A stretch of 64,000 nt of DNA. Source: Levilactobacillus yonginensis (lineage in GTDB: Bacteria > Bacillota > Bacilli > Lactobacillales > Lactobacillaceae). Under the pieces are notes generated by a model. That model saw nothing but the letters and a program-made list of their open reading frames with translations, did no database searches and was not told where the DNA came from. The stretch covers positions 1-64,000 of the forward strand of contig NZ_RHNO01000006.1 in NCBI RefSeq assembly GCF_003946265.1, written 5' to 3'. The translations under genes and the position numbers were made by a program. This document shows, piece after piece, positions 1 through 64,000 of this stretch. Every line of letters starts with the position of its first letter. Within the stretch, counting starts at the first letter, position 1.

Positions 1-77
1 CGAACACGGAAGTTAAGCTTCAGCACGCTGATAGTAGTTGGGGGATCGCCCCCTGCGAGGATAGGACGTCGCTACGC
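1..77 (+). rRNA. rrf: 5S rRNA, 3' part (cut by window start)
   Basis: The first 77 bases match the 3' two thirds of a Firmicutes 5S rRNA, including the GAAGTTAAGCTTC and GGGGGATCGCCCCC stem regions and a GCTACGC end. The 5' part lies outside the window. An intrinsic terminator follows directly and no tRNA genes follow, so this is the end of an rRNA operon. Confidence 0.93.
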
Positions 78-84
78 AAACAGT

Positions 85-114
85 AAGGAATCCAGTGATG
101 GATTCCTTTTTTTA
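85..114 (+). terminator. rRNA operon terminator
   Basis: AAGGAATCC / GGATTCCTT hairpin with a short loop followed by a run of T residues, just after the 5S rRNA. Confidence 0.88.
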
Positions 115-300
115 TACCATAAAATATACAAAAATCGTAATAGCGTACATTAATATGTAAATATTAGAAGAATATACGGCTGAGGTGGTTTGCCAAACGG
201 AAAGCTTGTGCTATTATAGTTGTTATTACAAGATTTAGGGCAACTTGAGTTATTAGTCAACTCGTAAGAGCTTACATAAGAGAGAATAGGTGGAATGGGA

Positions 301-1590
301 ATGAAAAGATATCGACAGTATCGTCTTAGCCTAGGCTGGCAGATTTTAATTGGTTTGATTCTAGGGGTCATTCTTGGTGTGATTTTTTACCAAAACAAGA
401 TGGCTATCACCGCTATGCAAAATATTGGGAACATGTTCATTGGGTTGATTCAAATGATCGTTCTCCCCATCGTGGTGTCCTGTTTAACCGTCGGAATCGC
501 CAACATGGGTGATATTAAGCAGTTAGGTCGAATCGGCGGTAAAACGCTGATTTATTTCGAAGTAATGACCACCATTGCGATTGCTTTGGGGTTACTAGTT
601 GGGAATATCTTCCAACCTGGTTCATTCATTGATATTCACCAACTGCAAAGTACCGACATTAGTCAGTACGTTTCTTCTGCTAAATCAGCTAAGGATTCGG
701 GTATTTGGGCAACGTTGATGGGAATTATTCCAACCAACATTTTCAAGTCCCTGGCAGAGGGTGATATGATGCCTGTCATCTTCTTCTCCGTCTTCTTTGG
801 GTTAGGAACGGCAGCCATTGGTAAACAGGGGCAGGTCATCACACAAGCGTTAGACGCTGTCTCACAGGTGATGTTCCGGGTGACCAATTGGGTCATGCAT
901 ACCGCACCAATCGGTGTCTGTGCGTTGATTGGGGTTACTGTGGCGCAAATGGGACTATCTGCATTAGCACCATTAGGGTATTTCATCCTCTTGGCATACG
1001 CTACCATGGCGGTGTTTGTCTTGGTTGTCATGGGGATTGCTGCTAGAATCTTTAAGTTCAGCCTCAAGGACCTGTTATTTGTGATTAAGGACGAAGCGGT
1101 GTTGGCATTCTCAACTGCTAGTTCTGAAGCCACACTGCCACGGTTGATTGATAAAATGGACAAATTTGGGGTCAGCAAAGGAATTGTGTCCTTTGTTATT
1201 CCAACCGGCTATACCTTTAACTTGGATGGTTCGGCTATCTACCAATCTTTGGCAGCACTCTTCTTAGCACAGGCCTACCATATTCATCTGAGCCTGGGTC
1301 AACAGATCACCTTATTGGTGGTACTGATGATTACCAGTAAAGGGATGGCCGGTGTGCCTGGGGCCTCATTTGTGGTGTTACTAGCTACGATTTCAACGAT
1401 TGGCGTTCCAATGAGTGGCTTGACCTTTATTGCCGGGATTGACCGTCTCGTTGATATGGGCCGGACGGCTGTTAACGTTGTTGGGAATTCGCTGGCCACG
1501 GTAATTATTGCCAAGTCTGAACATGAATTTGATGAGGAAAAGAGTCAAAAGTTCTTAGAACATATGAAAAATCGCCGGGTTAAAGCCTAA
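301..1590 (+). CDS. gltP: Dicarboxylate/amino acid:cation symporter (GltP/GltT type)
   Basis: This is a membrane carrier of the DAACS family, which takes up glutamate/aspartate or C4-dicarboxylates with protons or sodium. The protein is 429 aa and strongly hydrophobic, with about eight membrane segments and two re-entrant hairpins. The family hallmarks are visible: the serine-rich ASSEATLPR hairpin near residue 275 and GYTFNLDGSA near residue 303. A start at 301 is preferred over the in-frame ATG at 295 because AGGTGG at 288-293 lies 7 bases upstream of 301 but touches 295. It is monocistronic, with its own terminator. Substrate choice between glutamate, aspartate and dicarboxylates is not decidable from sequence alone. 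Confidence 0.9.
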   Translation: MKRYRQYRLSLGWQILIGLILGVILGVIFYQNKMAITAMQNIGNMFIGLIQMIVLPIVVSCLTVGIANMGDIKQLGRIGGKTLIYFEVMTTIAIALGLLVGNIFQPGSFIDIHQLQSTDISQYVSSAKSAKDSGIWATLMGIIPTNIFKSLAEGDMMPVIFFSVFFGLGTAAIGKQGQVITQALDAVSQVMFRVTNWVMHTAPIGVCALIGVTVAQMGLSALAPLGYFILLAYATMAVFVLVVMGIAARIFKFSLKDLLFVIKDEAVLAFSTASSEATLPRLIDKMDKFGVSKGIVSFVIPTGYTFNLDGSAIYQSLAALFLAQAYHIHLSLGQQITLLVVLMITSKGMAGVPGASFVVLLATISTIGVPMSGLTFIAGIDRLVDMGRTAVNVVGNSLATVIIAKSEHEFDEEKSQKFLEHMKNRRVKA

Positions 1591-1599
1591 TAAATAAAA

Positions 1600-1639
1600 G
1601 AAGCCATTCAATTCATCAAGAATTGAATGGCTTCTTTTT
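1600..1639 (+). terminator. gltP terminator
   Basis: GAAGCCATTCAATT and AATTGAATGGCTTC form a 14-bp perfect stem followed by TTTTT. Confidence 0.9.
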
Positions 1640-2238
1640 GCGTATTGGAACGCTTTGGAATACCAGCTCATCAATAGTGTGGGACAACGCGTGCGGGGTG
1701 ATTCCCATCAGCCCATGGGCAATTGCCAGTTGCTAGTGATAACCAGTGATTGGTTTGGTATTGGGTTATTCGTATCGACCATTAGAAGTTAAAAACCAAC
1801 TTATTTGAAACGGCGTCAGTTACTAGTTATTTTCCTCCCCACAGGGTTCCCCCAGCGGTGAAGCGTCGTCACGAGTGGTAACGCTATTCGGACTAGCACG
1901 TCAATGCATTGTAGTTGAATAGTGCCGAGAAAAAGACGTAACTCAAGCTTGTGTTTTCCAGGTAAGAGGCTTGAATCCGACTAGCTCACGAACGAGTTCA
2001 GAGAAGGCCAAACGAGTTACGGTCGGTTGCAACGCCGACAGCGTTTGGGATAAAGTGGCGAGTCGATTCTGTTTAAAGTCTATTAGTCGAACCTCCGCAT
2101 CAAGCTACGGGGTCCGGGAAAGGGAAAGCTAGAGTGTCGTCCTCCTCAAAGCGTCAACCAAGAGGTGTGAACAGACTGTAACTTTCCCACCGGCGAGTAA
2201 TAACACGCTCCGGGATCATCTAAAAGTTGCGTTGTCAT
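1612..2238 (-). pseudogene. Disrupted reading frame downstream of the M-box
   Basis: No intact gene spans this stretch, although it sits where the M-box target should be. On the minus strand a very strong AGGAGGTG (2246-2253) precedes an ATG at 2238, but that frame stops after 30 codons at 2146. Coding-like segments then continue in other frames: about 47 codons ending in PLTWKTQA near 1945, about 40 codons ending in GRKITSN near 1817, and a last piece ending in IRKKKPFNS inside the gltP terminator. I could not assign a family to any piece. It may be a decayed Mg2+-related gene, or the 30-codon ORF may be a leader peptide within a long non-coding leader. Confidence 0.4.
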
Positions 2239-2291
2239 GTTCAATCACCTCCTTAATATATTGACGACAGTGACAACTGACGATAAATTAA

Positions 2292-2321
2292 AAGCGCTTA
2301 GCCATAACTAGCTAAGCGCAC
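2292..2321 (-). terminator. M-box expression-platform terminator
   Basis: Read on the minus strand, GCGCTTAGC and GCTAAGCGC form a 9-bp perfect stem followed by TTTTAATTT. It lies about 30 bases after the M-box aptamer, which is the usual position of the Mg2+-dependent terminator in this riboswitch class. Confidence 0.75.
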
Positions 2322-2346
2322 ACTGAAAGACATTTTGTGAACGAAT

Positions 2347-2508
2347 TTAGCTAGTCGTTGAGTTTTAGCACTATACGGCGTAGTTAGTTGTTCATAACAG
2401 CTACATTAGAGCAGGCCTTAATTTGACCTGACCAGCTGACTCATTGGCGTTTCTCGACGTTTCTGAGCAGTAGCGTTTTCCGTATAGGAGCCTCACCTAA
2501 CAGCTTCT
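2347..2508 (-). promoter_or_regulatory. M-box (ykoK leader) magnesium riboswitch
   Basis: The minus strand carries the conserved M-box segments in order: GTTAGGTGAGGCTCCTATA, then AACGCTACTGCTCAGAAA, then GTCGAGAAACGCCAATGAGT, and at the 3' side GCCGTATAGTGCTAAAACTC followed by AACGAC. These correspond to the known ykoK/mgtE leader aptamer (Rfam family ykoK). AGCT pairs at both ends to close P1. A plausible promoter (TTGCGT, 17-bp spacer, TAGACT) lies at 2526-2554. In this class, high Mg2+ favours the terminator and shuts off a Mg2+ transporter gene. Here the downstream gene is broken. Confidence 0.92.
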
Positions 2509-2654
2509 AATTTATCTATGAATCTAGTCTAACGTATTTTTTCACCAGACGCAAGCAAAACCATTCATACCCGTTAAATAATAATTATTATAACTAACTA
2601 ATCGGCTAATCCATCGAGATATTGGGATTTTTAATATCTAGTTTAGAATGATTA

Positions 2655-2683
2655 TTGATAAAGGACGTCAAAACGGTTATGCT
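2655..2683 (+). promoter_or_regulatory. ahpC promoter
   Basis: TTGATA (2655-2660) and TATGCT (2678-2683) are separated by exactly 17 bp, about 40 bases upstream of the ahpC start codon. Confidence 0.65.
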
Positions 2684-2724
2684 ATGAGTGTACCGTAACG
2701 ACATAACTGAAGGGAGTCGTTCAT

Positions 2725-3288
2725 ATGAATTTTATTGGTTCAGCTTTACCAGATTTTTCGGTTCAAGCGTTTCAAAATGGGGAGGTTACGACCCTGACCC
2801 CAGTCGATTTAAAAGGCCACTGGTCAGTTTTGTTCTTCTATCCCGCTGATTTTTCATTTGTATGCCCAACGGAGCTGGGGGACTTAGCCGAACACTATGC
2901 CGCCTTTCAAGCGCAGAATGCGGAAATCTATAGTATTTCAGAGGACACAGAATTTGTTCATCAAGCCTGGCATGAACGGAGTCCAGAGGTGGGACAGGTA
3001 GCCTACCCTATGATTGCGGATCCAGCCGGTCAATTAGCGCGGCACTACGAAGTCTTAGATGAGTCTGCCGGTCAGGCTTACCGCGGAGTCTTTATTTTGG
3101 ATCCACAGGGAGAGGTCCGGTCATACACCATCAATGACATGGGAATCGGTCGCAATGCTGGTGAAATTCTACGGACGTTAACGGCAGCGCAATTTGTTGC
3201 TGAACACGGTGACCGGGTTTGTCCAGCTAACTGGCATCCTGGCGAAGAAACTTTAAAGCCAGGAACGAACCTGGTAGGTAAACTTTAA
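2725..3288 (+). CDS. ahpC: Peroxiredoxin, AhpC type
   Basis: This is a typical 2-Cys peroxiredoxin that reduces H2O2 and organic hydroperoxides in the cytosol. The 187-aa length is normal for AhpC. The peroxidatic cysteine is C47 in FSFVCPTE, and the resolving cysteine is C166 in DRVCPANW near the C-terminus. The ATG at 2725 follows GAAGGGAG at good spacing. The usual partner AhpF is not adjacent, so the reductant (thioredoxin or an AhpF elsewhere) cannot be told from here. The gene is monocistronic with its own promoter and a shared convergent terminator. Confidence 0.93.
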   Translation: MNFIGSALPDFSVQAFQNGEVTTLTPVDLKGHWSVLFFYPADFSFVCPTELGDLAEHYAAFQAQNAEIYSISEDTEFVHQAWHERSPEVGQVAYPMIADPAGQLARHYEVLDESAGQAYRGVFILDPQGEVRSYTINDMGIGRNAGEILRTLTAAQFVAEHGDRVCPANWHPGEETLKPGTNLVGKL

Positions 3289-3297
3289 CGGCCAATA

Positions 3298-3332
3298 AAA
3301 AAAGGACTGTCCATTGAGGGCAATCCTTTTCA
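3298..3332. terminator. Bidirectional terminator between ahpC and the 3344-3691 gene
   Basis: AAAGGACTG...CAATCCTTT hairpin. The run of T residues is long on the minus strand and shorter on the plus strand. Confidence 0.7.
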
Positions 3333-3343
3333 CGTCTATAGTG

Positions 3344-3691
3344 TTATTTTCCTTCTGGAATCCCAACGTATTGTTGCTTGTACCAACCGTCCCAAGTGAG
3401 GTCCTTGAGGGCACCACTGGCGCTGTACGGCAAGTTAACGGTCTTAAGAATTGTGAGAAATAAATCTGACTTATTCGCCAGTACACCAGCAACTAACTCA
3501 TCGGGTGAAAAATATTTATTAGCATAAAGATACATATTAATGTCGTTCATGGCATAGTCAACCTTGAACTGAGATAAGATTTCCAAATCATTGGTCCGGT
3601 AATGCCGAATGTAAAAGTGAGCAAAGTCACTCAGTGCTGTCTGCCGGGCGTTCTCATCTAGGTCGGTAATCGTTAAATCTTCGTTTTGCAA
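3344..3691 (-). CDS. Hypothetical protein, 115 aa
   Basis: This is a small soluble protein of unknown function. I chose a TTG start at 3691 because GAGGAGG (complement at 3701-3706) lies about 9 bases upstream; the longer ATG frame starting at 3739 would put that ribosome binding site inside the gene. The protein is mixed alpha/beta in character, with aromatic-rich segments (HFYIRHYRT, NMYLYANKYF) and no signal peptide or membrane segment. I do not recognise a family. It converges on ahpC with a shared terminator. Confidence 0.6.
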   Translation of the reverse strand: MQNEDLTITDLDENARQTALSDFAHFYIRHYRTNDLEILSQFKVDYAMNDINMYLYANKYFSPDELVAGVLANKSDLFLTILKTVNLPYSASGALKDLTWDGWYKQQYVGIPEGK

Positions 3692-3889
3692 AATTGGAGA
3701 CCTCCTCAAAAATTCTAAACTGCGTCGAGTATCGGTCAAAGTCGGTCGGTGCCCTCAACTCCATTATGGCACATTTTTCTGATTCGTGATGAGTTGCAGT
3801 GTAAATTTTTTGGCGTTTAACGACTAAGCTAGACAAATTACCTAGTGTATAATGTTTAAGTGATGATTGAGAAGGGAGTTATTAGACAA

Positions 3890-4531
3890 ATGCGGGTATT
3901 GATTGTTGGTGCCAACGGCCAAGTTGGACGCTTGCTGGTCACCCAGCTTTTGGCAAAGGGGGATGAACCCATTGCCGGGCTACGGCCTGATGAGGATGGC
4001 GAAGACTGGGAGGATTTAGGTGTTGCAGTGCGCCGCTTAGACTTGCTAACGAAGCCGGAACATATTGCGAGTGCTTTAATGGGCGTCGATGCCGTGGTAT
4101 TTGCTGCGGGGTCCGGCGGTCGAACAAAGGATGACATGACGTTACTGATCGATTTGGATGGCGCAGTCAAGACGATGCAGGCTGCTGAGATTGCTGGTGT
4201 TCACCGATTTGTCATGATCAGCATGCTATTTGCTGAGGATCGTAACCGGTGGGCTGATCCACTGAAGTCACTCTACGTTGCGAAATTCTATGCTGATAAC
4301 TGGCTGGTTCATCAAACTAATTTGGCGTACACCATTGTGCAACCCGGGGCGCTATCCTTCCACCCGGCAACTGGCAAGATTAAGAGTGATCCACTAGCGG
4401 TTGGGAGTATTCCCCGTGCGGACTTGGCGGCCTTCATGGTGGCCGCTCTCCACGCCCCCCAAACCATTGGCAAGACGATTCCACTGCTGAGTGGCACACA
4501 GTCAATCGACCAGGTTATTAATCAGCTGTAA
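3890..4531 (+). CDS. NAD(P)-binding atypical SDR / NmrA-like protein
   Basis: This is a Rossmann-fold protein of the atypical short-chain dehydrogenase (SDR_a5, YwnB/YhfK-like) group. The dinucleotide-binding motif GANGQVGR is at residues 7-14, followed by a VDAVVFAAGSGG strand and a YVAKFYAD helix carrying the Tyr-x-x-x-Lys pair. Length is 213 aa, usual for the group. Translation probably begins at the ATG at 3890, after GAAGGGAG at 3871-3878; the upstream in-frame GTG and ATG precede that site. A -10 hexamer TATAAT lies at 3848-3853. The substrate is unknown, and many relatives are redox sensors or epimerase-like proteins. Confidence 0.8.
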   Translation: MRVLIVGANGQVGRLLVTQLLAKGDEPIAGLRPDEDGEDWEDLGVAVRRLDLLTKPEHIASALMGVDAVVFAAGSGGRTKDDMTLLIDLDGAVKTMQAAEIAGVHRFVMISMLFAEDRNRWADPLKSLYVAKFYADNWLVHQTNLAYTIVQPGALSFHPATGKIKSDPLAVGSIPRADLAAFMVAALHAPQTIGKTIPLLSGTQSIDQVINQL

Positions 4532-4618
4532 GCATAATTATTGTATACTATGGACGATTTTGCTAAACTATAAATAGTTAGAAATGCCCCTCAGATTTTT
4601 GCTAAGGAGGTTACGGTT

Positions 4619-4882
4619 ATGACTGAGAACATGGTATTGGCCCCGCCGGAAGCCCTGGAACTAGCGAAACACCTTGATGAATGGGCGAAATGGCGGCAGA
4701 CGGTTGACCGGACGACGGCAGACCTAGATTGGAACCAATTTATTGAAAAAAGTCGGGAGAAGGCGGAGTGGGAAGCAGGGTTAGCAGCCGAAATTGCCCA
4801 CTGGGAGAGCCTACACGCGATTCAAATGGCATTGACGGATAACTTAGCAGGTGTGACCCACGGCGGCCATACGCGGCAATAA
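4619..4882 (+). CDS. Hypothetical protein, 87 aa
   Basis: This is a small, charged, Trp-rich, mostly helical soluble protein with no signal peptide. AAGGAGG at good spacing precedes the ATG, and a clean terminator follows, so it is very probably a real gene. I do not recognise a family. It lies 87 bases after the SDR gene and may be co-transcribed with it, since no terminator separates them. Confidence 0.6.
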   Translation: MTENMVLAPPEALELAKHLDEWAKWRQTVDRTTADLDWNQFIEKSREKAEWEAGLAAEIAHWESLHAIQMALTDNLAGVTHGGHTRQ

Positions 4883-4907
4883 TTATCCAATAAACAGTAA
4901 GCAACAT

Positions 4908-4937
4908 AAAAAAGCTAACCAATCGGTTAGCTTTTTT
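4908..4937 (+). terminator. Terminator after the 87-aa gene
   Basis: AAAGCTAACC / GGTTAGCTTT stem followed by T residues. Confidence 0.88.
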
Positions 4938-4982
4938 GGTGGGTAATTGACATTGCCACTGACTTTTAGGGATGCGCAGGGC

Positions 4983-5618
4983 CTACTTTCGTTTGGTAAC
5001 CTGTTTTTCTAGTTCTTTGAGATGACTGATTTTGTTCATTACCCAAAGGAAGGCGAGACAGGCCCAACCAACGATTGCGGTAGAGAATAAGTTATAGGAA
5101 GCGGTCGATGAACTGGCCCACCAGGGACTGGCAATCATGGCACCAGTGGTAATCACATTGCATAGTAGAGTTGGCAACCAGCCAGATTGCCATCGCTGAA
5201 CAGCAATTGGTAATGGACTGAGCCGCTCTTCGAATTTTTGCAGGTAGAGAAATGCTAGCGTGTTCGTAATAAAGACGGCTAGCAGGGCCCAAAGACTGTA
5301 ACGGCTGGATAAGAAAAACGTGAAAATAATCAAAAATAAGTAGTTGGATGTCAATAATATCAGGTGAATCGGCCGCAGCCGTTTAAGAATTTCCGGCTTG
5401 CGTAAATAGTTCATGATACCGGTATCTCCCTTGATCAGGATATCTAGTGATAGTCCGTATAGATCGCTAAGGATGATCAAGCTGTCGATATCCGGATAAC
5501 TTTTACCGGTTTCCCAACTTGAAATTGTTTGTCGCGACACGTGAACGTGTTCCGCCACGGCCTGTTGGGTGAATTGCTGCGTGGTGCGTGCTTGTTTCAA
5601 TTTTTCTCCGAGTGTCAT
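4983..5618 (-). CDS. Membrane-anchored XRE-family regulator
   Basis: The N-terminal 60 residues form a Cro/C1-type helix-turn-helix (GEKLKQARTT, then VSRQTISSWETGKSYPDIDSL), very similar to many Gram-positive XRE regulators. From about residue 80 the protein has four hydrophobic segments, so the DNA-binding domain is tethered to the membrane. This layout suggests a sensor-regulator responding to membrane or cell-wall state, but the signal is unknown. It stands alone: gnd lies upstream in the same direction but has its own terminator. The ATG at 5618 follows GGGGAGG. Confidence 0.83.
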   Translation of the reverse strand: MTLGEKLKQARTTQQFTQQAVAEHVHVSRQTISSWETGKSYPDIDSLIILSDLYGLSLDILIKGDTGIMNYLRKPEILKRLRPIHLILLTSNYLFLIIFTFFLSSRYSLWALLAVFITNTLAFLYLQKFEERLSPLPIAVQRWQSGWLPTLLCNVITTGAMIASPWWASSSTASYNLFSTAIVGWACLAFLWVMNKISHLKELEKQVTKRK

Positions 5619-5738
5619 GGAAATCCTCCCCTGAATCTGACCTTAATCATAGCAAATATACCCGCAACTGTCGTGCTGAGTTTGCTTGCGGGACTGATAG
5701 ATCGGCGTTTTAGATTTTCGAATTAGGGATACAACCAC

Positions 5739-5777
5739 AAAAAAGCTCACGACCGTAGTGGCCGTGAGCTTTTCAAT
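5739..5777. terminator. gnd terminator
   Basis: GAAAAGCTCACGGCC / GGTCGTGAGCTTTTT on the minus strand, with a T run. The stem is symmetrical enough to work in both directions. Confidence 0.85.
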
Positions 5778-5796
5778 ATTACGGTTTAAATTGATT

Positions 5797-7239
5797 CTAT
5801 TGTTCTTCGTACCAGCTGTAATGGAAGTTCCCATCGCGGTCGTTACGTTCGTAGGTGTGGGCACCAAAGTAGTCCCGTTGTGCTTGTAACAAGTTAGCAG
5901 GTAAGACTTCAGCACGGAAGCTATCGTAGTAAGTGATAGCAGCTGACAGACTAGGAACGGGGATGCCGGCTTGAACAGCCATAGCAACCACGTCACGAAT
6001 GGATTGTTGGTACTTAGTCGCAATGTCCTTGAAGTAGCTGTCAAACAATAAGTTGGTCAGCTTAGGATCCTTGTCAAAGGCATCGGTGATGTTTTGAAGG
6101 AATTGGGCACGGATAATGCAACCGCCACGCCAGATTTGTGCTAATTCACCGAACTTCAAGTCCCAATCGTTAGCTTCAGAAGCGAACCGAAGTTGTTCGA
6201 ATCCTTGGGCATAACTCATCAACTTACCAAAGAAGAGGGCTTGACGAACTTCTTCAACAAACTTGTCCTTGTCGCCAACGTCAACGTTGCTTTGCTTTTC
6301 AGCAGCTGGCAAGTACTTAGAAGCCTTGACACGTTCGTCCTTTAACATAGAGATGTAACGGGCGTAAACGGCTTCGGTGATAACTGATTGTGGAACCTGA
6401 ACGTCTAAGGCGTCTTCGGAACTCCACTTACCAGTCCCTTTGTTGTTCCCACGGTCCTTGATAGCGTCGACAATTGGTAAGTTCTTGTCGTCGCCCAAGT
6501 CATCTTTACGGGAAAGGATGTCGGCAGTGATTTCAACTAAGTAGCTGTCCAATTCACCCTTGTTCCATTCCTTAAAGATGTCGGCCATGTCATCAACGGA
6601 GATACCGGCAACGTTACGCATGATGTTGTAGCTTTCATCGATCAGCTCTTCATCACCGTATTCGATACCGTTGTGGACCATCTTAACGTAGTGACCAGCA
6701 CCGTTAGGGCCGATGTAAGTAACACATGATTTGCCATCTTGAGGGGCCTTGGCTGCAATCTTAGTTAAGATAGGTTCAACTAAGTCGTAAGCTTCTTTTT
6801 GGCCACCGGGCATCAGTGAAGGACCTTGTAAGGCACCTAATTCACCACCGGAAACCCCCATACCAATGAAGTTGATCCCGGATTTGTCGAGTTCTGCGTT
6901 CCGCGCCATCGTGTCGTGGAAGTTGGTGTTCCCACCATCGATCAGGACGTCACCTTTGTCTAACAGTGGAAGTAATTCATGAATAACGGCGTCGGTTGGC
7001 TTACCAGCCTTAACCATCAAGAGAATCCGCCGTGGCGTTTCCAGTGATTTGACGAAGTCCTCAACTGTGTAGCTAGGAACTAACTTCTTTTCGCTGTGGT
7101 CTGCCATAACTTTTTCCGTCTTGTTAGATGAACGGTTGTAAATACCAACGGTGTAACCGCGGCTTTCAATGTTCAGGGCTAAGTTCTTGCCCATAACCGC
7201 CATACCAACAACACCAATATTTGCTTTTTGATCTGCCAT
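5797..7239 (-). CDS. gnd: 6-phosphogluconate dehydrogenase (decarboxylating)
   Basis: The enzyme oxidises 6-phosphogluconate to ribulose 5-phosphate and CO2. In heterofermenters this step feeds phosphoketolase. The 480-aa protein has the N-terminal dinucleotide fold [15 protein letters not shown] (residues 9-23) with YNRSSNK after strand 2, the family pattern for NADP+ binding. The catalytic helix contains [10 protein letters not shown], and the C-terminal region contains [19 protein letters not shown] precedes the ATG. zwf, the preceding enzyme, lies 8 kb away on the same strand, so the two are not one operon here. Confidence 0.97.
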
Positions 7240-7438
7240 TAGTAACCTTCCTTTGTGTTTAAAATTAGGAACGACTTTCCATCCATTAGTGTAGCATTGA
7301 ACAATATAAAAGGAAAATCATTTGACCCCATTCTTGAAAGAATTTTTGCATTTTCAAAAGTCAATTTACAAATGATAGCGGTTACTTGACGATGGCTCTA
7401 GCGGTGGGCTTAATCAGTAAATTTATGGTAGCGTGGTG

Positions 7439-7870
7439 TTACTTTTGTTCATGCTGGAAGTCACGAATGTTTGCGGCGACTTTACCTAATAATTCTTCGA
7501 GGAGGGCTTTTTCGCCAGTGGATAAGCCGGCGGTCCCGGCGGTGAGGATAGATTGTTCGTATTTTCTGAGGGCGGGGTACATGGCCTGACCCTTAGCGGT
7601 GGCCTTGAGTAAGCGTAACTTCTTATTGTGGCTGTCGAGTTGGCGTTCAACAAAGTCATTGTCGGTCAACTTACGAACGGTTCTCAGGCAGGTGGAAGGA
7701 TCAACGTGTAACTGATCGGCTAACTCAGTTTGGGTGATGCCGGGGTTCTCAACGATTCGCATTAAATAGATAAATTGATTGCTCTGCAAGTCATCGGGTT
7801 TAAATACCCGATTCCCGATAACGGCGTTGGCTCGGGCAATTAACCCAATACTTCTAAAATAATTCTGCAT
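7439..7870 (-). CDS. MarR-family transcriptional regulator
   Basis: This 143-aa protein is a winged-helix regulator. The recognition region reads TQTELADQLHVDPSTCLRTV, followed by a wing containing RQLDSHNKKLRLL, and long N- and C-terminal helices for dimerisation. GGAGG precedes the ATG. It is divergent from a GNAT acetyltransferase gene, and a palindrome (TTGCA-TT-TGCAA) sits in the 80-bp gap, which fits autoregulation plus control of the neighbour. The ligand is unknown. Confidence 0.87.
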   Translation of the reverse strand: MQNYFRSIGLIARANAVIGNRVFKPDDLQSNQFIYLMRIVENPGITQTELADQLHVDPSTCLRTVRKLTDNDFVERQLDSHNKKLRLLKATAKGQAMYPALRKYEQSILTAGTAGLSTGEKALLEELLGKVAANIRDFQHEQK

Positions 7871-7887
7871 AAGTTTTCCTCCGGTAG

Positions 7888-7899
7888 TTGCATTTGCAA
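7888..7899. promoter_or_regulatory. Candidate MarR operator
   Basis: Perfect palindrome TTGCA-TT-TGCAA in the short gap between the divergent MarR gene and the GNAT gene. Assignment to MarR is inferred from position and symmetry. Confidence 0.45.
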
Positions 7900-7950
7900 T
7901 TAAAGCGTGTCATAATATAGCTACATTATAACACAAAGGGGTCTTACATT

Positions 7951-8394
7951 ATGATTAAATGGTTGTCTTACGGGTTGGAAGATATGTCTGCGATGGATTT
8001 ATATAAAGTTGCATATGAACGTATTGAAACTTTTGTAGTCGCGCAAAAACGTATGTATCAAGAAATCGATGACATTGATCCCGTTGCTCGGCATATTCTG
8101 GGTTATCAAGATGGTGAACTGGTGGCTTACGCCCGGGTCTTCATGGATGGGGATCATGTTACCTTTGGGCGGGTTCTGACTGCACCAGAACACCGTGGCG
8201 AAGGGTTAGGTCGTCAGTTGATGGCGCAGATTGAGGCCGAAATCAAGCGGAGTTTCCCTGGTGAACCAATCAGCATTGAAGCCCAGGTCGACAAGCAACA
8301 TTTTTATGAAAAGTTTGGCTATAAAGTTGAAGGGGACATGTTCCTGTTCAATAGCACGCCGCATTTGCAAATGGTTAAGGCGGCCTTGGTTTAA
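7951..8394 (+). CDS. GNAT acetyltransferase, ElaA-like
   Basis: This 147-aa protein has the single-domain Gcn5-related acetyltransferase fold. The acetyl-CoA loop is visible as APEHRGEGLGRQLM (Q/RxxGxG/A type), preceded by the GRVLT strand and followed by HFYEKFGYKVEGD near the C-terminus. The YQEID and ILGY segments near the N-terminus match the ElaA subgroup. The acceptor substrate is unknown. The ATG follows AAAGGGG. It is divergent from the MarR gene and probably controlled by it. Confidence 0.82.
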   Translation: MIKWLSYGLEDMSAMDLYKVAYERIETFVVAQKRMYQEIDDIDPVARHILGYQDGELVAYARVFMDGDHVTFGRVLTAPEHRGEGLGRQLMAQIEAEIKRSFPGEPISIEAQVDKQHFYEKFGYKVEGDMFLFNSTPHLQMVKAALV

Positions 8395-8490
8395 AGTGAT
8401 AGTCGCCCATCGCTGCCTAGAGTTCTGGCCGGGATTGTACCCAGAGCAATGACGGCCGGAATTGTGGGCAGCGGATAAGTAGATTTATTG

Positions 8491-8520
8491 AGGTGTTGGC
8501 TACTGGCTGACGCCTTTTTT
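8491..8520 (+). terminator. GNAT gene terminator
   Basis: AGGTGTTGGC / GCTGACGCCT stem, complete with G-U pairs, followed by six T residues. Confidence 0.65.
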
Positions 8521-8691
8521 GCGTAAAAATTATTGCAAAATTAGATTGTAAGCAATTAAATTTCACGTAATGTAGGATTCGGTTTATTTTGTGAGAAAAC
8601 GGCCACTCTCTCGGTAGTATCAGGTACAATGCGGGGGTCAGTGGGGGACTGAATGGCGTTTCCCACACTAAGGTTTTAGGGGGAGGATACT

Positions 8692-10995
8692 ATGAATAAA
8701 AGAAGTGACATGAAAGTACACTATAAGATGTTTAAGAGCGGGAAGGCGTGGGTGTTCGCCAGCATCACGGCTGGAATGTTGGCTGTCAGTTTTGGGGGTG
8801 TGACTGCCCAGGCGAATGAACAGAGAATTTCAGAGGCTACCACAGAGATTGAAGTCGCCCAGCCTGCGACCACTGAGCAAGCTAATGCGGCTGAATCGGA
8901 AACGGCCGTCACTGAAAATGAAGAAGTGGCAGAAGTACCAGTGACGACGATGCCCGTTGAATCTACAGCTAGTAGTGAACCGGCGACCGTGACCGTGCCT
9001 GAGGAGCAACCAGCTGTAGCGGAGCCTGCGACATCGACCGCAGTTTCAGCAGCGCCAGTGGCAGCGCAGCAGCCTGATACGACAGCGCCGGTAGCCACGA
9101 CGCGACCGGCTCAGGCAATGACGGTCGTTGAATCCGTGGTTCCGGCCAACTCAACATCAAAACCAACGACTCGTCCAGTAAATGTAACCGCTTTATCCAC
9201 GGCGAATCATTCGGGAGCTGACCATACGATTGCCGCTGTGCCACTAGTGCAAGCTGAATTGGCCAAGCCCGCGACGGTCCAATTGGCCCACAGCAAGGAC
9301 ACGGCGACGATTGATCTGTGGATGCCTAATAAAACGCTACAGCAGGTTATTTTATTAACCCTGCAGGGGTTGAACGGCGTGGGCAAGACCTGGGATAGTG
9401 TTGCCGACATCACGCAGGAAGATTTGGCGCTGTTGAAATCCTTAAATATTCGCGGATTTAAGGGGTATTCGACCTATATTGATGGTAAGACAGAGTTTTC
9501 GATTGAAGGTCTCCAGTACGCAGTTAACTTGGAAAGTATTGACATGGGAAACGACTTTAATTCATCGCCAGGTGCCTATTTTGGAGACTTAGTGGATATC
9601 AAACCGTTGGCTAACTTGCAGCATCTGACAACGGTGGCATTACAGGGGAACCGGATTAAAGACGTGACACCACTAGCGAATCTACAGAACGTGACGTCAT
9701 TGACCATTTATTACAACCACATTCGGGATTTTTCATCGCTGAAGGGGAAGCACTACGACGAGTTCAAAAACTTTAGTCAATTTATTTTGTTGGACCAGGT
9801 GATGATCAATCAGGCTACTCAAACCGGTCACCTGCAGATTCAGTGTTTAAACGCCGATGGTTCTGTGGCGCCCTTGGCAGTCTATGGCAGTGTGGTTGGT
9901 GAGCCAGTTTTCAATGACCCAGCAGCCGATGAACCGCTCTATCATTTTTATTATGTTGGGGGAAATGCCGTAGCTGATGGTAATGGTGGATTGAACTACT
10001 CATATATTCAGCCACAAAAACCGGGTGTGACGGAATCACCAGCTCCAGGCTTCGGGGTGGCACCGTTGGCGGATTATTATTATTTGACGGGGGTAAACCG
10101 ACCTGCCGGCAGTAATATTCCCAATTTTATTGTGATTCAACCCTATGCAATGGCTTACGCCGGGGCGAACGTCGTTGTTCACCATCAAGATACGGCGGGT
10201 AACCAACTGGCACCGGATGAAACTTTGACGACCGGATTGGTGGGCGAGAACTACAGCACAGCGGCGGTAACTATTCCGGGGTATACGTTGACGGCGACGC
10301 CAGACAATGCAACGGGTCAGTACGGCGACACGGCCATTGAGGTAACTTATGTGTATGCTCAGAATGATGGCGGAACGCAGGTTAAACCGCCAGTAGTGAC
10401 ACCGCCAGCGACCCAAACGACTGTCACGGTTCATCACCAAACGGCCACGGGCCAAACGGTGGCGGCTGATCAGGTATATGCGGGGCAACCGGGGATGGCG
10501 TACACTACGCAGGCGGCCCAGCCGACGGGGTACATCCTGCTGACAACGCCCGCCAACGCACACGGGACGTTTGGTGAAACGAATATTACCGTGACCTACA
10601 TTTACGCACCCTTGCAGACGGATGGTGGCGGTGACCAGGTAAGTCCAGGAGAGACACCGGGAATTACCGATCCAGATGGGGGCCAGCAACCGCAACCGGG
10701 CGACCAAGGCAATCCAGTGGGACCATCGACTGGCAGTACTGGTGATGCTGGGAGCGACGAATCAGGAGCCGATGCCGCTAGCATAACGCCTAGTGGCAGC
10801 AGTGAAACGACGGGGCAAGTGCAGCTGGGCCACCATCCATCGGCTACGGTGAATAGTTCCGCGGTGACAGCTTTACCGGAGCATCAGGCAGCAACGTTGC
10901 CACAAACAGGAAATCGCCAGTCATCAGCAATTTGGGGAGTGGCTTTACTAATCAGCGTACTAGGGCTATTTGGATTGAAACGGCGTATTAAATAA
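8692..10995 (+). CDS. LPxTG-anchored surface protein with KxYKxGKxW signal, leucine-rich and MucBP-like repeats
   Basis: This 767-aa cell-wall protein has several recognisable parts. The N-terminus carries the KxYKxGKxW-type signal (HYKMFKSGKAW) and a cleavage site near ANA/NEQ. Residues about 45-165 are a low-complexity Thr/Ala/Pro/Glu region. Residues about 200-350 are a leucine-rich, internalin-like segment (LANLQHLTTVALQGNRIKDV, then another repeat). Two MucBP-like modules follow (each starts VVVHHQ or VTVHHQ and ends VTYVYA/VTYIYA, near 490-560 and 575-640). A Gly/Pro/Asp-rich wall spanner and LPQTG at 736-740 with a hydrophobic tail and KRR end the protein. The expected role is adhesion to mucus or surfaces. 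GGGGAGG precedes the ATG. Confidence 0.9.
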   Translation: MNKRSDMKVHYKMFKSGKAWVFASITAGMLAVSFGGVTAQANEQRISEATTEIEVAQPATTEQANAAESETAVTENEEVAEVPVTTMPVESTASSEPATVTVPEEQPAVAEPATSTAVSAAPVAAQQPDTTAPVATTRPAQAMTVVESVVPANSTSKPTTRPVNVTALSTANHSGADHTIAAVPLVQAELAKPATVQLAHSKDTATIDLWMPNKTLQQVILLTLQGLNGVGKTWDSVADITQEDLALLKSLNIRGFKGYSTYIDGKTEFSIEGLQYAVNLESIDMGNDFNSSPGAYFGDLVDIKPLANLQHLTTVALQGNRIKDVTPLANLQNVTSLTIYYNHIRDFSSLKGKHYDEFKNFSQFILLDQVMINQATQTGHLQIQCLNADGSVAPLAVYGSVVGEPVFNDPAADEPLYHFYYVGGNAVADGNGGLNYSYIQPQKPGVTESPAPGFGVAPLADYYYLTGVNRPAGSNIPNFIVIQPYAMAYAGANVVVHHQDTAGNQLAPDETLTTGLVGENYSTAAVTIPGYTLTATPDNATGQYGDTAIEVTYVYAQNDGGTQVKPPVVTPPATQTTVTVHHQTATGQTVAADQVYAGQPGMAYTTQAAQPTGYILLTTPANAHGTFGETNITVTYIYAPLQTDGGGDQVSPGETPGITDPDGGQQPQPGDQGNPVGPSTGSTGDAGSDESGADAASITPSGSSETTGQVQLGHHPSATVNSSAVTALPEHQAATLPQTGNRQSSAIWGVALLISVLGLFGLKRRIK

Positions 10996-10998
10996 ATA

Positions 10999-11045
10999 AA
11001 AATATCGCGACTCTTCAAATTGATGAAGGTCGCGGTATTTTTTTA
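10999..11045. terminator. Bidirectional terminator, surface protein / rpiR-type gene
   Basis: AAATATCGCGAC...GTCGCGGTATTT hairpin flanked by A and T runs between two convergent genes. Confidence 0.82.
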
Positions 11046-11885
11046 TTGATGCTTTTTAAGAATGACTTGACGAATATCATTTAAGACGTTATCGGCCGCA
11101 TCGCCAAAATATTGTGCAGTCAACATATATAGGCAATCATTTATCGCTAACTGTGAAGTTAAGGATAAGAGTGCTTCTGAACGATAACGAGAATCTTCAG
11201 AGATTGAAAAGAAATTTACGTTACCAAAGTCAGCTAAAGGTGAGTTTGGAAAGCTGGTAATGACGATAATGGGGACGTGTTTATTTTTTAGAGCACGTGC
11301 GATATCCAAGGTGTCAGTGTCATTGCCAGTATGGGAGATGACAACGGCACAATCGTCTTTGGTTAGTCTTGAAGCCTGCATGAGAGCTAGGTGATATTCA
11401 TCGTCGTGTAGAACGGTTAGCGGTACTCGTAGAAACTTATGATAAGCGTCAAGCGCAACGATATTAGAGCCACCAAGTCCAAAGAATTCAAGTCGATCTG
11501 AATGTACGATGTAATGAATAGCCCGTTTGAGATCATCTTCGTTCATCAAGTCAAATGTACCATTCAAGGTTTCAATGTTGGCGTCCAGCGTTTTTTTGGC
11601 AACCATCATGGGGGTATCAGTGTCTGAAATTTCCTGAATAATTGGCGTATCTTCTTCCATCTGATTGGAGAGTGCCCATTTTAATTGGGAATAATTTGTG
11701 TAGCCAAGTTGCTTGGCAAAACGGGAGATGGTGGCAACCGACACGTGACAATCAGTTGCCATTTCGGTAACTGTTTTCGAAGAAGCGTTTGTCCCGTTGA
11801 TAATGATGTAATCGGCTATCCGTTTACTGCTTCGACCCAGTTCTGGATATATTTTTTTGATACGTTCGATAATGCTAAGTTCCAT
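11043..11885 (-). CDS. RpiR-family regulator of the ascorbate PTS operon
   Basis: This 280-aa protein has an N-terminal RpiR helix-turn-helix (CHVSVATISRFAKQLGYTNY) and a C-terminal SIS sugar-phosphate binding domain (FFGLGGSNIVALDA, VISHTGNDTDTLDIARAL). I placed the start at the ATG at 11885, just after AAGGGAG; the longer frame to 11927 would put this ribosome binding site inside the gene. It is divergent from the EIIA-EIIC-EIIB-UlaG operon, which it most likely controls in response to a phosphorylated sugar acid. Activation or repression cannot be decided from the sequence. Confidence 0.87.
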   Translation of the reverse strand: MELSIIERIKKIYPELGRSSKRIADYIIINGTNASSKTVTEMATDCHVSVATISRFAKQLGYTNYSQLKWALSNQMEEDTPIIQEISDTDTPMMVAKKTLDANIETLNGTFDLMNEDDLKRAIHYIVHSDRLEFFGLGGSNIVALDAYHKFLRVPLTVLHDDEYHLALMQASRLTKDDCAVVISHTGNDTDTLDIARALKNKHVPIIVITSFPNSPLADFGNVNFFSISEDSRYRSEALLSLTSQLAINDCLYMLTAQYFGDAADNVLNDIRQVILKKHQ

Positions 11886-11959
11886 ATTTAATTCTCCCTT
11901 AAGTATTCGCCAGTGAGTTTGTGTCATAACCTTAACATTTGAATTTCTGTTTTTCCACC

Positions 11960-11987
11960 TTGCAATGAAAGCGCTTATGAGTATAAT
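11960..11987 (+). promoter_or_regulatory. ula-type operon promoter with embedded cre
   Basis: TTGCAA (-35, 11960-11965) and TATAAT (-10, 11982-11987) are separated by 16 bp. A cre-like TGAAAGCGCTTATG fills 11966-11979, between the two hexamers, so CcpA bound there would block RNA polymerase. Catabolite repression is inferred from the motif. Confidence 0.72.
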
Positions 11988-12079
11988 CGAAAATGTAAAA
12001 AGGAATCAAATAATTCGTTTTAATAATGATGGATATTTACATAATGTTTCAGCTTTTATTCATGTAAGGAGGACTTAAA

Positions 12080-12538
12080 ATGGCTACAAATCCAAGCTTG
12101 TCGATTGACCAAGTACAATTAAAAGTTCATGCCGATGATTGGGAAGATGCGATTAGGGTTGCAGCACAGCCGTTAGTGGACAGTGACAATATTACGGATG
12201 GCTATGTGAATGCAATGATTCAATCGGTTAAGAAATTGGGGCCGTATATTGTTATTGCACCGGGATTAGCTTTAGGTCATGCCAGACCTTCAGCAGCTGT
12301 TCATCGGACCGGTTTTGCCATTGCAACATTGCGTGATCCCGTGAAGTTTGGAAACAAAGATAATGATCCCGTAGATTTAGTCGTTATTTTAGCCTCCGTT
12401 AGTGATACGGATCATTTGGCTTTGTTACAAAAAATTGTGGCATTTCTTAACGAACCAAGCAATTTGCGGGTCTTGAGAAATGCAACGACCTCTGTTGAAG
12501 CACAAAAAATCGTTAATCAAATTAATGGGGGGAACTAG
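12080..12538 (+). CDS. ulaC: PTS EIIA component, ascorbate type
   Basis: This 152-aa protein has the mannitol/fructose-type EIIA fold used by ascorbate PTS systems. The phosphorylated histidine is H67 in the motif GLALGHARP. It passes phosphate from HPr to the EIIB encoded two genes downstream. AAGGAGG precedes the ATG. It is the first gene of an operon; the EIIC gene starts 2 bases after its stop codon. The ascorbate assignment rests mainly on the neighbouring UlaA-type permease. Confidence 0.87.
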   Translation: MATNPSLSIDQVQLKVHADDWEDAIRVAAQPLVDSDNITDGYVNAMIQSVKKLGPYIVIAPGLALGHARPSAAVHRTGFAIATLRDPVKFGNKDNDPVDLVVILASVSDTDHLALLQKIVAFLNEPSNLRVLRNATTSVEAQKIVNQINGGN

Positions 12539-12540
12539 AC

Positions 12541-13866
12541 ATGCAAGTGATAAATTTTTTGGTTTACCAGGTTCTTAGCAACGAAACGATTTTTCTCGGC
12601 TTAGTTGCTCTGGTTGGTTTGCTATTACAACGAAAAAAATTCCCACAGGTGATTGATGGTACTGTAAAAACGGTCATTGGTTTGACGGTTCTCTCTTCCG
12701 GAGCTGGTATTTTAATTTCCTCGTTGTCGCCAGTGGTGACGAAGTTGAATTCAACACTACATGTTAAGGGGGTTTTGCCTACTAACGATGCTGTGTTTGG
12801 GGTTGTACTACGGTTCAGTACAATTGCGAAGGATACGGTTATTACATTTTTGCTGGCGTTCTTCCTACATTTGATTTTAGTAAGAATTACCCCGGGTAAG
12901 GATTTTAAAAACGCTTATTTGACGGCTCACCTGATGCTTTATCATGCAGCCTTTATGAACGTTACGTTACCCGTGGTCTTACACACAAATGGTTTTTGGA
13001 CCGTGGTGGTCGGGACAATTTTAAACGCTATTTACTACACGTACTCACCTGCTATTCCACGAATCATCTCTCGCCCATGGATGCATGATGTTTCAACGTT
13101 AGGGTTTATGGACCAAGTAGGGTCGATTCTTGCCCACTTTATTGGTAAGTGGTTTGGTAGCTCAAAGCCAGAGCAAGATGCTGACAACATGAAGCTCCCT
13201 AAGTGGGCCTCAATGTTTCGTGACAACACCATCGTTCTATTCTTCTTGATGCCAATTATCTTTATTGGTATTGGGTTAGCCGTTGGCCAGAGTGGAATTC
13301 AATCCTTAGCCGGAACTGGTCCTGATGCGACTAACTGGATCATGTGGCTGATTATTCAAGGATTTACGTTTACCGCTGGGATCGTCATCTTACTGTCTGG
13401 GGTTCGGATGTTCATCGGTTCAATTGTCCCAGCATTTAAAGGGATTTCTGACAAATTCTTGCCGGGGGCCATTCCAGCTTTGGATGCACCAACGATTTTC
13501 CCATACTCCCCAATGGGTGGTATGTTTGGTTTCTTGGGTTCCACGGTTGGCTGTATTATCGTTACTTTTGCGACAATCCTGTTTCATTCACCAGTGATTG
13601 TTTTCCCAAGTCCTATCATTATGTACTTTGATGGTAATGTCATGGGAGTATTTGGCAATAAGGCTGGTGGTTGGCGTGGTGCAATTATGGCCGGGTTTAT
13701 CACTGGTATTATTTCTTCAGCCGCAGTTATTCTGTTCTACCCATTGACCGGTGCCGTTTATGGTAGTGGCTTAACTTGGTCAAACATTGACTACGCCGTT
13801 GTTTGGATGCCGTTGATGTACTTATTGAAGTTGATTCGGACGTTAGTTGTTGGCATGATTCTTTAA
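12541..13866 (+). CDS. ulaA: PTS EIIC permease, ascorbate type
   Basis: This 441-aa integral membrane protein belongs to the UlaA/SgaT family of vitamin-C PTS permeases, which move the substrate during phosphorylation. It has about eleven hydrophobic segments. The typical family segments VIGLTVLSSGAGIL, ITPGKDFKNAYLTAHLMLYHAAF and APTIFPYSPMGGMFGFLGS are present. The order EIIA-EIIC-EIIB is compact and suggests translational coupling. A related sugar acid cannot be ruled out as substrate. Confidence 0.9.
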   Translation: MQVINFLVYQVLSNETIFLGLVALVGLLLQRKKFPQVIDGTVKTVIGLTVLSSGAGILISSLSPVVTKLNSTLHVKGVLPTNDAVFGVVLRFSTIAKDTVITFLLAFFLHLILVRITPGKDFKNAYLTAHLMLYHAAFMNVTLPVVLHTNGFWTVVVGTILNAIYYTYSPAIPRIISRPWMHDVSTLGFMDQVGSILAHFIGKWFGSSKPEQDADNMKLPKWASMFRDNTIVLFFLMPIIFIGIGLAVGQSGIQSLAGTGPDATNWIMWLIIQGFTFTAGIVILLSGVRMFIGSIVPAFKGISDKFLPGAIPALDAPTIFPYSPMGGMFGFLGSTVGCIIVTFATILFHSPVIVFPSPIIMYFDGNVMGVFGNKAGGWRGAIMAGFITGIISSAAVILFYPLTGAVYGSGLTWSNIDYAVVWMPLMYLLKLIRTLVVGMIL

Positions 13867-13903
13867 AGAAAATATCTCAGAATAAAATTTGGAGGGCTCT
13901 ATT

Positions 13904-14188
13904 ATGAAAATTATTGCGGTATGTGGTTTAGGTGTTGGTTCCAGTGTTATTGCTAAGATGAACATTGAAAGTATCGTCTCAGACGAGGGGAAAGACGATG
14001 TCACTGTTGATACGATTGACCTAGGAAGTATTCGTAGTGCACCTGCAGATATTTACGTCACGACGCGTGAACTTTTTGATAATTTCCCAGAAGAGTACAA
14101 GGCTAAAACGATTGTTCTGACCAATTTTGTAGATAAGAACGATATCAAGGCACACTTGGACCCTAAGATGGCAGAACTTCAAAAGTAA
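13904..14188 (+). CDS. ulaB: PTS EIIB component, ascorbate type
   Basis: This 94-aa protein has the lactose/ascorbate-type EIIB fold. The phosphocysteine is C7 in IIAVCGLGVGSS. It accepts phosphate from EIIA and donates it to the substrate bound by EIIC. The ATG at 13904 follows GGAGGG; the in-frame TTG at 13889 lies upstream of that site and is not the start. It sits 37 bases after the EIIC gene. Confidence 0.9.
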   Translation: MKIIAVCGLGVGSSVIAKMNIESIVSDEGKDDVTVDTIDLGSIRSAPADIYVTTRELFDNFPEEYKAKTIVLTNFVDKNDIKAHLDPKMAELQK

Positions 14189-14217
14189 CGCTTTTACGTG
14201 AGGAGCATGAATAAACA

Positions 14218-15291
14218 ATGACAGTAGATAACGTAAATGATGTGACTGAGCAGACTTGGAAGGATGAGGTTTTTCCCGAGTGGGGAACATGGCTGAATGA
14301 AGAAATTGACCGAACTAAGGTTGCTCAGGGAAAGTTTGCAATGTGGTGGCTGGTCAACATGGGAATTTGGATTAAGTCCGATCAACAGACTAGCATTGCC
14401 ATCGATTTGTGGTGTGGGACTGGTAAAACGACGCATGATAAGCCGGATATGTCTCCACGCCACCAATGGTCCCGACTGACTGGTGGTCGTAAAATTCAGC
14501 CCAACTTGCGGGCACAACCGATGGTAATTAATCCGTTTGCGATTCATCACTTGGATGCATATCTGGTTACCCATTTTCACCATGACCACATTGATATGAA
14601 CGTTGCCGCGGCGATTCTCCAAAACGTTGAAGAACCAATTCCCTTCATTGGGCCCAAAGATGTGGTTGATCAGTGGCTAGATTGGGGAGTGCCAGCGGAT
14701 AGATGCCAGGTGGTTAAACCGGGCGATGTTGTTAAAATTAAGGATGTTGAAATTGACGTAACCGATTCTTTTGACCGTTCTGTCTTGATTACTGATCCGG
14801 ATGAAAAGAATTTACCGGATGATAGTCAGGTGCCAGACATGGATGAGCGATCCGTAAACTACGTCATTAAGACGAGTGCCGGAAATATTTATGATGCGGC
14901 CGACTCGCATTATTCATCCTATTTTGCCAAACACGGACAGGATTTTGATGTCGATGTTGCTGTGGTAGCGTACGGAGAAAATCCAATCGGTGTTCAAGAT
15001 AAGATGACTTCAGTAGATGTTCTAAGAGCGGCGGAAGCCTTACAAACGAACGTAGTTATTCCCTTACACTGGGATGTTTGGTCAAACATGCTTGGTGATC
15101 CCGCAGAAGTCGAACAAGTCTGGAGGATGCGAAAGGAACGCTTCAATTACAAGTTCCATCCATTCTCATGGTTACCAGGCGGACATTTCATCTACCCGGA
15201 TGACAAGGACAAGCTTGAATATTATCATGAACGTGGTTTTGAAGACCGCTACACGCATGACATCAACCTACCATATAAGTCATTCCTATAA
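14218..15291 (+). CDS. ulaG: UlaG-like L-ascorbate-6-phosphate lactonase
   Basis: This is a metallo-beta-lactamase-fold hydrolase. The metal ligands are in THFHHDHIDMN (H119, H121, D123, H124), with further ligands likely in DAADSHYS and IPLHWD. Length is 357 aa, as in UlaG. The expected reaction is hydrolysis of L-ascorbate 6-phosphate, the PTS product, to 3-keto-L-gulonate 6-phosphate. It closes the operon and has its own terminator. UlaD, UlaE and UlaF, needed to reach xylulose 5-phosphate, are not encoded in this window. Confidence 0.88.
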   Translation: MTVDNVNDVTEQTWKDEVFPEWGTWLNEEIDRTKVAQGKFAMWWLVNMGIWIKSDQQTSIAIDLWCGTGKTTHDKPDMSPRHQWSRLTGGRKIQPNLRAQPMVINPFAIHHLDAYLVTHFHHDHIDMNVAAAILQNVEEPIPFIGPKDVVDQWLDWGVPADRCQVVKPGDVVKIKDVEIDVTDSFDRSVLITDPDEKNLPDDSQVPDMDERSVNYVIKTSAGNIYDAADSHYSSYFAKHGQDFDVDVAVVAYGENPIGVQDKMTSVDVLRAAEALQTNVVIPLHWDVWSNMLGDPAEVEQVWRMRKERFNYKFHPFSWLPGGHFIYPDDKDKLEYYHERGFEDRYTHDINLPYKSFL

Positions 15292-15298
15292 TTATTCA

Positions 15299-15336
15299 AA
15301 AAAACCGCTCATCGAATTTCGATGAGCGGTTTTCAT
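15299..15336. terminator. Bidirectional terminator, ulaG / zwf
   Basis: AAAACCGCTCATCG / CGATGAGCGGTTTT perfect stem, with A run before and T run after, between convergent genes. Confidence 0.9.
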
Positions 15337-15343
15337 TTTATGA

Positions 15344-16831
15344 TTAGTTGTTCAAACGGTAAATCCATTCACGGTGGTCGCGTTGAATTAATTCTTCAGC
15401 AGCGGCTGGGCCCATTGAGTGTGGCGTGTAGTTAGGGAATTGTGGTTCTTGTAAGTCCCAAACACGACGGATTTGATCAACGAACTTCCATGCGTAGGAA
15501 ACTTCTGGCCAGCTGGAGAAGTTGGTCCCATCGCCATTCAAGACGTCGTGAATCAGACGTTCGTATGGTTCTGGCGTATCCTTGGACTTTTCAGCATCAA
15601 CCAAGTAATCCAACTTGATTGGTTCCGTTGAGAAGCCAGTATCGTTCGTCTTGGCGTTCAATTGCAGTGAGAACCCTGCGTGTGGTTCAACGAAAATCGT
15701 CAAAACGTTGGCAGCCAATGGCGTGTTTTGTGATTGTGGGAAGGCAAAGATATCAACTAATGGCCGCTTGAAGACAACGTCAACTCGCGTGAACTTGTCA
15801 GCTAACATCTTACCAGTCCGGACGTAGAATGGGGTCCCGGACCAACGGTAGTTATCAAATAATAACTTACCAGCAACGAAGGTTTCAGTCGTTGAATCAA
15901 CTGGAACGTTGTCTTCGTGACGGTAGTCTGGTTGGTCGTTAACGGCACCGTATTGGCCACGAACGAAGTTAGTTGCGGCGTCAGCAACGTTGTAGACCCG
16001 CAGGCTCCGTAAAGCTTTCACCTTTTCAGCCCGGATGTCAGTATCCGTGAAGGCAACTGGTTGTTCCATGGCTAACAGAGAAACGATTTGCATGATATGG
16101 TTTTGAACCATATCACGTAAGGCACCACTGTTATCGTAGTAGGAAGCCCGTTCTTCAACCCCTAATTTTTCGGACAAGGTTACTTGGATGTTGTCGATGT
16201 AACGGTTGTTCCAAAGGGATTCAACTAAGGTGTTCCCAAAGCGTAAGGCTTCAATGTTTTGAATCATTTCCTTACCTAAGTAGTGGTCGATCCGGAAGAT
16301 TTGGTCTTCTTCGAAGGACTTGCTTAAGGCATCGTTTAATTCCTTAGCGGAGTCGTAGTCACGGCCGAATGGCTTTTCAATGACCAGACGGTTGAAGGCG
16401 TCCTTGTTCGTGGACATCAGACCTTGTGTCTTCAAGTCTTGGGCAATAGTACCGAAGAATTGTGGTGCCATGGACAGGTAGAAGATCCGGTTGCCGTCTA
16501 ATTTGTACTTCTTATCAAGCTTGTCAGCGGCGTCCTTTAAGACGGAGTAGTGAGCAACGTTCGTAACGTCATGTGCTTGGTAGTAGAAGTGAGAAATGAA
16601 GTCGGTTGCTTCCTTAGAATCTGAACGGTTACCGCTATCAGCCAAAGACTTCTTGATAGCTGCCCGGAACTTTTCGTCGTCAAGTGTTTGACGAGAAGTC
16701 CCGATAACTGCGAAATGGGACCGCAAGTTACCCTTCCGATAAAGGTTGAACAGACTTGGGTAGAGTTTCCGGTAAGCTAAGTCACCAGTACCACCGAAGA
16801 ATACGAATAAAGCTTTACGTTCAGTTGCCAC
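15344..16831 (-). CDS. zwf: Glucose-6-phosphate 1-dehydrogenase
   Basis: The enzyme oxidises glucose 6-phosphate to 6-phosphogluconolactone and is the entry to the phosphoketolase route. The 495-aa protein has the N-terminal nucleotide motif GGTGDLAYRKL (residues 13-23) and the substrate signature RIDHYLGK (180-187). The start is a GTG at 16831, preceded by AAGGAG. A promoter and a hairpin lie in its leader (16911-16975). It is monocistronic and converges on ulaG. Confidence 0.97.
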   Translation of the reverse strand: MATERKALFVFFGGTGDLAYRKLYPSLFNLYRKGNLRSHFAVIGTSRQTLDDEKFRAAIKKSLADSGNRSDSKEATDFISHFYYQAHDVTNVAHYSVLKDAADKLDKKYKLDGNRIFYLSMAPQFFGTIAQDLKTQGLMSTNKDAFNRLVIEKPFGRDYDSAKELNDALSKSFEEDQIFRIDHYLGKEMIQNIEALRFGNTLVESLWNNRYIDNIQVTLSEKLGVEERASYYDNSGALRDMVQNHIMQIVSLLAMEQPVAFTDTDIRAEKVKALRSLRVYNVADAATNFVRGQYGAVNDQPDYRHEDNVPVDSTTETFVAGKLLFDNYRWSGTPFYVRTGKMLADKFTRVDVVFKRPLVDIFAFPQSQNTPLAANVLTIFVEPHAGFSLQLNAKTNDTGFSTEPIKLDYLVDAEKSKDTPEPYERLIHDVLNGDGTNFSSWPEVSYAWKFVDQIRRVWDLQEPQFPNYTPHSMGPAAAEELIQRDHREWIYRLNN

Positions 16832-16910
16832 GAGATCGTCACTCCTTAAATTTTAAGTGCGTTATATGAGTAGTATCTACAAATAGAGAAAACAATGATT
16901 AATCGGTTAT

Positions 16911-16935
16911 TCAGTGTGGGAGCAAAACCACACTG
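16911..16935 (-). other. Hairpin in the zwf 5' leader
   Basis: TCAGTGTGG and CCACACTGA form a perfect 9-bp stem with a 7-base loop, starting about 11 bases after the predicted -10 hexamer of zwf. It has no T run and so is not an obvious terminator. It may stabilise the mRNA or bind a regulator. The rest of the 390-bp gap between zwf and the surface protein gene is AT-rich with no recognisable gene. Confidence 0.5.
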
Positions 16936-16946
16936 AGTCCGCGAGT

Positions 16947-16975
16947 TATCTAAACGACTGTCTAGACCACTTCAA
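16947..16975 (-). promoter_or_regulatory. zwf promoter
   Basis: On the minus strand TTGAAG (16975-16970) and TAGATA (16952-16947) are separated by 17 bp. Confidence 0.55.
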
Positions 16976-17180
16976 AAAGGAATTATACACTACTTCACCG
17001 TGAAAAGCTAACTTTTTAAAGCAAGAATTTAAAATTTGGACAACCGGTTGCATTCCCAAAGAAACAACGTTTTCAGTCAAAATTCATTTTCATGAAAGCA
17101 AATCATTTTATGCAAATTTAAATGGAAACGGCTTTCGCCAATCATTTAAAATGAAATCGCTATCACTTGTAGTCTAGCAG

Positions 17181-17212
17181 AAAACCCCGTCACTGCAAGT
17201 ATAACGGGGTCG
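17181..17212 (-). terminator. Surface-protein gene terminator
   Basis: ACCCCGTTATAC...GTGACGGGGTTTT hairpin on the minus strand, just after the stop codon at 17223. Confidence 0.75.
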
Positions 17213-17222
17213 AATGTTGAAA

Positions 17223-19394
17223 TTAATTTCGTTTGATGAATGCTTTCCCTAGCCAAGAGAGACTGAGTAGGCCAGCTAACCCCAGTAAAACCAGGAATGA
17301 GGCTGATTGATCACTCGTCTGGGGTAGGACTGTTTGAGATTTTGTGGTGCGCTTGGGATTTGAACTAGTGGCTGATTTCTGAGTAATGGGTAATTGAACG
17401 ATAGGTGATTGAGCGGTCTGAACATTGGCTGCCAAGGCAACACGGTCTTGCTTGGGACCCGACTGCTCTGAACTGAGGGCTGTTTGGGTATCATCGATTG
17501 CATCAGCAGAACCGCCATTGACGACGATTGTCGCTATTTTCTGTTGTTGGGAGCGACGCACTGGTTGTGTTTGGGCGGCAGGTGCTGTTGTAGCGGTTGC
17601 TGCCACTGTTTGTGTGACAATCTGTTGTGCGATGGCTGCGGCTGTAGTGGCGCCATTGTCGTCTGCATTACCAGTTTCTTCGACGGGCGGCATAGGAAGA
17701 GTACCCGTGATGTCAAAACCAATAATTGGTGAGGTCGGTGTTGCTGGGGCGACCGCCTGTTTCTTGAGTATCAGTGTGACTGCTTGCGGATCAATCGTGT
17801 AGACTCCCCTTAATTTAGCCGCTTGACCGGCGACTAGTTGGTAGTCCTTAAGCTGCGTGAGGGCGGTTAAATCATAGGCCTCACCCAATTTAGCAGTTGC
17901 GCCAAGGATAGCATCGGCCTGCAAGACGTTTCCAGCTTCATCGGTGAAGGAGACAGTTACAGTTGGTGAGGTCTGCCAGTTGGCTAAGCGGAAGATACGG
18001 GTATCGTAATCCATCTCGGCTCCCCCTTCGTACGTAGTTTTAATGTACGCAATATTTGGCGAGGTAGTTCCCCGAATAAAGCCAAGCTGACCATATGTGA
18101 TGTATTGTGAAAAGCTGCTATTGACAATTTGCTGAGGATTATCAAAATAAATTTGACCCTTGTTAAGGTTAGTAATTGGCGTATAAGTTCCTACGTCAGC
18201 GGTATTAAAGGAATAGGTTTTGCCGTTCGCTAAAAGTTGTCCATCCAAGCCGTAAGATTCGTCAGGGGTAAGCGTTACTGGCTGACCGATGACGACGTTA
18301 ACCTGATGACTGCTGTAGAAGGTTTCACCAATCGCCAAAATTTGCGTGTCGGCTTTGATACCACCTAACGAGGAAAAGTCTGACAGGTTGTTTCCTGATA
18401 GATCGATTTGACTGAGCGGTGAAGTACCTAGCTGGTAGCCATTATTGCCAATGATAGTTAGCCAAGGTGCTAACAAGGCTAACTGACGATTTTGTAAAGC
18501 TTGGTAGTCATTGGAATAGGCATTGCCTCTGAGAGCAAATCGGGCCATTTTAGTGGGATCGATTCGGGTGAGCTGATTCAGCATGTCGTCGCTAAGGTAG
18601 CCGGAATAGTAGTCAGTGATTGAGAGGTTAGTGAACCGTAGATTGGTTAATGGTGTGAGATCGAAGTAAGGGGAAGCTGTTCCGTCAGCCTTAATTGGGG
18701 AGTATGTCAGGGTTAGATCAATCAGTGCGGTTGAGGGTAGGTATTGAAGGGCTTCTAATCCACTCATGTCATTGATAGCAGCCAGATTTAAGGTTAGCGT
18801 AGTTCCTTTGAATTGCCGAATGGCACCGACCGTTAGGCTACTAGTTGATGTCAAATGTAAAGCAGACTTAACGGCTGCGGTTAAACTGGCATCCTTAATT
18901 GTTACAAGCTGATCATCGGTGGGAGTTGCCTCTTTCAGCAACGCTGACCGGTTAGGCTGATAGTTGGTTTTTTCTGGTGTGACAGAAGTTGGCGTGTCAG
19001 AATTTACGGGATTTTTGGGTGTGATGGGCGGGGTGGTTTCTTTGTCACTGTCGCTGGTCGTTTCGTCGTTGTCCAATCCAGATACATTAGTAACTGGCTC
19101 AGTCTTGGGCTTGTCAGTTGAATGGTCAACCTGGTTATCTGAATTGGTATTTTTTGCATCGCTACTTGAGGTGTTAGGAACTGAAGAGGTCAGCACAGCC
19201 GATTTAATTGGAGCTGAACTAGTGTCTTCTTTGGAATAACTAGTCTCACCATCTTGGCTATCTGGGGCTGAATCCGCATGGCCAACGGCGACCGTTCCGC
19301 TTCCCAACAGGATTCCACTGGCTATTGCAGCGAGTACCCAATGCGTTTTTAGAGACAAAGGTTTAATATATCCATGATTGCTGCAGACTTTCAT
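17223..19394 (-). CDS. Sortase-anchored surface protein with internalin-like region (LPQTS)
   Basis: This 723-aa wall protein begins with a signal peptide (hydrophobic stretch ending VAVGHA/DSA). A Ser/Thr/Asp-rich region follows to about 145. A leucine-rich, internalin-like segment spans about 155-370 (for example LTPLTNLRFTNLSITDYYSG and SQIDLSGNNLSDFSSLGGI). One MucBP-like module starting VTVSFTDEAGN lies near 485-550. After a low-complexity spacer, LPQTS at 690-694 precedes a hydrophobic tail and KRN. The fifth sorting residue is Ser instead of Gly, which resembles the LPQTxE type reported for lactobacilli. AGGAGGGG precedes the ATG. Architecture parallels the 8692-10995 protein, so the two may be distant paralogues. 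Confidence 0.87.
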   Translation of the reverse strand: MKVCSNHGYIKPLSLKTHWVLAAIASGILLGSGTVAVGHADSAPDSQDGETSYSKEDTSSAPIKSAVLTSSVPNTSSSDAKNTNSDNQVDHSTDKPKTEPVTNVSGLDNDETTSDSDKETTPPITPKNPVNSDTPTSVTPEKTNYQPNRSALLKEATPTDDQLVTIKDASLTAAVKSALHLTSTSSLTVGAIRQFKGTTLTLNLAAINDMSGLEALQYLPSTALIDLTLTYSPIKADGTASPYFDLTPLTNLRFTNLSITDYYSGYLSDDMLNQLTRIDPTKMARFALRGNAYSNDYQALQNRQLALLAPWLTIIGNNGYQLGTSPLSQIDLSGNNLSDFSSLGGIKADTQILAIGETFYSSHQVNVVIGQPVTLTPDESYGLDGQLLANGKTYSFNTADVGTYTPITNLNKGQIYFDNPQQIVNSSFSQYITYGQLGFIRGTTSPNIAYIKTTYEGGAEMDYDTRIFRLANWQTSPTVTVSFTDEAGNVLQADAILGATAKLGEAYDLTALTQLKDYQLVAGQAAKLRGVYTIDPQAVTLILKKQAVAPATPTSPIIGFDITGTLPMPPVEETGNADDNGATTAAAIAQQIVTQTVAATATTAPAAQTQPVRRSQQQKIATIVVNGGSADAIDDTQTALSSEQSGPKQDRVALAANVQTAQSPIVQLPITQKSATSSNPKRTTKSQTVLPQTSDQSASFLVLLGLAGLLSLSWLGKAFIKRN

Positions 19395-19575
19395 ACTGAC
19401 CCCTCCTATAAGTTATTTACAAGGTCAGCATACCCCGGCAATAGAGTAGTTGCTACACCAGAACATCCATTATATAACCATATTAAATTACTACAGAATT
19501 AACAGGGCAAACAATTTTGATACCCAAACAAGCAGGCGTGCTAAAATAGGCTTAATTAAAAAAAGAGGGATGCCT

Positions 19576-20403
19576 ATGAAAAAGCCTTGGTATCAACAGC
19601 CAATTACCACAGTGACCACTTATTCTGATTTAATGACCCTTTTCCAAGAATTGGGATTACAAGAACAAGACACGTGTCTCGTACATACATCATTAAGTGC
19701 CTTTGGATTTATCCCGGGTGGTGAACAGACGCTGATTGCGGCTTTAAAAGCTAGTCTGGCGAAAGGCAATATTGCCATGCCAGCTCAGTCATCTGATTTA
19801 TCTGACCCACATGAATGGATCAATCCACCGGTTCAAGCGGATCATCAGGACCAAGTGATGGCGGCATTGCCAGGTTTTGACCGGGAGCTAACGCCGTGTC
19901 ATTTGATTGGCGCGTTACCGGAGTATTTTCGCAACTTACCGGATACCCAACGAAGTGGCCATCCGACCTGTTCGATGACAGCTTGGGGCGCCCAGGCAGA
20001 ACATATCTGTGAAACAACGACCTATGATTTGCCCTTTGGTGCCCAGGGACCGCTTCAAAAGTTATACGATTTGAACGCGAAAGTTCTATTCTTAGGAACT
20101 GATTTTGAAACAGGAACGGCGATCCACTTGGCTGAGTCTACGTTGCCGCGGCCGGTCTTTGAAGAACGGGCCCCGGTTCAAACGGCTGGTCAAAAGCAGT
20201 GGGTGTCCTTTAAAATGGTGGAGTTAGAACCCTATGATGACTTCAATGAAATGGGTGCGCAGTTCTTAGCGGCTAGGCCTGGTAGCGTGCGGCAGGCAGC
20301 CATTGGAAATGATCGGACAGCACTAGTCTTTTCAATGCGTGATCTAGTAGACTTCGCCCATGAATACTACCGGCAGCGGGATATAGCTGAGGGCTTGAAT
20401 TAG
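19576..20403 (+). CDS. AAC(3)-family (YokD-like) N-acetyltransferase
   Basis: This 275-aa protein belongs to the antibiotic N-acetyltransferase fold, named for aminoglycoside 3-N-acetyltransferases. Typical segments are VHTSLSAFGFIPGGEQTLI near residue 40, a SGHPTCSMTAWG segment, and LLLFLG-like KVLFLGTDFETGTAIHLAE. I placed the start at the ATG at 19576 after GAGGGA; the upstream ATG at 19570 overlaps that site. Many chromosomal members do not confer resistance, so the true substrate is open. Confidence 0.82.
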   Translation: MKKPWYQQPITTVTTYSDLMTLFQELGLQEQDTCLVHTSLSAFGFIPGGEQTLIAALKASLAKGNIAMPAQSSDLSDPHEWINPPVQADHQDQVMAALPGFDRELTPCHLIGALPEYFRNLPDTQRSGHPTCSMTAWGAQAEHICETTTYDLPFGAQGPLQKLYDLNAKVLFLGTDFETGTAIHLAESTLPRPVFEERAPVQTAGQKQWVSFKMVELEPYDDFNEMGAQFLAARPGSVRQAAIGNDRTALVFSMRDLVDFAHEYYRQRDIAEGLN

Positions 20404-20652
20404 GCGTGTTTCAGCGTCGACTTATGGCCAATCGGCAGTGACTAATTTAACAGCAATTTATCATGATGACTAACTGTTTTCTTCATTAAAGAGGTTTAGC
20501 TTCGTCAGGTAACTTTTAATGAATATTTGGGCCCATTAGCCATGTATATTAAAGATAGTGTTAAGCCTTATTAAAAAACCGTAAACTCCTGTTCGGTACG
20601 GGCACTAATTTGTACAAAATCTGTTATACTACTAGTCGGTTATAAAAATAAA

Positions 20653-20674
20653 TACCGGCTGGAAATCGCCGGTA
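20653..20674 (+). other. Short hairpin just upstream of the secreted-protein gene
   Basis: TACCGGC and GCCGGTA form a perfect 7-bp stem with an 8-base loop, ending 20 bases before the start codon and next to the ribosome binding site. The rest of the 290-bp gap upstream shows nothing recognisable. Confidence 0.4.
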
Positions 20675-20693
20675 GATTAAGGGGTCAGGAATA

Positions 20694-21518
20694 ATGAAGA
20701 AATTTATGGTTGCATTGACCGGTTTGGTCACGTTAGCCACGGTAGGCGCTACGGTCCCAGCTACGGCGATCACTCCAGCATCAACGACTACGGCACACGC
20801 TGCGACGAAACATATCGGTCCCAGCCTGAGTGTTAATGCTATCTCTACGTCTTCCAGCAAGATTTCGGGGACGGCTACTAAGGGTTCTAAGGTTACTGTT
20901 AAGGCAACCAAGAATGCTAAGAAGAATCTTACTAGTGGGACTGCTTCTAAGACGACGGGAAAATTCTCCATTAAGTTATCCAAGAAGTTGAAGAAGGACG
21001 CTAACGTCTACGTTTACGCAACGAACCCAAAAACGAAGGCTTACTTCTACCGGATCATCCGGGTCCAAGCTGCTTCGACTAAGGCTGCTACGACCAAGAA
21101 GACGACTACTAAGAAGACAACCACGACTAAGAAAGCAACCACCAAGAAGGCGACGACTTCAACCAAGAAGAGTACCGCTAGCTTCTCCGTGAAGACGCCT
21201 ACTGGTACTTGGAAGTCCAACACGGCTAACAAGTATTCACAAAAGATGGTCTTCAGTCAAAAGTCTGGCTTTAACCAATATCTCTACAAGAATGGTAAGA
21301 AGGTCAAGACGTTAGTTTCTTACGCTAAGTACAGCGTGGATGCTAAGACACCAACGTTCTGGAAGATTTCATACACCCCTAAGGGTTCCAAGGCTTCTAA
21401 GACGCTTTACCTGCGCTTCACTTCTGCTAAGAAGTTCAAGATCGTTAACAGCAAGAACAAGGTCGTTGCCGTTAAGGCCGGCGTTGCCCCAGCTGCTAAG
21501 TGGACTTTCACGAAGTAA
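20694..21518 (+). CDS. Secreted Lys/Thr-rich protein with an Ig-like (Big) region
   Basis: This 274-aa protein has a signal peptide (MKKFMVALTGLVTLATVGA, cleavage near AHA/ATK). Residues about 45-125 read like a bacterial Ig/Big domain (SKISGTATKGSKVTVKAT, then YVYATNPKTKAYFYRIIRV). A linker of Lys-Thr-Thr repeats (about 128-162) follows, then a C-terminal domain of about 110 residues rich in Tyr, Lys and Phe. Its charge suggests binding to wall polymers; this is inference. No anchor motif is present. The codon bias is strong (highly expressed pattern). A terminator follows. Confidence 0.75.
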   Translation: MKKFMVALTGLVTLATVGATVPATAITPASTTTAHAATKHIGPSLSVNAISTSSSKISGTATKGSKVTVKATKNAKKNLTSGTASKTTGKFSIKLSKKLKKDANVYVYATNPKTKAYFYRIIRVQAASTKAATTKKTTTKKTTTTKKATTKKATTSTKKSTASFSVKTPTGTWKSNTANKYSQKMVFSQKSGFNQYLYKNGKKVKTLVSYAKYSVDAKTPTFWKISYTPKGSKASKTLYLRFTSAKKFKIVNSKNKVVAVKAGVAPAAKWTFTK

Positions 21519-21544
21519 GCTTTGAAATTCAAATTTAATTTGTG

Positions 21545-21582
21545 AGACTGGTGACTCAGTGATGGGGTGCCAGTCTTTTTTT
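21545..21582 (+). terminator. Terminator of the secreted-protein gene
   Basis: GACTGGTGAC...GGTGCCAGTC hairpin followed by seven T residues. Confidence 0.85.
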
Positions 21583-21599
21583 ATGAAAATAAGGGACAC

Positions 21600-21637
21600 A
21601 AATAGTGGCCACTCTCCAAGAAGGGTGGCCGCTATTT
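21600..21637 (-). terminator. Terminator of the metal ATPase gene
   Basis: AATAGCGGCCAC...GTGGCCACTATT hairpin on the minus strand just after the ATPase stop codon; its T run is weak. Confidence 0.55.
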
Positions 21638-21660
21638 GCGAGCTGTTAAGAAGCAGAGGG

Positions 21661-23562
21661 TTAGTTCGTTGCGAGCTGTTGGGCAACTGGTTTAGCATCT
21701 TTGGTACCGCGAGGATGGTAGCCAATCAACCGCATAGCGTTGAAGATAACGACCAGGATAGAGGCTTCGTGGACGAACATGCCACTGGCCATGTAGATGT
21801 AGCCGTAAACCAAGCCAATCAGCAGGAAGGCAACCGTTAAGATGGCAATCGTGATGTTTTCCTTTGTGTTGGCGGAAGTCTTTTTAGCTAAGCCAACGGC
21901 GTGGTTCAAAGCTGTGAAACTGGATTGCATCAGGACCACGTCGGCCGTTTCGATAGCTACGTCAGTCCCACCACCCATGGCGATGCCGACACTAGCCGTG
22001 GCCAGGGAAGGACTATCGTTGATGCCATCACCAACGAAGGCAACGTTACGCCCCATGTCTTGGAACTTTTTGACGAAGGTGACCTTGTCAGCTGGGAGTA
22101 AGTCGGCATGAACTTCGTCGATACTCAGAGATTCGGCAACGGCTTGAGCGGTCGCTTGGTTGTCACCAGTTAACATGACCAGGTGCTTGATGCCTTGACG
22201 CTTGAGAGCAGCTAAGGCATCTGGAACTTCAGGACGAACGGTGTCAGCGACGCCTAAGATAAAGGCGAGTTTTCCTTGGTAGCCAACCAGCACGGTGGAT
22301 TGACCATCGTCTTGCATGGTGTGGAGGTCGTTCAGCTGGTCTGCAGTCAGCGTGATACCGTTATCTTTTAACAGAGCGGCGTTCCCAACAAACAGTTGGT
22401 TGTCATGCCAGTTGCCGACCATGCCGCGGCCCTTGATGGTTTCAGTTTCTAAAGTAGCTGCGTCATCTTGTAGGTGAGCGAACAAGTGAGCCACGATGGC
22501 CTGAGCCAAGGGGTGGTCGGAGGTTTTTTCAATTTGAGCGACACCGGCTAAGACCGTTTTATCGTCGGTGTAGGACTTGGTATCAGCTACCGTCATCTTG
22601 CCAGTGGTTAACGTCCCAGTCTTATCAAATACGATGGTGTCGACTTTCGCTAGACTTTCAACTACGTCCCCACCTTTGATGAGGATACCGTTTTTAGCAC
22701 CATTACCGATGCCGGCCACGTTGGAGACTGGTGCGCCAATAACCAGGGCCCCAGGGCAACCAAGTACCAGCACGGTGATGGCCAAACGAAGGTCACGGGA
22801 GAAGACGAAGACTAAGATGGCGATGATTAAAACGGCTGGTGTATAGTATTGAGCAAATTTATCAATAAACTTTTCAGCGGGTGACTTAGTGTCTTGGGCT
22901 TCTTCAACCAATTCAATGATCTTAGAGAAGGTGGTTTCGTCACCAACCTGGGTGGCTTCAATCGTTAAGGTCCCACTTTCAACCATGGCACCGGAGAAGA
23001 CACCGTCACCATCAGCTTTGTTGATTGGCCGGGATTCACCGGTGATGGAGGCTTCGTTAACGTAACCGGAGCCACTGACGACTTTACCATCGACGGGGAC
23101 TTGGCCACCGGCTTTGACGAGAACGACGTTACCTTCTTCTAGGTCATCGACATCGACTTCTTCAAGGGAGCCGTCGACTTGAACCAGTTCGGCAGTGGTG
23201 GGTGCCATTTCAGTCAGGGATTGAATGGCGCCACGGGTCTTGGCCAACGTCTTCTGTTCCAGGTAGGACCCAAAGAGGAATAGGAAAGTAACAATGGCAG
23301 ATTCTTCAAATTCACCAATCGCGAATGCCCCAATCACGGCGATTCCGACTAGTAACTCAATACTGAAAACCTTGGCCTTCAACGCGCTGATTGCTCGCAA
23401 GACAATTGGTGCTGCGGCAATCACGGAAGCGATGATCCAGGCAACGTCGGTAACGTAAGGAACGTGAGTAAACCAGGTATTCAGAAAGCCGAGGATGATT
23501 AAGCCGGCTGACCAGAAGGTAATGGGATTAGTATGTGCGTAGATAAACCGTTGAAATTTCAT
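21661..23562 (-). CDS. Heavy-metal P-type ATPase with CPG membrane motif
   Basis: This 633-aa P1B-type ATPase exports or imports a transition metal across the membrane. Visible motifs are ITGESRPI (actuator), DKTGT with phosphorylated D313, a TGDN motif and GDGINDSP. The metal-site motif in the sixth helix is C269-P-G instead of the usual CPC, CPH or SPC. There is no N-terminal HMA domain; the protein starts almost at the first membrane helix. A separate 75-aa HMA protein encoded at 27329-27556 shares the same upstream operator. I chose ATG 23562 because AAAGGA is 8 bases upstream. Metal specificity (Zn, Fe, Cd, Co or Cu) is not decidable. Confidence 0.88.
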   Translation of the reverse strand: MKFQRFIYAHTNPITFWSAGLIILGFLNTWFTHVPYVTDVAWIIASVIAAAPIVLRAISALKAKVFSIELLVGIAVIGAFAIGEFEESAIVTFLFLFGSYLEQKTLAKTRGAIQSLTEMAPTTAELVQVDGSLEEVDVDDLEEGNVVLVKAGGQVPVDGKVVSGSGYVNEASITGESRPINKADGDGVFSGAMVESGTLTIEATQVGDETTFSKIIELVEEAQDTKSPAEKFIDKFAQYYTPAVLIIAILVFVFSRDLRLAITVLVLGCPGALVIGAPVSNVAGIGNGAKNGILIKGGDVVESLAKVDTIVFDKTGTLTTGKMTVADTKSYTDDKTVLAGVAQIEKTSDHPLAQAIVAHLFAHLQDDAATLETETIKGRGMVGNWHDNQLFVGNAALLKDNGITLTADQLNDLHTMQDDGQSTVLVGYQGKLAFILGVADTVRPEVPDALAALKRQGIKHLVMLTGDNQATAQAVAESLSIDEVHADLLPADKVTFVKKFQDMGRNVAFVGDGINDSPSLATASVGIAMGGGTDVAIETADVVLMQSSFTALNHAVGLAKKTSANTKENITIAILTVAFLLIGLVYGYIYMASGMFVHEASILVVIFNAMRLIGYHPRGTKDAKPVAQQLATN

Positions 23563-23618
23563 GGGAAGCATCCTTTCTTGGTGTCTGTTTAAGTTGTTCT
23601 ATCCTTGTTGATGTCTTT

Positions 23619-23663
23619 ATTATGCCGCGGAACCTGCGACATTAACTTGATGTGAATCAAGTT
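23619..23663 (-). promoter_or_regulatory. FNR-like box and -10 of the metal ATPase promoter
   Basis: The 20-bp palindrome AACTTGATGTGAATCAAGTT (23644-23663) contains a perfect FNR core TTGAT-N4-ATCAA. On the minus strand CATAAT (23624-23619) serves as -10, with no good -35. The box centre is 29.5 bp from the first base of the -10, i.e. near -41.5 from the start of transcription, the position of a class II Crp/Fnr activator. The HMA-Dps promoter has the same layout. Confidence 0.72.
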
Positions 23664-23731
23664 GGCGAAATTCTTTTATGAAATACGTAAAATGTATGTG
23701 TCGTGGGACTGACAATGCTGATGGTCTTATT

Positions 23732-23895
23732 CGCCTTGCCGGTTGTCAGATATGGGCTGGAACGGTGCGGACACAACTTGAAGCCTCGAAAAACACGAGT
23801 CTACAAGCTTGGTCTTATTCTAAGCCAGCGGAAAATCACCCGCTGACTAAGAATAATTTCGCGCCTGAGCCCATATCTGCCAACCTCTCGGCTTA
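23732..23895 (+). repeat. Structured intergenic repeat type A, copy 1
   Basis: This is a palindromic element with outer arms CAGATATGGGCT / AGCCCATATCTG, and an inner hairpin TTATTCTAAGCCAGCGG / CCCGCTGACTAAGAATAA. Conserved segments are CGCCTTGCCGG, GGGCTGGAACGGTGC, GCGCCTGAGCCCAT and ACCTCTCGGCTT. Further copies lie at 57359-57523 (minus) and 63501-63663, and a hybrid at 50758-50973. The short ORFs that cross it are not genes. Confidence 0.82.
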
Positions 23896-24011
23896 GATGG
23901 TCGTCAGAAACAGGAACAGTTGCGTATGAGGTGATACTTAGTTGAAGTACGATGAAGTTCATTTAACATCTTGATAATTTCGACAAATAGTACAATGGTC
24001 GTCAATTTAAG

Positions 24012-24181
24012 CCGGAGGTGGTCAGGGGGGCCTGCAGTGAAAATGTCGTTAGCTAGCGTTTTGGGCTGGCTTACGACATGGGCGAATTTGAAGACACGTG
24101 GGTTTCGGGGCTTCAAATCGAGCGAGAAGCCCGTTCTTTGGCTGAAGCGTCCCCACAGCAGGCCCCCCCTGACCACCGGAG
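24012..24181 (+). repeat. Structured intergenic repeat type B, copy 1
   Basis: The ends form an inverted repeat: GGTGGTCAGGGGGGCCTGC at the left and GCAGGCCCCCCCTGACCACC at the right. Inside are GTGTCTTCAAA-like and GGCTTCAAATCGAGCGAGAA segments shared with the copy at 57158-57332 (minus strand). It follows type A copy 1 after about 115 bases in the same orientation, the same order as in the 57-kb copy. Confidence 0.8.
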
Positions 24182-24211
24182 AGCGACTAGGTGCTCTTGT
24201 ATTTATGTACA

Positions 24212-24246
24212 AAAAGGATTCGGGAGGATTGATCCCGAATCCTTTA
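24212..24246 (-). terminator. GH31 gene terminator
   Basis: AAAGGATTCGGGA...TCCCGAATCCTTT hairpin followed by TT on the minus strand. Confidence 0.8.
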
Positions 24247-24280
24247 AATTCCTGTGAATATAGCGGAAATGGTAGCCAGT

Positions 24281-26584
24281 TTATGCCTGATAACTCGCCG
24301 TGGCAGCATCGTAGTGAAGCAGAAGCTGGTGGTCAGCGAGGTCTAGTTGAACGGTTTGATAAACCGGTTCGAAGCCGTGATGGGTGAGATGAACCTGCAC
24401 CTGTCCGTCCGTTACGCTGATAGTATAGCGGTTATAGTGGCCATCCTGGTAGGCAAAGTCAGTCCCGTTGTCCTGATAATGCTGGTAGGAGGTTGTGTTG
24501 CCGTAAAGCTTGAAGGTCATGGTTGTATCAGGTTCATCTGAAATATAGGAAACGGCCGGCCCCCAAGGAAGCACCGTCCCTTTTTTCACGAATAATGGTA
24601 ATTTATCCAGTGGGGCGTCGACGACAACATCTTGTTTGCCACGATACTCTTGATTATTCCAGAAGTCGATCCAGTCCCCAGCTGGGAGGTAGACCAGCCG
24701 CTTAGTCTGAGACTTTTGAACGATGGGCGCTACGAGCAGGCTGTCACCCACCATGAATTCATCGTTCAGGTCGCGGACGCGTTGATCGTCAGGATAATTC
24801 AACACAAGAGGCCGCATGATCGGCAGACCGGTCTGCGTTTCGTCAGCGAACAGGTCGTAGAGGAAGGGGATGAACCGGTAACGTAATTTTAGATAGCGCC
24901 GGTAGATGCTGAGGGTGGGTTCCCCAAAACTCCAGGGTTCTTGGTGCCGCGTTCCCATGGCCGCGTGATTCCGCAACAGCGGGCTGAAGATGGCCGCTTC
25001 GATCCAACGAGTCAGGAGTTCAGCGGACGAATCGGAAGCGAAGCCACCAATGTCGGTACCGGCAAAGCTGAATCCGCTCAGTCCCAAGTTGCAGAGCTGG
25101 GGAATCATCATTTGTAGATGTGGCCACATACTACGATTATCACCAGTCCAGACGGTCGAATATTTCTGAGTACCGGCATAGGCAGCTCGGGTGATGACGA
25201 AGGGCCGTGTGCCTTGATGTTCCTTGAGTCCGGCGTACGTGGCCTGCGCCATGTTGTGGCCGTAAACGTTGTGCATCTTTTGATGGGTAGCGGGGGTGTT
25301 CTGGTCGCTAAACACAGTGTCCAGGGGAATTTCACCGTCAAACGATGCGGGTTCGTTCATATCGTTCCAAATTCCCGCCACGCCGGTATCCGTGAGAATT
25401 TTCGTATTTTGCGCCCACCAGTGGCGAACAGCTGGGCGACCAAAGTCTGGAAAAGCTGAATTACCAGGCCAAACTTTGTTGATGTAGGTTTCACCGGCTG
25501 GGGTCTTCACAAAGTAGTCGTGTTGCAGACCCGCTTGGTAGATGGCATAATCGGGGTCCTGCTTAACGCCCGGATCAATGATGGGGATGACCTTAAATCC
25601 TTGCTGTTTCAGGTGGGCGACGAACTTGGCCGGGTCTGCGTACTTGGCGCGATCCCAAGTGAAGACGCGATAGCCGCGCATGTAGTCGACGTCAAAGTGA
25701 ATGGCGTCGCAGGGGAGATCCTTTTCCCGGAGATTGTCGGCGATGGCTTGTACTTCATTTTGGCTAGCACTGTACCCCCAACGAGATTGTTGGTAGCCTA
25801 AAGTCCATTTCTGAGGCAGTGGCGTGCGACCGGTGAGGTAGGTGTAGTTGGTCACGATAGCTTTCAAGGTGGCACCACCTAGAATGTAGTAATCGAGGTT
25901 GCCGGCCACCGCACTGTAGAAGTAGTAGTGGTCGCTTTCCTTGCCCAAATCCAAGTGACTCTTATAGGGGTTGTCGAAGAAGAGGCCATAAGGGTGGCCG
26001 TTCTTAAGACCTAGTAGCACGGGAATTGATTTATAAATGTTGGGCAGAATTTCTAGTTGGGGGTCGGGGTAATCAACATTCCAGTTATCATATTCAAACC
26101 CCCGTTTGTCGAGGTAACCGGTCTTGTCGCCGAGACCGTAGAGGTGTTCATCTGTGGCTAGTTCTTTGACGACCTGGTAGTAACTTGCATGATCATCAAT
26201 GGTGACGTCGGTCACGCTGTGGCCTTCCGCTTCAACTAGTTTTTGGTGAACTTTATCGACCCCTTTATCAAGGAGGTGGCGCTCACCACGAAAATCAGTG
26301 ATGAGCGCGTGGCCAGCGGCATCGTAAACGTCAACGTGACCGTCAGCGTCGAGCTTGACGGTGAGGTCACTGGTAGTGAGCACGTATTGGTGAGCAACGA
26401 CCGTTAAGTCATAGTCGGTTGGCTGCTGTTTGTCACCTTCAATGGCATAAGACTGGCCGGTTTCACCGCGGTTGGCAAAGACCCGAATGATACTAGGGGT
26501 CAGGATGCTTAATTGTAGTGGTCGGTGGGGGTAATCAAAGGTGATCGTTTGTTGATTTTGCTGATACTTGGGTAAGGTAGACAT
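24281..26584 (-). CDS. GH31 alpha-glucosidase / alpha-xylosidase
   Basis: This 767-aa cytoplasmic glycoside hydrolase releases alpha-linked glucose or xylose from the non-reducing end of oligosaccharides. The GH31 catalytic nucleophile is D408 in GIWNDMNEPASF. Other family segments include the N-terminal beta-sandwich, IHFDVDYMRGYRVFTWD near 296-311, and GTDIGGFASD with the region of the acid/base near 500. No signal peptide is present. AAGGAGTC precedes the ATG at 26584. It stands alone between repeat elements and the Dps operon; no sugar transporter is adjacent, so the physiological substrate is open. Confidence 0.93.
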   Translation of the reverse strand: MSTLPKYQQNQQTITFDYPHRPLQLSILTPSIIRVFANRGETGQSYAIEGDKQQPTDYDLTVVAHQYVLTTSDLTVKLDADGHVDVYDAAGHALITDFRGERHLLDKGVDKVHQKLVEAEGHSVTDVTIDDHASYYQVVKELATDEHLYGLGDKTGYLDKRGFEYDNWNVDYPDPQLEILPNIYKSIPVLLGLKNGHPYGLFFDNPYKSHLDLGKESDHYYFYSAVAGNLDYYILGGATLKAIVTNYTYLTGRTPLPQKWTLGYQQSRWGYSASQNEVQAIADNLREKDLPCDAIHFDVDYMRGYRVFTWDRAKYADPAKFVAHLKQQGFKVIPIIDPGVKQDPDYAIYQAGLQHDYFVKTPAGETYINKVWPGNSAFPDFGRPAVRHWWAQNTKILTDTGVAGIWNDMNEPASFDGEIPLDTVFSDQNTPATHQKMHNVYGHNMAQATYAGLKEHQGTRPFVITRAAYAGTQKYSTVWTGDNRSMWPHLQMMIPQLCNLGLSGFSFAGTDIGGFASDSSAELLTRWIEAAIFSPLLRNHAAMGTRHQEPWSFGEPTLSIYRRYLKLRYRFIPFLYDLFADETQTGLPIMRPLVLNYPDDQRVRDLNDEFMVGDSLLVAPIVQKSQTKRLVYLPAGDWIDFWNNQEYRGKQDVVVDAPLDKLPLFVKKGTVLPWGPAVSYISDEPDTTMTFKLYGNTTSYQHYQDNGTDFAYQDGHYNRYTISVTDGQVQVHLTHHGFEPVYQTVQLDLADHQLLLHYDAATASYQA

Positions 26585-26699
26585 GCTTTTAAGACTCCTT
26601 TTGGATGTTTCTCTTCTATAATAGACGGTTACCCCTGACTAATACAAACGGTTGCATTAACGGTCATCAATTTGAACAGGCTAATTTTGGCAACAAAAA

Positions 26700-26737
26700 A
26701 ATAGTGTTAGCACCTCGCAGTGTGCTAACACTATTCT
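26700..26737 (-). terminator. HMA-dps operon terminator
   Basis: ATAGTGTTAGCAC / GTGCTAACACTAT perfect 13-bp stem with a T run on the minus strand. Confidence 0.9.
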
Positions 26738-26746
26738 TAACGCTGG

Positions 26747-27298
26747 TTAATCATCGTCATCATCGTCTTCTTCATCCAGACCGTCACGAGCATCGTTGCC
26801 CAGCAGAGCTTGGAGTTCGCGAATGATGTGGTTGTTCGTCCCACGTAAGTCGGTTAGGAAGCTAGCCAAAGCGGGCCGTTCCTCCTTCTCAGCCAGTTTG
26901 ATGGCCCGGTCGATGAATAAGTTATGCGTGTCGGCGTCGTGGACTAACTCGCTAATTTGTTCTTCAGCGGGCAAGTACTTCTTGTCGCCACCTTCTTGCA
27001 GCATGTTGTAGTCGTGAAATTCTTTAGTCGTGGTTGAGACGATTTCGCCTTCATCTAAAAGCAATTCACCCAGCGTATCGAACTGTTGACGGTAGGTGGC
27101 GATATAGTCGTTGAGCAGTTGACGGACGCTCAGAGCCAGCGGACCCTTGACGGACCAGCGAACCTGATGGAATTTCACGATGGAAATGTGCAGGTTGGAG
27201 AGAATGTGGTTGGTCATGGCACCAGCGGTGGGAACGTGGTGGTCGTGTTCAGTTTGGGCTTGTTCGGCAGCGTAACGGTCTTCAATAGTAGTAGTCAT
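26747..27298 (-). CDS. dps: Dps-family ferritin-like protein
   Basis: This 183-aa protein belongs to the Dps/mini-ferritin family, which oxidises and stores iron and protects DNA. The four-helix bundle core is visible, with KFHQVRWSVKGP (His of the inter-subunit ferroxidase site) and FDTLGELLLDEGE (acidic ligands). The C-terminus is an acidic tail ending in a run of eight aspartates/glutamates, which would not favour direct DNA binding. It lies 30 bases downstream of the HMA gene and is transcribed with it from the FNR-like promoter. Confidence 0.87.
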   Translation of the reverse strand: MTTTIEDRYAAEQAQTEHDHHVPTAGAMTNHILSNLHISIVKFHQVRWSVKGPLALSVRQLLNDYIATYRQQFDTLGELLLDEGEIVSTTTKEFHDYNMLQEGGDKKYLPAEEQISELVHDADTHNLFIDRAIKLAEKEERPALASFLTDLRGTNNHIIRELQALLGNDARDGLDEEDDDDDD

Positions 27299-27328
27299 TG
27301 GATGAACTTCCTTTCGGTGAGTGGGGGA

Positions 27329-27556
27329 TTAGAGAGCTTTAACTTTAGAGCTTTGCACAGCATAGCCTAGGTCGGTGACGGTATTTTCGAGGTCATCGGC
27401 AGATACGGCCGCGTCATCAAACTCGGCTTTGACCTTGCTGGCGTTGAACAGAACCTTGACGTTCTTCACGCCGTCTTTTTTGTTTAAGGCGCCTTCGATT
27501 TTAGTCATGCAAGATGGGCAGGTCAGTGCGTCTAATTTCATGGTTACTTTACTCAT
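27329..27556 (-). CDS. HMA-domain metal-binding protein (CopZ-like)
   Basis: This 75-aa protein is a single heavy-metal-associated domain with the metal-binding pair C13-P-S-C16 (DALTCPSCMTKIEG) and the betaalphabetabetaalphabeta pattern of CopZ-type chaperones. AGGAGG precedes the ATG. It is the first gene of a two-gene operon with dps. Since the ATPase at 21661-23562 lacks an HMA domain and has the same operator, this protein is a good candidate to hand metal to that pump; this link is inference. Canonical CopZ proteins have MxCxxC; here the motif is LTCPSC. Confidence 0.87.
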   Translation of the reverse strand: MSKVTMKLDALTCPSCMTKIEGALNKKDGVKNVKVLFNASKVKAEFDDAAVSADDLENTVTDLGYAVQSSKVKAL

Positions 27557-27600
27557 AATGAATACCTCCTAGGTTTTCGTTTGTCTTGATTACATAAGTT

Positions 27601-27645
27601 AGTATACGGTCGTCAGTGATAAAAGAACTTGACTCAAATCAAGTT
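27601..27645 (-). promoter_or_regulatory. FNR-like box and -10 of the HMA-dps promoter
   Basis: AACTTGACTCAAATCAAGTT (27626-27645) has the same 7-bp arms and 6-bp spacer as the ATPase box. TATACT lies on the minus strand at 27606-27601. The distance from box centre to -10 is 29.5 bp, identical to that in front of the ATPase. Confidence 0.75.
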
Positions 27646-27767
27646 CGCCGATTTATTTGAAGAAAATCAAAAATTGCTAACTGCACCGGCGGTTAAGTCT
27701 TTGTGTTTCGCAATAAAGCTAAGTATGCGACAATGGGTGCAGAGTGAAAATTAAGTGAGGGACTATA

Positions 27768-28928
27768 ATGGGAAAAACAAAAAAAGAAGTGAGTATGGCC
27801 GGTATCGTGTCGGCGACCCTTCTATTAAACGCTGCGGCTGCGTGTATGTGGCCGTTAACGACGGTCTACATGCATAATCAACTCCATCAAAGTCTGACGC
27901 TGGCGGGGATTGCTTTGCTGGGGATGTCGTTATGCATGATTCTGGGCAACTGGTTGGGTGGCCGGATGTTTGACCGCTGGTCGCCATTCTGGTCAGCCAT
28001 TGTGGGGACGCTCTGTTCATTCGTTCCAATGGTGACGTTGATATTTGCCCACGGGTGGCCAATCTTTGGTATTATGCTACTTTTCATTGGGTTAGGCGAC
28101 GGTATCGTGATGACCGTGGTCAACTCCTTTGCGGCGACCGTGAAATCAGTTGAGAGTCGTAAAGTTTTCAATTATCTCTATATTGGCATGAACTTAGGGG
28201 TCGTTGTCGGTACGTTGATGGTGGGGGTTCTGATGGCTCACGGGGTCACCCTAGTCTTTATCGTGGCGGCGTTGAGTTATCTAGCGCTGTTGCTGATCTT
28301 CTTGTTTGATTTCCGGGCGGACATTGAACAGAAGAGCTTCGAACATAGTCGGGGACCCGCTAAACCAGCCCAGTTGAATCTGATCTGGCTAATTGCTTTT
28401 CTGGTCTTTTGCCTCTATATGAGTTATTCCCTGTGGGAAAGTGTGATTTCGGTTCATATGACGGGCTTAGGGATCTCATTTGAAAAGTACAGTCTGCTCT
28501 GGACGCTGAACGGTCTCATGATCGTCTTCGGACAACCAATCGTCAATCGGTTGGCAGCACGCTTCCAGTTGAGCTCTCAGATTTGGGTCGGAACTCTGAT
28601 TTTTATTCTCTCCTTCCTATTGTTAGTGTTTGCTAAGAGCTATGCCATGTTTGTCCTGACCATGGTTATCTTAACGTTTGGTGAGATGACCGGGTTCCCG
28701 GGAATTCCCGCGTGGATCGATGGCCTGGCTGGCGATAACGACAAAGGCAAGTTCCAGGGAATCTATAACATGGCCATTTCATTTGGTCGGGCAGTGGGGC
28801 CTTTGTACGGTGGTTTGATTATTGAATACGGTAGTTATCAATCCTTATTCTGGTTAGTAACGGGCCTGATGTTGCTGGCACTGGCTGGTGTGATGGGCCG
28901 TAACCGGCTGAATCGCAGGAGAGGGTAA
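27768..28928 (+). CDS. Major facilitator superfamily transporter (drug-efflux type)
   Basis: This 386-aa protein has about twelve membrane helices. The MFS loop 2-3 motif is visible as GNWLGGRMFDRW, and the central loop is short, as in DHA1 multidrug exporters. GAGGG precedes the ATG. It is divergent from the HMA-dps operon, but the FNR-like box in between is positioned only for the minus-strand operon. Substrate is unknown. Confidence 0.83.
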   Translation: MGKTKKEVSMAGIVSATLLLNAAAACMWPLTTVYMHNQLHQSLTLAGIALLGMSLCMILGNWLGGRMFDRWSPFWSAIVGTLCSFVPMVTLIFAHGWPIFGIMLLFIGLGDGIVMTVVNSFAATVKSVESRKVFNYLYIGMNLGVVVGTLMVGVLMAHGVTLVFIVAALSYLALLLIFLFDFRADIEQKSFEHSRGPAKPAQLNLIWLIAFLVFCLYMSYSLWESVISVHMTGLGISFEKYSLLWTLNGLMIVFGQPIVNRLAARFQLSSQIWVGTLIFILSFLLLVFAKSYAMFVLTMVILTFGEMTGFPGIPAWIDGLAGDNDKGKFQGIYNMAISFGRAVGPLYGGLIIEYGSYQSLFWLVTGLMLLALAGVMGRNRLNRRRG

Positions 28929-28947
28929 CACCTTTAAATAGCAGTGT

Positions 28948-28992
28948 GAGTGGCTTTTACTGAACCTTTAGGGGGACAGTAAAAGCCTTTTT
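28948..28992 (+). terminator. MFS gene terminator
   Basis: GGCTTTTACTG...CAGTAAAAGCC stem followed by six T residues. Confidence 0.85.
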
Positions 28993-29600
28993 TGGTGGTG
29001 TAAGCCCGGCATAAACCGGTGTGGGCCGGGGAATCCAGGCTCGAAACAATTTTTTTTGGTGTCCAGAAGAATAATTTGGCTAGTGAGAAGGTCGACTTTG
29101 TGAATTGGTATACCTATAACGGGAGATACGGGTATACCGCTTTTCCGAAATGAAAACAGGGCCTTCATAGTTGAACGATAATGAGAAAACTCTAATGATA
29201 TTCCGCCGGGTTACAGTTTAAATGGGTAAATTTAGTCGTGTACAACTGAAAGACGTCGCTTACTATTTTATTTGGTTACTTTAAAAACGAGCAAATGGCC
29301 CTTCACAAGGGGGTTTGGAAGGCCTAGTCTTATGCGAAAACCCATAATGAAGTTTGTGTATTATGTAATTAATACGAGCAGTTCATTAAAAAATCTTTTG
29401 TAAAAATATTCGCATGCAACGTTTTCAGTAAAAACGACCAAATCCAGTGTCACTAAAGGGGAAAGCGCTTCCAATCACGTGATAATTGACTTCTGTTTTT
29501 GAAAAAAATTCGACGAAATTCCATGAAAGCCTTGCCAATTCCATGTGAAAGGTATAGCATAATAGTCGTAGTTAAATAACTTACAAGGAAGTGTTTTTAC
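28993..29600. other. Gene-free stretch upstream of ald
   Basis: About 600 bases with no convincing gene. The 66-codon minus-strand frame at 28968-29168 overlaps the terminator and has no ribosome binding site. The right half carries two cre-like sites and AT-rich promoter-like sequence leading to ald. I see nothing else recognisable. Confidence 0.5.
29414..29473 (+). promoter_or_regulatory. Two cre-like sites upstream of ald
   Basis: On the minus strand TGGAAGCGCTTTCC (29473-29460) fits the CcpA site consensus well, and TGAAAACGTTGCAT (29427-29414) fits less well. They lie 130-190 bases upstream of the ald start. Carbon catabolite control of amino-acid breakdown is inferred. Confidence 0.55.
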
Positions 29601-30713
29601 ATGCAAATTGCCGTTATTAAAGAGCAAAAGGAAGGCGAAGGCCGTGTGGCCGCAACACCTGAAAATGTTCGCAAGATGGTAGAAGCAGGTAATGAAGTAC
29701 TGGTTGAAAAAGACGCTGGTGTCGGTGCTGGTTTCAGTAACGATGAATTCGTCGAAGCTGGTGGGAAACTCGTTAGCCATGCTGAAGGTTGGAAAGCTGA
29801 CCTGATCATCAAGGTTAAGGAACCAGATCCAGAAGAATACCAATACTTCTCCAAGGGCAAGATTGTTTGGGGCTTTCAACATTTAGCTTCATCTAAGCCT
29901 ACTGTAGAAGCAATGATGAAGGCTGGTACGACCGCAATTGGTGGCGAAACTATCGTTGAAGATGGCAAGCTGGCATTGCTTTCCCCTATGAGTCAAATCG
30001 CAGGGCGTCGTTCAGTTATCATGGGTGCTTACTACTTGGAAGCACAACACCAAGGCGAAGGTATCTTACTTCCAGGTATCCCTGTTCCTGGTATCCACGC
30101 TGGTAACGTTGTTATCTTTGGTGGTGGTAACGCTGCTATTGGTGCCACAGATATGGCTTTAGGTTTGGGTTGCTCCGTAGTTATCATTGAATTAAATGAT
30201 GACCGGATCAAAGAACTTGAAACTCAATTTGCTGGCAAGAACGTGCGTGTTGTTAAGTCCAACGAAGAAAACTTGGCTAAGGAAATCAAGGATGCTGATA
30301 TCTTTGTATCAACTATTCTTATTCCTGGTTCTCGTCCACCGAAGTTGGTCAAGGAATACATGGTTAAGTCAATGAAGAAGGGCTCCGTTATCGCCGATGT
30401 TGCCATCGACCAAGGTGGGACCGTTGAAACGATTGACAAGCCTACGACTATTGACGACCCTGTATTCATCAAAGACGGCGTTATTCACTATGCTGTTCCT
30501 AACCAACCAGGTGCTGTTCCACGTACCGCTACGATGGCACTTGCTGCAGGAAACTTGAAGTACTTATTGGAAATCGCTGACAAGGGCATCGATGATGCTA
30601 TCAAGTCCGATCCAGCCTTAGCTTCAGGGGTCAACCTGTACGAAGGTAAAGTTACTAATGAAGGTTTGGCTAAGTCACTCGACTTACCATACACTGAATT
30701 ACAAAACGCTTAA
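29601..30713 (+). CDS. ald: Alanine dehydrogenase
   Basis: The enzyme interconverts L-alanine and pyruvate plus ammonia with NAD+/NADH. The 370-aa length is standard. Substrate-binding residues appear at R15 (EGRVAATP), the lysine in IIKVKEP (about 71-73) and H94 in GFQHLA; the NAD+ fold is VVIFGGGNAAIGATDMA. AAGGAAG precedes the ATG. It heads a probable amino-acid catabolic cluster with threonine dehydratase and two permeases. Codon use is of the highly expressed kind. Confidence 0.96.
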   Translation: MQIAVIKEQKEGEGRVAATPENVRKMVEAGNEVLVEKDAGVGAGFSNDEFVEAGGKLVSHAEGWKADLIIKVKEPDPEEYQYFSKGKIVWGFQHLASSKPTVEAMMKAGTTAIGGETIVEDGKLALLSPMSQIAGRRSVIMGAYYLEAQHQGEGILLPGIPVPGIHAGNVVIFGGGNAAIGATDMALGLGCSVVIIELNDDRIKELETQFAGKNVRVVKSNEENLAKEIKDADIFVSTILIPGSRPPKLVKEYMVKSMKKGSVIADVAIDQGGTVETIDKPTTIDDPVFIKDGVIHYAVPNQPGAVPRTATMALAAGNLKYLLEIADKGIDDAIKSDPALASGVNLYEGKVTNEGLAKSLDLPYTELQNA

Positions 30714-30784
30714 TAATCGCTTATCTTACTTAGGTTTCAAAACTTAAAAGTTTGAGTTTCAAACACAATTGAGGAGTGAAAATA

Positions 30785-31822
30785 ATGGCTGCAAATGATG
30801 TAGTATTAAAGACGAACGACCTGCTCAACATTCAAGATATCGAAGAAGCAAGAAGTATTGTTTCGAAGTATGCTCGGAGAACGCCATTGGTTAAGTCCAT
30901 GTTCCTGAGTAACAACGTTGTTGGTGGGGATGTTTACCTCAAATTGGAAAACATGCAATTAACCGGTTCTTTCAAGTTCCGTGGTGCTAACAACAAGATC
31001 AACCACTTGACCGACGCTGAAAAGGCTCGTGGTGTTATCACTGCTTCTGCTGGTAACCATGCTCAAGGTGTTGCCTTGACCAGTAAGTTACTTGGCATTG
31101 ACGCAACTGTTGTTATGCCTGACGAAGCTCCACAAATGAAGCGTGACGCAACTGCCGGCTACGGTGCCGAAGTTGATATTCACGGTGCATTGTTCGACGA
31201 TGCTCACAAGTGGATGGCAGAACGTGGTAAAAAAGAAGGCAAGACCATTGTCGACCCATTTAACGACAAGTACGTTATGGCTGGACAAGGGACTATCGGC
31301 CTTGAAATCCTTGATGACCTATGGGATGTTGACACTGTCATCGTACCATGTGGTGGTGGGGGCTTAATTGGTGGTGTTGCTACCGCTTTGAAGTCATTCA
31401 ACCCATCAATCCACGTTGTCGGTGTACAATCCGAAAACGTTCATGGTATGAAGGCATCTATCGATGCTGGTAAGATCGTTACCCACCATAAAGACTTAAC
31501 TCTTGCTGATGGTACCGATGTTTCCACTCCTGGTGACATTACGTTCCCAGTTGTTTCAAACTTGGTTGACGAAATTGTCTTAGTTTCTGAAGAAGACATT
31601 GCTAAGGCTATGAAGGACTTACTGCAACGGACCAAAGTTGTTGCTGAAGGTGCTGGTGCCTTACCAACTGCTGCCCTCGAAGCTCACAAGATCGACGACA
31701 AGTGGTTAAAGGACAAGAAGGTTGTTGCCATGGTATCTGGTGGTAACGTTGACCTTGAACGTGTATCAAACATCATCGACCACTTCTTCTCACCAGTTAA
31801 AACTGAAGGCGGAATTGGCTAA
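30785..31822 (+). CDS. tdcB: Threonine ammonia-lyase (catabolic type)
   Basis: This 345-aa PLP enzyme deaminates L-threonine to 2-oxobutyrate (and serine to pyruvate). K64 in TGSFKFRGANNK forms the Schiff base, and the phosphate-binding glycine loop is CGGGGLIGG near residue 190. There is no C-terminal ACT domain, so isoleucine feedback inhibition is not expected, as in catabolic TdcB rather than biosynthetic IlvA. ATG 30785 follows GAGGAG; the in-frame GTG at 30776 overlaps that site. It lies 71 bases after ald without a terminator. Confidence 0.92.
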   Translation: MAANDVVLKTNDLLNIQDIEEARSIVSKYARRTPLVKSMFLSNNVVGGDVYLKLENMQLTGSFKFRGANNKINHLTDAEKARGVITASAGNHAQGVALTSKLLGIDATVVMPDEAPQMKRDATAGYGAEVDIHGALFDDAHKWMAERGKKEGKTIVDPFNDKYVMAGQGTIGLEILDDLWDVDTVIVPCGGGGLIGGVATALKSFNPSIHVVGVQSENVHGMKASIDAGKIVTHHKDLTLADGTDVSTPGDITFPVVSNLVDEIVLVSEEDIAKAMKDLLQRTKVVAEGAGALPTAALEAHKIDDKWLKDKKVVAMVSGGNVDLERVSNIIDHFFSPVKTEGGIG

Positions 31823-31865
31823 AGATTAAATAAATAAGCATTAATGTAACGTATGTTGAACATCA

Positions 31866-31914
31866 GGGATGTTACAGTTGACTATGTAACAGTTGACTAT
31901 GTAACATCCCTTTT
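31866..31914 (+). terminator. Terminator-like hairpin with a duplicated loop
   Basis: GGGATGTTAC and GTAACATCCC form a 10-bp stem followed by TTTT. The loop holds a tandem copy of the 15-mer AGTTGACTATGTAAC, so GTTAC/GTAAC can also pair over one unit only. Confidence 0.7.
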
Positions 31915-31938
31915 GTTCCGAAGAGGATTGAGTTAAGT

Positions 31939-33294
31939 ATGAATGATGATCAACAATTATCGCGATCGCTAAAGAATAGACATATTCAATTAATCGCCAT
32001 TGGAGGAGCAATTGGGACCGGACTGTTCTTAGGCTCAGGGACTGCAATCCATGAAGCCGGGCCGTCCATTATCCTGTCATATCTGATTACTGGTATCATT
32101 TGCTTCTTTTTGATGCGCAGTGTCGGGGAATTGTTGCTTTCGGATACGCGTCTCCACTCGTTTATCGACTTCGTGGGACGTTACTTAGGGAACAGATTTG
32201 AGTTTGTCTTAGGTTGGACGTATTGGTTCTGTTGGATCAGTATCGCCATGGCTGATTTAACGGCGTCTGGAATTTATATCCGGTTTTGGTTCCCACACTT
32301 TCCACAGTGGGCGACCCCCTTACTCATCATCGTGTTGTTATTACTGGTCAACTTGGCCAACGTTGATTTGTTTGGGGAAATGGAATCTTGGTTTTCGATG
32401 ATCAAGGTTGTTGCCATACTGTTGTTAATTGTGATTGGGCTTTACCTTATCGGTACGAATTTTACAACGCCGAACACAGTTGCTAGTTTTAGTAACTTGT
32501 ACAGTCATGGTGGGGTCTTCCCAACTGGTATTAAAGGATTCATGGCCTCGTTCCAGATGATTGTGTTTGCCTTCGTTGGGATCGAAATGGTCGGAATCAC
32601 TGCTGGTGAAACGGAAAGTCCTGAGAAGAACTTGCCCAAAGCGGTTAATAGTTTGCCGTTACGGATTGGATTATTCTACATTGGTTCAATGATTATTATC
32701 ATGTCCGTCTATCCTTGGAACAAATTAGCTCAAACGCAAAGTCCATTTGTCCAAATGTTTGCTGATATTGGTATCAACGCAGCCGCTGGCGTCGTTAACT
32801 TTGTTGTGTTGACTGCGGCCTTGTCTGCCTGCAACTCTGCCATTTTCACTACTAGTCGTACGCTATGGTCATTAGCAAAGGGTCACAACGCTTCACAACG
32901 GTTCAAGCACGTGAACAAAAATCACGTTCCACAAAATGCGCTACTACTGTCCTCAGCAGCCTTGCTGATTGTGGTTGTTCTGAACTATGTGATGCCAAAG
33001 GATGTCTTTAGTTTAATTTCCGGTGTGGCCACGGTTAGTTTCCTATTCGTTTGGTCCGTCTTGATCATCACCCACTTAGTCTATAGACGTAAAAATAAAG
33101 AGAGTGCTGAACATAATATTTTCCCAGCACCGTTCTATCCTTACGCCGACTACATTGCGCTTGCATTTTATGCGATTATCTTTGTCATCCTGTTTTTCAG
33201 CTCTAGCATGCGTCTTTCACTGTACGTTTCTGTATTGTGGATCATATGCCTGTTCCTTATTTATGAGGTTGTTAAAAAAGTTAGGAGGACTTGA
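31939..33294 (+). CDS. Amino acid permease, APC superfamily (AAT type)
   Basis: This 451-aa protein has about twelve membrane helices. The N-terminus RHIQLIAIGGAIGTGLFLGSG is the classic AAT-family first-helix motif, and FVGIEMVGITAGETESPEKN is the conserved loop after helix 6. It probably imports alanine, threonine/serine or a related amino acid for the enzymes encoded upstream. A second permease gene starts 2 bases after its stop codon. Confidence 0.88.
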   Translation: MNDDQQLSRSLKNRHIQLIAIGGAIGTGLFLGSGTAIHEAGPSIILSYLITGIICFFLMRSVGELLLSDTRLHSFIDFVGRYLGNRFEFVLGWTYWFCWISIAMADLTASGIYIRFWFPHFPQWATPLLIIVLLLLVNLANVDLFGEMESWFSMIKVVAILLLIVIGLYLIGTNFTTPNTVASFSNLYSHGGVFPTGIKGFMASFQMIVFAFVGIEMVGITAGETESPEKNLPKAVNSLPLRIGLFYIGSMIIIMSVYPWNKLAQTQSPFVQMFADIGINAAAGVVNFVVLTAALSACNSAIFTTSRTLWSLAKGHNASQRFKHVNKNHVPQNALLLSSAALLIVVVLNYVMPKDVFSLISGVATVSFLFVWSVLIITHLVYRRKNKESAEHNIFPAPFYPYADYIALAFYAIIFVILFFSSSMRLSLYVSVLWIICLFLIYEVVKKVRRT

Positions 33295-33296
33295 TC

Positions 33297-34652
33297 ATGG
33301 CTGATAAAGCAAATTCTGGGGGAATGAAGAAGTCTATTGGTTTCTTCGCCGCCTTATCAACTGTTATGGGTACGGTTATTGGTACTGGGGTGTTCTTTAA
33401 AGCCGCCGCTGTTACCGACTCAACTGGAACCATCAGTTTAGCATTACTCGTTTGGTTCTTAGGTGGGGTTATTACCATCTGTGCCGGGTTAACGGGGGCC
33501 GAACTGGCCGCTGCTTGGCCTGAAACCGGTGGGTTGACCAAGTACATTGAACACTCATACGGTGGTTTCTGGGGTTTCTTAGCCGGCTGGGCACAAGCAA
33601 TTATTTATTTCCCGGCTAACGTTGCCGCCATTGCCATTGCCTTCGGGACGCAATTTGCGAACCTGTTTGGCTTAGCACAAAGCTGGATTGTTCCAGTTGG
33701 GTTAATCACCGCCTTCTCCTTAGTTCTGATCAACTGGATCAGTGCTAAGGCCGGTGGTTGGGTAACTTCAGTTGCCTTGGTTGTTAAGTTGATTCCATTG
33801 GCAGTTATTGTGCTACTTGGTTTCTTCCACTCAACCAGCGTTGATTTCTCTCTGTTCCCAGTTGTTGCCGGACCACACCGTGAATTCTGGTCTGCTTTAG
33901 GTAACGGGCTGCTTGCCACTATGTTCGCATACGATGGCTGGCTGCACGTTGGGAACATTGCCGGTGAAATGAAGAACCCTAAGAAGGACTTACCAAAGGC
34001 CATTGCTTTAGGTATTGCCCTCATCATGGTTGTTTACTTACTGGTTAACGCTGTGTTCCTGTACATCGAACCAGTTGACCACGTTGCTGGTAACTTGAAC
34101 GTTGCCTCCGATGTTGCCAAGGTATTGTTCGGTGGTGTTGGTGGTAAGTTTATCACGATTGGTATCCTGATTTCCGTATTCGGTGGGTTGAACGGTTATA
34201 CCATGACTGGTATGCGGATTCCTTATGCCATGGGTAAAGAACACAAATTACCATTTGGTGATGTCTTTGCTAAGTTGAACAAAGCTGGTGTCCCTTGGGC
34301 TGCTGGTTTGATTCAATACATCATTGCCTTCATCATGATCTTATCTGGCCAATTCGATGCTATTACCAACATGTTGATCTTCGTTATCTGGGTATTCTAC
34401 TGCATGGCGTTCGCTGCTGTTATCTTCTTACGGAAGACGCAGCCTAACTTGAACCGACCATACAAGGTTCCACTATTCCCAGTTATTCCGTTGATTGCCT
34501 TGGTTGGTGGTATCTTCATTCTGGTTTCCACGATCATCCAACAATTTACGACTACGATGATTGGTGTCGTTGCTACGGCAATTGGTATTCCAATCTACAT
34601 GTACCTGAAGAAGAAGTGGAAGTACGACGAACCTAAGACTAAGGAAGACTAA
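33297..34652 (+). CDS. Amino acid permease/exchanger, LAT-like (SteT-like)
   Basis: This 451-aa, roughly twelve-helix APC transporter begins KKSIGFFAALSTVMGTVIGTGVF, with GLTGAELAAAWPETGGLTKY after helix 2, resembling SteT-type serine/threonine exchangers and other LAT-like permeases. ATG 33297 follows AGGAGG, only 2 bases after the previous stop codon, so the two permeases are translationally coupled. Their pairing with threonine dehydratase and alanine dehydrogenase suggests uptake or exchange of Ser/Thr/Ala. Confidence 0.86.
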   Translation: MADKANSGGMKKSIGFFAALSTVMGTVIGTGVFFKAAAVTDSTGTISLALLVWFLGGVITICAGLTGAELAAAWPETGGLTKYIEHSYGGFWGFLAGWAQAIIYFPANVAAIAIAFGTQFANLFGLAQSWIVPVGLITAFSLVLINWISAKAGGWVTSVALVVKLIPLAVIVLLGFFHSTSVDFSLFPVVAGPHREFWSALGNGLLATMFAYDGWLHVGNIAGEMKNPKKDLPKAIALGIALIMVVYLLVNAVFLYIEPVDHVAGNLNVASDVAKVLFGGVGGKFITIGILISVFGGLNGYTMTGMRIPYAMGKEHKLPFGDVFAKLNKAGVPWAAGLIQYIIAFIMILSGQFDAITNMLIFVIWVFYCMAFAAVIFLRKTQPNLNRPYKVPLFPVIPLIALVGGIFILVSTIIQQFTTTMIGVVATAIGIPIYMYLKKKWKYDEPKTKED

Positions 34653-34679
34653 GTATTAGGCGCGTTAAAATTCTAAAAA

Positions 34680-34729
34680 TAAAGAGTTACGTATCGATTC
34701 GATTGTGAATTGATGCGCAACTCTTTTTT
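34680..34729 (+). terminator. Terminator of the amino-acid cluster
   Basis: AAAGAGTTACG...GCGCAACTCTTTTTT hairpin with a long imperfect stem. Confidence 0.8.
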
Positions 34730-34875
34730 GTTTTGATTAAATTAGTTATGAAATCGTTCGCTGTCAAATTTGGAAGGGATATTAATATTGTAATGGGAGA
34801 TTTCGTCGTTTGCAGGGCTGATGATTGTATCTAAGTTTAAGAGGCGTAAGATGCAAAGAAAAGGGAGGTTACGCC

Positions 34876-36039
34876 ATGTTAATTGATTTTACGCTGACGA
34901 ATTTTCGCTCGTTTAAGGATCCAGTAACGTTATCATTAGTGGCCACCAACGCTGGTGGGGTGGAACGCTCACTGCCATTAACCGGAACGAAGCGCGGTTT
35001 GAAGTGTGCGGCCTTGTGTGGCACGAACGGTGTTGGTAAGAGTAACGTGTTAGCTGGCTTATTGCGGATGCAACAGATGGTCGTAACCCCAACGGAAGAA
35101 ATTACGGATGATTTGCCCTTTGAGCCATTTCAATTGGATGCGGGTTCCAGTCAACGGCCCACAACTTTTGCGGTGACGTTTAAACGAGCGGGAATCGCCT
35201 ACCGGTATGCCTTTAGTTATCGTGCGAATCAGGTGGTGGATGAATCCCTTCAGGCGACGATTCCTGGTGAGAATCCCAAGGTCTTATTCTCGCGGGAAGG
35301 GGGCCAAATCGTTCAGGTACCAGTTGGCCAGCATACGGCGATCAATAACACACGGCCGAATGCATTGATGCTGTTCGCGTTACAGAACTGGAATTACGCA
35401 CCGGCTATTGAAGTGTTTCGCTGGTTCAGTGATGATTTAGTCAGTTTGGATGGTCAGGCGCGGGTTACCGGTCGGTTAAATGAGGACGTTGTGGCGCAGC
35501 TAACGCAGTTCCTCCATGCGGTTGGGTGTGAGGTAGCCGGTGTGACGCAACATCAAGTCGCGGTTCAATTTTTAGATGGCTCACGTTATGACCGACCGGA
35601 TCTCTATTTGCGTTATGAAAAGTATGATGATGCGGGCGAGGTGGTTGACGTTGTTGAGCTGCCTTTGTCGCGGGTTTCGGTCGGGACCCAGCAACTAGTT
35701 GCGTTTGGTCTCGCCTTAATCCAGGCACAAGCGGCGGCCCATCCACAGACGTTACTAGCAGATGAGTTCGCCAGTGCGCTGCACCCAGAGGTGGCCCTCG
35801 CTTTACTGGCCTTAGTGAATTCAACCGCTATGCACAGTCAGATTGTACTTGTAACGCCGCAGTTTGGTCTATTGGGTGGTCAGCTACGTCCTGACCAATT
35901 GTACCTGGTCACTAAGAATTATCGCGGGGAAAGCCACTTGACCCAACAACTGGCTCCTGAGATGGCCGCCCGGCAGGTGGCCATGCAATCGCAACCTAAC
36001 GTGGACATGGGTATCTTGCGGGCAACATTTATCTTGTGA
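34876..36039 (+). CDS. AAA-family ATPase (AAA_15/OLD-like), solo
   Basis: This 387-aa protein has an ABC/SMC-like P-loop ATPase fold. It starts with LIDFTLTNFRSFKDP, typical for RecF/OLD-like ATPases, then Walker A GTNGVGKSN near residue 55 and Walker B LLADEFASALHPEV near 310, with a signature-like RVSVGTQQL before it. ATG 34876 follows GGGAGG. Related proteins often partner with RloB-like or TOPRIM nucleases in defence systems, but no partner gene is adjacent. Function is unknown. Confidence 0.75.
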   Translation: MLIDFTLTNFRSFKDPVTLSLVATNAGGVERSLPLTGTKRGLKCAALCGTNGVGKSNVLAGLLRMQQMVVTPTEEITDDLPFEPFQLDAGSSQRPTTFAVTFKRAGIAYRYAFSYRANQVVDESLQATIPGENPKVLFSREGGQIVQVPVGQHTAINNTRPNALMLFALQNWNYAPAIEVFRWFSDDLVSLDGQARVTGRLNEDVVAQLTQFLHAVGCEVAGVTQHQVAVQFLDGSRYDRPDLYLRYEKYDDAGEVVDVVELPLSRVSVGTQQLVAFGLALIQAQAAAHPQTLLADEFASALHPEVALALLALVNSTAMHSQIVLVTPQFGLLGGQLRPDQLYLVTKNYRGESHLTQQLAPEMAARQVAMQSQPNVDMGILRATFIL

Positions 36040-36043
36040 TGCA

Positions 36044-36070
36044 AAAAAAGAGTGAGAAAGATTTCCCACC
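36044..36070 (-). terminator. Nitroreductase gene terminator
   Basis: GTGGGAAA / TTTCTCAC short hairpin on the minus strand followed by CTCTTTTTTT. Confidence 0.6.
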
Positions 36071-36085
36071 CTACAGGTAATTTAA

Positions 36086-36832
36086 TCAGTTTAACCACCC
36101 TTGTTGATGGATGCCAGTTAAGATGCCAGCGCGTTGTTGCGGGTCTCGAGATAGTTCGGCGGCAATGTGGTGTGTAAAGGTTTCATCGCGCTGATGGGTT
36201 TCTCGCTGGTGGTAATAGTCAGTGACGAGTTGATCATAGCTTTGCAGAGCCTGGTCAGCGGGTGACAGAACGTGGTAACCGTTAGTGAAGTGCATCAGCT
36301 GTTGCGGCAGACGGGGTTTCTGTTCCGGTTGCTCGGCTGGATGGCCAATGGCAATTCCAAGAACGGGTAAGGTTAGCTCTGGTAAATCTAAGAGGGCAAT
36401 CAGACGTGGGACGTCATTTAAAATACTGCCCATGATGGTACTGCCTAGACCCAGGCTTTCACCAGCGGTCACAATGGCTTCAGTTGCAATGGTGGCGTCG
36501 AAAATACCAGCAAGTAATTTATCCAGGCTATGCAGATTAGCTTGAGTAGTGTCGTCGTTGGGCGCTAGGCACTGGTTCCGGTACTGATCAGCGACCATCA
36601 CGAAGTAGTGGCCCGCTTTTTCTAGCCAGGGGTGACCACTTATGTCGGCTAACACGGCCAACTTAGCTGGGTCGGTGACACTGATAATACTGTATTGTTG
36701 GGAGAACGTACTGGTGGCCGCATGTTGTGCGGCATTAATTAAAGTTGTGACTTCGGCTTCTGTGAATGGCTCAGACGCAAATTTACGAATGCTCCGGTGG
36801 TTTTGCAGGGTCGCTAGGGTTGGATTAGTCAT
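36086..36832 (-). CDS. Nitroreductase-family FMN oxidoreductase (NfsA-like)
   Basis: This 248-aa protein belongs to the NfsA/FRP branch of nitroreductases, FMN enzymes that use NADPH to reduce flavins, nitro compounds or quinones. The N-terminal motif NHRSIRKFASEPFTE binds FMN phosphate, and GLGSTIMGSI and GIAIGHPAEQPEQKPRLP are conserved family segments. It overlaps the end of nrdI by 8 bases, so both are made from one transcript. It could be the reductase that serves NrdI; this is inference. Confidence 0.85.
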   Translation of the reverse strand: MTNPTLATLQNHRSIRKFASEPFTEAEVTTLINAAQHAATSTFSQQYSIISVTDPAKLAVLADISGHPWLEKAGHYFVMVADQYRNQCLAPNDDTTQANLHSLDKLLAGIFDATIATEAIVTAGESLGLGSTIMGSILNDVPRLIALLDLPELTLPVLGIAIGHPAEQPEQKPRLPQQLMHFTNGYHVLSPADQALQSYDQLVTDYYHQRETHQRDETFTHHIAAELSRDPQQRAGILTGIHQQGWLN

Positions 36833-37298
36833 GAGCAGCGACCTCCCGTAAGCGGGCTATGAGGGCGTCATAGACGCGGGTCTCATCACGGGGAACACCA
36901 CGTAATTCATAGTTGGCAACAAACGGGACTGCGTATTTTTGGGCATAACGTTTAGCAGTCAGACAGTATTGTTCGTTGAAATTGCGGTTACCACTACCAA
37001 CGACCCCTAGCAGTGTTTTAGCGTTATCCTGGTAATCAATGTATTCTCCCATGATATTGGTCATAAGTTCTTTGACGCCGTTATCAATACCATTACCGCC
37101 GTCCAGGTAGGTGGGAACGAAGCAAAAGTAAGGGGTTGTTTCGGATTTAAAATCGGTCATCTCATCAATCTCGGTTGCGTTGATTTCCGGAAGTTTAGGA
37201 TCCGCCGCGTGTTGCTTAGCAGCGTATGCCGTGAGATTCTTGACGAAATTACGCGTGTTACCTTCGATAGATATAAATAAAATACGTAAAGGTTGCAT
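36825..37298 (-). CDS. nrdI: NrdI-like flavodoxin for class Ib ribonucleotide reductase
   Basis: NrdI is a small flavoprotein that supplies the oxidant for building the manganese-tyrosyl radical cofactor of NrdF. The 157-aa protein has the flavin phosphate loop SIEGNTRNF and the family segment VGSGNRNFNEQYC. ATG 37298 follows GGAGGG, so the longer frame to 37382 is not used. nrdE and nrdF are not nearby; instead it is coupled to a nitroreductase gene, an unusual context. Confidence 0.85.
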   Translation of the reverse strand: MQPLRILFISIEGNTRNFVKNLTAYAAKQHAADPKLPEINATEIDEMTDFKSETTPYFCFVPTYLDGGNGIDNGVKELMTNIMGEYIDYQDNAKTLLGVVGSGNRNFNEQYCLTAKRYAQKYAVPFVANYELRGVPRDETRVYDALIARLREVAAHD

Positions 37299-37375
37299 AG
37301 TTTTCCCTCCGGTTTTCTGAGTTATTGGTTTTAGTGTACACGATTTTGAGTCGAAATGCTGGTGATAGGGGGGAC

Positions 37376-37404
37376 TTGTCAAAGGAAAACCAATATGCTA
37401 TCCT
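37376..37404 (+). promoter_or_regulatory. Promoter of the ABC-F leader transcript
   Basis: TTGTCA (37376-37381) and TATCCT (37399-37404) with a 17-bp spacer and an upstream TG (extended -10). Transcription from here gives a leader of about 215 bases. Confidence 0.6.
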
Positions 37405-37439
37405 TTTGGTAATCTAAGAAAGAACGAGGTATTCAGCCG

Positions 37440-37451
37440 ATGCGTAACTAA
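37440..37451 (+). CDS. Three-codon upstream ORF (Met-Arg-Asn) in the ABC-F leader
   Basis: ATGCGTAACTAA, with GAGG 10 bases upstream, lies near the start of the leader RNA. Minimal uORFs of this kind are known sensors in leaders of antibiotic-resistance ABC-F genes, where a drug-stalled ribosome prevents termination. Assignment is from position and analogy. Confidence 0.5.
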   Translation: MRN

Positions 37452-37510
37452 TTAATCCACAAATGTTAGTCAACTTTCACCGCTAGACGGGTGGAGTGGG
37501 CTTGTATTTT

Positions 37511-37604
37511 GGGATTGATGGTTACGCCGGCTGAGTGGCTAAGAACATTCAGTGGGCGCCATTTCCAATTGGGAAGCGGCCACTTTTTTAGTACCATCAA
37601 TCCC
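37511..37604 (+). promoter_or_regulatory. Attenuator of the ABC-F gene
   Basis: GGGATTGATGGT (37511-37522) and ACCATCAATCCC (37593-37604) form a perfect 12-bp long-range stem. Inside it lies a terminator: AGTGG at 37551 and CCACT at 37581, with further pairing and six T residues to 37589. The terminator and other pairings of the leader can compete, as expected for a ribosome-controlled attenuator. Confidence 0.65.
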
Positions 37605-37627
37605 TGCTATTAAAGGGGGACGAACTT

Positions 37628-39142
37628 TTGACACAAATAAATTTAACGAATATTGAAAAGACAGTTGCTGGCACAACGTTGTTTACAGTCCAACGGTTGT
37701 CGGCTACAGATGGCGCCCGGGTTGGAATTATCGGGGCAAATGGTACGGGTAAGACGACCCTAGCCAAGATTATTGCGGGGGTTGATACGCAGTTTAGCGG
37801 TGAGCGACATGTTACGGCACCGGTGACGCTGGTCCCACAGATTGCACCAACAGCGGGGCAATCGGGCGGCCAAAGTATGTTGGCGCGGGTTCGGGTGGCT
37901 CTGTCGCAACGACCAGCGATTTTAATCTTAGACGAACCTTCTGCTAATCTGGACGATGAGCATCAGCGCTGGTTACAGGAGCAGTTATTACGGTTTAAGG
38001 GGATTCTAATTGTTATCTCGCATGACCGGTCACTCCTGACGGCAATCACCACGCAGATTTGGTCGTTAGAAGAACAGACGTATACACCATATAATGGCAA
38101 CTTTGCAAAGTTCACCACGTATCGTGAACAGCGACGGGAGAATACGCTGTCGCAATATCACCACGAACAACGTGAGCAACGCGACTTACGTGAAGCGGTT
38201 CAGGCACGACACGAAAAGGCTGCGCGTATTCGCAAGGGCAGTCGGCATATGAGTGCTGGCGAACGTGCAAATTCCCAGTCAGTTCGGGAACAGAATGCCG
38301 GTAAAATGGAACGTGGTGCCCGGGCATTAAAGGATCGAGCCAACCGGCAGACGGTGACGGTTAAACCACATGAGACGGCACCGTTAAAATTAGTTGCCAC
38401 CGATTTACCGCCAGTTCGCGGTAAGTTCCTAGTGACCGTCAATGAACTTGATTTACAGCGCGACGGGCGGACGCTCTTACAACGCGCAAGTTTACGGGTC
38501 GCACCTGGTGAACGGGTTGCTTTGGCCGGCCCAAACGGTAGTGGTAAATCAACGTTGATCGAAGCAATTTTAGCGCATCAGGCGAATACGCGATTGGCGC
38601 CTAGTGCCCGGGTGGGTTACTTTCATCAAGATATGACTGTGTTGCCACAGAAGCAAACGGTCTGGCAGTTTATGAGTCGGGCCACAGCGCTTGATGGGAA
38701 TCGGACTCGGCAAATTATGGGGGCATTTGGGTTAACGGCAATCTTCTACGATCGGCTTATTGGTGAGCTGAGTGGGGGTGAACAGGTTAAGCTCCAACTA
38801 CTGGCGATTTTAGTTAGCGCAAGTAACCTGTTGATTTTGGATGAACCAACTAATTATCTGGACTTACCTGCGTTGCAGGCGTTGGCAGAATACCTGGTTA
38901 ATTATCCGGGCACCGTGATCTTTGTGGCGCATGACCAAGATTTTCGGCAACAGGTAGCCACGCGGACCTTGGTGTTCAAGAATCAAAAATTATTGGATCC
39001 CACCAAAACAGCCAAGGGGACCCCTGCTTCAGACTTACCGCGATTACAATTTGAATATGATCAATTGATGATGGCTCCTGAACTTGATACCCAACGCTTG
39101 CGAGAATTACGTGAGCAAATCGCGGCGTTAAAAGCGAAGTAA
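37628..39142 (+). CDS. ABC-F ribosome-protection-type ATPase (Vga/Lsa/Msr-like)
   Basis: This 504-aa soluble protein has two ABC ATPase cassettes and no membrane domain. Walker A motifs are GANGTGKTT (near 36) and GPNGSGKST (near 305); Walker B motifs are LILDEPSANLD and LILDEPTNYLD; signatures are SGGQS and LSGGEQ. The charged linker between the cassettes (about 185-255) is the antibiotic-resistance-domain position that reaches the peptidyl-transferase centre. Translation starts at TTG 37628 after AAGGGGGA. The leader with uORF and attenuator and the neighbouring exporter support a role in resistance to lincosamides, pleuromutilins, streptogramin A or macrolides; which one is unknown. Confidence 0.87.
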   Translation: MTQINLTNIEKTVAGTTLFTVQRLSATDGARVGIIGANGTGKTTLAKIIAGVDTQFSGERHVTAPVTLVPQIAPTAGQSGGQSMLARVRVALSQRPAILILDEPSANLDDEHQRWLQEQLLRFKGILIVISHDRSLLTAITTQIWSLEEQTYTPYNGNFAKFTTYREQRRENTLSQYHHEQREQRDLREAVQARHEKAARIRKGSRHMSAGERANSQSVREQNAGKMERGARALKDRANRQTVTVKPHETAPLKLVATDLPPVRGKFLVTVNELDLQRDGRTLLQRASLRVAPGERVALAGPNGSGKSTLIEAILAHQANTRLAPSARVGYFHQDMTVLPQKQTVWQFMSRATALDGNRTRQIMGAFGLTAIFYDRLIGELSGGEQVKLQLLAILVSASNLLILDEPTNYLDLPALQALAEYLVNYPGTVIFVAHDQDFRQQVATRTLVFKNQKLLDPTKTAKGTPASDLPRLQFEYDQLMMAPELDTQRLRELREQIAALKAK

Positions 39143-39274
39143 ACTGAGAGTTTACTAAGAAAATACCGATGGAATCGCTTTCTATTAACTTTTTCTAAAT
39201 TAACGCTTACGAAGACTTGTTTTTTCTGCTAAAGTAATCCATTGTGTTCGAAATGAAAGTGAGTGTGAAAACAA

Positions 39275-40714
39275 ATGGATTCAGTACAAAGCAGCCATTC
39301 AAAAATGGCGGAAAAGGCTCGTGTACAAGTTGAGCACCCTATGCTTGCAATGATGGGGATGTTAATCGGGGGCTTTGTTGGGATGTTTTCAGAAACGTCC
39401 TTAAACATTGCGTTGCCACAATTAATGGTCCAACTGGGCGTTACGACAGCCACGATTCAGTGGTTAGTTACGGGTTACATGTTGATGGTCGGGGTTGTCT
39501 TGCCACTATCAAGTATTATTACAAAATGGTTTACCACACGACAGGTTATTCTGTTCGCGTTGATTGATTTCGCAGTTGGTGCCGTGATTTCGGCCACTGA
39601 GCCAGGATTTGGCGTTCTATTGTTTGGCCGGATGATCCAAGGGATTGCGACTGGACTGATTTTACCGTTGATGTTTACAGTTGCCATGCAAATTTTCCCA
39701 CCATATAAGTTGGGTGCTGCTATGGGTGTGATTAGTCTGGTGATTATGTTTGCGCCAGCCGTTGGCCCAACCTTAGCTGGTATCGTTTTGGGAGTCGCTT
39801 CTTGGCGGTGGATTTTCTGGCTATTCGTACCTTTCTTAGTTATTGCCTTTATCTTCGCGGTAACATCCTTGACTAATATTGCCGAAGTTACGCGGCCTAA
39901 GGTGGATCTGTTATCGATCATCTTATCCACGATTGGCTTTGGGAGCTTGGTTATGGGGGTTAGCTTGGCCAGTGATCATGGTTGGGGGTCAGGTGCCGTC
40001 ATTGGTTCCCTGGTCTTGGGCCTGGTTGTCTTAGCTTGGTATACGCATCGTCAGTTGAATACGGAAAAGCCAGTCTTAAATTTACGAGCTTTTGCTATTC
40101 CTGGTTTCCGGATGGGTGCCGTGTTAGTCATGATTAACTTTGGGATTATCTTATCTGCCATGTATCTGTTACCAATGGTTATCCAAAAGGGACTGTTGAT
40201 TCCAGTGGCGTTAACCGGGATCATCATGTTCCCTGGTGGTATTGTGAATGCCCTTGTGTCAGCCGGTGCTGGTCGTTTGTATGACCGGGTCGGAGCCCAG
40301 AAGCCAGTTCGAATAGGCTTTATTATTTCGATGGTGGGGGCGTTAATGTTAGCCTTCACGTCGACCTCATCAGCCGTTTGGTATATTATTTTAGCCCACG
40401 TTGTCCTCATGATTGGGGTACCATTGGCAATGTCACCATCGCAAACTCATGGGTTAAACGCCTTAACGGACCCAATTGCCGCCGACGGGAGTGCCATCAT
40501 GAATACGTTCCAACAGGTTGTTGGGGCGATTTCAACGGCGATTGCTACTAGCCTGTTAGGAATGGGTCAAGCAGCATACACTGCGACGAGCGGTGTGAAC
40601 CACGCCGCTGGGGCTTTCGTAAATGGTGCCCACTATGGGTTCTACTTTACGTTTATCTTAGCGTTAGTTGGTTTCCTGTTAGCTTTACGTTTACCTAAAA
40701 CTGAAAGTAAGTAG
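39275..40714 (+). CDS. DHA2-family multidrug exporter (EmrB/LmrB-like)
   Basis: This 479-aa MFS protein has 12-14 membrane helices. The DHA2 signature segments are LNIALPQLMVQL, TTATIQWLVTGYMLM in the first helices, and GAAMGVISLVIMFAPAVGPT (motif C region). Relatives such as LmrB export lincomycin and other drugs. It follows the ABC-F gene after 130 bases and has its own terminator. The pairing with an ABC-F protein suggests a drug-response pair. The ribosome binding site is weak (GTGAGTG). Confidence 0.87.
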   Translation: MDSVQSSHSKMAEKARVQVEHPMLAMMGMLIGGFVGMFSETSLNIALPQLMVQLGVTTATIQWLVTGYMLMVGVVLPLSSIITKWFTTRQVILFALIDFAVGAVISATEPGFGVLLFGRMIQGIATGLILPLMFTVAMQIFPPYKLGAAMGVISLVIMFAPAVGPTLAGIVLGVASWRWIFWLFVPFLVIAFIFAVTSLTNIAEVTRPKVDLLSIILSTIGFGSLVMGVSLASDHGWGSGAVIGSLVLGLVVLAWYTHRQLNTEKPVLNLRAFAIPGFRMGAVLVMINFGIILSAMYLLPMVIQKGLLIPVALTGIIMFPGGIVNALVSAGAGRLYDRVGAQKPVRIGFIISMVGALMLAFTSTSSAVWYIILAHVVLMIGVPLAMSPSQTHGLNALTDPIAADGSAIMNTFQQVVGAISTAIATSLLGMGQAAYTATSGVNHAAGAFVNGAHYGFYFTFILALVGFLLALRLPKTESK

Positions 40715-40715
40715 C

Positions 40716-40749
40716 AAAAAGACCGAGCAAGCGCGCTCGGCCTTTTTTG
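40716..40749. terminator. Bidirectional terminator, DHA2 / AEC genes
   Basis: AAAAAGACCGAGC...GCTCGGCCTTTTTT hairpin between convergent genes. Confidence 0.85.
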
Positions 40750-40762
40750 GGTATTAAGATGA

Positions 40763-41692
40763 TTATAGCCAATTGCTTAAGGTGAAGACTAACGGAATGG
40801 TAGCAATGCAGAGAATGGTCGACAGACTCATCAGTGTCACGGCGGGAGTTGTGTCGCCGTGATCCTTCAAGGTAAAGAGCACAACATTACCCGCTACGGG
40901 ACAGGCCGCCATGAGAACGGTCGTGTAGAGGGGAATGCCGGTTACGCCAAATCCGGTCAAAATCAGCAGGCAGACGACTGGGAAAATTAAGTTTCGCAGT
41001 AGGAGCGGCGTCCACAACCGAGCATCTAGCGTATGTCGATTGAGCTTAACCGCAGCTAGGCTATTGCCGATAACGATCATGGACAATGGCGTGTTGATCG
41101 AGCTGACGTAAGTGATGGTTTGGTTTAAGAGGCTTGGCAACTGCGTAGCACTCATAAAGATTAAGAGGCCAATAATAATGGCGATGATGTTGGGATTTAG
41201 GAGAATTTGGCGCCATTTGACGCGGGAATCTTGACCACTGTGGGGCGTAAAAAGAGCGATACCGTGAGTCCAACAAAAGACGTTAAACCCAGCTAGGGAG
41301 GCAACGGCGAAGAAAACGCCAGTGCTACCAAAGAGTGCGCTGGCCAGAGGAATGCCCATGAAACCGGCGTTTGAATAGACCGCCCCAAACTGCATGATGC
41401 GTTTTAAATTAGGATCTGAGACGCGTTTAAAGACGAGGTTCGTCACAAGGACCATGATGAAATAGGTGATGATAATTCCCAACATGACGATGCCTAGTGT
41501 CCGCAGCCGACTAGTAGAGAAGTGTTGCTCGAATGCATTAATAATTAAGCAAGGGGAAACAATGTATAGCAGAATGTTGGTTAAGTCGGTAGCGGTCTGG
41601 CCGTGCATGAACCCCAATTTGTTGGTGAGTAGACCAACGGCCATTAGAATAAACATTAAGATAATTTGATTTGCGAGCTGGGAAATATCCAT
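40763..41692 (-). CDS. AEC-family transporter (auxin efflux carrier family)
   Basis: This 309-aa integral membrane protein has about ten helices. It belongs to the AEC family, whose bacterial members include malate and other organic-acid permeases (MleP type). Typical segments are VGLLTNKLGFMHG near the start and YSNAGFMGIPLASALFG in the middle. The ATG at 41692 is the only reasonable start; its GAGAGGA site is rather far, about 15 bases away. No malolactic gene is adjacent, so the substrate is open. Confidence 0.82.
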   Translation of the reverse strand: MDISQLANQIILMFILMAVGLLTNKLGFMHGQTATDLTNILLYIVSPCLIINAFEQHFSTSRLRTLGIVMLGIIITYFIMVLVTNLVFKRVSDPNLKRIMQFGAVYSNAGFMGIPLASALFGSTGVFFAVASLAGFNVFCWTHGIALFTPHSGQDSRVKWRQILLNPNIIAIIIGLLIFMSATQLPSLLNQTITYVSSINTPLSMIVIGNSLAAVKLNRHTLDARLWTPLLLRNLIFPVVCLLILTGFGVTGIPLYTTVLMAACPVAGNVVLFTLKDHGDTTPAVTLMSLSTILCIATIPLVFTLSNWL

Positions 41693-41875
41693 AGGGTGTG
41701 CGTTGCTTCCTCTCAAAACTGATATGAAAATAACACTAGGTTTTATTATGTAATCAAGTTTTTGGCAATGTCAATGATGACACGCCTTTTCTCGCGTCCG
41801 TATAAGTAATACAATGAATAGTGAGAACCATCAAGGGCGTCATTTGCTGGTTTTCGGGGTAGGGGGTAGTAACGG

Positions 41876-42079
41876 ATGCATTTAAATAAAAATTTTTACC
41901 GGTCAATGAACTTTTGGGGTGGAATTTCTGCTGAAATCTTGGGTTTTTGGGGTTTCTCGCCCTTAACGACCACGAGTATTTTGGATTTAGTTTTTTCACT
42001 CGCACTCATTGTCTTGGGAATTTACGAGTTGTTCTGTGGTTTAATCGTTGTTAGAATGGGCCAGGATGATTCTAAATAA
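41876..42079 (+). CDS. Small membrane protein, paralogue 1
   Basis: This 67-aa protein has two hydrophobic segments after a short basic N-terminus (NKNFYRSMNFWGGI). AGGGGG precedes the ATG. A related gene follows 49 bases later: both share the pattern N-(K/R)-x-F-x-x-S-x-(N/D)-F-W-(G/S)-G-I and two helices. Function is unknown; no family is recognised. Confidence 0.6.
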   Translation: MHLNKNFYRSMNFWGGISAEILGFWGFSPLTTTSILDLVFSLALIVLGIYELFCGLIVVRMGQDDSK

Positions 42080-42128
42080 TAGCTGACTGGCGGGGGGCTA
42101 GTTAGTGATTAACAGCAGGAGGGACAGT

Positions 42129-42311
42129 ATGACTTTCAATCGGCGATTTGTTCATTCATTGGATTTCTGGAGTGGCATCTTGATTATGTTTCTGATGATT
42201 TGGAACATTTTACCATTCCGAGTAGCCAGTGTTTTTTGGTGGGTATGTTTCCTACTATTTTTAGGTGGCGTGTTTTATTTTGTTAAGGGGTTAGTTAAGA
42301 TTCGTCACTAG
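42129..42311 (+). CDS. Small membrane protein, paralogue 2
   Basis: This 60-aa protein resembles its upstream neighbour: NRRFVHSLDFWSGI at the N-terminus, then two hydrophobic segments and a basic end (KGLVKIRH). AGGAGGG precedes the ATG at 42129, which rules out the longer frame from 42105. Tandem duplication followed by divergence is the simplest origin. Function is unknown. Confidence 0.62.
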   Translation: MTFNRRFVHSLDFWSGILIMFLMIWNILPFRVASVFWWVCFLLFLGGVFYFVKGLVKIRH

Positions 42312-42337
42312 TTAGAACAGTCTACATAAGTTATTTG

Positions 42338-42364
42338 CGGCCAAATGGCCGTTTTTTTTTTTTA
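42338..42364 (+). terminator. Terminator of the small membrane protein pair
   Basis: GCGGCCA / TGGCCG-type hairpin followed by about twelve T residues. Confidence 0.7.
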
Positions 42365-42365
42365 C

Positions 42366-42396
42366 AAAAAAAGCACGACAACTAAGTCGCGCTTCG
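42366..42396 (-). terminator. Terminator of the CNNM/HlyC gene
   Basis: AAGCGCGAC / GTCGTGCTT hairpin followed by seven T residues on the minus strand. Confidence 0.82.
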
Positions 42397-42409
42397 ATAA
42401 TGCTTATCT

Positions 42410-43777
42410 TCAGTTTTCTTTGTCTTCGTCAGGCGTTTCCGTCGTAATTTGTTTCTGTGGCGGATTGACCGTAACTTCTAACCAGTTGATAAAGGAATTT
42501 TCGTAGTCCAGAACCTTTAAGTCGAAGTTCTTCAATTGAATGACGTCATTGACCTTTACATCTGGGTAGTTATCAATGATAAACCCAGCCATCGTAACCG
42601 TATCAGAGGCCTCAAACCCTTTAATGTCTGTATTAAAGTAACGTTCGAAGTCATAGGTCGTCATCTTCCCATTTACTTGGAAGGTGCCGTTGGGTTGCTT
42701 GAAAATATATTGGTCGTTGGCATCGTCAATTTCATCACGGACGGTCCCAAACAGTTCTTCATAAATATCCTTATCCGTAATGATCCCGGAAGTTCCCCCA
42801 TACTCGTCAACGACAACGACGATAGGGGTCCGCTTCTTGATCATTTGTTGTAAGACTTGGGTAATTGGGGTGGTTTCAGGCGTGGTTGAAATATCTCGAA
42901 TCAACTTGTCTACACGAATGGAGGAATCCACTTGCGTCTGGCGAATTAAATCGTAGTTATAAACGTAGCCTAAAATCTTATCTTTATCATTGTCAGCAAC
43001 CACAGGGAGTCGGCTGAACCGTTCCTGGAGGTACACCGTCAAGGCTTCCTTGACCGTCGACGTAATGTCGATAACCTCAAGCTGCGTCCGGTCGATCATG
43101 ATGTCCTTGGCGACCTTGTCGTTTAACTCGAAGGCCCGTTGCATGTAGACTAAGTCGTTCTTTTCAAGCTCCCCACCTTCCACGGCACTCCGCGAGAGGT
43201 TCAAAATTTCAGCTTGGGAGAAGACTTCGTCACTTTCGTTAGCAACTTTGAGACCCATCAAGCGAACAACGCCGGAAGCACTGGAGTTGAGTAACCAGAC
43301 GAATGGGTAGAATAGCACGTGGCAATAATGCAGGGGTGTGACCACTAACATTAAGACCTTCATTGGCATATCGATGGAAATGTTCTTGGGGACGATTTCG
43401 GTGAAGACCACTTCTAAGTAAGTCAGGAGTAAAACCCCGAAGATGACCGCGATAGTGTGAGCTGTCGCGCCATTTAGGTGGGCGGGCGCAATCCCGTCTA
43501 GTAAGAGGTCAACGAAGAACGTTTCCCCAATCCACCCTAAGATAATACCGGCAAGGGAAACCCCTACCTGAGTTGTTGATAAATATTCATTTAAATTGGT
43601 GACCATTTTCATGGCCCGATTAAGCTTGGTTGACGGCTTGTCGCTCTCGGCAATTTTTTCTTCAAGAGCGCTAGGCCGAGTCTGAACCAAAGCAAACTCG
43701 CAGGCAACAAAGAAAGCTGCAAAAAAGAAGGTAATTAAAATAATAATTAGATTCACAACTATCTGACCGCTATCCAC
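42410..43777 (-). CDS. CNNM/HlyC (UPF0053) family membrane protein
   Basis: This 455-aa protein has the full CorC/HlyC layout: an N-terminal DUF21 domain with four membrane segments (about 1-190), a pair of CBS domains (about 210-335, including VVVDEYGGTSGIITDKDI) and a C-terminal transporter-associated domain (about 350-435). Relatives act in Mg2+ or Co2+ efflux or resistance; the name hemolysin C is historical. The ATG lies at 43777. It stands alone. This is the only likely Mg2+-related transport gene in the window and is not linked to the M-box. Confidence 0.9.
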   Translation of the reverse strand: MDSGQIVVNLIIILITFFFAAFFVACEFALVQTRPSALEEKIAESDKPSTKLNRAMKMVTNLNEYLSTTQVGVSLAGIILGWIGETFFVDLLLDGIAPAHLNGATAHTIAVIFGVLLLTYLEVVFTEIVPKNISIDMPMKVLMLVVTPLHYCHVLFYPFVWLLNSSASGVVRLMGLKVANESDEVFSQAEILNLSRSAVEGGELEKNDLVYMQRAFELNDKVAKDIMIDRTQLEVIDITSTVKEALTVYLQERFSRLPVVADNDKDKILGYVYNYDLIRQTQVDSSIRVDKLIRDISTTPETTPITQVLQQMIKKRTPIVVVVDEYGGTSGIITDKDIYEELFGTVRDEIDDANDQYIFKQPNGTFQVNGKMTTYDFERYFNTDIKGFEASDTVTMAGFIIDNYPDVKVNDVIQLKNFDLKVLDYENSFINWLEVTVNPPQKQITTETPDEDKEN

Positions 43778-43985
43778 ACATCATTCCTCATTTCATTAGT
43801 TCTATCCCTTTATTATAGCGCGTCTCAGCACCATTTCACAGGGGGTGAATTGAAGCAAATTGTACCCTTTATAGGTTCGCTTAGCAACCGAACATCGCCA
43901 AAAAAGTCAAGATAGAATGGAATACTTAACGTTTGGCAAAAAAAGGACTAGACTTAAATTAGTAACATCAAAGGAGATTTTGATT

Positions 43986-44351
43986 ATGGCAGATACACCA
44001 AAGGAAGAACAAGCAGAAACACCGAAGATCGACATTCCAGCTGAAGACGTGGAAAAGGCTTCGAAGTTGGTTCTGGATCCGGGGTATGTGACGAAAAAGG
44101 ATCTACCAAAGATGGCAGATTTAGCCTGGGCAACCGCGCTATCTGATGCTGTAACTAAGCATTTCTTAAACGACGACGATGACCACGACCCTTACGTTTA
44201 CTTCGAGCAATTTGATTTTGCTGGTGGGGACATTGATTCTATCATCTTTAACATGGATCTCGTCAAGACCCGTGAGGACGCTTTGCACGACTTAGCTGAT
44301 GCATTGGGTGAAAAGATCGTTAGTCATGACGTTCAACAAACCACTTACTAA
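43986..44351 (+). CDS. Hypothetical acidic protein, 121 aa
   Basis: This is a small, acidic soluble protein without signal peptide or membrane segment. It contains a DDDDHD cluster near residue 60 and a helical C-terminus. ATG 43986 follows GGAG at good spacing, so the longer frame to 43917 is not used. I do not recognise a family. Its own terminator follows. Confidence 0.65.
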   Translation: MADTPKEEQAETPKIDIPAEDVEKASKLVLDPGYVTKKDLPKMADLAWATALSDAVTKHFLNDDDDHDPYVYFEQFDFAGGDIDSIIFNMDLVKTREDALHDLADALGEKIVSHDVQQTTY

Positions 44352-44360
44352 ATTGGTGAT

Positions 44361-44396
44361 AAAGGATTCAGTGGCTAACACTGAATCCTTTTTTGA
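44361..44396 (+). terminator. Terminator of the 121-aa gene
   Basis: AAAGGATTCAGTG / CACTGAATCCTTT perfect stem plus T run. Confidence 0.9.
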
Positions 44397-44416
44397 CAAT
44401 GATCATTCAGAAAAAG

Positions 44417-44511
44417 TGCTATACTACAAACACTTGGCAGGGGCACGACCACTTGAGTATGACGGCCGTGTTTTTAGAAGGGTCTGAGACAAAAGTCTCA
44501 GGCCCTTTTTG
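44417..44511 (+). ncRNA. Candidate small RNA with its own promoter and terminator
   Basis: An extended -10 element TGCTATACT (44417-44425) is followed by about 50 bases without an ORF and then a strong terminator GGGTCTGAGAC / GTCTCAGGCCC plus T5 (44478-44511). Transcription would give an RNA of roughly 80 bases. TTGACA lies upstream but 21 bp from the -10, so the -35 is doubtful. No known RNA family is recognised. Confidence 0.42.
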
Positions 44512-44536
44512 TGCGCCGAACATAAATAGTCAAAAT

Positions 44537-44605
44537 GTGCGCCAAAAGGCGGTCAACTTCGTCTATCGACGCTAATGCTCATTGACTAACCGCCCTTTGG
44601 CGCAC
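44537..44605 (-). repeat. Hairpin element type C, copy 1
   Basis: GTGCGCCAAAAGGCGGTCAA and TTGAC...CCGCC...GGCGCAC form a long stem; on the plus strand it is followed by TTTTTT and can also terminate transcription. Its minus strand resembles 46366-46430 (shared GGCG-TTAG, CGT, and TTTGGCGCAC / CTTCTGGCACAC parts). The rest of the 490-bp gap up to the chitosanase gene shows nothing recognisable. Confidence 0.5.
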
Positions 44606-44844
44606 GCTCTTTTTTATCTCTAAGCTTAATTTGCTAATTTTGGCGTGAAGCTAAGTATAGCATGGATGAGTAGCTGATGGGCCTTTCAGAGAAGTTTTTT
44701 AGTTTACCCGATTAGTAGCTTATTTGTCTGCGAATTGATGGGCTTAGAATGTGGCTAACTCGTACGTTCAAAGTAGAAACTTAGTAGCGAACGCGCAGGC
44801 AAATTGGTAAGCTAAAAGAAAAATGACTTTTAGGGGAGATTTAG

Positions 44845-45648
44845 GTGATACGGATGAGAAGAATTGTTCAGGGGTTGCTGTTACTGGTTTTAGTCAGTGG
44901 TCTAGCTGGATGTACCGCTACACCAGGCTATCAAGCACAGCACACGATTCAGACGGGAAAATTACGGGCGACGACGTTTTCTTTGGTGGCCAGTGCGGAG
45001 AATTCGACGACCAACTACCGCCAACAGTATGGTTACATTGAAGACATTGGGGACGGCCGTGGCTATACGGCGGGCATTATTGGTTTTACCAGCGCAACGG
45101 GGGACTTACGTCAGGTTGTTCAACGGTATGTCCGGCTAAAATCCTATCACAACGGGTTACGGCGCTATTTGCCAGCACTACGCAGGATTAACGGATCGGC
45201 ATCACACGCGGGATTAGGTTCAGGTTTTGTTAAGGCTTGGCAGCAAGCTGCCAAGGACCCGCAGATGATGCGCGCGCAGGACACCATCCTGAACCGCCAG
45301 TACTTAAGGCCGGTTCTGAAGGCTGCCAAACAGGATAATCTGAGTCCGTTGGGTCAATATATCTATTATGATGCCGTTGTCGTTCATGGACCCGGTGAAG
45401 ATAGTCAGAGCTTCGGTGGTATTCGCCGCCAGGCTAAGCGACTTGCTAAAACACCCCGACAAGGTGGGAATCAGGCGGACTACCTGCGGGCATTCTTGCA
45501 AACACGGGCTAAGGTAATGAAACGGGAACGGGCACATAAAGATTTATCACGGTTGAATGTACAGCGTCATTTCATTAAGGCTAAAAATTATCAGCTTAAG
45601 CGGCCGCTCAGTTGGCGGATGTACGGGGATGCCTACCGGTTGAAGTGA
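44845..45648 (+). CDS. GH46 chitosanase, lipoprotein
   Basis: This 267-aa enzyme cleaves chitosan (beta-1,4-glucosamine polymers). The GH46 catalytic pair is visible as E52 (SAENSTTNY) and D70 (IEDIGDGRGYTAGIIGFT), at the 18-residue spacing known for the family. The N-terminus is a lipoprotein signal: basic RMRR, hydrophobic stretch and lipobox L-A-G-C23, so the enzyme should be tethered to the outer face of the membrane. The start is a GTG at 44845, 7 bases after AGGGGAG; ATG 44854 is the alternative. It is monocistronic. Confidence 0.9.
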   Translation: MIRMRRIVQGLLLLVLVSGLAGCTATPGYQAQHTIQTGKLRATTFSLVASAENSTTNYRQQYGYIEDIGDGRGYTAGIIGFTSATGDLRQVVQRYVRLKSYHNGLRRYLPALRRINGSASHAGLGSGFVKAWQQAAKDPQMMRAQDTILNRQYLRPVLKAAKQDNLSPLGQYIYYDAVVVHGPGEDSQSFGGIRRQAKRLAKTPRQGGNQADYLRAFLQTRAKVMKRERAHKDLSRLNVQRHFIKAKNYQLKRPLSWRMYGDAYRLK

Positions 45649-45812
45649 GCCTGAGACAACATGTTAGTGGCAGATGAAATCTGACCTGGTGCAATCATGT
45701 TTGATTTCATTAACCATCTTTGACCTTAGAAGATAATATTGATGTTTCTTTCTTACAAGTATAAGAAGCTTCCACTAGAAACACTTATTTATCAATGGTT
45801 ATACTCTTACAA

Positions 45813-45839
45813 TTAGCACTATGACTAGGCGAGTGCTAA
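45813..45839 (+). promoter_or_regulatory. CIRCE element (HrcA operator) upstream of hsp20
   Basis: TTAGCACTA-N9-GAGTGCTAA matches the CIRCE consensus TTAGCACTC-N9-GAGTGCTAA with one mismatch. It lies 5 bases upstream of the -35 hexamer. Confidence 0.85.
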
Positions 45840-45843
45840 TTAC

Positions 45844-45872
45844 TTGCATTGCTGACCAACACTGACTATTAT
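45844..45872 (+). promoter_or_regulatory. hsp20 promoter
   Basis: TTGCAT (45844-45849), 17-bp spacer, TATTAT (45867-45872). Confidence 0.72.
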
Positions 45873-45912
45873 AGATAATGTAATCAAGCAAAGCAGAAAG
45901 GGGTTATTGATT

Positions 45913-46338
45913 ATGACTAACGATGTTATGAACCGGAACTATGATTTCTTTGATCCAATGAATTTCTTCAATGAAGTGGGCAACTTGGGTCGCGACATGT
46001 TTAATGGTGAAGATGCCATGAAGACCGACGTCGTTGAACACGCTAAGAATTACGTTGTAACTGCCGAGATGCCAGGATTCAAGAAGGATGACATTCACGT
46101 TGACTATCGTGACGAAACGTTGCGGATTGCTGGTAAGTCGGAAGTTAAGCAAGCGACTAAGGATGACGATGGTCGAGTCTTGCGGCAAGAACGTCACAGT
46201 CAAAACGTGGCCCGTTCCTTCTATCTGCCAGACATTGATCTCGAGAATGTTCAAGCTAACTACAATGAAGGTATCTTGACACTAACGCTGCCTAAGCAGA
46301 CGAAGGTCGAAGATAACCATAAAATCAGTATCGACTAA
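45913..46338 (+). CDS. hsp20: Small heat shock protein, Hsp20 family
   Basis: This 141-aa alpha-crystallin-type chaperone holds unfolding proteins during stress. The alpha-crystallin domain spans about 35-135 (KNYVVTAEMPGFKKDDIHVD to LTLTLPKQ), and the C-terminal IxI-like region is ISID. ATG 45913 follows AGGGG. A CIRCE element just upstream of its promoter indicates HrcA control. It is monocistronic. Confidence 0.95.
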   Translation: MTNDVMNRNYDFFDPMNFFNEVGNLGRDMFNGEDAMKTDVVEHAKNYVVTAEMPGFKKDDIHVDYRDETLRIAGKSEVKQATKDDDGRVLRQERHSQNVARSFYLPDIDLENVQANYNEGILTLTLPKQTKVEDNHKISID

Positions 46339-46365
46339 TTAAGGGTTATATCCGGAAGCGAGTGA

Positions 46366-46430
46366 GACAGAAGGCGTTTAGCTAGCGTTAACGTTCGTCG
46401 TTGATTGTAGCTAGTTGTCTTCTGGCACAC
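46366..46430 (+). repeat. Hairpin element type C, copy 2
   Basis: CAGAAG / CTTCTG and TAGCTA / TAGCTA form a stem around a loop GCGTTAACGTTCGTCG. Sequence and layout resemble the minus strand of 44537-44605. Confidence 0.45.
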
Positions 46431-46448
46431 GTTTCAGCAAGATAGAAT

Positions 46449-46500
46449 CCGTAAAAAATAAGGGTCCAGGACAAAAGTCCTGGACCCTTATTTTTTACGG
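46449..46500. terminator. Bidirectional terminator, hsp20 / aldo-keto reductase
   Basis: A 24-bp perfect inverted repeat (arms at 46449-46472 and 46477-46500, loop AAAA) with A and T runs inside both arms, between convergent genes. Confidence 0.93.
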
Positions 46501-46501
46501 A

Positions 46502-47350
46502 TTAGTATTGCTTACCCGTTTCGTAAACAATTTCCGGTTCGTTCCCGGTCCGTTGGTTTTTATTCAGTAGATCAATCATTGTCATTTCATCTTCGGCGAG
46601 CGTGAAATCAAATACTTGGGCGTTTTCTTGAATTCGTTCAGCGTGTTGTGACTTCGGAATTGGCAAAATGCCGTGCTGCAGTTCCCACCGTAAAATAATT
46701 TGAGCTACCGATTTTTGATGGTGTTGGGCCATCTTGGCAATCATTGGGTCCCCAAGAACAGCTCGTCGGCCCAATGGACTCCAGGCCTCGGTAACAATAT
46801 TTTGTTCCTTATCATAGGCCAGCAAGCCCTGTTGGTTTAAGTAGGGGTGGAACTCAACCTGGTTCACAACAGGCATTTCCTTGGCCTGCGTTGCCAGTAA
46901 TTCCAAGTGGGCCACGGTGTAGTTGGAGACCCCGATGGATTTGACCTGGCCGTTGGCTTTTAATTGTTCGAGTGCCTTCCAAGTTTCAAAGAAGTGTTCA
47001 CGAACGGGCCAATGAATCAGCAGTAGGTCTAAGTAATCAGTCTGTAGGCGCTTTAGTGAGCCTTCTACGGCCTTCATAGTCCGGTCGTAACCTTGGACAG
47101 CTTCGGCGACCTTACTGGTTAAGAAGAGCGCTTCACGGGGCAAACCGAGTTGATGCAAAGCTGGTCCCAGAATGTCTTCATTACGATAAAGCATTGCGGT
47201 ATCGAAGAGTCGGTAGCCAGCGTCCCACGCGGTTTGAATTGTGTTGTTCATTGTTTCTTGGTCGCTAATTAAGTAAGTGCCGAAACCCATTGCGGGCATC
47301 TTCTTACCATCAGCGAGGGTGATGGTATCTGAAATACTGGTAAGTGCCAT
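46502..47350 (-). CDS. Aldo/keto reductase
   Basis: This 282-aa protein has the AKR barrel and reduces aldehydes or ketones with NADPH. The catalytic tetrad is visible: Asp and Tyr in LFDTAMLYRNE, Lys in FLTSKVAE and His in LLIHWPVRE. The cofactor end contains PIPKSQHAERI. ATG 47350 is chosen because AAGGAG is 8 bases upstream; ATG 47356 nearly touches it. The likely role is carbonyl detoxification (2,5-diketogluconate reductase-like subgroup); the substrate is unknown. Confidence 0.9.
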   Translation of the reverse strand: MALTSISDTITLADGKKMPAMGFGTYLISDQETMNNTIQTAWDAGYRLFDTAMLYRNEDILGPALHQLGLPREALFLTSKVAEAVQGYDRTMKAVEGSLKRLQTDYLDLLLIHWPVREHFFETWKALEQLKANGQVKSIGVSNYTVAHLELLATQAKEMPVVNQVEFHPYLNQQGLLAYDKEQNIVTEAWSPLGRRAVLGDPMIAKMAQHHQKSVAQIILRWELQHGILPIPKSQHAERIQENAQVFDFTLAEDEMTMIDLLNKNQRTGNEPEIVYETGKQY

Positions 47351-47415
47351 TGTCATTCTCCTTCACGTCAGTCGATAAGTACTATCTTAGGCTAAAACAA
47401 CGAAAATGACAACGC

Positions 47416-47577
47416 TTACCGTGGCCGTTTAAACTGGTCGTATAGGTTGATACTAGCCTCAATCAACATCCCAGCCGTCATTAACCACATAGCCAGCATA
47501 TCTTGATGGGCGAGCATACAACCTAGTAGCACAATGTAGAGGATAAATAAGATAATCGCCGATGATTTATGATTCAT
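47416..47577 (-). CDS. Small membrane protein, 53 aa
   Basis: A short frame with GGGAGG at good spacing before the ATG at 47577. The product has two hydrophobic segments (AIILFILYIVLLGCM and MLAMWLMTAGMLIEA) and a basic end (DQFKRPR). It lies between the reductase and the P-type ATPase, convergent with neither. No family is recognised. Confidence 0.6.
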   Translation of the reverse strand: MNHKSSAIILFILYIVLLGCMLAHQDMLAMWLMTAGMLIEASINLYDQFKRPR

Positions 47578-47740
47578 AGTAATTCCTCCCTTGGATGATT
47601 AAACACCATCTTCATTATAGTCATTTATCTGAGTAGTTGCGATTCGGTAAAGGATTCGAAAAAGCTGAATGAATTTTGGGTGTCAGGGGGTCTTTATCTA
47701 GTACAATGGGGTAAAGAACCGGTGAAGGAGGCTTGGTGTG

Positions 47741-50086
47741 ATGACGGCACATGAGCGTTACTTACCACCACTGGACTGTGGATTGACCGCAGAGAAAGTG
47801 AGTGATCGGGTGGCGGCGGGCCAGAAGAATGATCCGCTACCACCGTTGACCCGAAGTGTAAAACAAATATTTCGGGATAATTTATTAACTCTATTCAACT
47901 TAATCAATATTATCTTGGGTGCCCTGGTATTTTTAACCGGGAGCTATAAAAATTTACTCTTTCTAGGCGTAGTCGTGGTCAATACGGGTATCGGTATTTT
48001 TCAAGAAATCCGGTCTAAACGTCAAGTAGACAAGCTTGCCCTTCTGTCAGAGGGGACGATTGACGTGCTCCGTGATGGACAGCTGACGGCGCACCATCAA
48101 GACGATATCGTGTTGGATGATATCTTGTCGTTGGGGCGCGGGGATCAGTTACCCGTCGATGGCCTGATTCGTGACACCGCTGGTTTGGAGGTCGACGAAT
48201 CCCAGATTACTGGTGAGTCAACGCCCATTGAGAAGCATACCGGGGACACACTGGTCTCCGGTAGCGTCATCTTAGGCGGTCGAGCCATGGTCCAGGCAAC
48301 GATGGTGGGTAGCGGGAGTTTTGTGAAACAACTGGCCCACTCTGCTAAGCAGAAACGCCGGAATGCCAGCGAATTACTGACGATCATTAATCGGATTATT
48401 AAAATTTTGACCTTCGCCATTGTGCCACTGGGAGCCGCGCTTTTTATCTCGTCCATGATGCGGGGCCAAAGCCAAAACCGGGCCATTCTGGGAACTGTTG
48501 CCTCAATGGTGGGAATGATTCCAGAAGGTTTGGTCCTATTGACCTCCGTAGCGCTGGCAGCAGGTGCCTTTACTTTAGGTCGGCGTAACGTTTTGGTACG
48601 AGAATTGCCAGCCATTGAGGCGTTGGCACGAGTTGACGTCCTGTGTTTGGATAAGACCGGGACCATTACTAACGGCCAACTTCAGTTGGATCGTGTAGAG
48701 CCGATTGGTACGACACCAGTTGCCAAGCTGGAAACGATTTTAGCCCAGCTGGTGGCGGCTACGGGGGATGATAATGAGACGGCTCAGGCCGTTCAAAACG
48801 CCTTAGGTACGCCATCAGTTGCCGCTCAAAACGTGTTGCCGTTCTCCTCTGGTAGAAAGTGGAGTGGGGCCGAATTGGCTGACCATGCGTACATCATGGG
48901 GGCGCCAGAATTCATTTTTGAGACGGTACCTGCCAACGTGAAGCAGCGGATTGCGTCCTTGGCAAAGCAGGGTTACCGGGTGCTCCTGTTAGCTCAGGCC
49001 GACCGGTTGACCACGCCCAAACCGACGAATCCCCAAGCGCTGGGGCTGATTCTGATTACGGATGAGTTGCGACCGCGGGCTAAAGATACGTTTAGCTTCT
49101 TTGCCAATCAGGACGTTGCCTTGAAGGTCATCTCGGGAGACAATCCTGTGACGGTCGCCAGCATCGCTGAACGGGCTGAGATTGCTGGGGCCCAGCAATT
49201 GATCGACATGAGTACGGTGGGTACCGCGCCCGACTACGTGCAATTGGTACAGGACTATAACGTCTTTGGCCGGGTGACGCCACAGCAAAAGGAACAGTTG
49301 ATCAAGGCTTATCAAACAGCGGGACATACGGTCGCCATGACTGGTGATGGGGTCAATGACTTACTGGCGCTACGTCAAGCCGACTGTAGTATTGCGATGG
49401 CTTCAGGGAGTGAAGCGACCAAGAGTCTGGCTGATTTTGTCCTGGTTGACTCGAACTTTGATGCGATGATCAACGTTTTAAATGAAGGTCGGCGGGTTAT
49501 CAATAACATTGAGCGGGTCGCTTCGTTATTTTTGATTAAAACGATGTATTCCGTGGCGTTGACCCTGATCTTTATCTTCATGAATCACAGTTACCCGTTT
49601 GAACCAATTCAATTGACGCCCATCTCATCGTTGATGGTGGGGATTCCGACGTTCTTCCTGGCCTTACAACCAAACTATGCGCGGATTGCGGGGCGCTTTA
49701 TGAAGCAGGTCATGGAAATTGCAGCGCCCGCGGCGGTCTGTGTCATTGGTTATATTCTGGTGATCATGGCACTTGGAACGCAGTTTAAACTATCCTTCGC
49801 CACGACCTCCACGTTGAGCGTGTTGTTGACGGGGATGATCAGTCTTAACGCCTTACTGATGGTGGCTCGGCCACTAAACCGGTTTAAAATCGGGCTGGTC
49901 GCGTTGATGGCGGGACTATTTGCCATCGTCTTCCTCTTCTTTGGTCCAATCTTTTCACTGGTTAATTTGCTCAACTGGCGCTTAGCCTTAATCTACTTGC
50001 CACTGATGGTCAGCGTGTTTCCCGTGTTCATCGTCGTTCAAGACGTGCTGGGACATCGAATTCTCAGTCGAATACGTTGGCGCTAG
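47741..50086 (+). CDS. P-type cation ATPase, CtpE-like
   Basis: This 781-aa membrane pump has ITGES (actuator, near 157), PEGL in the fourth helix (261-264), DKTGT with phosphorylated D304, and TGDGVNDL in the hinge. The short N-terminus and the overall pattern resemble the CtpE/YfgQ branch, for which Ca2+ transport is reported in mycobacteria. Ion choice here is inference. GAAGGAGG precedes the ATG at 47741. It is monocistronic, with no obvious terminator before the DUF1836 gene. Confidence 0.86.
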   Translation: MTAHERYLPPLDCGLTAEKVSDRVAAGQKNDPLPPLTRSVKQIFRDNLLTLFNLINIILGALVFLTGSYKNLLFLGVVVVNTGIGIFQEIRSKRQVDKLALLSEGTIDVLRDGQLTAHHQDDIVLDDILSLGRGDQLPVDGLIRDTAGLEVDESQITGESTPIEKHTGDTLVSGSVILGGRAMVQATMVGSGSFVKQLAHSAKQKRRNASELLTIINRIIKILTFAIVPLGAALFISSMMRGQSQNRAILGTVASMVGMIPEGLVLLTSVALAAGAFTLGRRNVLVRELPAIEALARVDVLCLDKTGTITNGQLQLDRVEPIGTTPVAKLETILAQLVAATGDDNETAQAVQNALGTPSVAAQNVLPFSSGRKWSGAELADHAYIMGAPEFIFETVPANVKQRIASLAKQGYRVLLLAQADRLTTPKPTNPQALGLILITDELRPRAKDTFSFFANQDVALKVISGDNPVTVASIAERAEIAGAQQLIDMSTVGTAPDYVQLVQDYNVFGRVTPQQKEQLIKAYQTAGHTVAMTGDGVNDLLALRQADCSIAMASGSEATKSLADFVLVDSNFDAMINVLNEGRRVINNIERVASLFLIKTMYSVALTLIFIFMNHSYPFEPIQLTPISSLMVGIPTFFLALQPNYARIAGRFMKQVMEIAAPAAVCVIGYILVIMALGTQFKLSFATTSTLSVLLTGMISLNALLMVARPLNRFKIGLVALMAGLFAIVFLFFGPIFSLVNLLNWRLALIYLPLMVSVFPVFIVVQDVLGHRILSRIRWR

Positions 50087-50100
50087 GATAAATTGTCGTT

Positions 50101-50157
50101 TCTAGTCTTTATCTAGTCATTGAGACTAGATACTATGTTATAATCGAGACTAGATAC
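50101..50157 (+). promoter_or_regulatory. Repeated half-sites around the DUF1836 gene promoter
   Basis: ATCTAGTC-ATTGA-GACTAGAT (50111-50131) is a perfect palindrome. Further half-sites are TCTAGTC (50101-50107) and GACTAGAT (50148-50155). TATAAT (50139-50144) lies between the last two sites. The larger unit GAGACTAGATAC occurs at 50122-50133 and 50146-50157. This is a strong operator candidate. Confidence 0.62.
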
Positions 50158-50176
50158 GGAAGGGCAGGGAAGAAAC

Positions 50177-50701
50177 ATGGCTGATTTTAATCAATATACA
50201 CGGTGGGAACACCAGATGCACGGTGTGAAGTTACCACGCTGGGATGATTTACCCAAGTTTGATCTCTACATGGATCAGGTGACGGCACTGGTCAACGATG
50301 CTTTAGGACCGTTGGGCATTGATATGGTGACGCCGGCAATGATTAACAATTACGTGAAACACAATGTGATTTTGGCGCCAGTGAAGAAGAAGTACCAAAC
50401 CATGCAGCTGACGGATATTTTGATGATCAGCCTGTTAAAGCCCATGTTCCAAACGGATACGGTTCGGACTGGTATTGACCAGATTACGGCTGGGGACTAT
50501 CCCAAGCAGGCTTATGACAACTTCATTGAGCAGTTAGAGAATCGCTTGCACCACTTAGGTGAGGACCAGATTCAGCCAGCCACTAAGAACTTAAATGAAA
50601 AATTGATGCAGGTCGCAGTGGATGCTGTGGTCGCACGGTTGCAGTCTGAAAAGCTGTTAAAGCTGATCAAACGCCCACTACGTAAAATCGAAAAGAAATA
50701 G
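50177..50701 (+). CDS. DUF1836 protein (MerR-like HTH), probable regulator
   Basis: This 174-aa protein carries the DUF1836 pattern LPRWDDLPKFDLYMDQV followed by TPAMINNYVKHNVILAPVKKKYQ, a winged-helix/MerR-like DNA-binding arrangement, and a helical C-terminus. Its biological role is not established for the family. Repeated GACTAGAT half-sites cover its promoter, which suggests autoregulation. GGGCAGGGA precedes the ATG. Confidence 0.82.
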   Translation: MADFNQYTRWEHQMHGVKLPRWDDLPKFDLYMDQVTALVNDALGPLGIDMVTPAMINNYVKHNVILAPVKKKYQTMQLTDILMISLLKPMFQTDTVRTGIDQITAGDYPKQAYDNFIEQLENRLHHLGEDQIQPATKNLNEKLMQVAVDAVVARLQSEKLLKLIKRPLRKIEKK

Positions 50702-50708
50702 CGAAATC

Positions 50709-50739
50709 AAAAGGCTCGGACATTTTGTCCGAGCCTTTT
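50709..50739 (+). terminator. DUF1836 gene terminator
   Basis: AAAAGGCTCGGACA / TGTCCGAGCCTTTT perfect stem. Confidence 0.9.
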
Positions 50740-50757
50740 CTATGCGATATATATATC

Positions 50758-50973
50758 CGCCTTACCGGCCACAGCAGATGGGCTGGAACCGTGTCGACGG
50801 TTGGCAGGGCGGGGCCTGCTGTGTCGACGGTGTTAGCCGATTTTCGGCTTACAGCGTGGGACGTGTTTGAAGACTGGTGAGGTTGGTTTCCAGGCTTCAA
50901 ACCGAGCCGAAGGACCGCTTTTCAGGCCGCAGGTGTTCCCCACAGCAGGCGGAATCTCTGACCGCCGCAGGTG
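50758..50973 (+). repeat. Structured intergenic repeat, A/B hybrid
   Basis: The left part has the type A start (CGCCTTACCGGCCACAGCAG, ATGGGCTGGAAC). The right part has type B features (GTGTTTGAAGAC, CAGGCTTCAAACCGAGC, TCCCCACAGCAGGCGGAATC). A segment CGGTTAGCC-like / GGCTTAC hairpin lies in the middle. It looks like a fusion of both types in one copy. The remaining gap to the GDPD gene shows nothing else. Confidence 0.65.
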
Positions 50974-51079
50974 GCTGGTGAGGCTAATTTTAAGTCTATA
51001 ACGCCTTATTATTCTCGGTTTGATACCGGTTTTCTAACTTTCAACCTTTAGCTGAAACACCTAAAATTCACCTACACCG

Positions 51080-52873
51080 TTACTGCGTCTGCGTCTCTAA
51101 TGATAAATCATTCATGAACGTCAGTAGGAGGTTCGCGTAACTTGGGTGGTCCGTGTTGTCCTTGATTTCCTGTTGAATCAGGCTGAGATTGTTGGTAATG
51201 ACGCCATTAGCGCCCATGAACATCATCTGGTCCATCGTGGTAACGTCGTCGATATCCCAGGCGTAGACCTTCTTGTGCTCTCGGTTGGCCTGGTCAATGA
51301 AGGTATCGTTTAAAGTAGTGGCCTCCATGGTGTAAGCGTTGGCCCGAGTGTGTGGGAAGGTTAAGTTGTACGGCAGAATGTAGCTGACGAAAAGCTGTGG
51401 GTGCGCCTTCTTCAACCGATTCATGATGCCATAGCTCAGTGTGTGAACCTGCTCATGATGGGCCATGATCCGTGTACCAAATTGCCGGTAGAAACGGTCT
51501 GGTAAGTCCTTGGTGTCACCAGAACTGGTTTTGATTTCGATCAGTAGTTTCTGATGATGTTGAATGGCGGTGTTCAGGTAGTGGTCAAAGCTGGGAATCT
51601 TGGCCTGATAACCGTTTTCAGTGACGGTGACCTTGGTCAGTTGAGCTAACGTCATTTTAGAGACTGACCGTTTCAAGTTGGCTAGGTTTTTCAGGTTGGC
51701 GTCGTGCATGACCACAAATTGATGATCCTTGGTCTCACGAACGTCCATTTCCACGTAGTCTGGTTTTTCTTTGCTCGTCTTAACCATAGCTGGAATCGTG
51801 TTTTGGACACCGTTGCCGTGGTCCACGCCCCGGTGGGCAATCGTGAGTGGTTTACTCATGGCTAAGCCATTTAAATAAATCAGGTTGAAGGCAACCATGA
51901 GGGCACTGATGATGGTTAGACCGCTGATGATCAGGAGGCGAGTCCGTAACTTGGTCTTTGCTGGTTCCCGAAAACTAAAGAGGGAGAGTGGCGTCCGCCG
52001 GTGTGCGTCGTGACTGCTCAGGATAACCATCATAAAGAGGATGGTCGAGTAGCACACGATGAATTCTGTGATAACTTCCATTAAGAAGAGATTGAGCGTG
52101 GCAATTGCCAGCGCAATGCCGGTTTTATCGAAGATCAGCTGGCCCAGATAGATAGCGGCGTAGATGATGGCCACGGCAATGCTGACCATAATCAAGGTCA
52201 GCACAATCTTACTGAGGTAGTTCCAAAATTCGCCACGGGTTCGCTGCCAGCTAAGGCGGATGGCTTCCCGGCTGTGGTAATGGTCGATCATCATCAGCGG
52301 GAGTACCGCAATCAGGCGAATACCCAGGTAGGCAGCTACCACGTAAAATAGACCCAGTAGTACGGCCCACAGAGGGTTGTCCATGAGATAGCTGACGATG
52401 AACGAAGGAATTTTAGCTTTATTGAGTAGGGGCGTGGTAAATAATTCGCTCCCAAACGGCATGATCACGATAAAGTAGCCGATAAAGAACAGGAAAGTAC
52501 TGGGGGAAGCCCCCGCAATGCTCCGGATCGTTTCATTCAAAACGGCTCTAGAAGAATCTGGGCGACCATTGCGAATGTTGGTGATTCCCAGTAAAAGGTA
52601 GGCAAATTGCCAATAGATCAGGGTGATAATTGCTAGGAGAATCAGTAACAGACCAGCAATGGCCAGTGGATGTTGGAGCGTGATGGCCCCGATGTTGGTA
52701 TAGGAAACGTAAGGAACGCGTTGCCATTTCATAAGTGCCGCGGTCAGCCAAGTGAACGCGGGAACTGCTAAGTAGCTAATGACTAAGTTGGTTACGAAGA
52801 CCAGGGTCACGTAACTGCCCCAGTGTTGGAAAAAGTGGTGGGTTGCTTCCCGCCAGAACCGCCAAGCTTGCAC
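51080..52873 (-). CDS. Membrane glycerophosphodiester phosphodiesterase
   Basis: This 597-aa protein has an N-terminal membrane domain of about eight helices (residues 1-335, GPDPase membrane-domain type) fused to a GDPD catalytic barrel (about 340-580). The catalytic motifs are IAHRGVDHGNGVQNT, YVEMDVRETKDHQFVVMHD and LLIEIKTS near 455. It releases glycerol 3-phosphate from glycerophosphodiesters, which in Gram-positives may come from lipid or lipoteichoic-acid turnover. The start is GTG at 52873 after AGAGGAG. It is monocistronic. Confidence 0.9.
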   Translation of the reverse strand: MQAWRFWREATHHFFQHWGSYVTLVFVTNLVISYLAVPAFTWLTAALMKWQRVPYVSYTNIGAITLQHPLAIAGLLLILLAIITLIYWQFAYLLLGITNIRNGRPDSSRAVLNETIRSIAGASPSTFLFFIGYFIVIMPFGSELFTTPLLNKAKIPSFIVSYLMDNPLWAVLLGLFYVVAAYLGIRLIAVLPLMMIDHYHSREAIRLSWQRTRGEFWNYLSKIVLTLIMVSIAVAIIYAAIYLGQLIFDKTGIALAIATLNLFLMEVITEFIVCYSTILFMMVILSSHDAHRRTPLSLFSFREPAKTKLRTRLLIISGLTIISALMVAFNLIYLNGLAMSKPLTIAHRGVDHGNGVQNTIPAMVKTSKEKPDYVEMDVRETKDHQFVVMHDANLKNLANLKRSVSKMTLAQLTKVTVTENGYQAKIPSFDHYLNTAIQHHQKLLIEIKTSSGDTKDLPDRFYRQFGTRIMAHHEQVHTLSYGIMNRLKKAHPQLFVSYILPYNLTFPHTRANAYTMEATTLNDTFIDQANREHKKVYAWDIDDVTTMDQMMFMGANGVITNNLSLIQQEIKDNTDHPSYANLLLTFMNDLSLETQTQ

Positions 52874-53059
52874 AGTTCTCAGCTCCTCTCAAATGGGCCC
52901 CGGTGAAGTTCTAGCGTAGAAGACTTACTAGGTGGAGACCGTGGCCTGATTAATATCTCTACTTTAGCATATCCCGCCGCTGTCCTCAGAAAAAAATGGG
53001 ATATTTCGTAGTTGGTGAGGCTAAACGAGGGCTGGATGTGAGAATTTCAATTATTAAAA

Positions 53060-53073
53060 TGAAAGCGTTTGCA
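53060..53073 (+). promoter_or_regulatory. cre site upstream of adhE
   Basis: TGAAAGCGTTTGCA is a full match to the CcpA consensus. Confidence 0.75.
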
Positions 53074-53078
53074 ATTTA

Positions 53079-53096
53079 TAGTGATTTAATTCACAC
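53079..53096 (+). promoter_or_regulatory. Rex-like operator 1 upstream of adhE
   Basis: AGTGA-TTTAAT-TCACA matches the Rex palindrome TTGTGA-N6-TCACAA in its core, and lies directly after the cre site. Confidence 0.55.
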
Positions 53097-53198
53097 ATAT
53101 GTTGGCGTCGAATTCTCTGTAGAATACGTGTTGTAGCCAGCCCAGACGACACAATAAGAAGCTTGCAGTAATAGCGGTTAAACAGTTAAATAAATTAA

Positions 53199-53216
53199 TT
53201 GTGATATTTTTAACAA
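53199..53216 (+). promoter_or_regulatory. Rex-like operator 2 upstream of adhE
   Basis: TTGTGA-TATTTT-TAACAA fits the Rex consensus with one deviation. Rex, an NADH/NAD+ sensor, typically controls adhE. Confidence 0.65.
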
Positions 53217-53302
53217 AAAGGTCTTGCGAATTTTCAGAAACATGTTAAGATTATATTCGTGAAGAAGTTAACAAAGATGTTTTCAAAAACGGAGGCATGG
53301 AT

Positions 53303-55921
53303 ATGTTAAAAGATGTGAAAGAGAATTCTAAATTAAATGTAAAAGAAAGCGAAGAAACCGTCGACCAAATGATCGACCGGCTCACGAAAAAAGCCCACGA
53401 CGCCCTGTGTGGCATGGACGATTTTTCCCAAGAACAGGTTGACCACATTGTTCATCAGATGGCCATCGCTGGCTTGGACAACCACATGGCGTTAGCCAAG
53501 GCGGCCTACGAAGAAACTGGCCGTGGTGTGATGGAAGACAAAGCTGTTAAAAACATGTTTGCCACTGAAGAAATCTGGCACTCAATTAAAAACGATAAGA
53601 CGGTCGGAATTATTAAAGATGACCGCGAACGGCAACTGATTACGGTGGCTGAACCCCTAGGCATCTTAGCCGGGGTCACGCCAGTTACGAACCCAACCTC
53701 AACCACGCTGTTTAAGAGTCTGATTGCTGTAAAGACTCGGAACCCAATCATCTTTGCGTTCCACCCCCAAGCCCAGAAGTCTTCCGTCATGGCCGCCAAG
53801 GTCGTTCGGGACGCTGCGATTGCTGCTGGGGCACCTGAAGGCGTTATCCAATGGATCGACAAGCCTAGTTTGGAAGCCACAACTGCACTGATGAACCACC
53901 CCATGGTTGCTAGTGTTCTGGCTACCGGTGGTCCCGGCATGGTTAAGGCCGCTTACTCAACTGGTAAGCCAGCCCTAGGGGTTGGACCTGGTAATGGCCC
54001 TGCCTACATTGAAAAGACGGCCAACATCAAACGGGCCGTTTACGACATCGTCTTGTCCAAGACGTTTGATAACGGGATGGTCTGTGCTTCTGAAAACAGT
54101 GCGGTTATCGACGCTGAGATTTACAACGATGTGAAGCAAGAAATGCAAGACCGGGGCGTTTACTTCATTAAGAAGGCCGACGAGAAGGCTTTGGCCGATG
54201 CGATGTTTGTACCAAATGGTGGGGTCAAGGGACCGATTGCCGGAATGTCAGCACGTAAGATTGCTGATCTGGCAGGTATCAAGGTACCAGATAGCACCAA
54301 GGTCTTGGCAGCTGAAATCACCGGTGTTGGCGAAAAGTATCCACTCTCTCGTGAAAAACTCAGCCCAGTTATTTCTGTATACAAAGCTAGCAGCCAAGAG
54401 AAAGCCTTTGACCTCTGCAACCAGTTACTGCACTTCGGTGGGTTAGGGCATACGGCAGCCATCCACACGATGGACGACGACCTAGCCACTAAGTACGGAA
54501 TCGTCATGAAGGCCAGCCGGGTATTGGTCAACACCCCATCCGCTATCGGTGGGATTGGGAACCTGTACAACGAAATGGTACCTTCCTTGACGTTAGGTAC
54601 TGGTTCATGGGGTAAGAATTCCGTTTCCCATAACGTCTCCTCATTTGACCTGTTGAACATCAAAACGATTGCAAAGCGGCGAAATAATATGCAATGGATT
54701 AAATTACCTCGAGTTTACTTTGAAAAGACGTCTGTCCGTTACCTGAACGATATGCCTGGTGTTAAGCGGGTCTTCTTAGTAACCGACCCAGCTATGGTTG
54801 AATTAGGGTACATCGACACGGTCTTAAATGAATTAAAGCGGCAACCAAACGGCATTGAATATTCTTTATTCTCTGACGTTGAACCAGACCCAACGACTGA
54901 CACGGTTAACCGTGGGGTCGCTCAGATGCGGATGTTCAAGCCAGACACCATCGTTGCTTTAGGTGGGGGTTCGGCCATGGATGCTGCCAAGAACATGTGG
55001 CTCTTCTATGAAGACCCTAACGCTAGCTTCTTTGGTGCTAAGCAGAAATTCATGGATATTCGGAAGCGGACTTACAGCTTCAACAAGCCACACAAAGCCC
55101 AATTCGTTGCTATTCCAACGACTTCCGGAACCGGCTCAGAAGTTACACCATTCTCCGTAATAACTGACTCTAAGACTCACGTGAAGTACCCGTTGGCTGA
55201 CTATGCATTGACACCAGACGTTGCCATCGTGGACTCACAATTTATTGAAACGGTGCCTAAGAAGACGGTCGCTTACTCCGGCTTAGATGTGTTGACGCAT
55301 GCGATTGAATCTTACGTGTCTAACATGGCATCCGATTACACGCGGCCATGGTCTCTGCAAGCCATGAAATTGGTTATGGAAAACCTGACTGACTCCTACA
55401 ATGGTGATATTCACGCCCGTGAAGAAATGCATAACGCTTCAACGTTGGCGGGGATGGCCTTTGCGAACGCCTTTCTAGGGGTCGACCATTCCATTGCCCA
55501 CAAGTTAGGTGGGGAATTCGGTCTACCACACGGATTGGCCATTGCCATTACGTTGCCTCACGTTATCCGGTATAACTTCAAAGAACCAACGAAACTTTCC
55601 ATGTGGCCAAAGTACGATCACTTCAGAGCTGACGAAGACTACGCCCAGATTGCCCGTTACCTGGGACTATCCGGTAACAGCAAGGAAGAATTGAAGGAAT
55701 CCCTAGTTAAGCGGATCATCGACTTGGCTCACTCAGTTGGCGTGACCCTTAGCTTGAAAGCTAACGGCGTTGACAAGGCGCACTTCGATCAGGCCGTGGA
55801 CAAGTTGGCTGAATTAGCCTTCGAGGACCAATGCACGACGGCTAACCCAAAGGAACCTTTGATTTCTGAACTGAAGCAAATCATGATTGACGAGTACGAC
55901 GGCAAGAACGTTGAGAAGTAA
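53303..55921 (+). CDS. adhE: Bifunctional acetaldehyde-CoA/alcohol dehydrogenase
   Basis: This 872-aa fusion converts acetyl-CoA to acetaldehyde and then ethanol, regenerating two NAD+ per acetyl group; heterofermenters need this for redox balance. The N-terminal ALDH half has its catalytic C261 in NGMVCASENS. The C-terminal half (from about 460) is an iron-type alcohol dehydrogenase with GGGSAMDAAKNMW and the metal ligands in FANAFLGVDHSIAHKLGG and FGLPHG. ATG 53303 is 7 bases after GGAGG; ATG 53297 is too close. The upstream region has a cre and two Rex sites. A terminator follows. Confidence 0.96.
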   Translation: MLKDVKENSKLNVKESEETVDQMIDRLTKKAHDALCGMDDFSQEQVDHIVHQMAIAGLDNHMALAKAAYEETGRGVMEDKAVKNMFATEEIWHSIKNDKTVGIIKDDRERQLITVAEPLGILAGVTPVTNPTSTTLFKSLIAVKTRNPIIFAFHPQAQKSSVMAAKVVRDAAIAAGAPEGVIQWIDKPSLEATTALMNHPMVASVLATGGPGMVKAAYSTGKPALGVGPGNGPAYIEKTANIKRAVYDIVLSKTFDNGMVCASENSAVIDAEIYNDVKQEMQDRGVYFIKKADEKALADAMFVPNGGVKGPIAGMSARKIADLAGIKVPDSTKVLAAEITGVGEKYPLSREKLSPVISVYKASSQEKAFDLCNQLLHFGGLGHTAAIHTMDDDLATKYGIVMKASRVLVNTPSAIGGIGNLYNEMVPSLTLGTGSWGKNSVSHNVSSFDLLNIKTIAKRRNNMQWIKLPRVYFEKTSVRYLNDMPGVKRVFLVTDPAMVELGYIDTVLNELKRQPNGIEYSLFSDVEPDPTTDTVNRGVAQMRMFKPDTIVALGGGSAMDAAKNMWLFYEDPNASFFGAKQKFMDIRKRTYSFNKPHKAQFVAIPTTSGTGSEVTPFSVITDSKTHVKYPLADYALTPDVAIVDSQFIETVPKKTVAYSGLDVLTHAIESYVSNMASDYTRPWSLQAMKLVMENLTDSYNGDIHAREEMHNASTLAGMAFANAFLGVDHSIAHKLGGEFGLPHGLAIAITLPHVIRYNFKEPTKLSMWPKYDHFRADEDYAQIARYLGLSGNSKEELKESLVKRIIDLAHSVGVTLSLKANGVDKAHFDQAVDKLAELAFEDQCTTANPKEPLISELKQIMIDEYDGKNVEK

Positions 55922-55940
55922 GAATTATTGTGAATAGCGG

Positions 55941-55977
55941 AAAAAAAGGTCAGGTGCTGAGGTATCTGACCTTTTTG
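55941..55977 (+). terminator. adhE terminator
   Basis: AAAAAGGTCAG / CTGACCTTTTT hairpin. Confidence 0.88.
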
Positions 55978-56165
55978 CTGTACTTGAATCCGTGCTAAGT
56001 GCTTAGGCGCGTAGGGCTTTCAGCTGATATGTGGTTAGTGATTGAATGAGTTTCTACTATATTATATGAATAAAAATATTCGTTGAATTTTGAATTAGTC
56101 TGGCCAATTTGACTAAATTAGATGGTTTTGACCAAGCTAGTGGGTATGAAAATAGTCGTAAATAA

Positions 56166-56208
56166 TGAAAATTTTGATAAAAGAGGACATTTATCATCAA
56201 ATTTTCAT
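56166..56208. other. AT-rich inverted repeat in the adhE / Apf-1 gap
   Basis: TGAAAATTTTGAT and ATCAAATTTTCA arms around a 17-base loop within a 530-bp gene-free stretch. No T run follows. The open frame at 56122-56352 has no ribosome binding site and is not called. Otherwise the gap holds only the promoter described at 56372-56414. Confidence 0.35.
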
Positions 56209-56370
56209 GAAAGTGACCAAATTTTTGCGATTATTTGGTGCAAAACACACCTAAAATTTACCCTCTTTTTCGCTAAAATGGGCAAATATGGGGTCAAAAA
56301 AGCGGTTTATGTGACAACAAGGTTACAAAAATTACGGAATGTCATACAGTAATATTTTTCTTAACACTGG

Positions 56371-56414
56371 CGTAACACAACGCCAATCTGGCTGACACAA
56401 CCATCGGTTATTCT
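56371..56414 (+). promoter_or_regulatory. WalR-like promoter of Apf gene 1
   Basis: GTAAC-N7-CAATC (56372-56388) followed 25 bp after the start of CAATC by the -10 TATTCT (56409-56414). The layout is the same in front of genes 57862 and 58741; here the third half-site is TGACAC. Confidence 0.62.
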
Positions 56415-56452
56415 AATACCCGTTAAGCAAACAAAGGAGGACATTCATTCTT

Positions 56453-57058
56453 ATGAATATCAAAAAAGCTTTAGTTAATACTTTGGGTACGGTTGCCGTT
56501 GTCGGTGCCGGTATCTTCGCCACTAACGTCACGGCCAACGCCGATACTAATGTTACGGTCAAGCAGGGGGATTCTGTTTGGTCATTAGCTAGCAAGTATG
56601 ATTCATCCGTTAGTGCCATCGAAAAGGCAAACAGCCTGAGCAACTCCAACCTGATTTTCGTGGGTCAAAAGTTAAACGTGCCAAGTAGCACGCAAACTGC
56701 CACGAGTTCAGCTAACGTTTCTACTAAAAACTACAGCAACCAAGCAACTACTACGCCAGCTAGCCAATCCACGACTAGCCAAGCAACCACGAACAACCAC
56801 ACGAGCACGACTTCTGCTTCTACTGGTGTTTCTGGTTCAGAAGCCAGTGCTAAGGCCTGGATCGCTAACAAGGAATCTGGCGGTTCATACTCAGCTACTA
56901 ACGGCCAATACATCGGTAAGTACCAACTGAGCTCTTCCTACTTGAACGGTGACTACTCAGCCGCCAACCAAGAAAAGGTTGCCAACTCATACGTTGCTTC
57001 CCGTTACGGTTCATGGTCAGCTGCCCAATCATTCTGGCAAGCAAACGGCTGGTACTAA
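56453..57058 (+). CDS. LysM and Apf-domain secreted cell-wall protein 1
   Basis: This 201-aa protein has a signal peptide (cleavage near ANA/DTN), a LysM peptidoglycan-binding domain (residues about 30-76, VTVKQGDSVWSLASKYDSSV to GQKLNVPS), a Ser/Thr linker and a C-terminal Apf-type domain of about 75 residues (AKAWIANKESGGSYSATNG to SFWQANGWY). The latter is the aggregation-promoting-factor domain, related to lysozyme-like folds; the Glu in NKESGG may be catalytic. AGGAGG precedes the ATG. The promoter matches those of the next two genes. Confidence 0.9.
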   Translation: MNIKKALVNTLGTVAVVGAGIFATNVTANADTNVTVKQGDSVWSLASKYDSSVSAIEKANSLSNSNLIFVGQKLNVPSSTQTATSSANVSTKNYSNQATTTPASQSTTSQATTNNHTSTTSASTGVSGSEASAKAWIANKESGGSYSATNGQYIGKYQLSSSYLNGDYSAANQEKVANSYVASRYGSWSAAQSFWQANGWY

Positions 57059-57102
57059 ACCTAGTTTAGGTACGCCAACCAACTTACGTTTAAATTCAAG
57101 TT

Positions 57103-57138
57103 ACGCCCTTCGGATGCAGGTCTGATGGGCGTTTTTTG
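57103..57138 (+). terminator. Terminator of Apf gene 1
   Basis: ACGCCC...GGGCGT stem followed by TTTTTT. Confidence 0.65.
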
Positions 57139-57157
57139 TTGTCTAACTAAAGGCGCA

Positions 57158-57332
57158 CTCCGGTAGCCAGAGATTCTGCCTGCTGTGGGGACGCTTCAAC
57201 CAAAGGGCGGGCTTCTCGCTCGATTTGAAGCCACGAAGAACCTGTGTCTTCAAAGTCGCCCGTGCTGTAGACTGGAAAATCACCAGTTAACACCACCTTC
57301 ACAGCTGGCTACATCCCTGGCTACCTCCGGCT
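57158..57332 (-). repeat. Structured intergenic repeat type B, copy 2
   Basis: On the minus strand the ends read CCGGAGGTAGCCAGGGAT and, at the other end, AGATTCTCTGGCTACCGGAG-like, i.e. the terminal stem is kept although its sequence differs from copy 1. GTGTCTTCAAA, GGCTTCAAATCGAGCGAGAA and TCCCCACAGCAGGC are conserved inside. Confidence 0.8.
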
Positions 57333-57358
57333 CTGATTGATAGTAGAGGACGACTGTG

Positions 57359-57523
57359 TAAGCCGAGAGGTCGCCAGATATGGGCTCAGGCGCATCGTTC
57401 TGCTTAGTTAGTAGGCGGTTTCCCTACTAGCTTAGCAGAAGACCAAGCTTGTAGACTCGGTATTTTCGAGGCTTCAAGTTGTGTCTGCACCGTTCCAGCC
57501 CATATTTGGTGGCCGGTAAGGCG
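57359..57523 (-). repeat. Structured intergenic repeat type A, copy 2
   Basis: On the minus strand: CGCCTTACCGGCCACC, ATATGGGCTGGAACGGTGC at the left; inner hairpin TTCTGCTAAGCTAGTAGG / CCTACTAACTAAGCAGAA; and GCGCCTGAGCCCATATCTGG plus ACCTCTCGGCTT at the right. A and B have the same order and orientation as at 23.7-24.2 kb. Confidence 0.82.
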
Positions 57524-57759
57524 GAAGAACACACTGAGTTGTCTAACTTTACGCGCTGAATTTGGCTAGAAATTGCGGTTTAGTCCCCAAAAAAGTGGTG
57601 AATTCACATTTTTTGATCGATTAATTTAGGAGAGAAACTGTGTCAAACTGATGGTTTCGTCATACCAACGCAAAATAAAGGTCGAAAACCCGGTTAATGT
57701 TGCAACCTTATTAACCACATTACGCTTTGTCATTTAAGCCGTTTTTTCTTAATGTGGGT

Positions 57760-57802
57760 GTAACTCAGGAACAATCACGGTGTAACCTCCACAGGTTATG
57801 AT
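57760..57802 (+). promoter_or_regulatory. WalR-like promoter of Apf gene 2
   Basis: TGTAAC-N16-TGTAAC direct repeat (57759-57764 and 57781-57786, 22 bp apart) with CAATC between; the -10 TATGAT (57797-57802) lies 25 bp after the start of CAATC. Confidence 0.7.
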
Positions 57803-57861
57803 ATATCTCGTTAAGTAATTGATAGACAGATTCACTAATCAAAAGGAGGACATTCATTTTT

Positions 57862-58506
57862 ATGAATATCAAAAAAGTTTTAGTATCTACATTGGGAACT
57901 GCAGCCGTTTTAGGCGCTGGCTTCTTCGCTAGCACCACTTCCGCAAATGCCGACGTCCGGGTTTCGGTTAAGTCGGGAGACACGGTTGCTAAGATCGCTA
58001 ACCAATACAACTCCAGTGTTTCATCAATCGAACAAGCAAACAACTTAAAGAACGTTAACTTGATTTACGTCGGTGAATCCTTAGTGATTCCTAGCGCTGC
58101 TTCAACTAGCACTAGCACGACTACGGCGGCTACGACTGGTTCAACGACCACGACGACGCCTAGCCAATCAACGACGTCAAACACGAACTCAGCAAACTAC
58201 AGTGGCACTTCTAACTACAACCACAATACTGCCTCAACTGGGACGACCAGTTCAGCTTCTACGGCTTCGACGACCACATCTGGCTCAAGCTCTTCAGCTA
58301 AGTCATGGATTGCGAACAAGGAATCCGGTGGCTCATACACCGCTACGAACGGGAACTACTATGGGAAGTACCAATTGAGTAAGTCTTACTTGCACGGTGA
58401 CTATTCAGCCGCTAACCAAGAAAAGGTAGCGAACTCTTACGTATCTTCTCGTTATGGTTCATGGGCTGCTGCCAAGTCATTCTGGCAAGCAAACGGCTGG
58501 TACTAA
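57862..58506 (+). CDS. LysM and Apf-domain secreted cell-wall protein 2
   Basis: This 214-aa protein is a close paralogue of the 56453-57058 product. It has a signal peptide (cleavage near ANA/DVR), LysM domain (VSVKSGDTVAKIANQYNSSV to GESLVIPS), a longer Ser/Thr linker and an Apf domain (AKSWIANKESGGSYTATNG to SFWQANGWY). The ribosome binding site and first codons (AGGAGGACATTCATT, then NIKK) are almost identical to gene 1, so the pair arose by duplication; a type A/B repeat pair lies between them. It is probably abundant at the cell surface. Confidence 0.9.
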   Translation: MNIKKVLVSTLGTAAVLGAGFFASTTSANADVRVSVKSGDTVAKIANQYNSSVSSIEQANNLKNVNLIYVGESLVIPSAASTSTSTTTAATTGSTTTTTPSQSTTSNTNSANYSGTSNYNHNTASTGTTSSASTASTTTSGSSSSAKSWIANKESGGSYTATNGNYYGKYQLSKSYLHGDYSAANQEKVANSYVSSRYGSWAAAKSFWQANGWY

Positions 58507-58545
58507 ACTGATTTAGATCAGTAACTTAATTAAATCACGAAATAA

Positions 58546-58582
58546 ACGACGGAAAAGTCCTAGCGGCTGACCGTCGTTTTGT
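58546..58582 (+). terminator. Terminator of Apf gene 2
   Basis: AAACGACGG...CCGTCGTTTTG hairpin. Confidence 0.65.
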
Positions 58583-58664
58583 CGTACCAAAATCCCGCTA
58601 TTTCGGCATTTTGACGATGAATGTTACACCAGACTGCAAAAAATGGGGTTGGCCGTTACGGTTT

Positions 58665-58708
58665 TGTAACATTCGGACAATCTGGCTGTAACGTTTAAAC
58701 GTTATGCT
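58665..58708 (+). promoter_or_regulatory. WalR-like promoter of Apf gene 3
   Basis: TGTAAC at 58665-58670 and TGTAAC at 58687-58692 are 22 bp apart with CAATC (58678-58682) between; the -10 TATGCT (58703-58708) lies 25 bp after the start of CAATC. Confidence 0.72.
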
Positions 58709-58740
58709 AAACTTAACAAATTCGCTAGGAGGGAAAATCT

Positions 58741-59091
58741 TTGAAATTAAAATCATTTTTCATGGTCATCGTGATGGTTCTTACGTTGGCCGTTCCTAGC
58801 GTCACATCCGTTGTGACTCCAGCAACGACAGCAGAAGCCAGCACAACTTATGTTTCCACGTTATCCAAGAAGGAACAGAAGGCTAAGGCCTGGATCGCTA
58901 TGAAGGAATCTGGCGGTAATTACCGCGCCCGTAATGGTCGTTACTACGGGAAGTACCAATTAACGATTTCCATGTTACGTGGGGACTACAGCAAGACTAA
59001 CCAAGAAAAGACCGCTGACAAGTACGCGCACAACCGTTACGGCTCGTGGACGAAAGCCAAGCGTCACTGGTTAGGCTACGGCTGGTTCTAA
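58741..59091 (+). CDS. Apf-domain secreted protein 3 (no LysM)
   Basis: This 116-aa protein has a signal peptide (cleavage near AEA/STT) and then almost directly the Apf domain (AKAWIAMKESGGNYRARNG to HRYGSW and a final GYGWF). It lacks the LysM and linker of its two neighbours. The start is TTG at 58741 after GGAGGG. The promoter has the same WalR-like design. The Glu of MKESGG is retained. Confidence 0.87.
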   Translation: MKLKSFFMVIVMVLTLAVPSVTSVVTPATTAEASTTYVSTLSKKEQKAKAWIAMKESGGNYRARNGRYYGKYQLTISMLRGDYSKTNQEKTADKYAHNRYGSWTKAKRHWLGYGWF

Positions 59092-59108
59092 CTTAAAACT
59101 TAACTGAA

Positions 59109-59150
59109 ATAAAATCCCTACTAGTCGGTTGGCTAGTGGGGATTTTTTGT
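59109..59150. terminator. Bidirectional terminator, Apf gene 3 / Pip gene
   Basis: AAAATCCCTACTAG...CTAGTGGGGATTTTTT hairpin between convergent genes. Confidence 0.87.
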
Positions 59151-59174
59151 GTTTGGGTGGGAAAAGTCAGGCGG

Positions 59175-60569
59175 TCAATCAGCAAGTTGATTCTGTTTTA
59201 AGTCTAAATGAAAGCGAAGGATGATCAATAAGTTGAAACCCACAGTCATGGCAATCATCATCAGCCAAGCCCCGGGAAGACTTACATTGGTGGAGATTGC
59301 CGAACGGAGAACTTGAATCAAGTAGGTCATGGGTAGCCAAGGATTCACTAGTCTGGCCAAAGGGCTAACTAGCGGCAGGGGGTAGAGGCCACCGGAGCTG
59401 GCTAACTGGAAGACGAGCACGATGGAGATGAGCCAAGTGCCAAAACCGCCTAGTAAGAGTCGCAGGCAGAAGATGAGGGAGAGAAATAGCAGTGATCCGA
59501 GAAAAATCGCTGCCAGTAATTCAACCTGCGAACGGGCGGCAAGGTGATTGGCAAGAGCCAACGTGCTAGCGAGAATACCACTCTGTAGAATAGCAACCCC
59601 GCCGATTAGCAAGGCTTTGCTGCCCCACCAGTTCAGGGCCGACTGGGGTCGTTCATAAGTTCGGTGACCGTCGTACATGGTCCCTAGGGCAATCCCACCA
59701 ACGTAGAGGCCAATGGCAATAGCAAAGGGGGCCATACCGGTCCCATTGTTTGGAACGCTGGCCACGTCATGTGTCTGCGCGACGATTGGTTGGGTAATGG
59801 CAGTGGCGTTGGCCGGTCCAGTTTGAATACCGGCCAGTCGACCACTGCCGGTAGTGAGAGCGTCACTCAGCTCTGCATTGCCTTGCTCTAGACGCAGTAG
59901 GCCGGTCATTGAGGCAGTGAGTCCTGCAGATAGTGCTGGATTGTGAATCGGCGTTGTAGAAGTTTGCAGTTGTTGATTGCCATTTAAGAGTCGCTGAGTG
60001 CCACTGGTTAACTGGGTGTTACCAGCAGCGACACGGCTCATGCCGGTCGTACTTCCCCGTAGCGCTTGTAGAAGGGTAGTTGATTCCAGTTGAGTGACGC
60101 TATGGCTGACCTTAGCTGTAATTGTGTTCGCCACACCGGTCGTCATTTTAGAGACGATGAAGTTAGCACCGGAATTGATCTGATAGTGAAGGCGTAGTCT
60201 TTGAGGAGTTTTAGTCAGAAGAGTTGTCGCATTCTGTGAGAAGTTATGAGGGATGGTGACAATTAGATAGATTTTCCCTTGACGTAACTGATGATTGGCA
60301 GTGGTATCGCTCAGTTTATGAAAGTCTAGGGAAGTTGAGGTTTTCAAGTTATGCGTCAGGGATTGGCCAATGGCAATGTGATGGTTGTGGAAGGTAACGG
60401 GATGGTCGTGGTTAACGACGGCAACGGGGAGGTCGTCTGTGTGGCCGTACGTGTTCCACATGGAGGAGAGGTACAGGAAACAATAGATTGCGGGAATCAA
60501 GGCAATCATAAACAGGACGACGAACGTTTTCTTATGTTGACAAAGAAATTGCCATTCACTTTTGAACAT
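59175..60569 (-). CDS. YhgE/Pip-family membrane protein
   Basis: This 464-aa protein has the YhgE/Pip layout: one N-terminal helix (residues about 15-35), an extracellular domain rich in Gln/Thr/Asn (about 40-275) and five or six C-terminal helices with an ABC-2-like arrangement. Relatives are phage receptors (Lactococcus Pip) or ESX/T7SS accessory proteins. ATG 60569 follows AAAGGTG; the longer frame to 60650 is not used. It is divergent from a TetR gene that probably regulates it. Confidence 0.85.
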   Translation of the reverse strand: MFKSEWQFLCQHKKTFVVLFMIALIPAIYCFLYLSSMWNTYGHTDDLPVAVVNHDHPVTFHNHHIAIGQSLTHNLKTSTSLDFHKLSDTTANHQLRQGKIYLIVTIPHNFSQNATTLLTKTPQRLRLHYQINSGANFIVSKMTTGVANTITAKVSHSVTQLESTTLLQALRGSTTGMSRVAAGNTQLTSGTQRLLNGNQQLQTSTTPIHNPALSAGLTASMTGLLRLEQGNAELSDALTTGSGRLAGIQTGPANATAITQPIVAQTHDVASVPNNGTGMAPFAIAIGLYVGGIALGTMYDGHRTYERPQSALNWWGSKALLIGGVAILQSGILASTLALANHLAARSQVELLAAIFLGSLLFLSLIFCLRLLLGGFGTWLISIVLVFQLASSGGLYPLPLVSPLARLVNPWLPMTYLIQVLRSAISTNVSLPGAWLMMIAMTVGFNLLIILRFHLDLKQNQLAD

Positions 60570-60592
60570 CAAATCACACCTTTCAAATAAAC

Positions 60593-60762
60593 ACTTGGTT
60601 GATTGACCGTCTACAGAATACGCATTGAAACTGAGGGAAGCAATCAACAATTTAGTGAGAGATGTTTGGTGTTAGGGCAAGATAAATAGCCTAGATTCTG
60701 GTTTCATCGCATATGATTAGTGACATAACTAGCAACAGAAATGATCACGTTGTTGATTGCTT
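60593..60762. promoter_or_regulatory. Candidate TetR operators in the Pip/TetR gap
   Basis: AAGCAATCAACAA (60638-60650) and its exact inverse TTGTTGATTGCTT (60750-60762) flank the gap, and a related TTGGTTGATTGACC lies at the left end. Two sites about 112 bp apart could bind a looped TetR dimer pair. Binding is inferred. Confidence 0.45.
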
Positions 60763-60828
60763 GGTGGTAGGAAAAGATGATTTAATTGGGGCAGAAAGTT
60801 CAGTGACCGATTATTTGGGGGGATGGCT

Positions 60829-61389
60829 ATGGAAAGTAATACGCAGGTATTGATGACGGAAGCTAGATTGCAACGCGCTTTTATTAAATTAATGGCGCAG
60901 GAGGGCTTTGACCGGTTGACGGTTCAGAAACTTACTCGGATTGCAGGTATTAATCGCGGAACGTTTTATTTACACTACTTGGATAAGTTTGATCTGTTGG
61001 CACACTATGAGGGGGAACTAGTTCAGCAGGTTACTGAGATCTTTCAGCGTTACACCAAGCCAGTACGGGTAACGGATACGTCACCAACGCGGGATGCCTT
61101 CTGGCAATTCTTTCAGTACGCCTATCGGCAGCGTGCGCTATTGATCACCCTGCTTCAAAGCCCCGCTTCTAGCCTCATGACTCAGACAAAAGCGGTTATC
61201 AATCAGGTCGTTGGGGTCCCACTGACTAAGGAGATGCCAACTGACTTTGCTCAGGAACTCATATCGCAGGGAATCTTGGATTTCATTATTTTTTGGTTAA
61301 CGCGACCAGAAGTATTAGCTCCACGGGCCGCCTACACAATCTTTGTGCAGTCGCGGACCCTTTCACCGCAGCAGTTATTAACCGAGTAA
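60829..61389 (+). CDS. TetR-family regulator
   Basis: This 186-aa protein has an N-terminal TetR helix-turn-helix (LTVQKLTRIAGINRGTFYLHYLDKFDLL) and a C-terminal TetR_C_7-like domain. ATG 60829 is preferred because the GGGGGG run ends 6 bases before it; ATG 60823 overlaps that run. It is divergent from the Pip-type gene and most likely represses it. The inducer is unknown. No terminator separates it clearly from ackA, but ackA has its own strong ribosome binding site and a 111-base gap. Confidence 0.86.
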   Translation: MESNTQVLMTEARLQRAFIKLMAQEGFDRLTVQKLTRIAGINRGTFYLHYLDKFDLLAHYEGELVQQVTEIFQRYTKPVRVTDTSPTRDAFWQFFQYAYRQRALLITLLQSPASSLMTQTKAVINQVVGVPLTKEMPTDFAQELISQGILDFIIFWLTRPEVLAPRAAYTIFVQSRTLSPQQLLTE

Positions 61390-61500
61390 GTGCAAAGAAT
61401 GGACCAGTTTTTCACTAAAACGAGAATTCTTTCTTGAAAACGGTTACAAAATTCTTTAGACTAGGAGGTAACCGAGAAAAAAACGATTGGGAGGAGTATC

Positions 61501-62688
61501 ATGGCAAAAACATTAGCAATTAACGCAGGTAGTTCAACACTGAAGTGGAAACTCTTTTCCATGCCCGAAGAAAAAGTTATCGCATCGGGTCTGGTTGACC
61601 GTTTGAACTTACCCGGTTCCATTTTTAAAGTGAAATTAGCGGACGGTAAAAAGATTACCGATACGCAGGATAACATTACGAATGAACTCGCAGCAGCAAT
61701 GGTGCTGACGCGGTTGAAGTCCTACGGTATCGTGAAACACCTTAGCGAAATCACTGGGGTGGGTCACCGAATCGTTGCTGGTGGGGAAGTCTTCAAGGAC
61801 TCCGCTGTCATTACGCCAATCGTACTCAAACAGATCAAGGAACTGAAAGACTACGCACCCCTTCACAATCCCGTGCAAGCGTACTACGTGGAAGTCTTCC
61901 AAAAGTTACTGCCAGAAGCCAAGCAGGTCGCTGTCTTTGACACGTCACTGTACGCTGACATGCCTGCAGTTAACTATATGTACAGCATTCCTTACGAATA
62001 CTATGAAAAATTTGGTGCCAGAAAGTACGGCGCTCACGGAACCAGTCACCGTTACGTGGCTCACCGTACGGCCGAATTGCTGGGCAAACCGCTAGAGGAA
62101 CTCAAGTTGATCACGCTGCATTTGGGCTCTGGTTCGTCCGTCACGGCCTTTGACCACGGTCACGCTATCGATACCTCGATGGGCTTCACGCCGCTCGCAG
62201 GGGTCATGATGGGGACCCGTTCTGGGGACATTGACGCTTCATTGGTCGCCTTCCTGGCTGAAAAGCTCCACAAGACGATGCCAGAGATGATCGATGTTTT
62301 AAACAATAAGTCTGGGTTACTTGGTATTTCAGAACTTTCACCCGACCAACGGGACCTGGAACAGACCCAGGATGAACGGCCAAAGTCTAAGTTGGCCCTG
62401 CAGATGTTTGTTGACCGCGTTGTTCGCTACGTGGGGAGCTACATTGCTGAACTAGGTGGTTTGGATGCCATCGTCTTCACGGCGGGTTCTGGTGAAAATG
62501 GTGTTGAGATGCGCCAAGCGGTTGCCGATAAGCTGAGCTACTTTGGCATTGCCATCGACCCAGCCAAGAACGATTTCCGTGGGGAAGAACACATTGTGAG
62601 TCCTGATGGCAGTCACATCAAGACGTTAGTTGTACCAACGAATGAAGAATTAATGATCGTGCGAGACGTTGAACGTCTGACCAAATAG
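61501..62688 (+). CDS. ackA: Acetate kinase
   Basis: The enzyme interconverts acetyl phosphate plus ADP and acetate plus ATP. In phosphoketolase metabolism it is the ATP-yielding acetate branch. The 395-aa protein has the N-terminal ASKHA motif LAINAGSSTLKWKLF, the acyl-binding HGTSHRYVA region, and the GSGSSV phosphate loop followed by AFDHGHAIDTSMG, with TAGSGENG near the C-terminus. GGGAGGAG precedes the ATG at 61501. A terminator follows. Confidence 0.97.
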   Translation: MAKTLAINAGSSTLKWKLFSMPEEKVIASGLVDRLNLPGSIFKVKLADGKKITDTQDNITNELAAAMVLTRLKSYGIVKHLSEITGVGHRIVAGGEVFKDSAVITPIVLKQIKELKDYAPLHNPVQAYYVEVFQKLLPEAKQVAVFDTSLYADMPAVNYMYSIPYEYYEKFGARKYGAHGTSHRYVAHRTAELLGKPLEELKLITLHLGSGSSVTAFDHGHAIDTSMGFTPLAGVMMGTRSGDIDASLVAFLAEKLHKTMPEMIDVLNNKSGLLGISELSPDQRDLEQTQDERPKSKLALQMFVDRVVRYVGSYIAELGGLDAIVFTAGSGENGVEMRQAVADKLSYFGIAIDPAKNDFRGEEHIVSPDGSHIKTLVVPTNEELMIVRDVERLTK

Positions 62689-62717
62689 GACGCAGGTTTA
62701 ATTGCGTATGATTATAG

Positions 62718-62764
62718 GTGAAAAGCAGTCTACCAAGTTAGCTTGGTCAGACTGCTTTTTTCGT
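62718..62764 (+). terminator. ackA terminator
   Basis: AAAAGCAGTCT...AGACTGCTTTTTT hairpin. Confidence 0.9.
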
Positions 62765-62998
62765 TTAGCGGGCACAGGGTGGCGTCGCATAAATCCCCCA
62801 ATAATACCGTATCATAACGGTGTTAAGGGTAGCTTAAGTGGACCATTAACCCTTTCTTGAACACTATGTCATTTTGGTAAAGGCCGTGACAAATTGTCAT
62901 GAAATTTACGTTCGCTTAATCAATCGGTAACGTGGCAATCACGGGTTTGAGATATTGTGGCAGTAAGCTATGGGTAATCGAAAGGGAGGAACACATTG
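62765..62998 (+). promoter_or_regulatory. Leader of the 3D-domain gene with partial WalR-like motif
   Basis: GGTAAC...GGCAATCACGGG (62927-62944) resembles the GTAAC/CAATC block of the Apf promoters but with different spacing. GGGAGG for the gene lies at 62984-62989. Nothing else is recognised in this gap. Confidence 0.35.
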
Positions 62999-63496
62999 AT
63001 GATTAAGAAAGTAATTATCACCACGTTAAGTACCGCCGCCGTTTTAGCCGCAGGTATCGGCGCCTCCAGTGTGACCGCAAATGCCAGCACCCTTCATTCG
63101 CAGGCACCACGGAGCGCACAACGTTATCACTACCAACCACAAACTTCAACCTATGGGGCATACACCTCAGCTACTAAGAGTACGGGCAACATCAAGACGA
63201 CCACTGCCAGTGCCACGACGACCCAGGCAAGTGGCGCCACCATTACGGTTGCCCAATTTGAAAGTCAGGGCGTCGTTTACCTCAACGGAAATAAGTGGAC
63301 GTACTATTCCGGGAGTTTGACCGCTGATGGCACAAAGATCAGTGCCAACGGCCTGGATCCTAATGGTTACCGGGTCGTGGCCGCTCCAGCCAACGTGGCT
63401 TTTGGGACGAAGATTATGACGCCGTTAGGGATGGGTGTCGTGCATGACCGCGGGACGGCCATCACTGGCAACCACTACGATGTTGTGATTCAGTAG
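62999..63496 (+). CDS. Secreted 3D-domain protein
   Basis: This 165-aa protein has a signal peptide (cleavage near ANA/STL), a low-complexity Thr/Ser/Ala region to about 80 and a C-terminal domain of the 3D/double-psi beta-barrel type (TKISANGLDPNGYRVVAA to VVHDRGTAITGNHYDVVIQ). The aspartates at HDRG and HYDV match the three-Asp pattern. Family members remodel peptidoglycan (lytic transglycosylase-related). ATG 62999 follows GGGAGG; the in-frame TTG at 62996 is too close. Confidence 0.82.
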   Translation: MIKKVIITTLSTAAVLAAGIGASSVTANASTLHSQAPRSAQRYHYQPQTSTYGAYTSATKSTGNIKTTTASATTTQASGATITVAQFESQGVVYLNGNKWTYYSGSLTADGTKISANGLDPNGYRVVAAPANVAFGTKIMTPLGMGVVHDRGTAITGNHYDVVIQ

Positions 63497-63500
63497 TTGG

Positions 63501-63663
63501 CGCCTTACCGGTCACAGCAGATGGGCTGGAACGGTGCCGACACAATTTTAAGCCTCACCAAGCCCGTGAGTCTTAAAACTTGGTCTTATTCTAACTGCCA
63601 GAAAACCACTGGCACTAAGAATAACGAGGCGCCTGAGCCCATCTGCTGCGACCTCTCGGCTTT
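63501..63663 (+). repeat. Structured intergenic repeat type A, copy 3
   Basis: CGCCTTACCGGTCACAGCAG, ATGGGCTGGAACGGTGC at the left; inner hairpin TTATTCTAACTGCCAG / CTGGCACTAAGAATAA; GCGCCTGAGCCCATCTGCTG and ACCTCTCGGCTT at the right. The outer stem CAGCAGATGGGCT / AGCCCATCTGCTG differs from copy 1 but stays paired. It begins 4 bases after a stop codon. Confidence 0.82.
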
Positions 63664-63738
63664 GATTGCTGACCACAAATTAAAGTGAGTAGATTTTGTA
63701 TGGTATGATAGCCCCTTGCTCGAACAGCAAATCATAAA

Positions 63739-63786
63739 TTAACCGCGTCATCTCCTGGTTCTAGCCGGGGATGACGCGGTTTTTAG
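63739..63786 (+). terminator. Terminator downstream of repeat A copy 3
   Basis: AACCGCGTCATC...GATGACGCGGTTTTT hairpin. It may end the 3D-domain transcript after reading through the repeat. The last 200 bases of the window hold no recognisable gene. Confidence 0.85.
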
Positions 63787-64000
63787 GTGCTTTTTAGAAG
63801 GCTGGGGGAGCCAACATAAAATAGCATACTGGAAGCTTGAGAAAATTGCGAGGATTATTACGCCGTACTAATTGGACCGTCACTGGTCTGAGGTGGTAAT
63901 CGGGTGGTTATTGAAATGGTTAAAATATGTGACTAGTTCAGTAATCTTGATGGTAGATTAATGGACTAATTTTTATTAGCCAAGTAATAATGAAATGAGG

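Follow-up and report, generated by a model that had tools for sequence, protein, structure and literature searches.

REP and BIME elements, with their RAYT transposases, are paired inverted palindromes located between genes. According to the review passages drawn on here, insertion sequences can move related bacterial MITEs (Correia/NEMIS, ERIC, pneumococcal BOX, RUP and SPRITE) in trans, and RNase III cutting and inversion have been noted for Correia elements (PMC10969869, PMC3049150). The family reported here, from Levilactobacillus yonginensis, resembles these MITEs, as those passages portray them, in being short, in lacking a transposase, in having terminal inverted repeats (TIRs) and target duplications, in its intergenic location and in its strong fold when transcribed (PMC10969869, PMC3049150). 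It differs from them in carrying a mirrored pair of distinct multibranched arms, each rich in compensatory changes and with its internal loops conserved, and in that the arms are constrained and the spacers are not; moreover, the arms are not AT-rich (G+C 0.40-0.66, mostly 0.5-0.6), AT-richness being typical of MITEs and not obligatory. In comparison with REP/BIME elements, the family does not depend on a Y1 gene, has TIRs and target duplications and possesses much longer arms. Lac-1 of Lactobacillus johnsonii is likewise a repeated stem-loop family in a lactobacillus, and the part of its description used here, which reports it within coding sequences, sets it apart (PMC2267715). The string 'Lactobacill' is absent from the main text of the bacterial MITE review, and a literature search that covered few subscription papers found no account of this type A/B repeat family.

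The window, that is, the whole stretch of 64,000 nucleotides analysed, is part of contig C56 of the L. yonginensis genome (2.69 Mb, 63 contigs). We consider it probable that the repeat copies in it belong to a non-autonomous MITE family of the IS4/ISPepr1 type, of which they represent parts that are intact, truncated or fused, as explained by the model set out below. The kind of jumping element is thus one already known, and the reason for its elaborate folds is a testable question.

Repeat copies, transposon ends and an IS4-family partner

The earlier note had placed three type A copies and one hybrid in the window. Our model matches all three copies, at 23733-23894 (+), 57360-57522 (-) and 63502-63662 (+), and the hybrid at 50758-50973 proved to be the left end of an A arm (50759-50798) fused to a B arm (50794-50970); the stems that had been quoted and their paired changes were also found in the sequence. 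Hereafter, arm strands are those that read outward from the spacer. The A arm of copy 1 (23733..23894, -; nhmmer match of 171 bits, alignment row A1) is separated by a spacer of 111 nt (23895-24005) from its divergent partner, a B arm at 24006..24183 (+, 153.7 bits), and the A arm of copy 2 (57360..57522, +, 169 bits) is separated by a spacer of 23 nt from its partner B arm at 57155..57336 (-, 177 bits). Copy 3 is a solo A arm (63502..63662, -, 135 bits) that lies 5 nt past an ORF end and is also present at the same place in two related genomes, G028 and G032, with orthologues 98.1% and 100% identical. In the hybrid, the A-arm left end lies on the - strand (20.3 bits, and read from the sequence) and the B arm, of a second subtype, on the + strand (106.6 bits); an exact right TIR, CTAAAGGTTGAAAG, lies beside it at 51038..51051 (-), and no left TIR was seen for the hybrid at 50759-50970. 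Therefore, the repeats, including the A copies and the hybrid, had been described correctly, while the B arms beside copies 1 and 2, the TIR at 51038-51051 and the transposon architecture had been overlooked. A direct repeat at 57 kb, AGTTAGACAAC, was rejected as a target duplication because a near-identical stretch is subterminal sequence of other copies. In the same window, the ORFs at 56453-57058, 57862-58506 and 62996-63496 share signal-peptide-like starts (M.IKK...ANA), and arms lie between or directly behind them.

The 14-mer CTAAAGGTTGAAAG occurs in 20 exact copies in the L. yonginensis genome, versus none for the pattern read backwards, and is found in 23 of 35 genomes of the genus. 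Among the fetched loci, 35 distinct units are bounded by CTAAAGGTTGAAAG TIRs with at most three mismatches over both ends, a set that includes two overlapping units with a common right end (L179) and one site in two species (L262, L269); 30 of these units are armed, two are the insertion sequence described below and three are short and armless. Target duplications (score of at least 6) flank 19 of the 35 units, compared with 7 of 1,190 mismatched flank pairs, and 16 units are without a clear duplication. Of the 19 duplications, 18 are exact and 6-9 bp long (for example GTATATTAA, CTATATA, TTAATGA, TTGTTGA, CTGTTTAA and TTAACCAT), and the remaining one (L383) is 11 bp with one mismatch; 17 of the 30 armed units have such a duplication. 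At 266-749 bp, the armed units are too short for a transposase gene. On the contig that holds the window, both ends were found in one unit and a single end in two others (12-mer, at most one mismatch). A two-arm unit at 71954-72509 has an 87.5% identical paralogue at another place in G028, and the two are homologous from just within the left AAAGGTTGAAAG repeat (lost in the G028 copy) up to the right repeat, which is kept in both. In this model, a full unit consists of a 14-bp inverted repeat, subterminal DNA, a left-outward arm, a spacer, a right-outward arm, subterminal DNA and a second 14-bp inverted repeat.

These ends bear directly on a further explanation, namely that a RAYT (Y1) transposase moves the copies as REP/BIME-like repeats, as their number, intergenic location, palindromic form and inverted pairing could suggest. 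The units carry TIRs and target duplications, neither of which Y1 elements are known to make. In addition, 12 of the 35 genus genomes have no Y1 match (E up to 0.001), among them G002, G018 and G019, which are nevertheless rich in arms, with at least 83 scored arm matches each. RAYT mobilization is therefore highly improbable and, barring recent loss of Y1 genes, largely refuted.

A complete insertion sequence with the same ends was found in genome G014. It is 1,559 bp long, with perfect CTAAAGGTTGAAAG TIRs and an 8-bp duplication (CTGATTAA), and its open frame of 489 codons, or about 450 amino acids from the first Met, encodes a transposase that scores 469.9 bits against the NCBIfam model IS4_4 (NF049925; cut-off 250). 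The YREK residues are present in protein P0001 with the spacing Y-X2-R-X3-E-X6-K, which we take to be the IS4-type YREK motif. A transposase piece used as query matches 13 of the 35 genus genomes (G001 and G031 at E of just about 1e-4), and an exact TIR also adjoins transposase matches, on one side or both, in G001, G003, G006, G017, G020 and G030. The L. yonginensis genome itself contains one relative of the piece, 53% identical, whose ends are, by eye, related to these but distinct from them. Accordingly, the earlier statement that no transposase is present holds for the surroundings of the window copies, where none was found; elsewhere in the genus there is a matching one. Relatives of the transposase were also found in 161 plasmid records, including L. 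brevis. On a L. plantarum plasmid (NZ_CP035114.1, 67901-69205; L385), an IS4 transposase relative lies in three pieces with no listed gene, with an exact CTAAAGGTTGAAAG at one end; the other end was not found.

In the section of the subgroup's description consulted here, ISPepr1-type elements are 1,500-1,600 bp long, with ends YT-AA-YTT---A, duplications of 7-8 bp and AT-rich targets (PMC2266710). The insertion sequence in G014 agrees with that description in length, duplication, ends and YREK residues, CTAAAGGTTGAAAG differing from the end consensus at one position (G for Y at 7), and the relative on the L. brevis plasmid fits the consensus fully (PMC2266710). Together, the 14-bp inverted repeats, the target duplications and the ends held in common with an IS4-family element identify the units as a non-autonomous IS4/ISPepr1-type MITE, an identity that is well supported for units with ends; solo A arms such as that at 63502-63662 are presumably remnants of full units. 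We propose that an IS4/ISPepr1-type transposase would move the units in trans into AT-rich intergenic sites. As far as seen, the ends alone are common to the armed units and the IS4/ISPepr1-type insertion sequences, so the resemblance to a transposon end is confined to the outer 14-bp ends and does not extend to the folded arms, which are absent from the matching insertion sequence. Because that insertion sequence is armless, the transposase alone cannot account for the arms.

Pairing and constraint in the folded arms

RNAalifold applied to 39 copies from the L. yonginensis genome gave 49 consensus pairs, 26 of which show at least one double compensatory change. In the outward reading, the A arm is built of a long, variable outer stem and a conserved internal loop (CA opposite GUUCC), inside which a short stem leads to a three-way junction bearing two stem-loops. 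The outer-stem columns (11-20/157-166) vary most, with a majority base of 0.79, yet remain paired, and the GGAAC side of the GGAAC/TG loop is 0.97 conserved at each position and recognisable in other genera. Covariation was examined with sequences from other genomes, using 106 matches from 96 other loci, of which the best 81 rows were kept and 74 remained after removal of rows at least 97% alike; G statistics were compared with those of 120 alignments simulated along a FastTree tree with no pairing between columns. In this test, our own implementation modelled on R-scape and run on an alignment fitted to the model, 34 of the 49 pairs were significant (E < 0.05; 74 other-genome sequences, tree-based null), so that the proposal that folding is under selection was borne out. 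When all 11,781 column pairs were tested, 29 were significant, of which 24 lie within the structure.

The arms also change slowly where they stand. In eight A-B units of this genome with spacers of 85-125 nt (28 pairs), the A arms are 91.2% and the B arms 83.5% identical, and the spacers are 71.3% identical versus 72.3% when shuffled; a conserved internal promoter in the spacer, a candidate considered for these units, is therefore unsupported. We aligned the contig with those of G028 and G032 over 134 kb, and at places common to the three genomes the arms are present, lost or inverted. At three loci where G028 or G032 also has both arms, five comparisons gave differences at 85 of 1,661 arm positions (5.1%), 208 of 1,089 spacer positions (19.1%) and 55 of 536 positions in adjacent flanks; the difference between arms and spacers gives a Fisher p of 1.4e-30, the positions not being independent. 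Across the aligned contig, divergence from G028 is 5.0% in arms, 6.6% in coding sequence, 6.9% in other non-coding sequence and 15.3% in spacers, and the corresponding values for G032 are 8.7%, 9.5%, 9.3% and 20.5%. The arms thus diverge clearly less than the spacers and just slightly less than genes; since matches within the L. yonginensis genome were detected down to 74% identity, detection alone should not produce the gap between arms and spacers. From 28 arm comparisons, four were set aside (one paralogue, one at 65% identity and two at an inverted locus), and in a hand recount of the other 24 the stems differ at 4.6% of positions and the loops at 8.5%. Among their 1,409 pairs, there were 10 double compensatory changes, 37 changes to GU, 28 to AC and 26 other mismatches; pairing after insertion is under modest constraint and is not perfectly maintained.

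Paired changes of this kind could also arise by mutation, if template switching at an imperfect palindrome rewrites one half of a stem to match the other. That the outer stems are the most variable part and still pair would agree with such a process, and some arms were lost by deletion between the stem sides, which indicates that slippage happens there. However, template switching should wipe out asymmetric internal loops, yet the GGAAC side is retained, and it leaves the nearly fourfold lower substitution rate of arms relative to spacers unexplained; we thus regard it as an improbable source of the covariation, for which selection on the fold is preferred.

At two loci, the orientation of the units differs between species. 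At the site of 23733-24183, the A-B unit of G028 (C1 23260-23648) faces the other way next to the same terminator-like hairpin; the A arms are nearly identical and the spacers differ. Likewise, C56 129196-129569 and G032 C1 near 1956095-1956462 represent the same site with the two-arm unit inverted whole, the arms being nearly identical (by eye) and the spacer unrelated. This inverted, spacer-swapped unit is explained neither by a role of the arms in read-through RNA nor by one in folded DNA, the two roles discussed below.

Distribution, orientation and possible role of the arms

With copy 1 as a BLAST query, 42 matches were found in the L. yonginensis genome (E up to 0.001). The covariance model, trained on 39 A copies from this genome, gave at least 72 matches there (83 of 892 candidates scored), and the B arm at least 41 (40 of 165 candidates scored); the fetched loci contain 111 arms (44 A and 67 B), and 26 arm matches lie on the contig that holds the window. 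When the search was carried to related Lactobacillaceae, as the earlier note had advised, the model matched 34 of 35 genomes of the genus, this one included. Under a stricter filter than in the genus search, 47 of 201 genomes and 10 of 40 genera matched in a family-wide sample, as did 11 of 295 genomes in an order-wide sample, all 11 from the same family. In an exact 16-mer scan of named genomes, the organisms with many matches among those listed are Levilactobacillus species; the others have one each, apart from a Rhizobiaceae contig with two, which is about the chance level for a 16-mer. An A-B unit of the L. yonginensis genome searched against plasmids (72,556 records) and phages (50,697 records) with blastn at word 11 gave no match. 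The earlier note recognised no named family, and Rfam gave no match at gathering score on the window repeats or on 20 further loci; over 57100-57700, a search at E up to 10 returned just three matches, all far under their gathering scores. The sole Rfam match of the window at gathering score is an M-box magnesium riboswitch (ykoK leader, RF00380) at 2343-2511 (-), with 133 bits.

The A and B arms are homologous in their inner part, the A model matching B arms from about position 39. The 71 composites of the L. yonginensis genome comprise 36 two-arm, two three-arm and 33 single forms, with spacers of 23-423 nt, and at the fetched loci every one of the 36 two-arm units is divergent, each arm being read on its outward strand. 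Among 20 loci from other genera, 12 have more than one arm match (E up to 1e-4), of which 10 are mirror pairs in the same order; the exceptions are three arms at L374 and two same-direction arms about 840 nt apart at L375. In G112, arm matches at C4 201752-202475 and C5 138464-138782 cluster in the same direction, unlike the mirror pairs elsewhere.

Outside the genus, these ends were seldom found with the arms. In a second genus, arms of G223 lie between nearly the same ends, with 1-3 mismatches, but nine of the ten genomes fetched from other genera, representing five genera, showed no end within two mismatches near the arms, and three matches with three mismatches near arms in those nine look like chance. 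In the copies of G164 and G209 (L374-L377), GGCGTTGGTGG/CCACCAACGCC-like inverted repeats lie on either side of the arms and may be other element ends in that genus. The arms might accordingly themselves form the recombining termini of another mobile element, for which IS4-type units are merely one vehicle that picked them up: ten genera have arms, such TIRs are missing from their vicinity in five of the six other genera examined, the spacers look interchangeable, and the 129-kb locus combines near-identical arms and an inverted unit with an unrelated spacer. Against this, no boundary or duplication set by the arms themselves was found, and in the best-resolved paralogous pair the homology reaches far beyond the arms, spanning the unit from just within the left TIR up to the shared right one, so that we judge this origin unlikely and retain the IS4/ISPepr1-type MITE as the unit that moves. 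Nevertheless, the arms are its unusual feature, being absent from the insertion sequence, covarying, found without these ends in other genera and slow to evolve in place.

The position of the units is biased as well. By simple ORF calls, just 4 of the 46 composites in the L. yonginensis genome with both neighbours known lie between divergent genes; on the contig that holds the window, none of 17 does, such gaps making up 3,853 of 22,130 bp, and the counts are 0 of 13 in G028 and 0 of 10 in G032, some of these sites being common with that contig. Composites therefore avoid the gaps between divergent genes, and several lie 5-35 nt from an ORF end.

Several comparisons favour the outward strand of the arms. 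Wobble-type mismatches in copies from the L. yonginensis genome favour it by 34 to 6 in A arms and 91 to 30 in B arms, an excess that is weak beyond this genome (37 vs 28 in the genus, 9 vs 4 in other genera) and, counted by column in other genomes, stands at 12 vs 14; being strong in one genome and weaker in others, the asymmetry counts as supporting only. With RNA parameters, the outward strand folds better in 29 of 39 A and 49 of 57 B arms of this genome, in 40 of 49 A-like arms from other genomes of the genus and in 20 of 31 arms from other genera. DNA parameters also favour the outward strand, and more evenly (36 of 39, 56 of 57 and 29 of 31), so that the strand preference cannot separate RNA from single-stranded DNA. 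With regard to an intrinsic-terminator function, no U tract was seen by eye after the outward arms in the listed sequences.

For the role of the arms, we prefer an effect on read-through transcripts. The arms would act as RNA within transcripts that start in neighbouring genes and run on through the unit; owing to the mirror arrangement, a transcript from either side would end in one arm in its better-folding orientation, and that arm would end, shield or stabilise the transcript, so that the element is tolerated downstream of genes. A role of folded DNA in transposition is nearly as likely. In that case, the arms would work as hairpins or cruciforms in single-stranded DNA at replication, the fold being selected in the transposition cycle, and they may join both ends or draw a host protein or the transposase. 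We regard this as a serious possibility, in keeping with the single arrangement in which two-arm units hold their pair, with the more even strand preference under DNA parameters and with the lack of support for a spacer promoter. However, the insertion sequence with the same ends is armless, and the arms are constrained after insertion at shared loci, which selection in transposition alone would not demand. The earlier alternatives of a structured RNA or a palindromic mobile element are thus both partly right: the fold is under selection and the copies are parts of a mobile element with TIRs and target duplications, whereas an RNA role is what we infer for the arms. More tentatively, and with doubt prevailing, the arms may constitute a novel type of structured RNA module, mobile and paired in mirror fashion, that has spread in the Lactobacillaceae, would be active after insertion in the read-through transcripts of neighbouring genes, would be held by selection on host and element and may be joined to different transposon ends in different genera.

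These findings place at least 111 structured arms, unmatched in Rfam and counted in the fetched loci of this one genome, between the genes of a group of food bacteria, where they may shape transcript ends, and the covariance model would aid annotation too. Importantly, a MITE with arms much better conserved than its spacer, and after insertion at least as well conserved as genes, offers a system for asking whether an RNA structure functions for the element or for its host, a question that is testable because a matching transposase exists.
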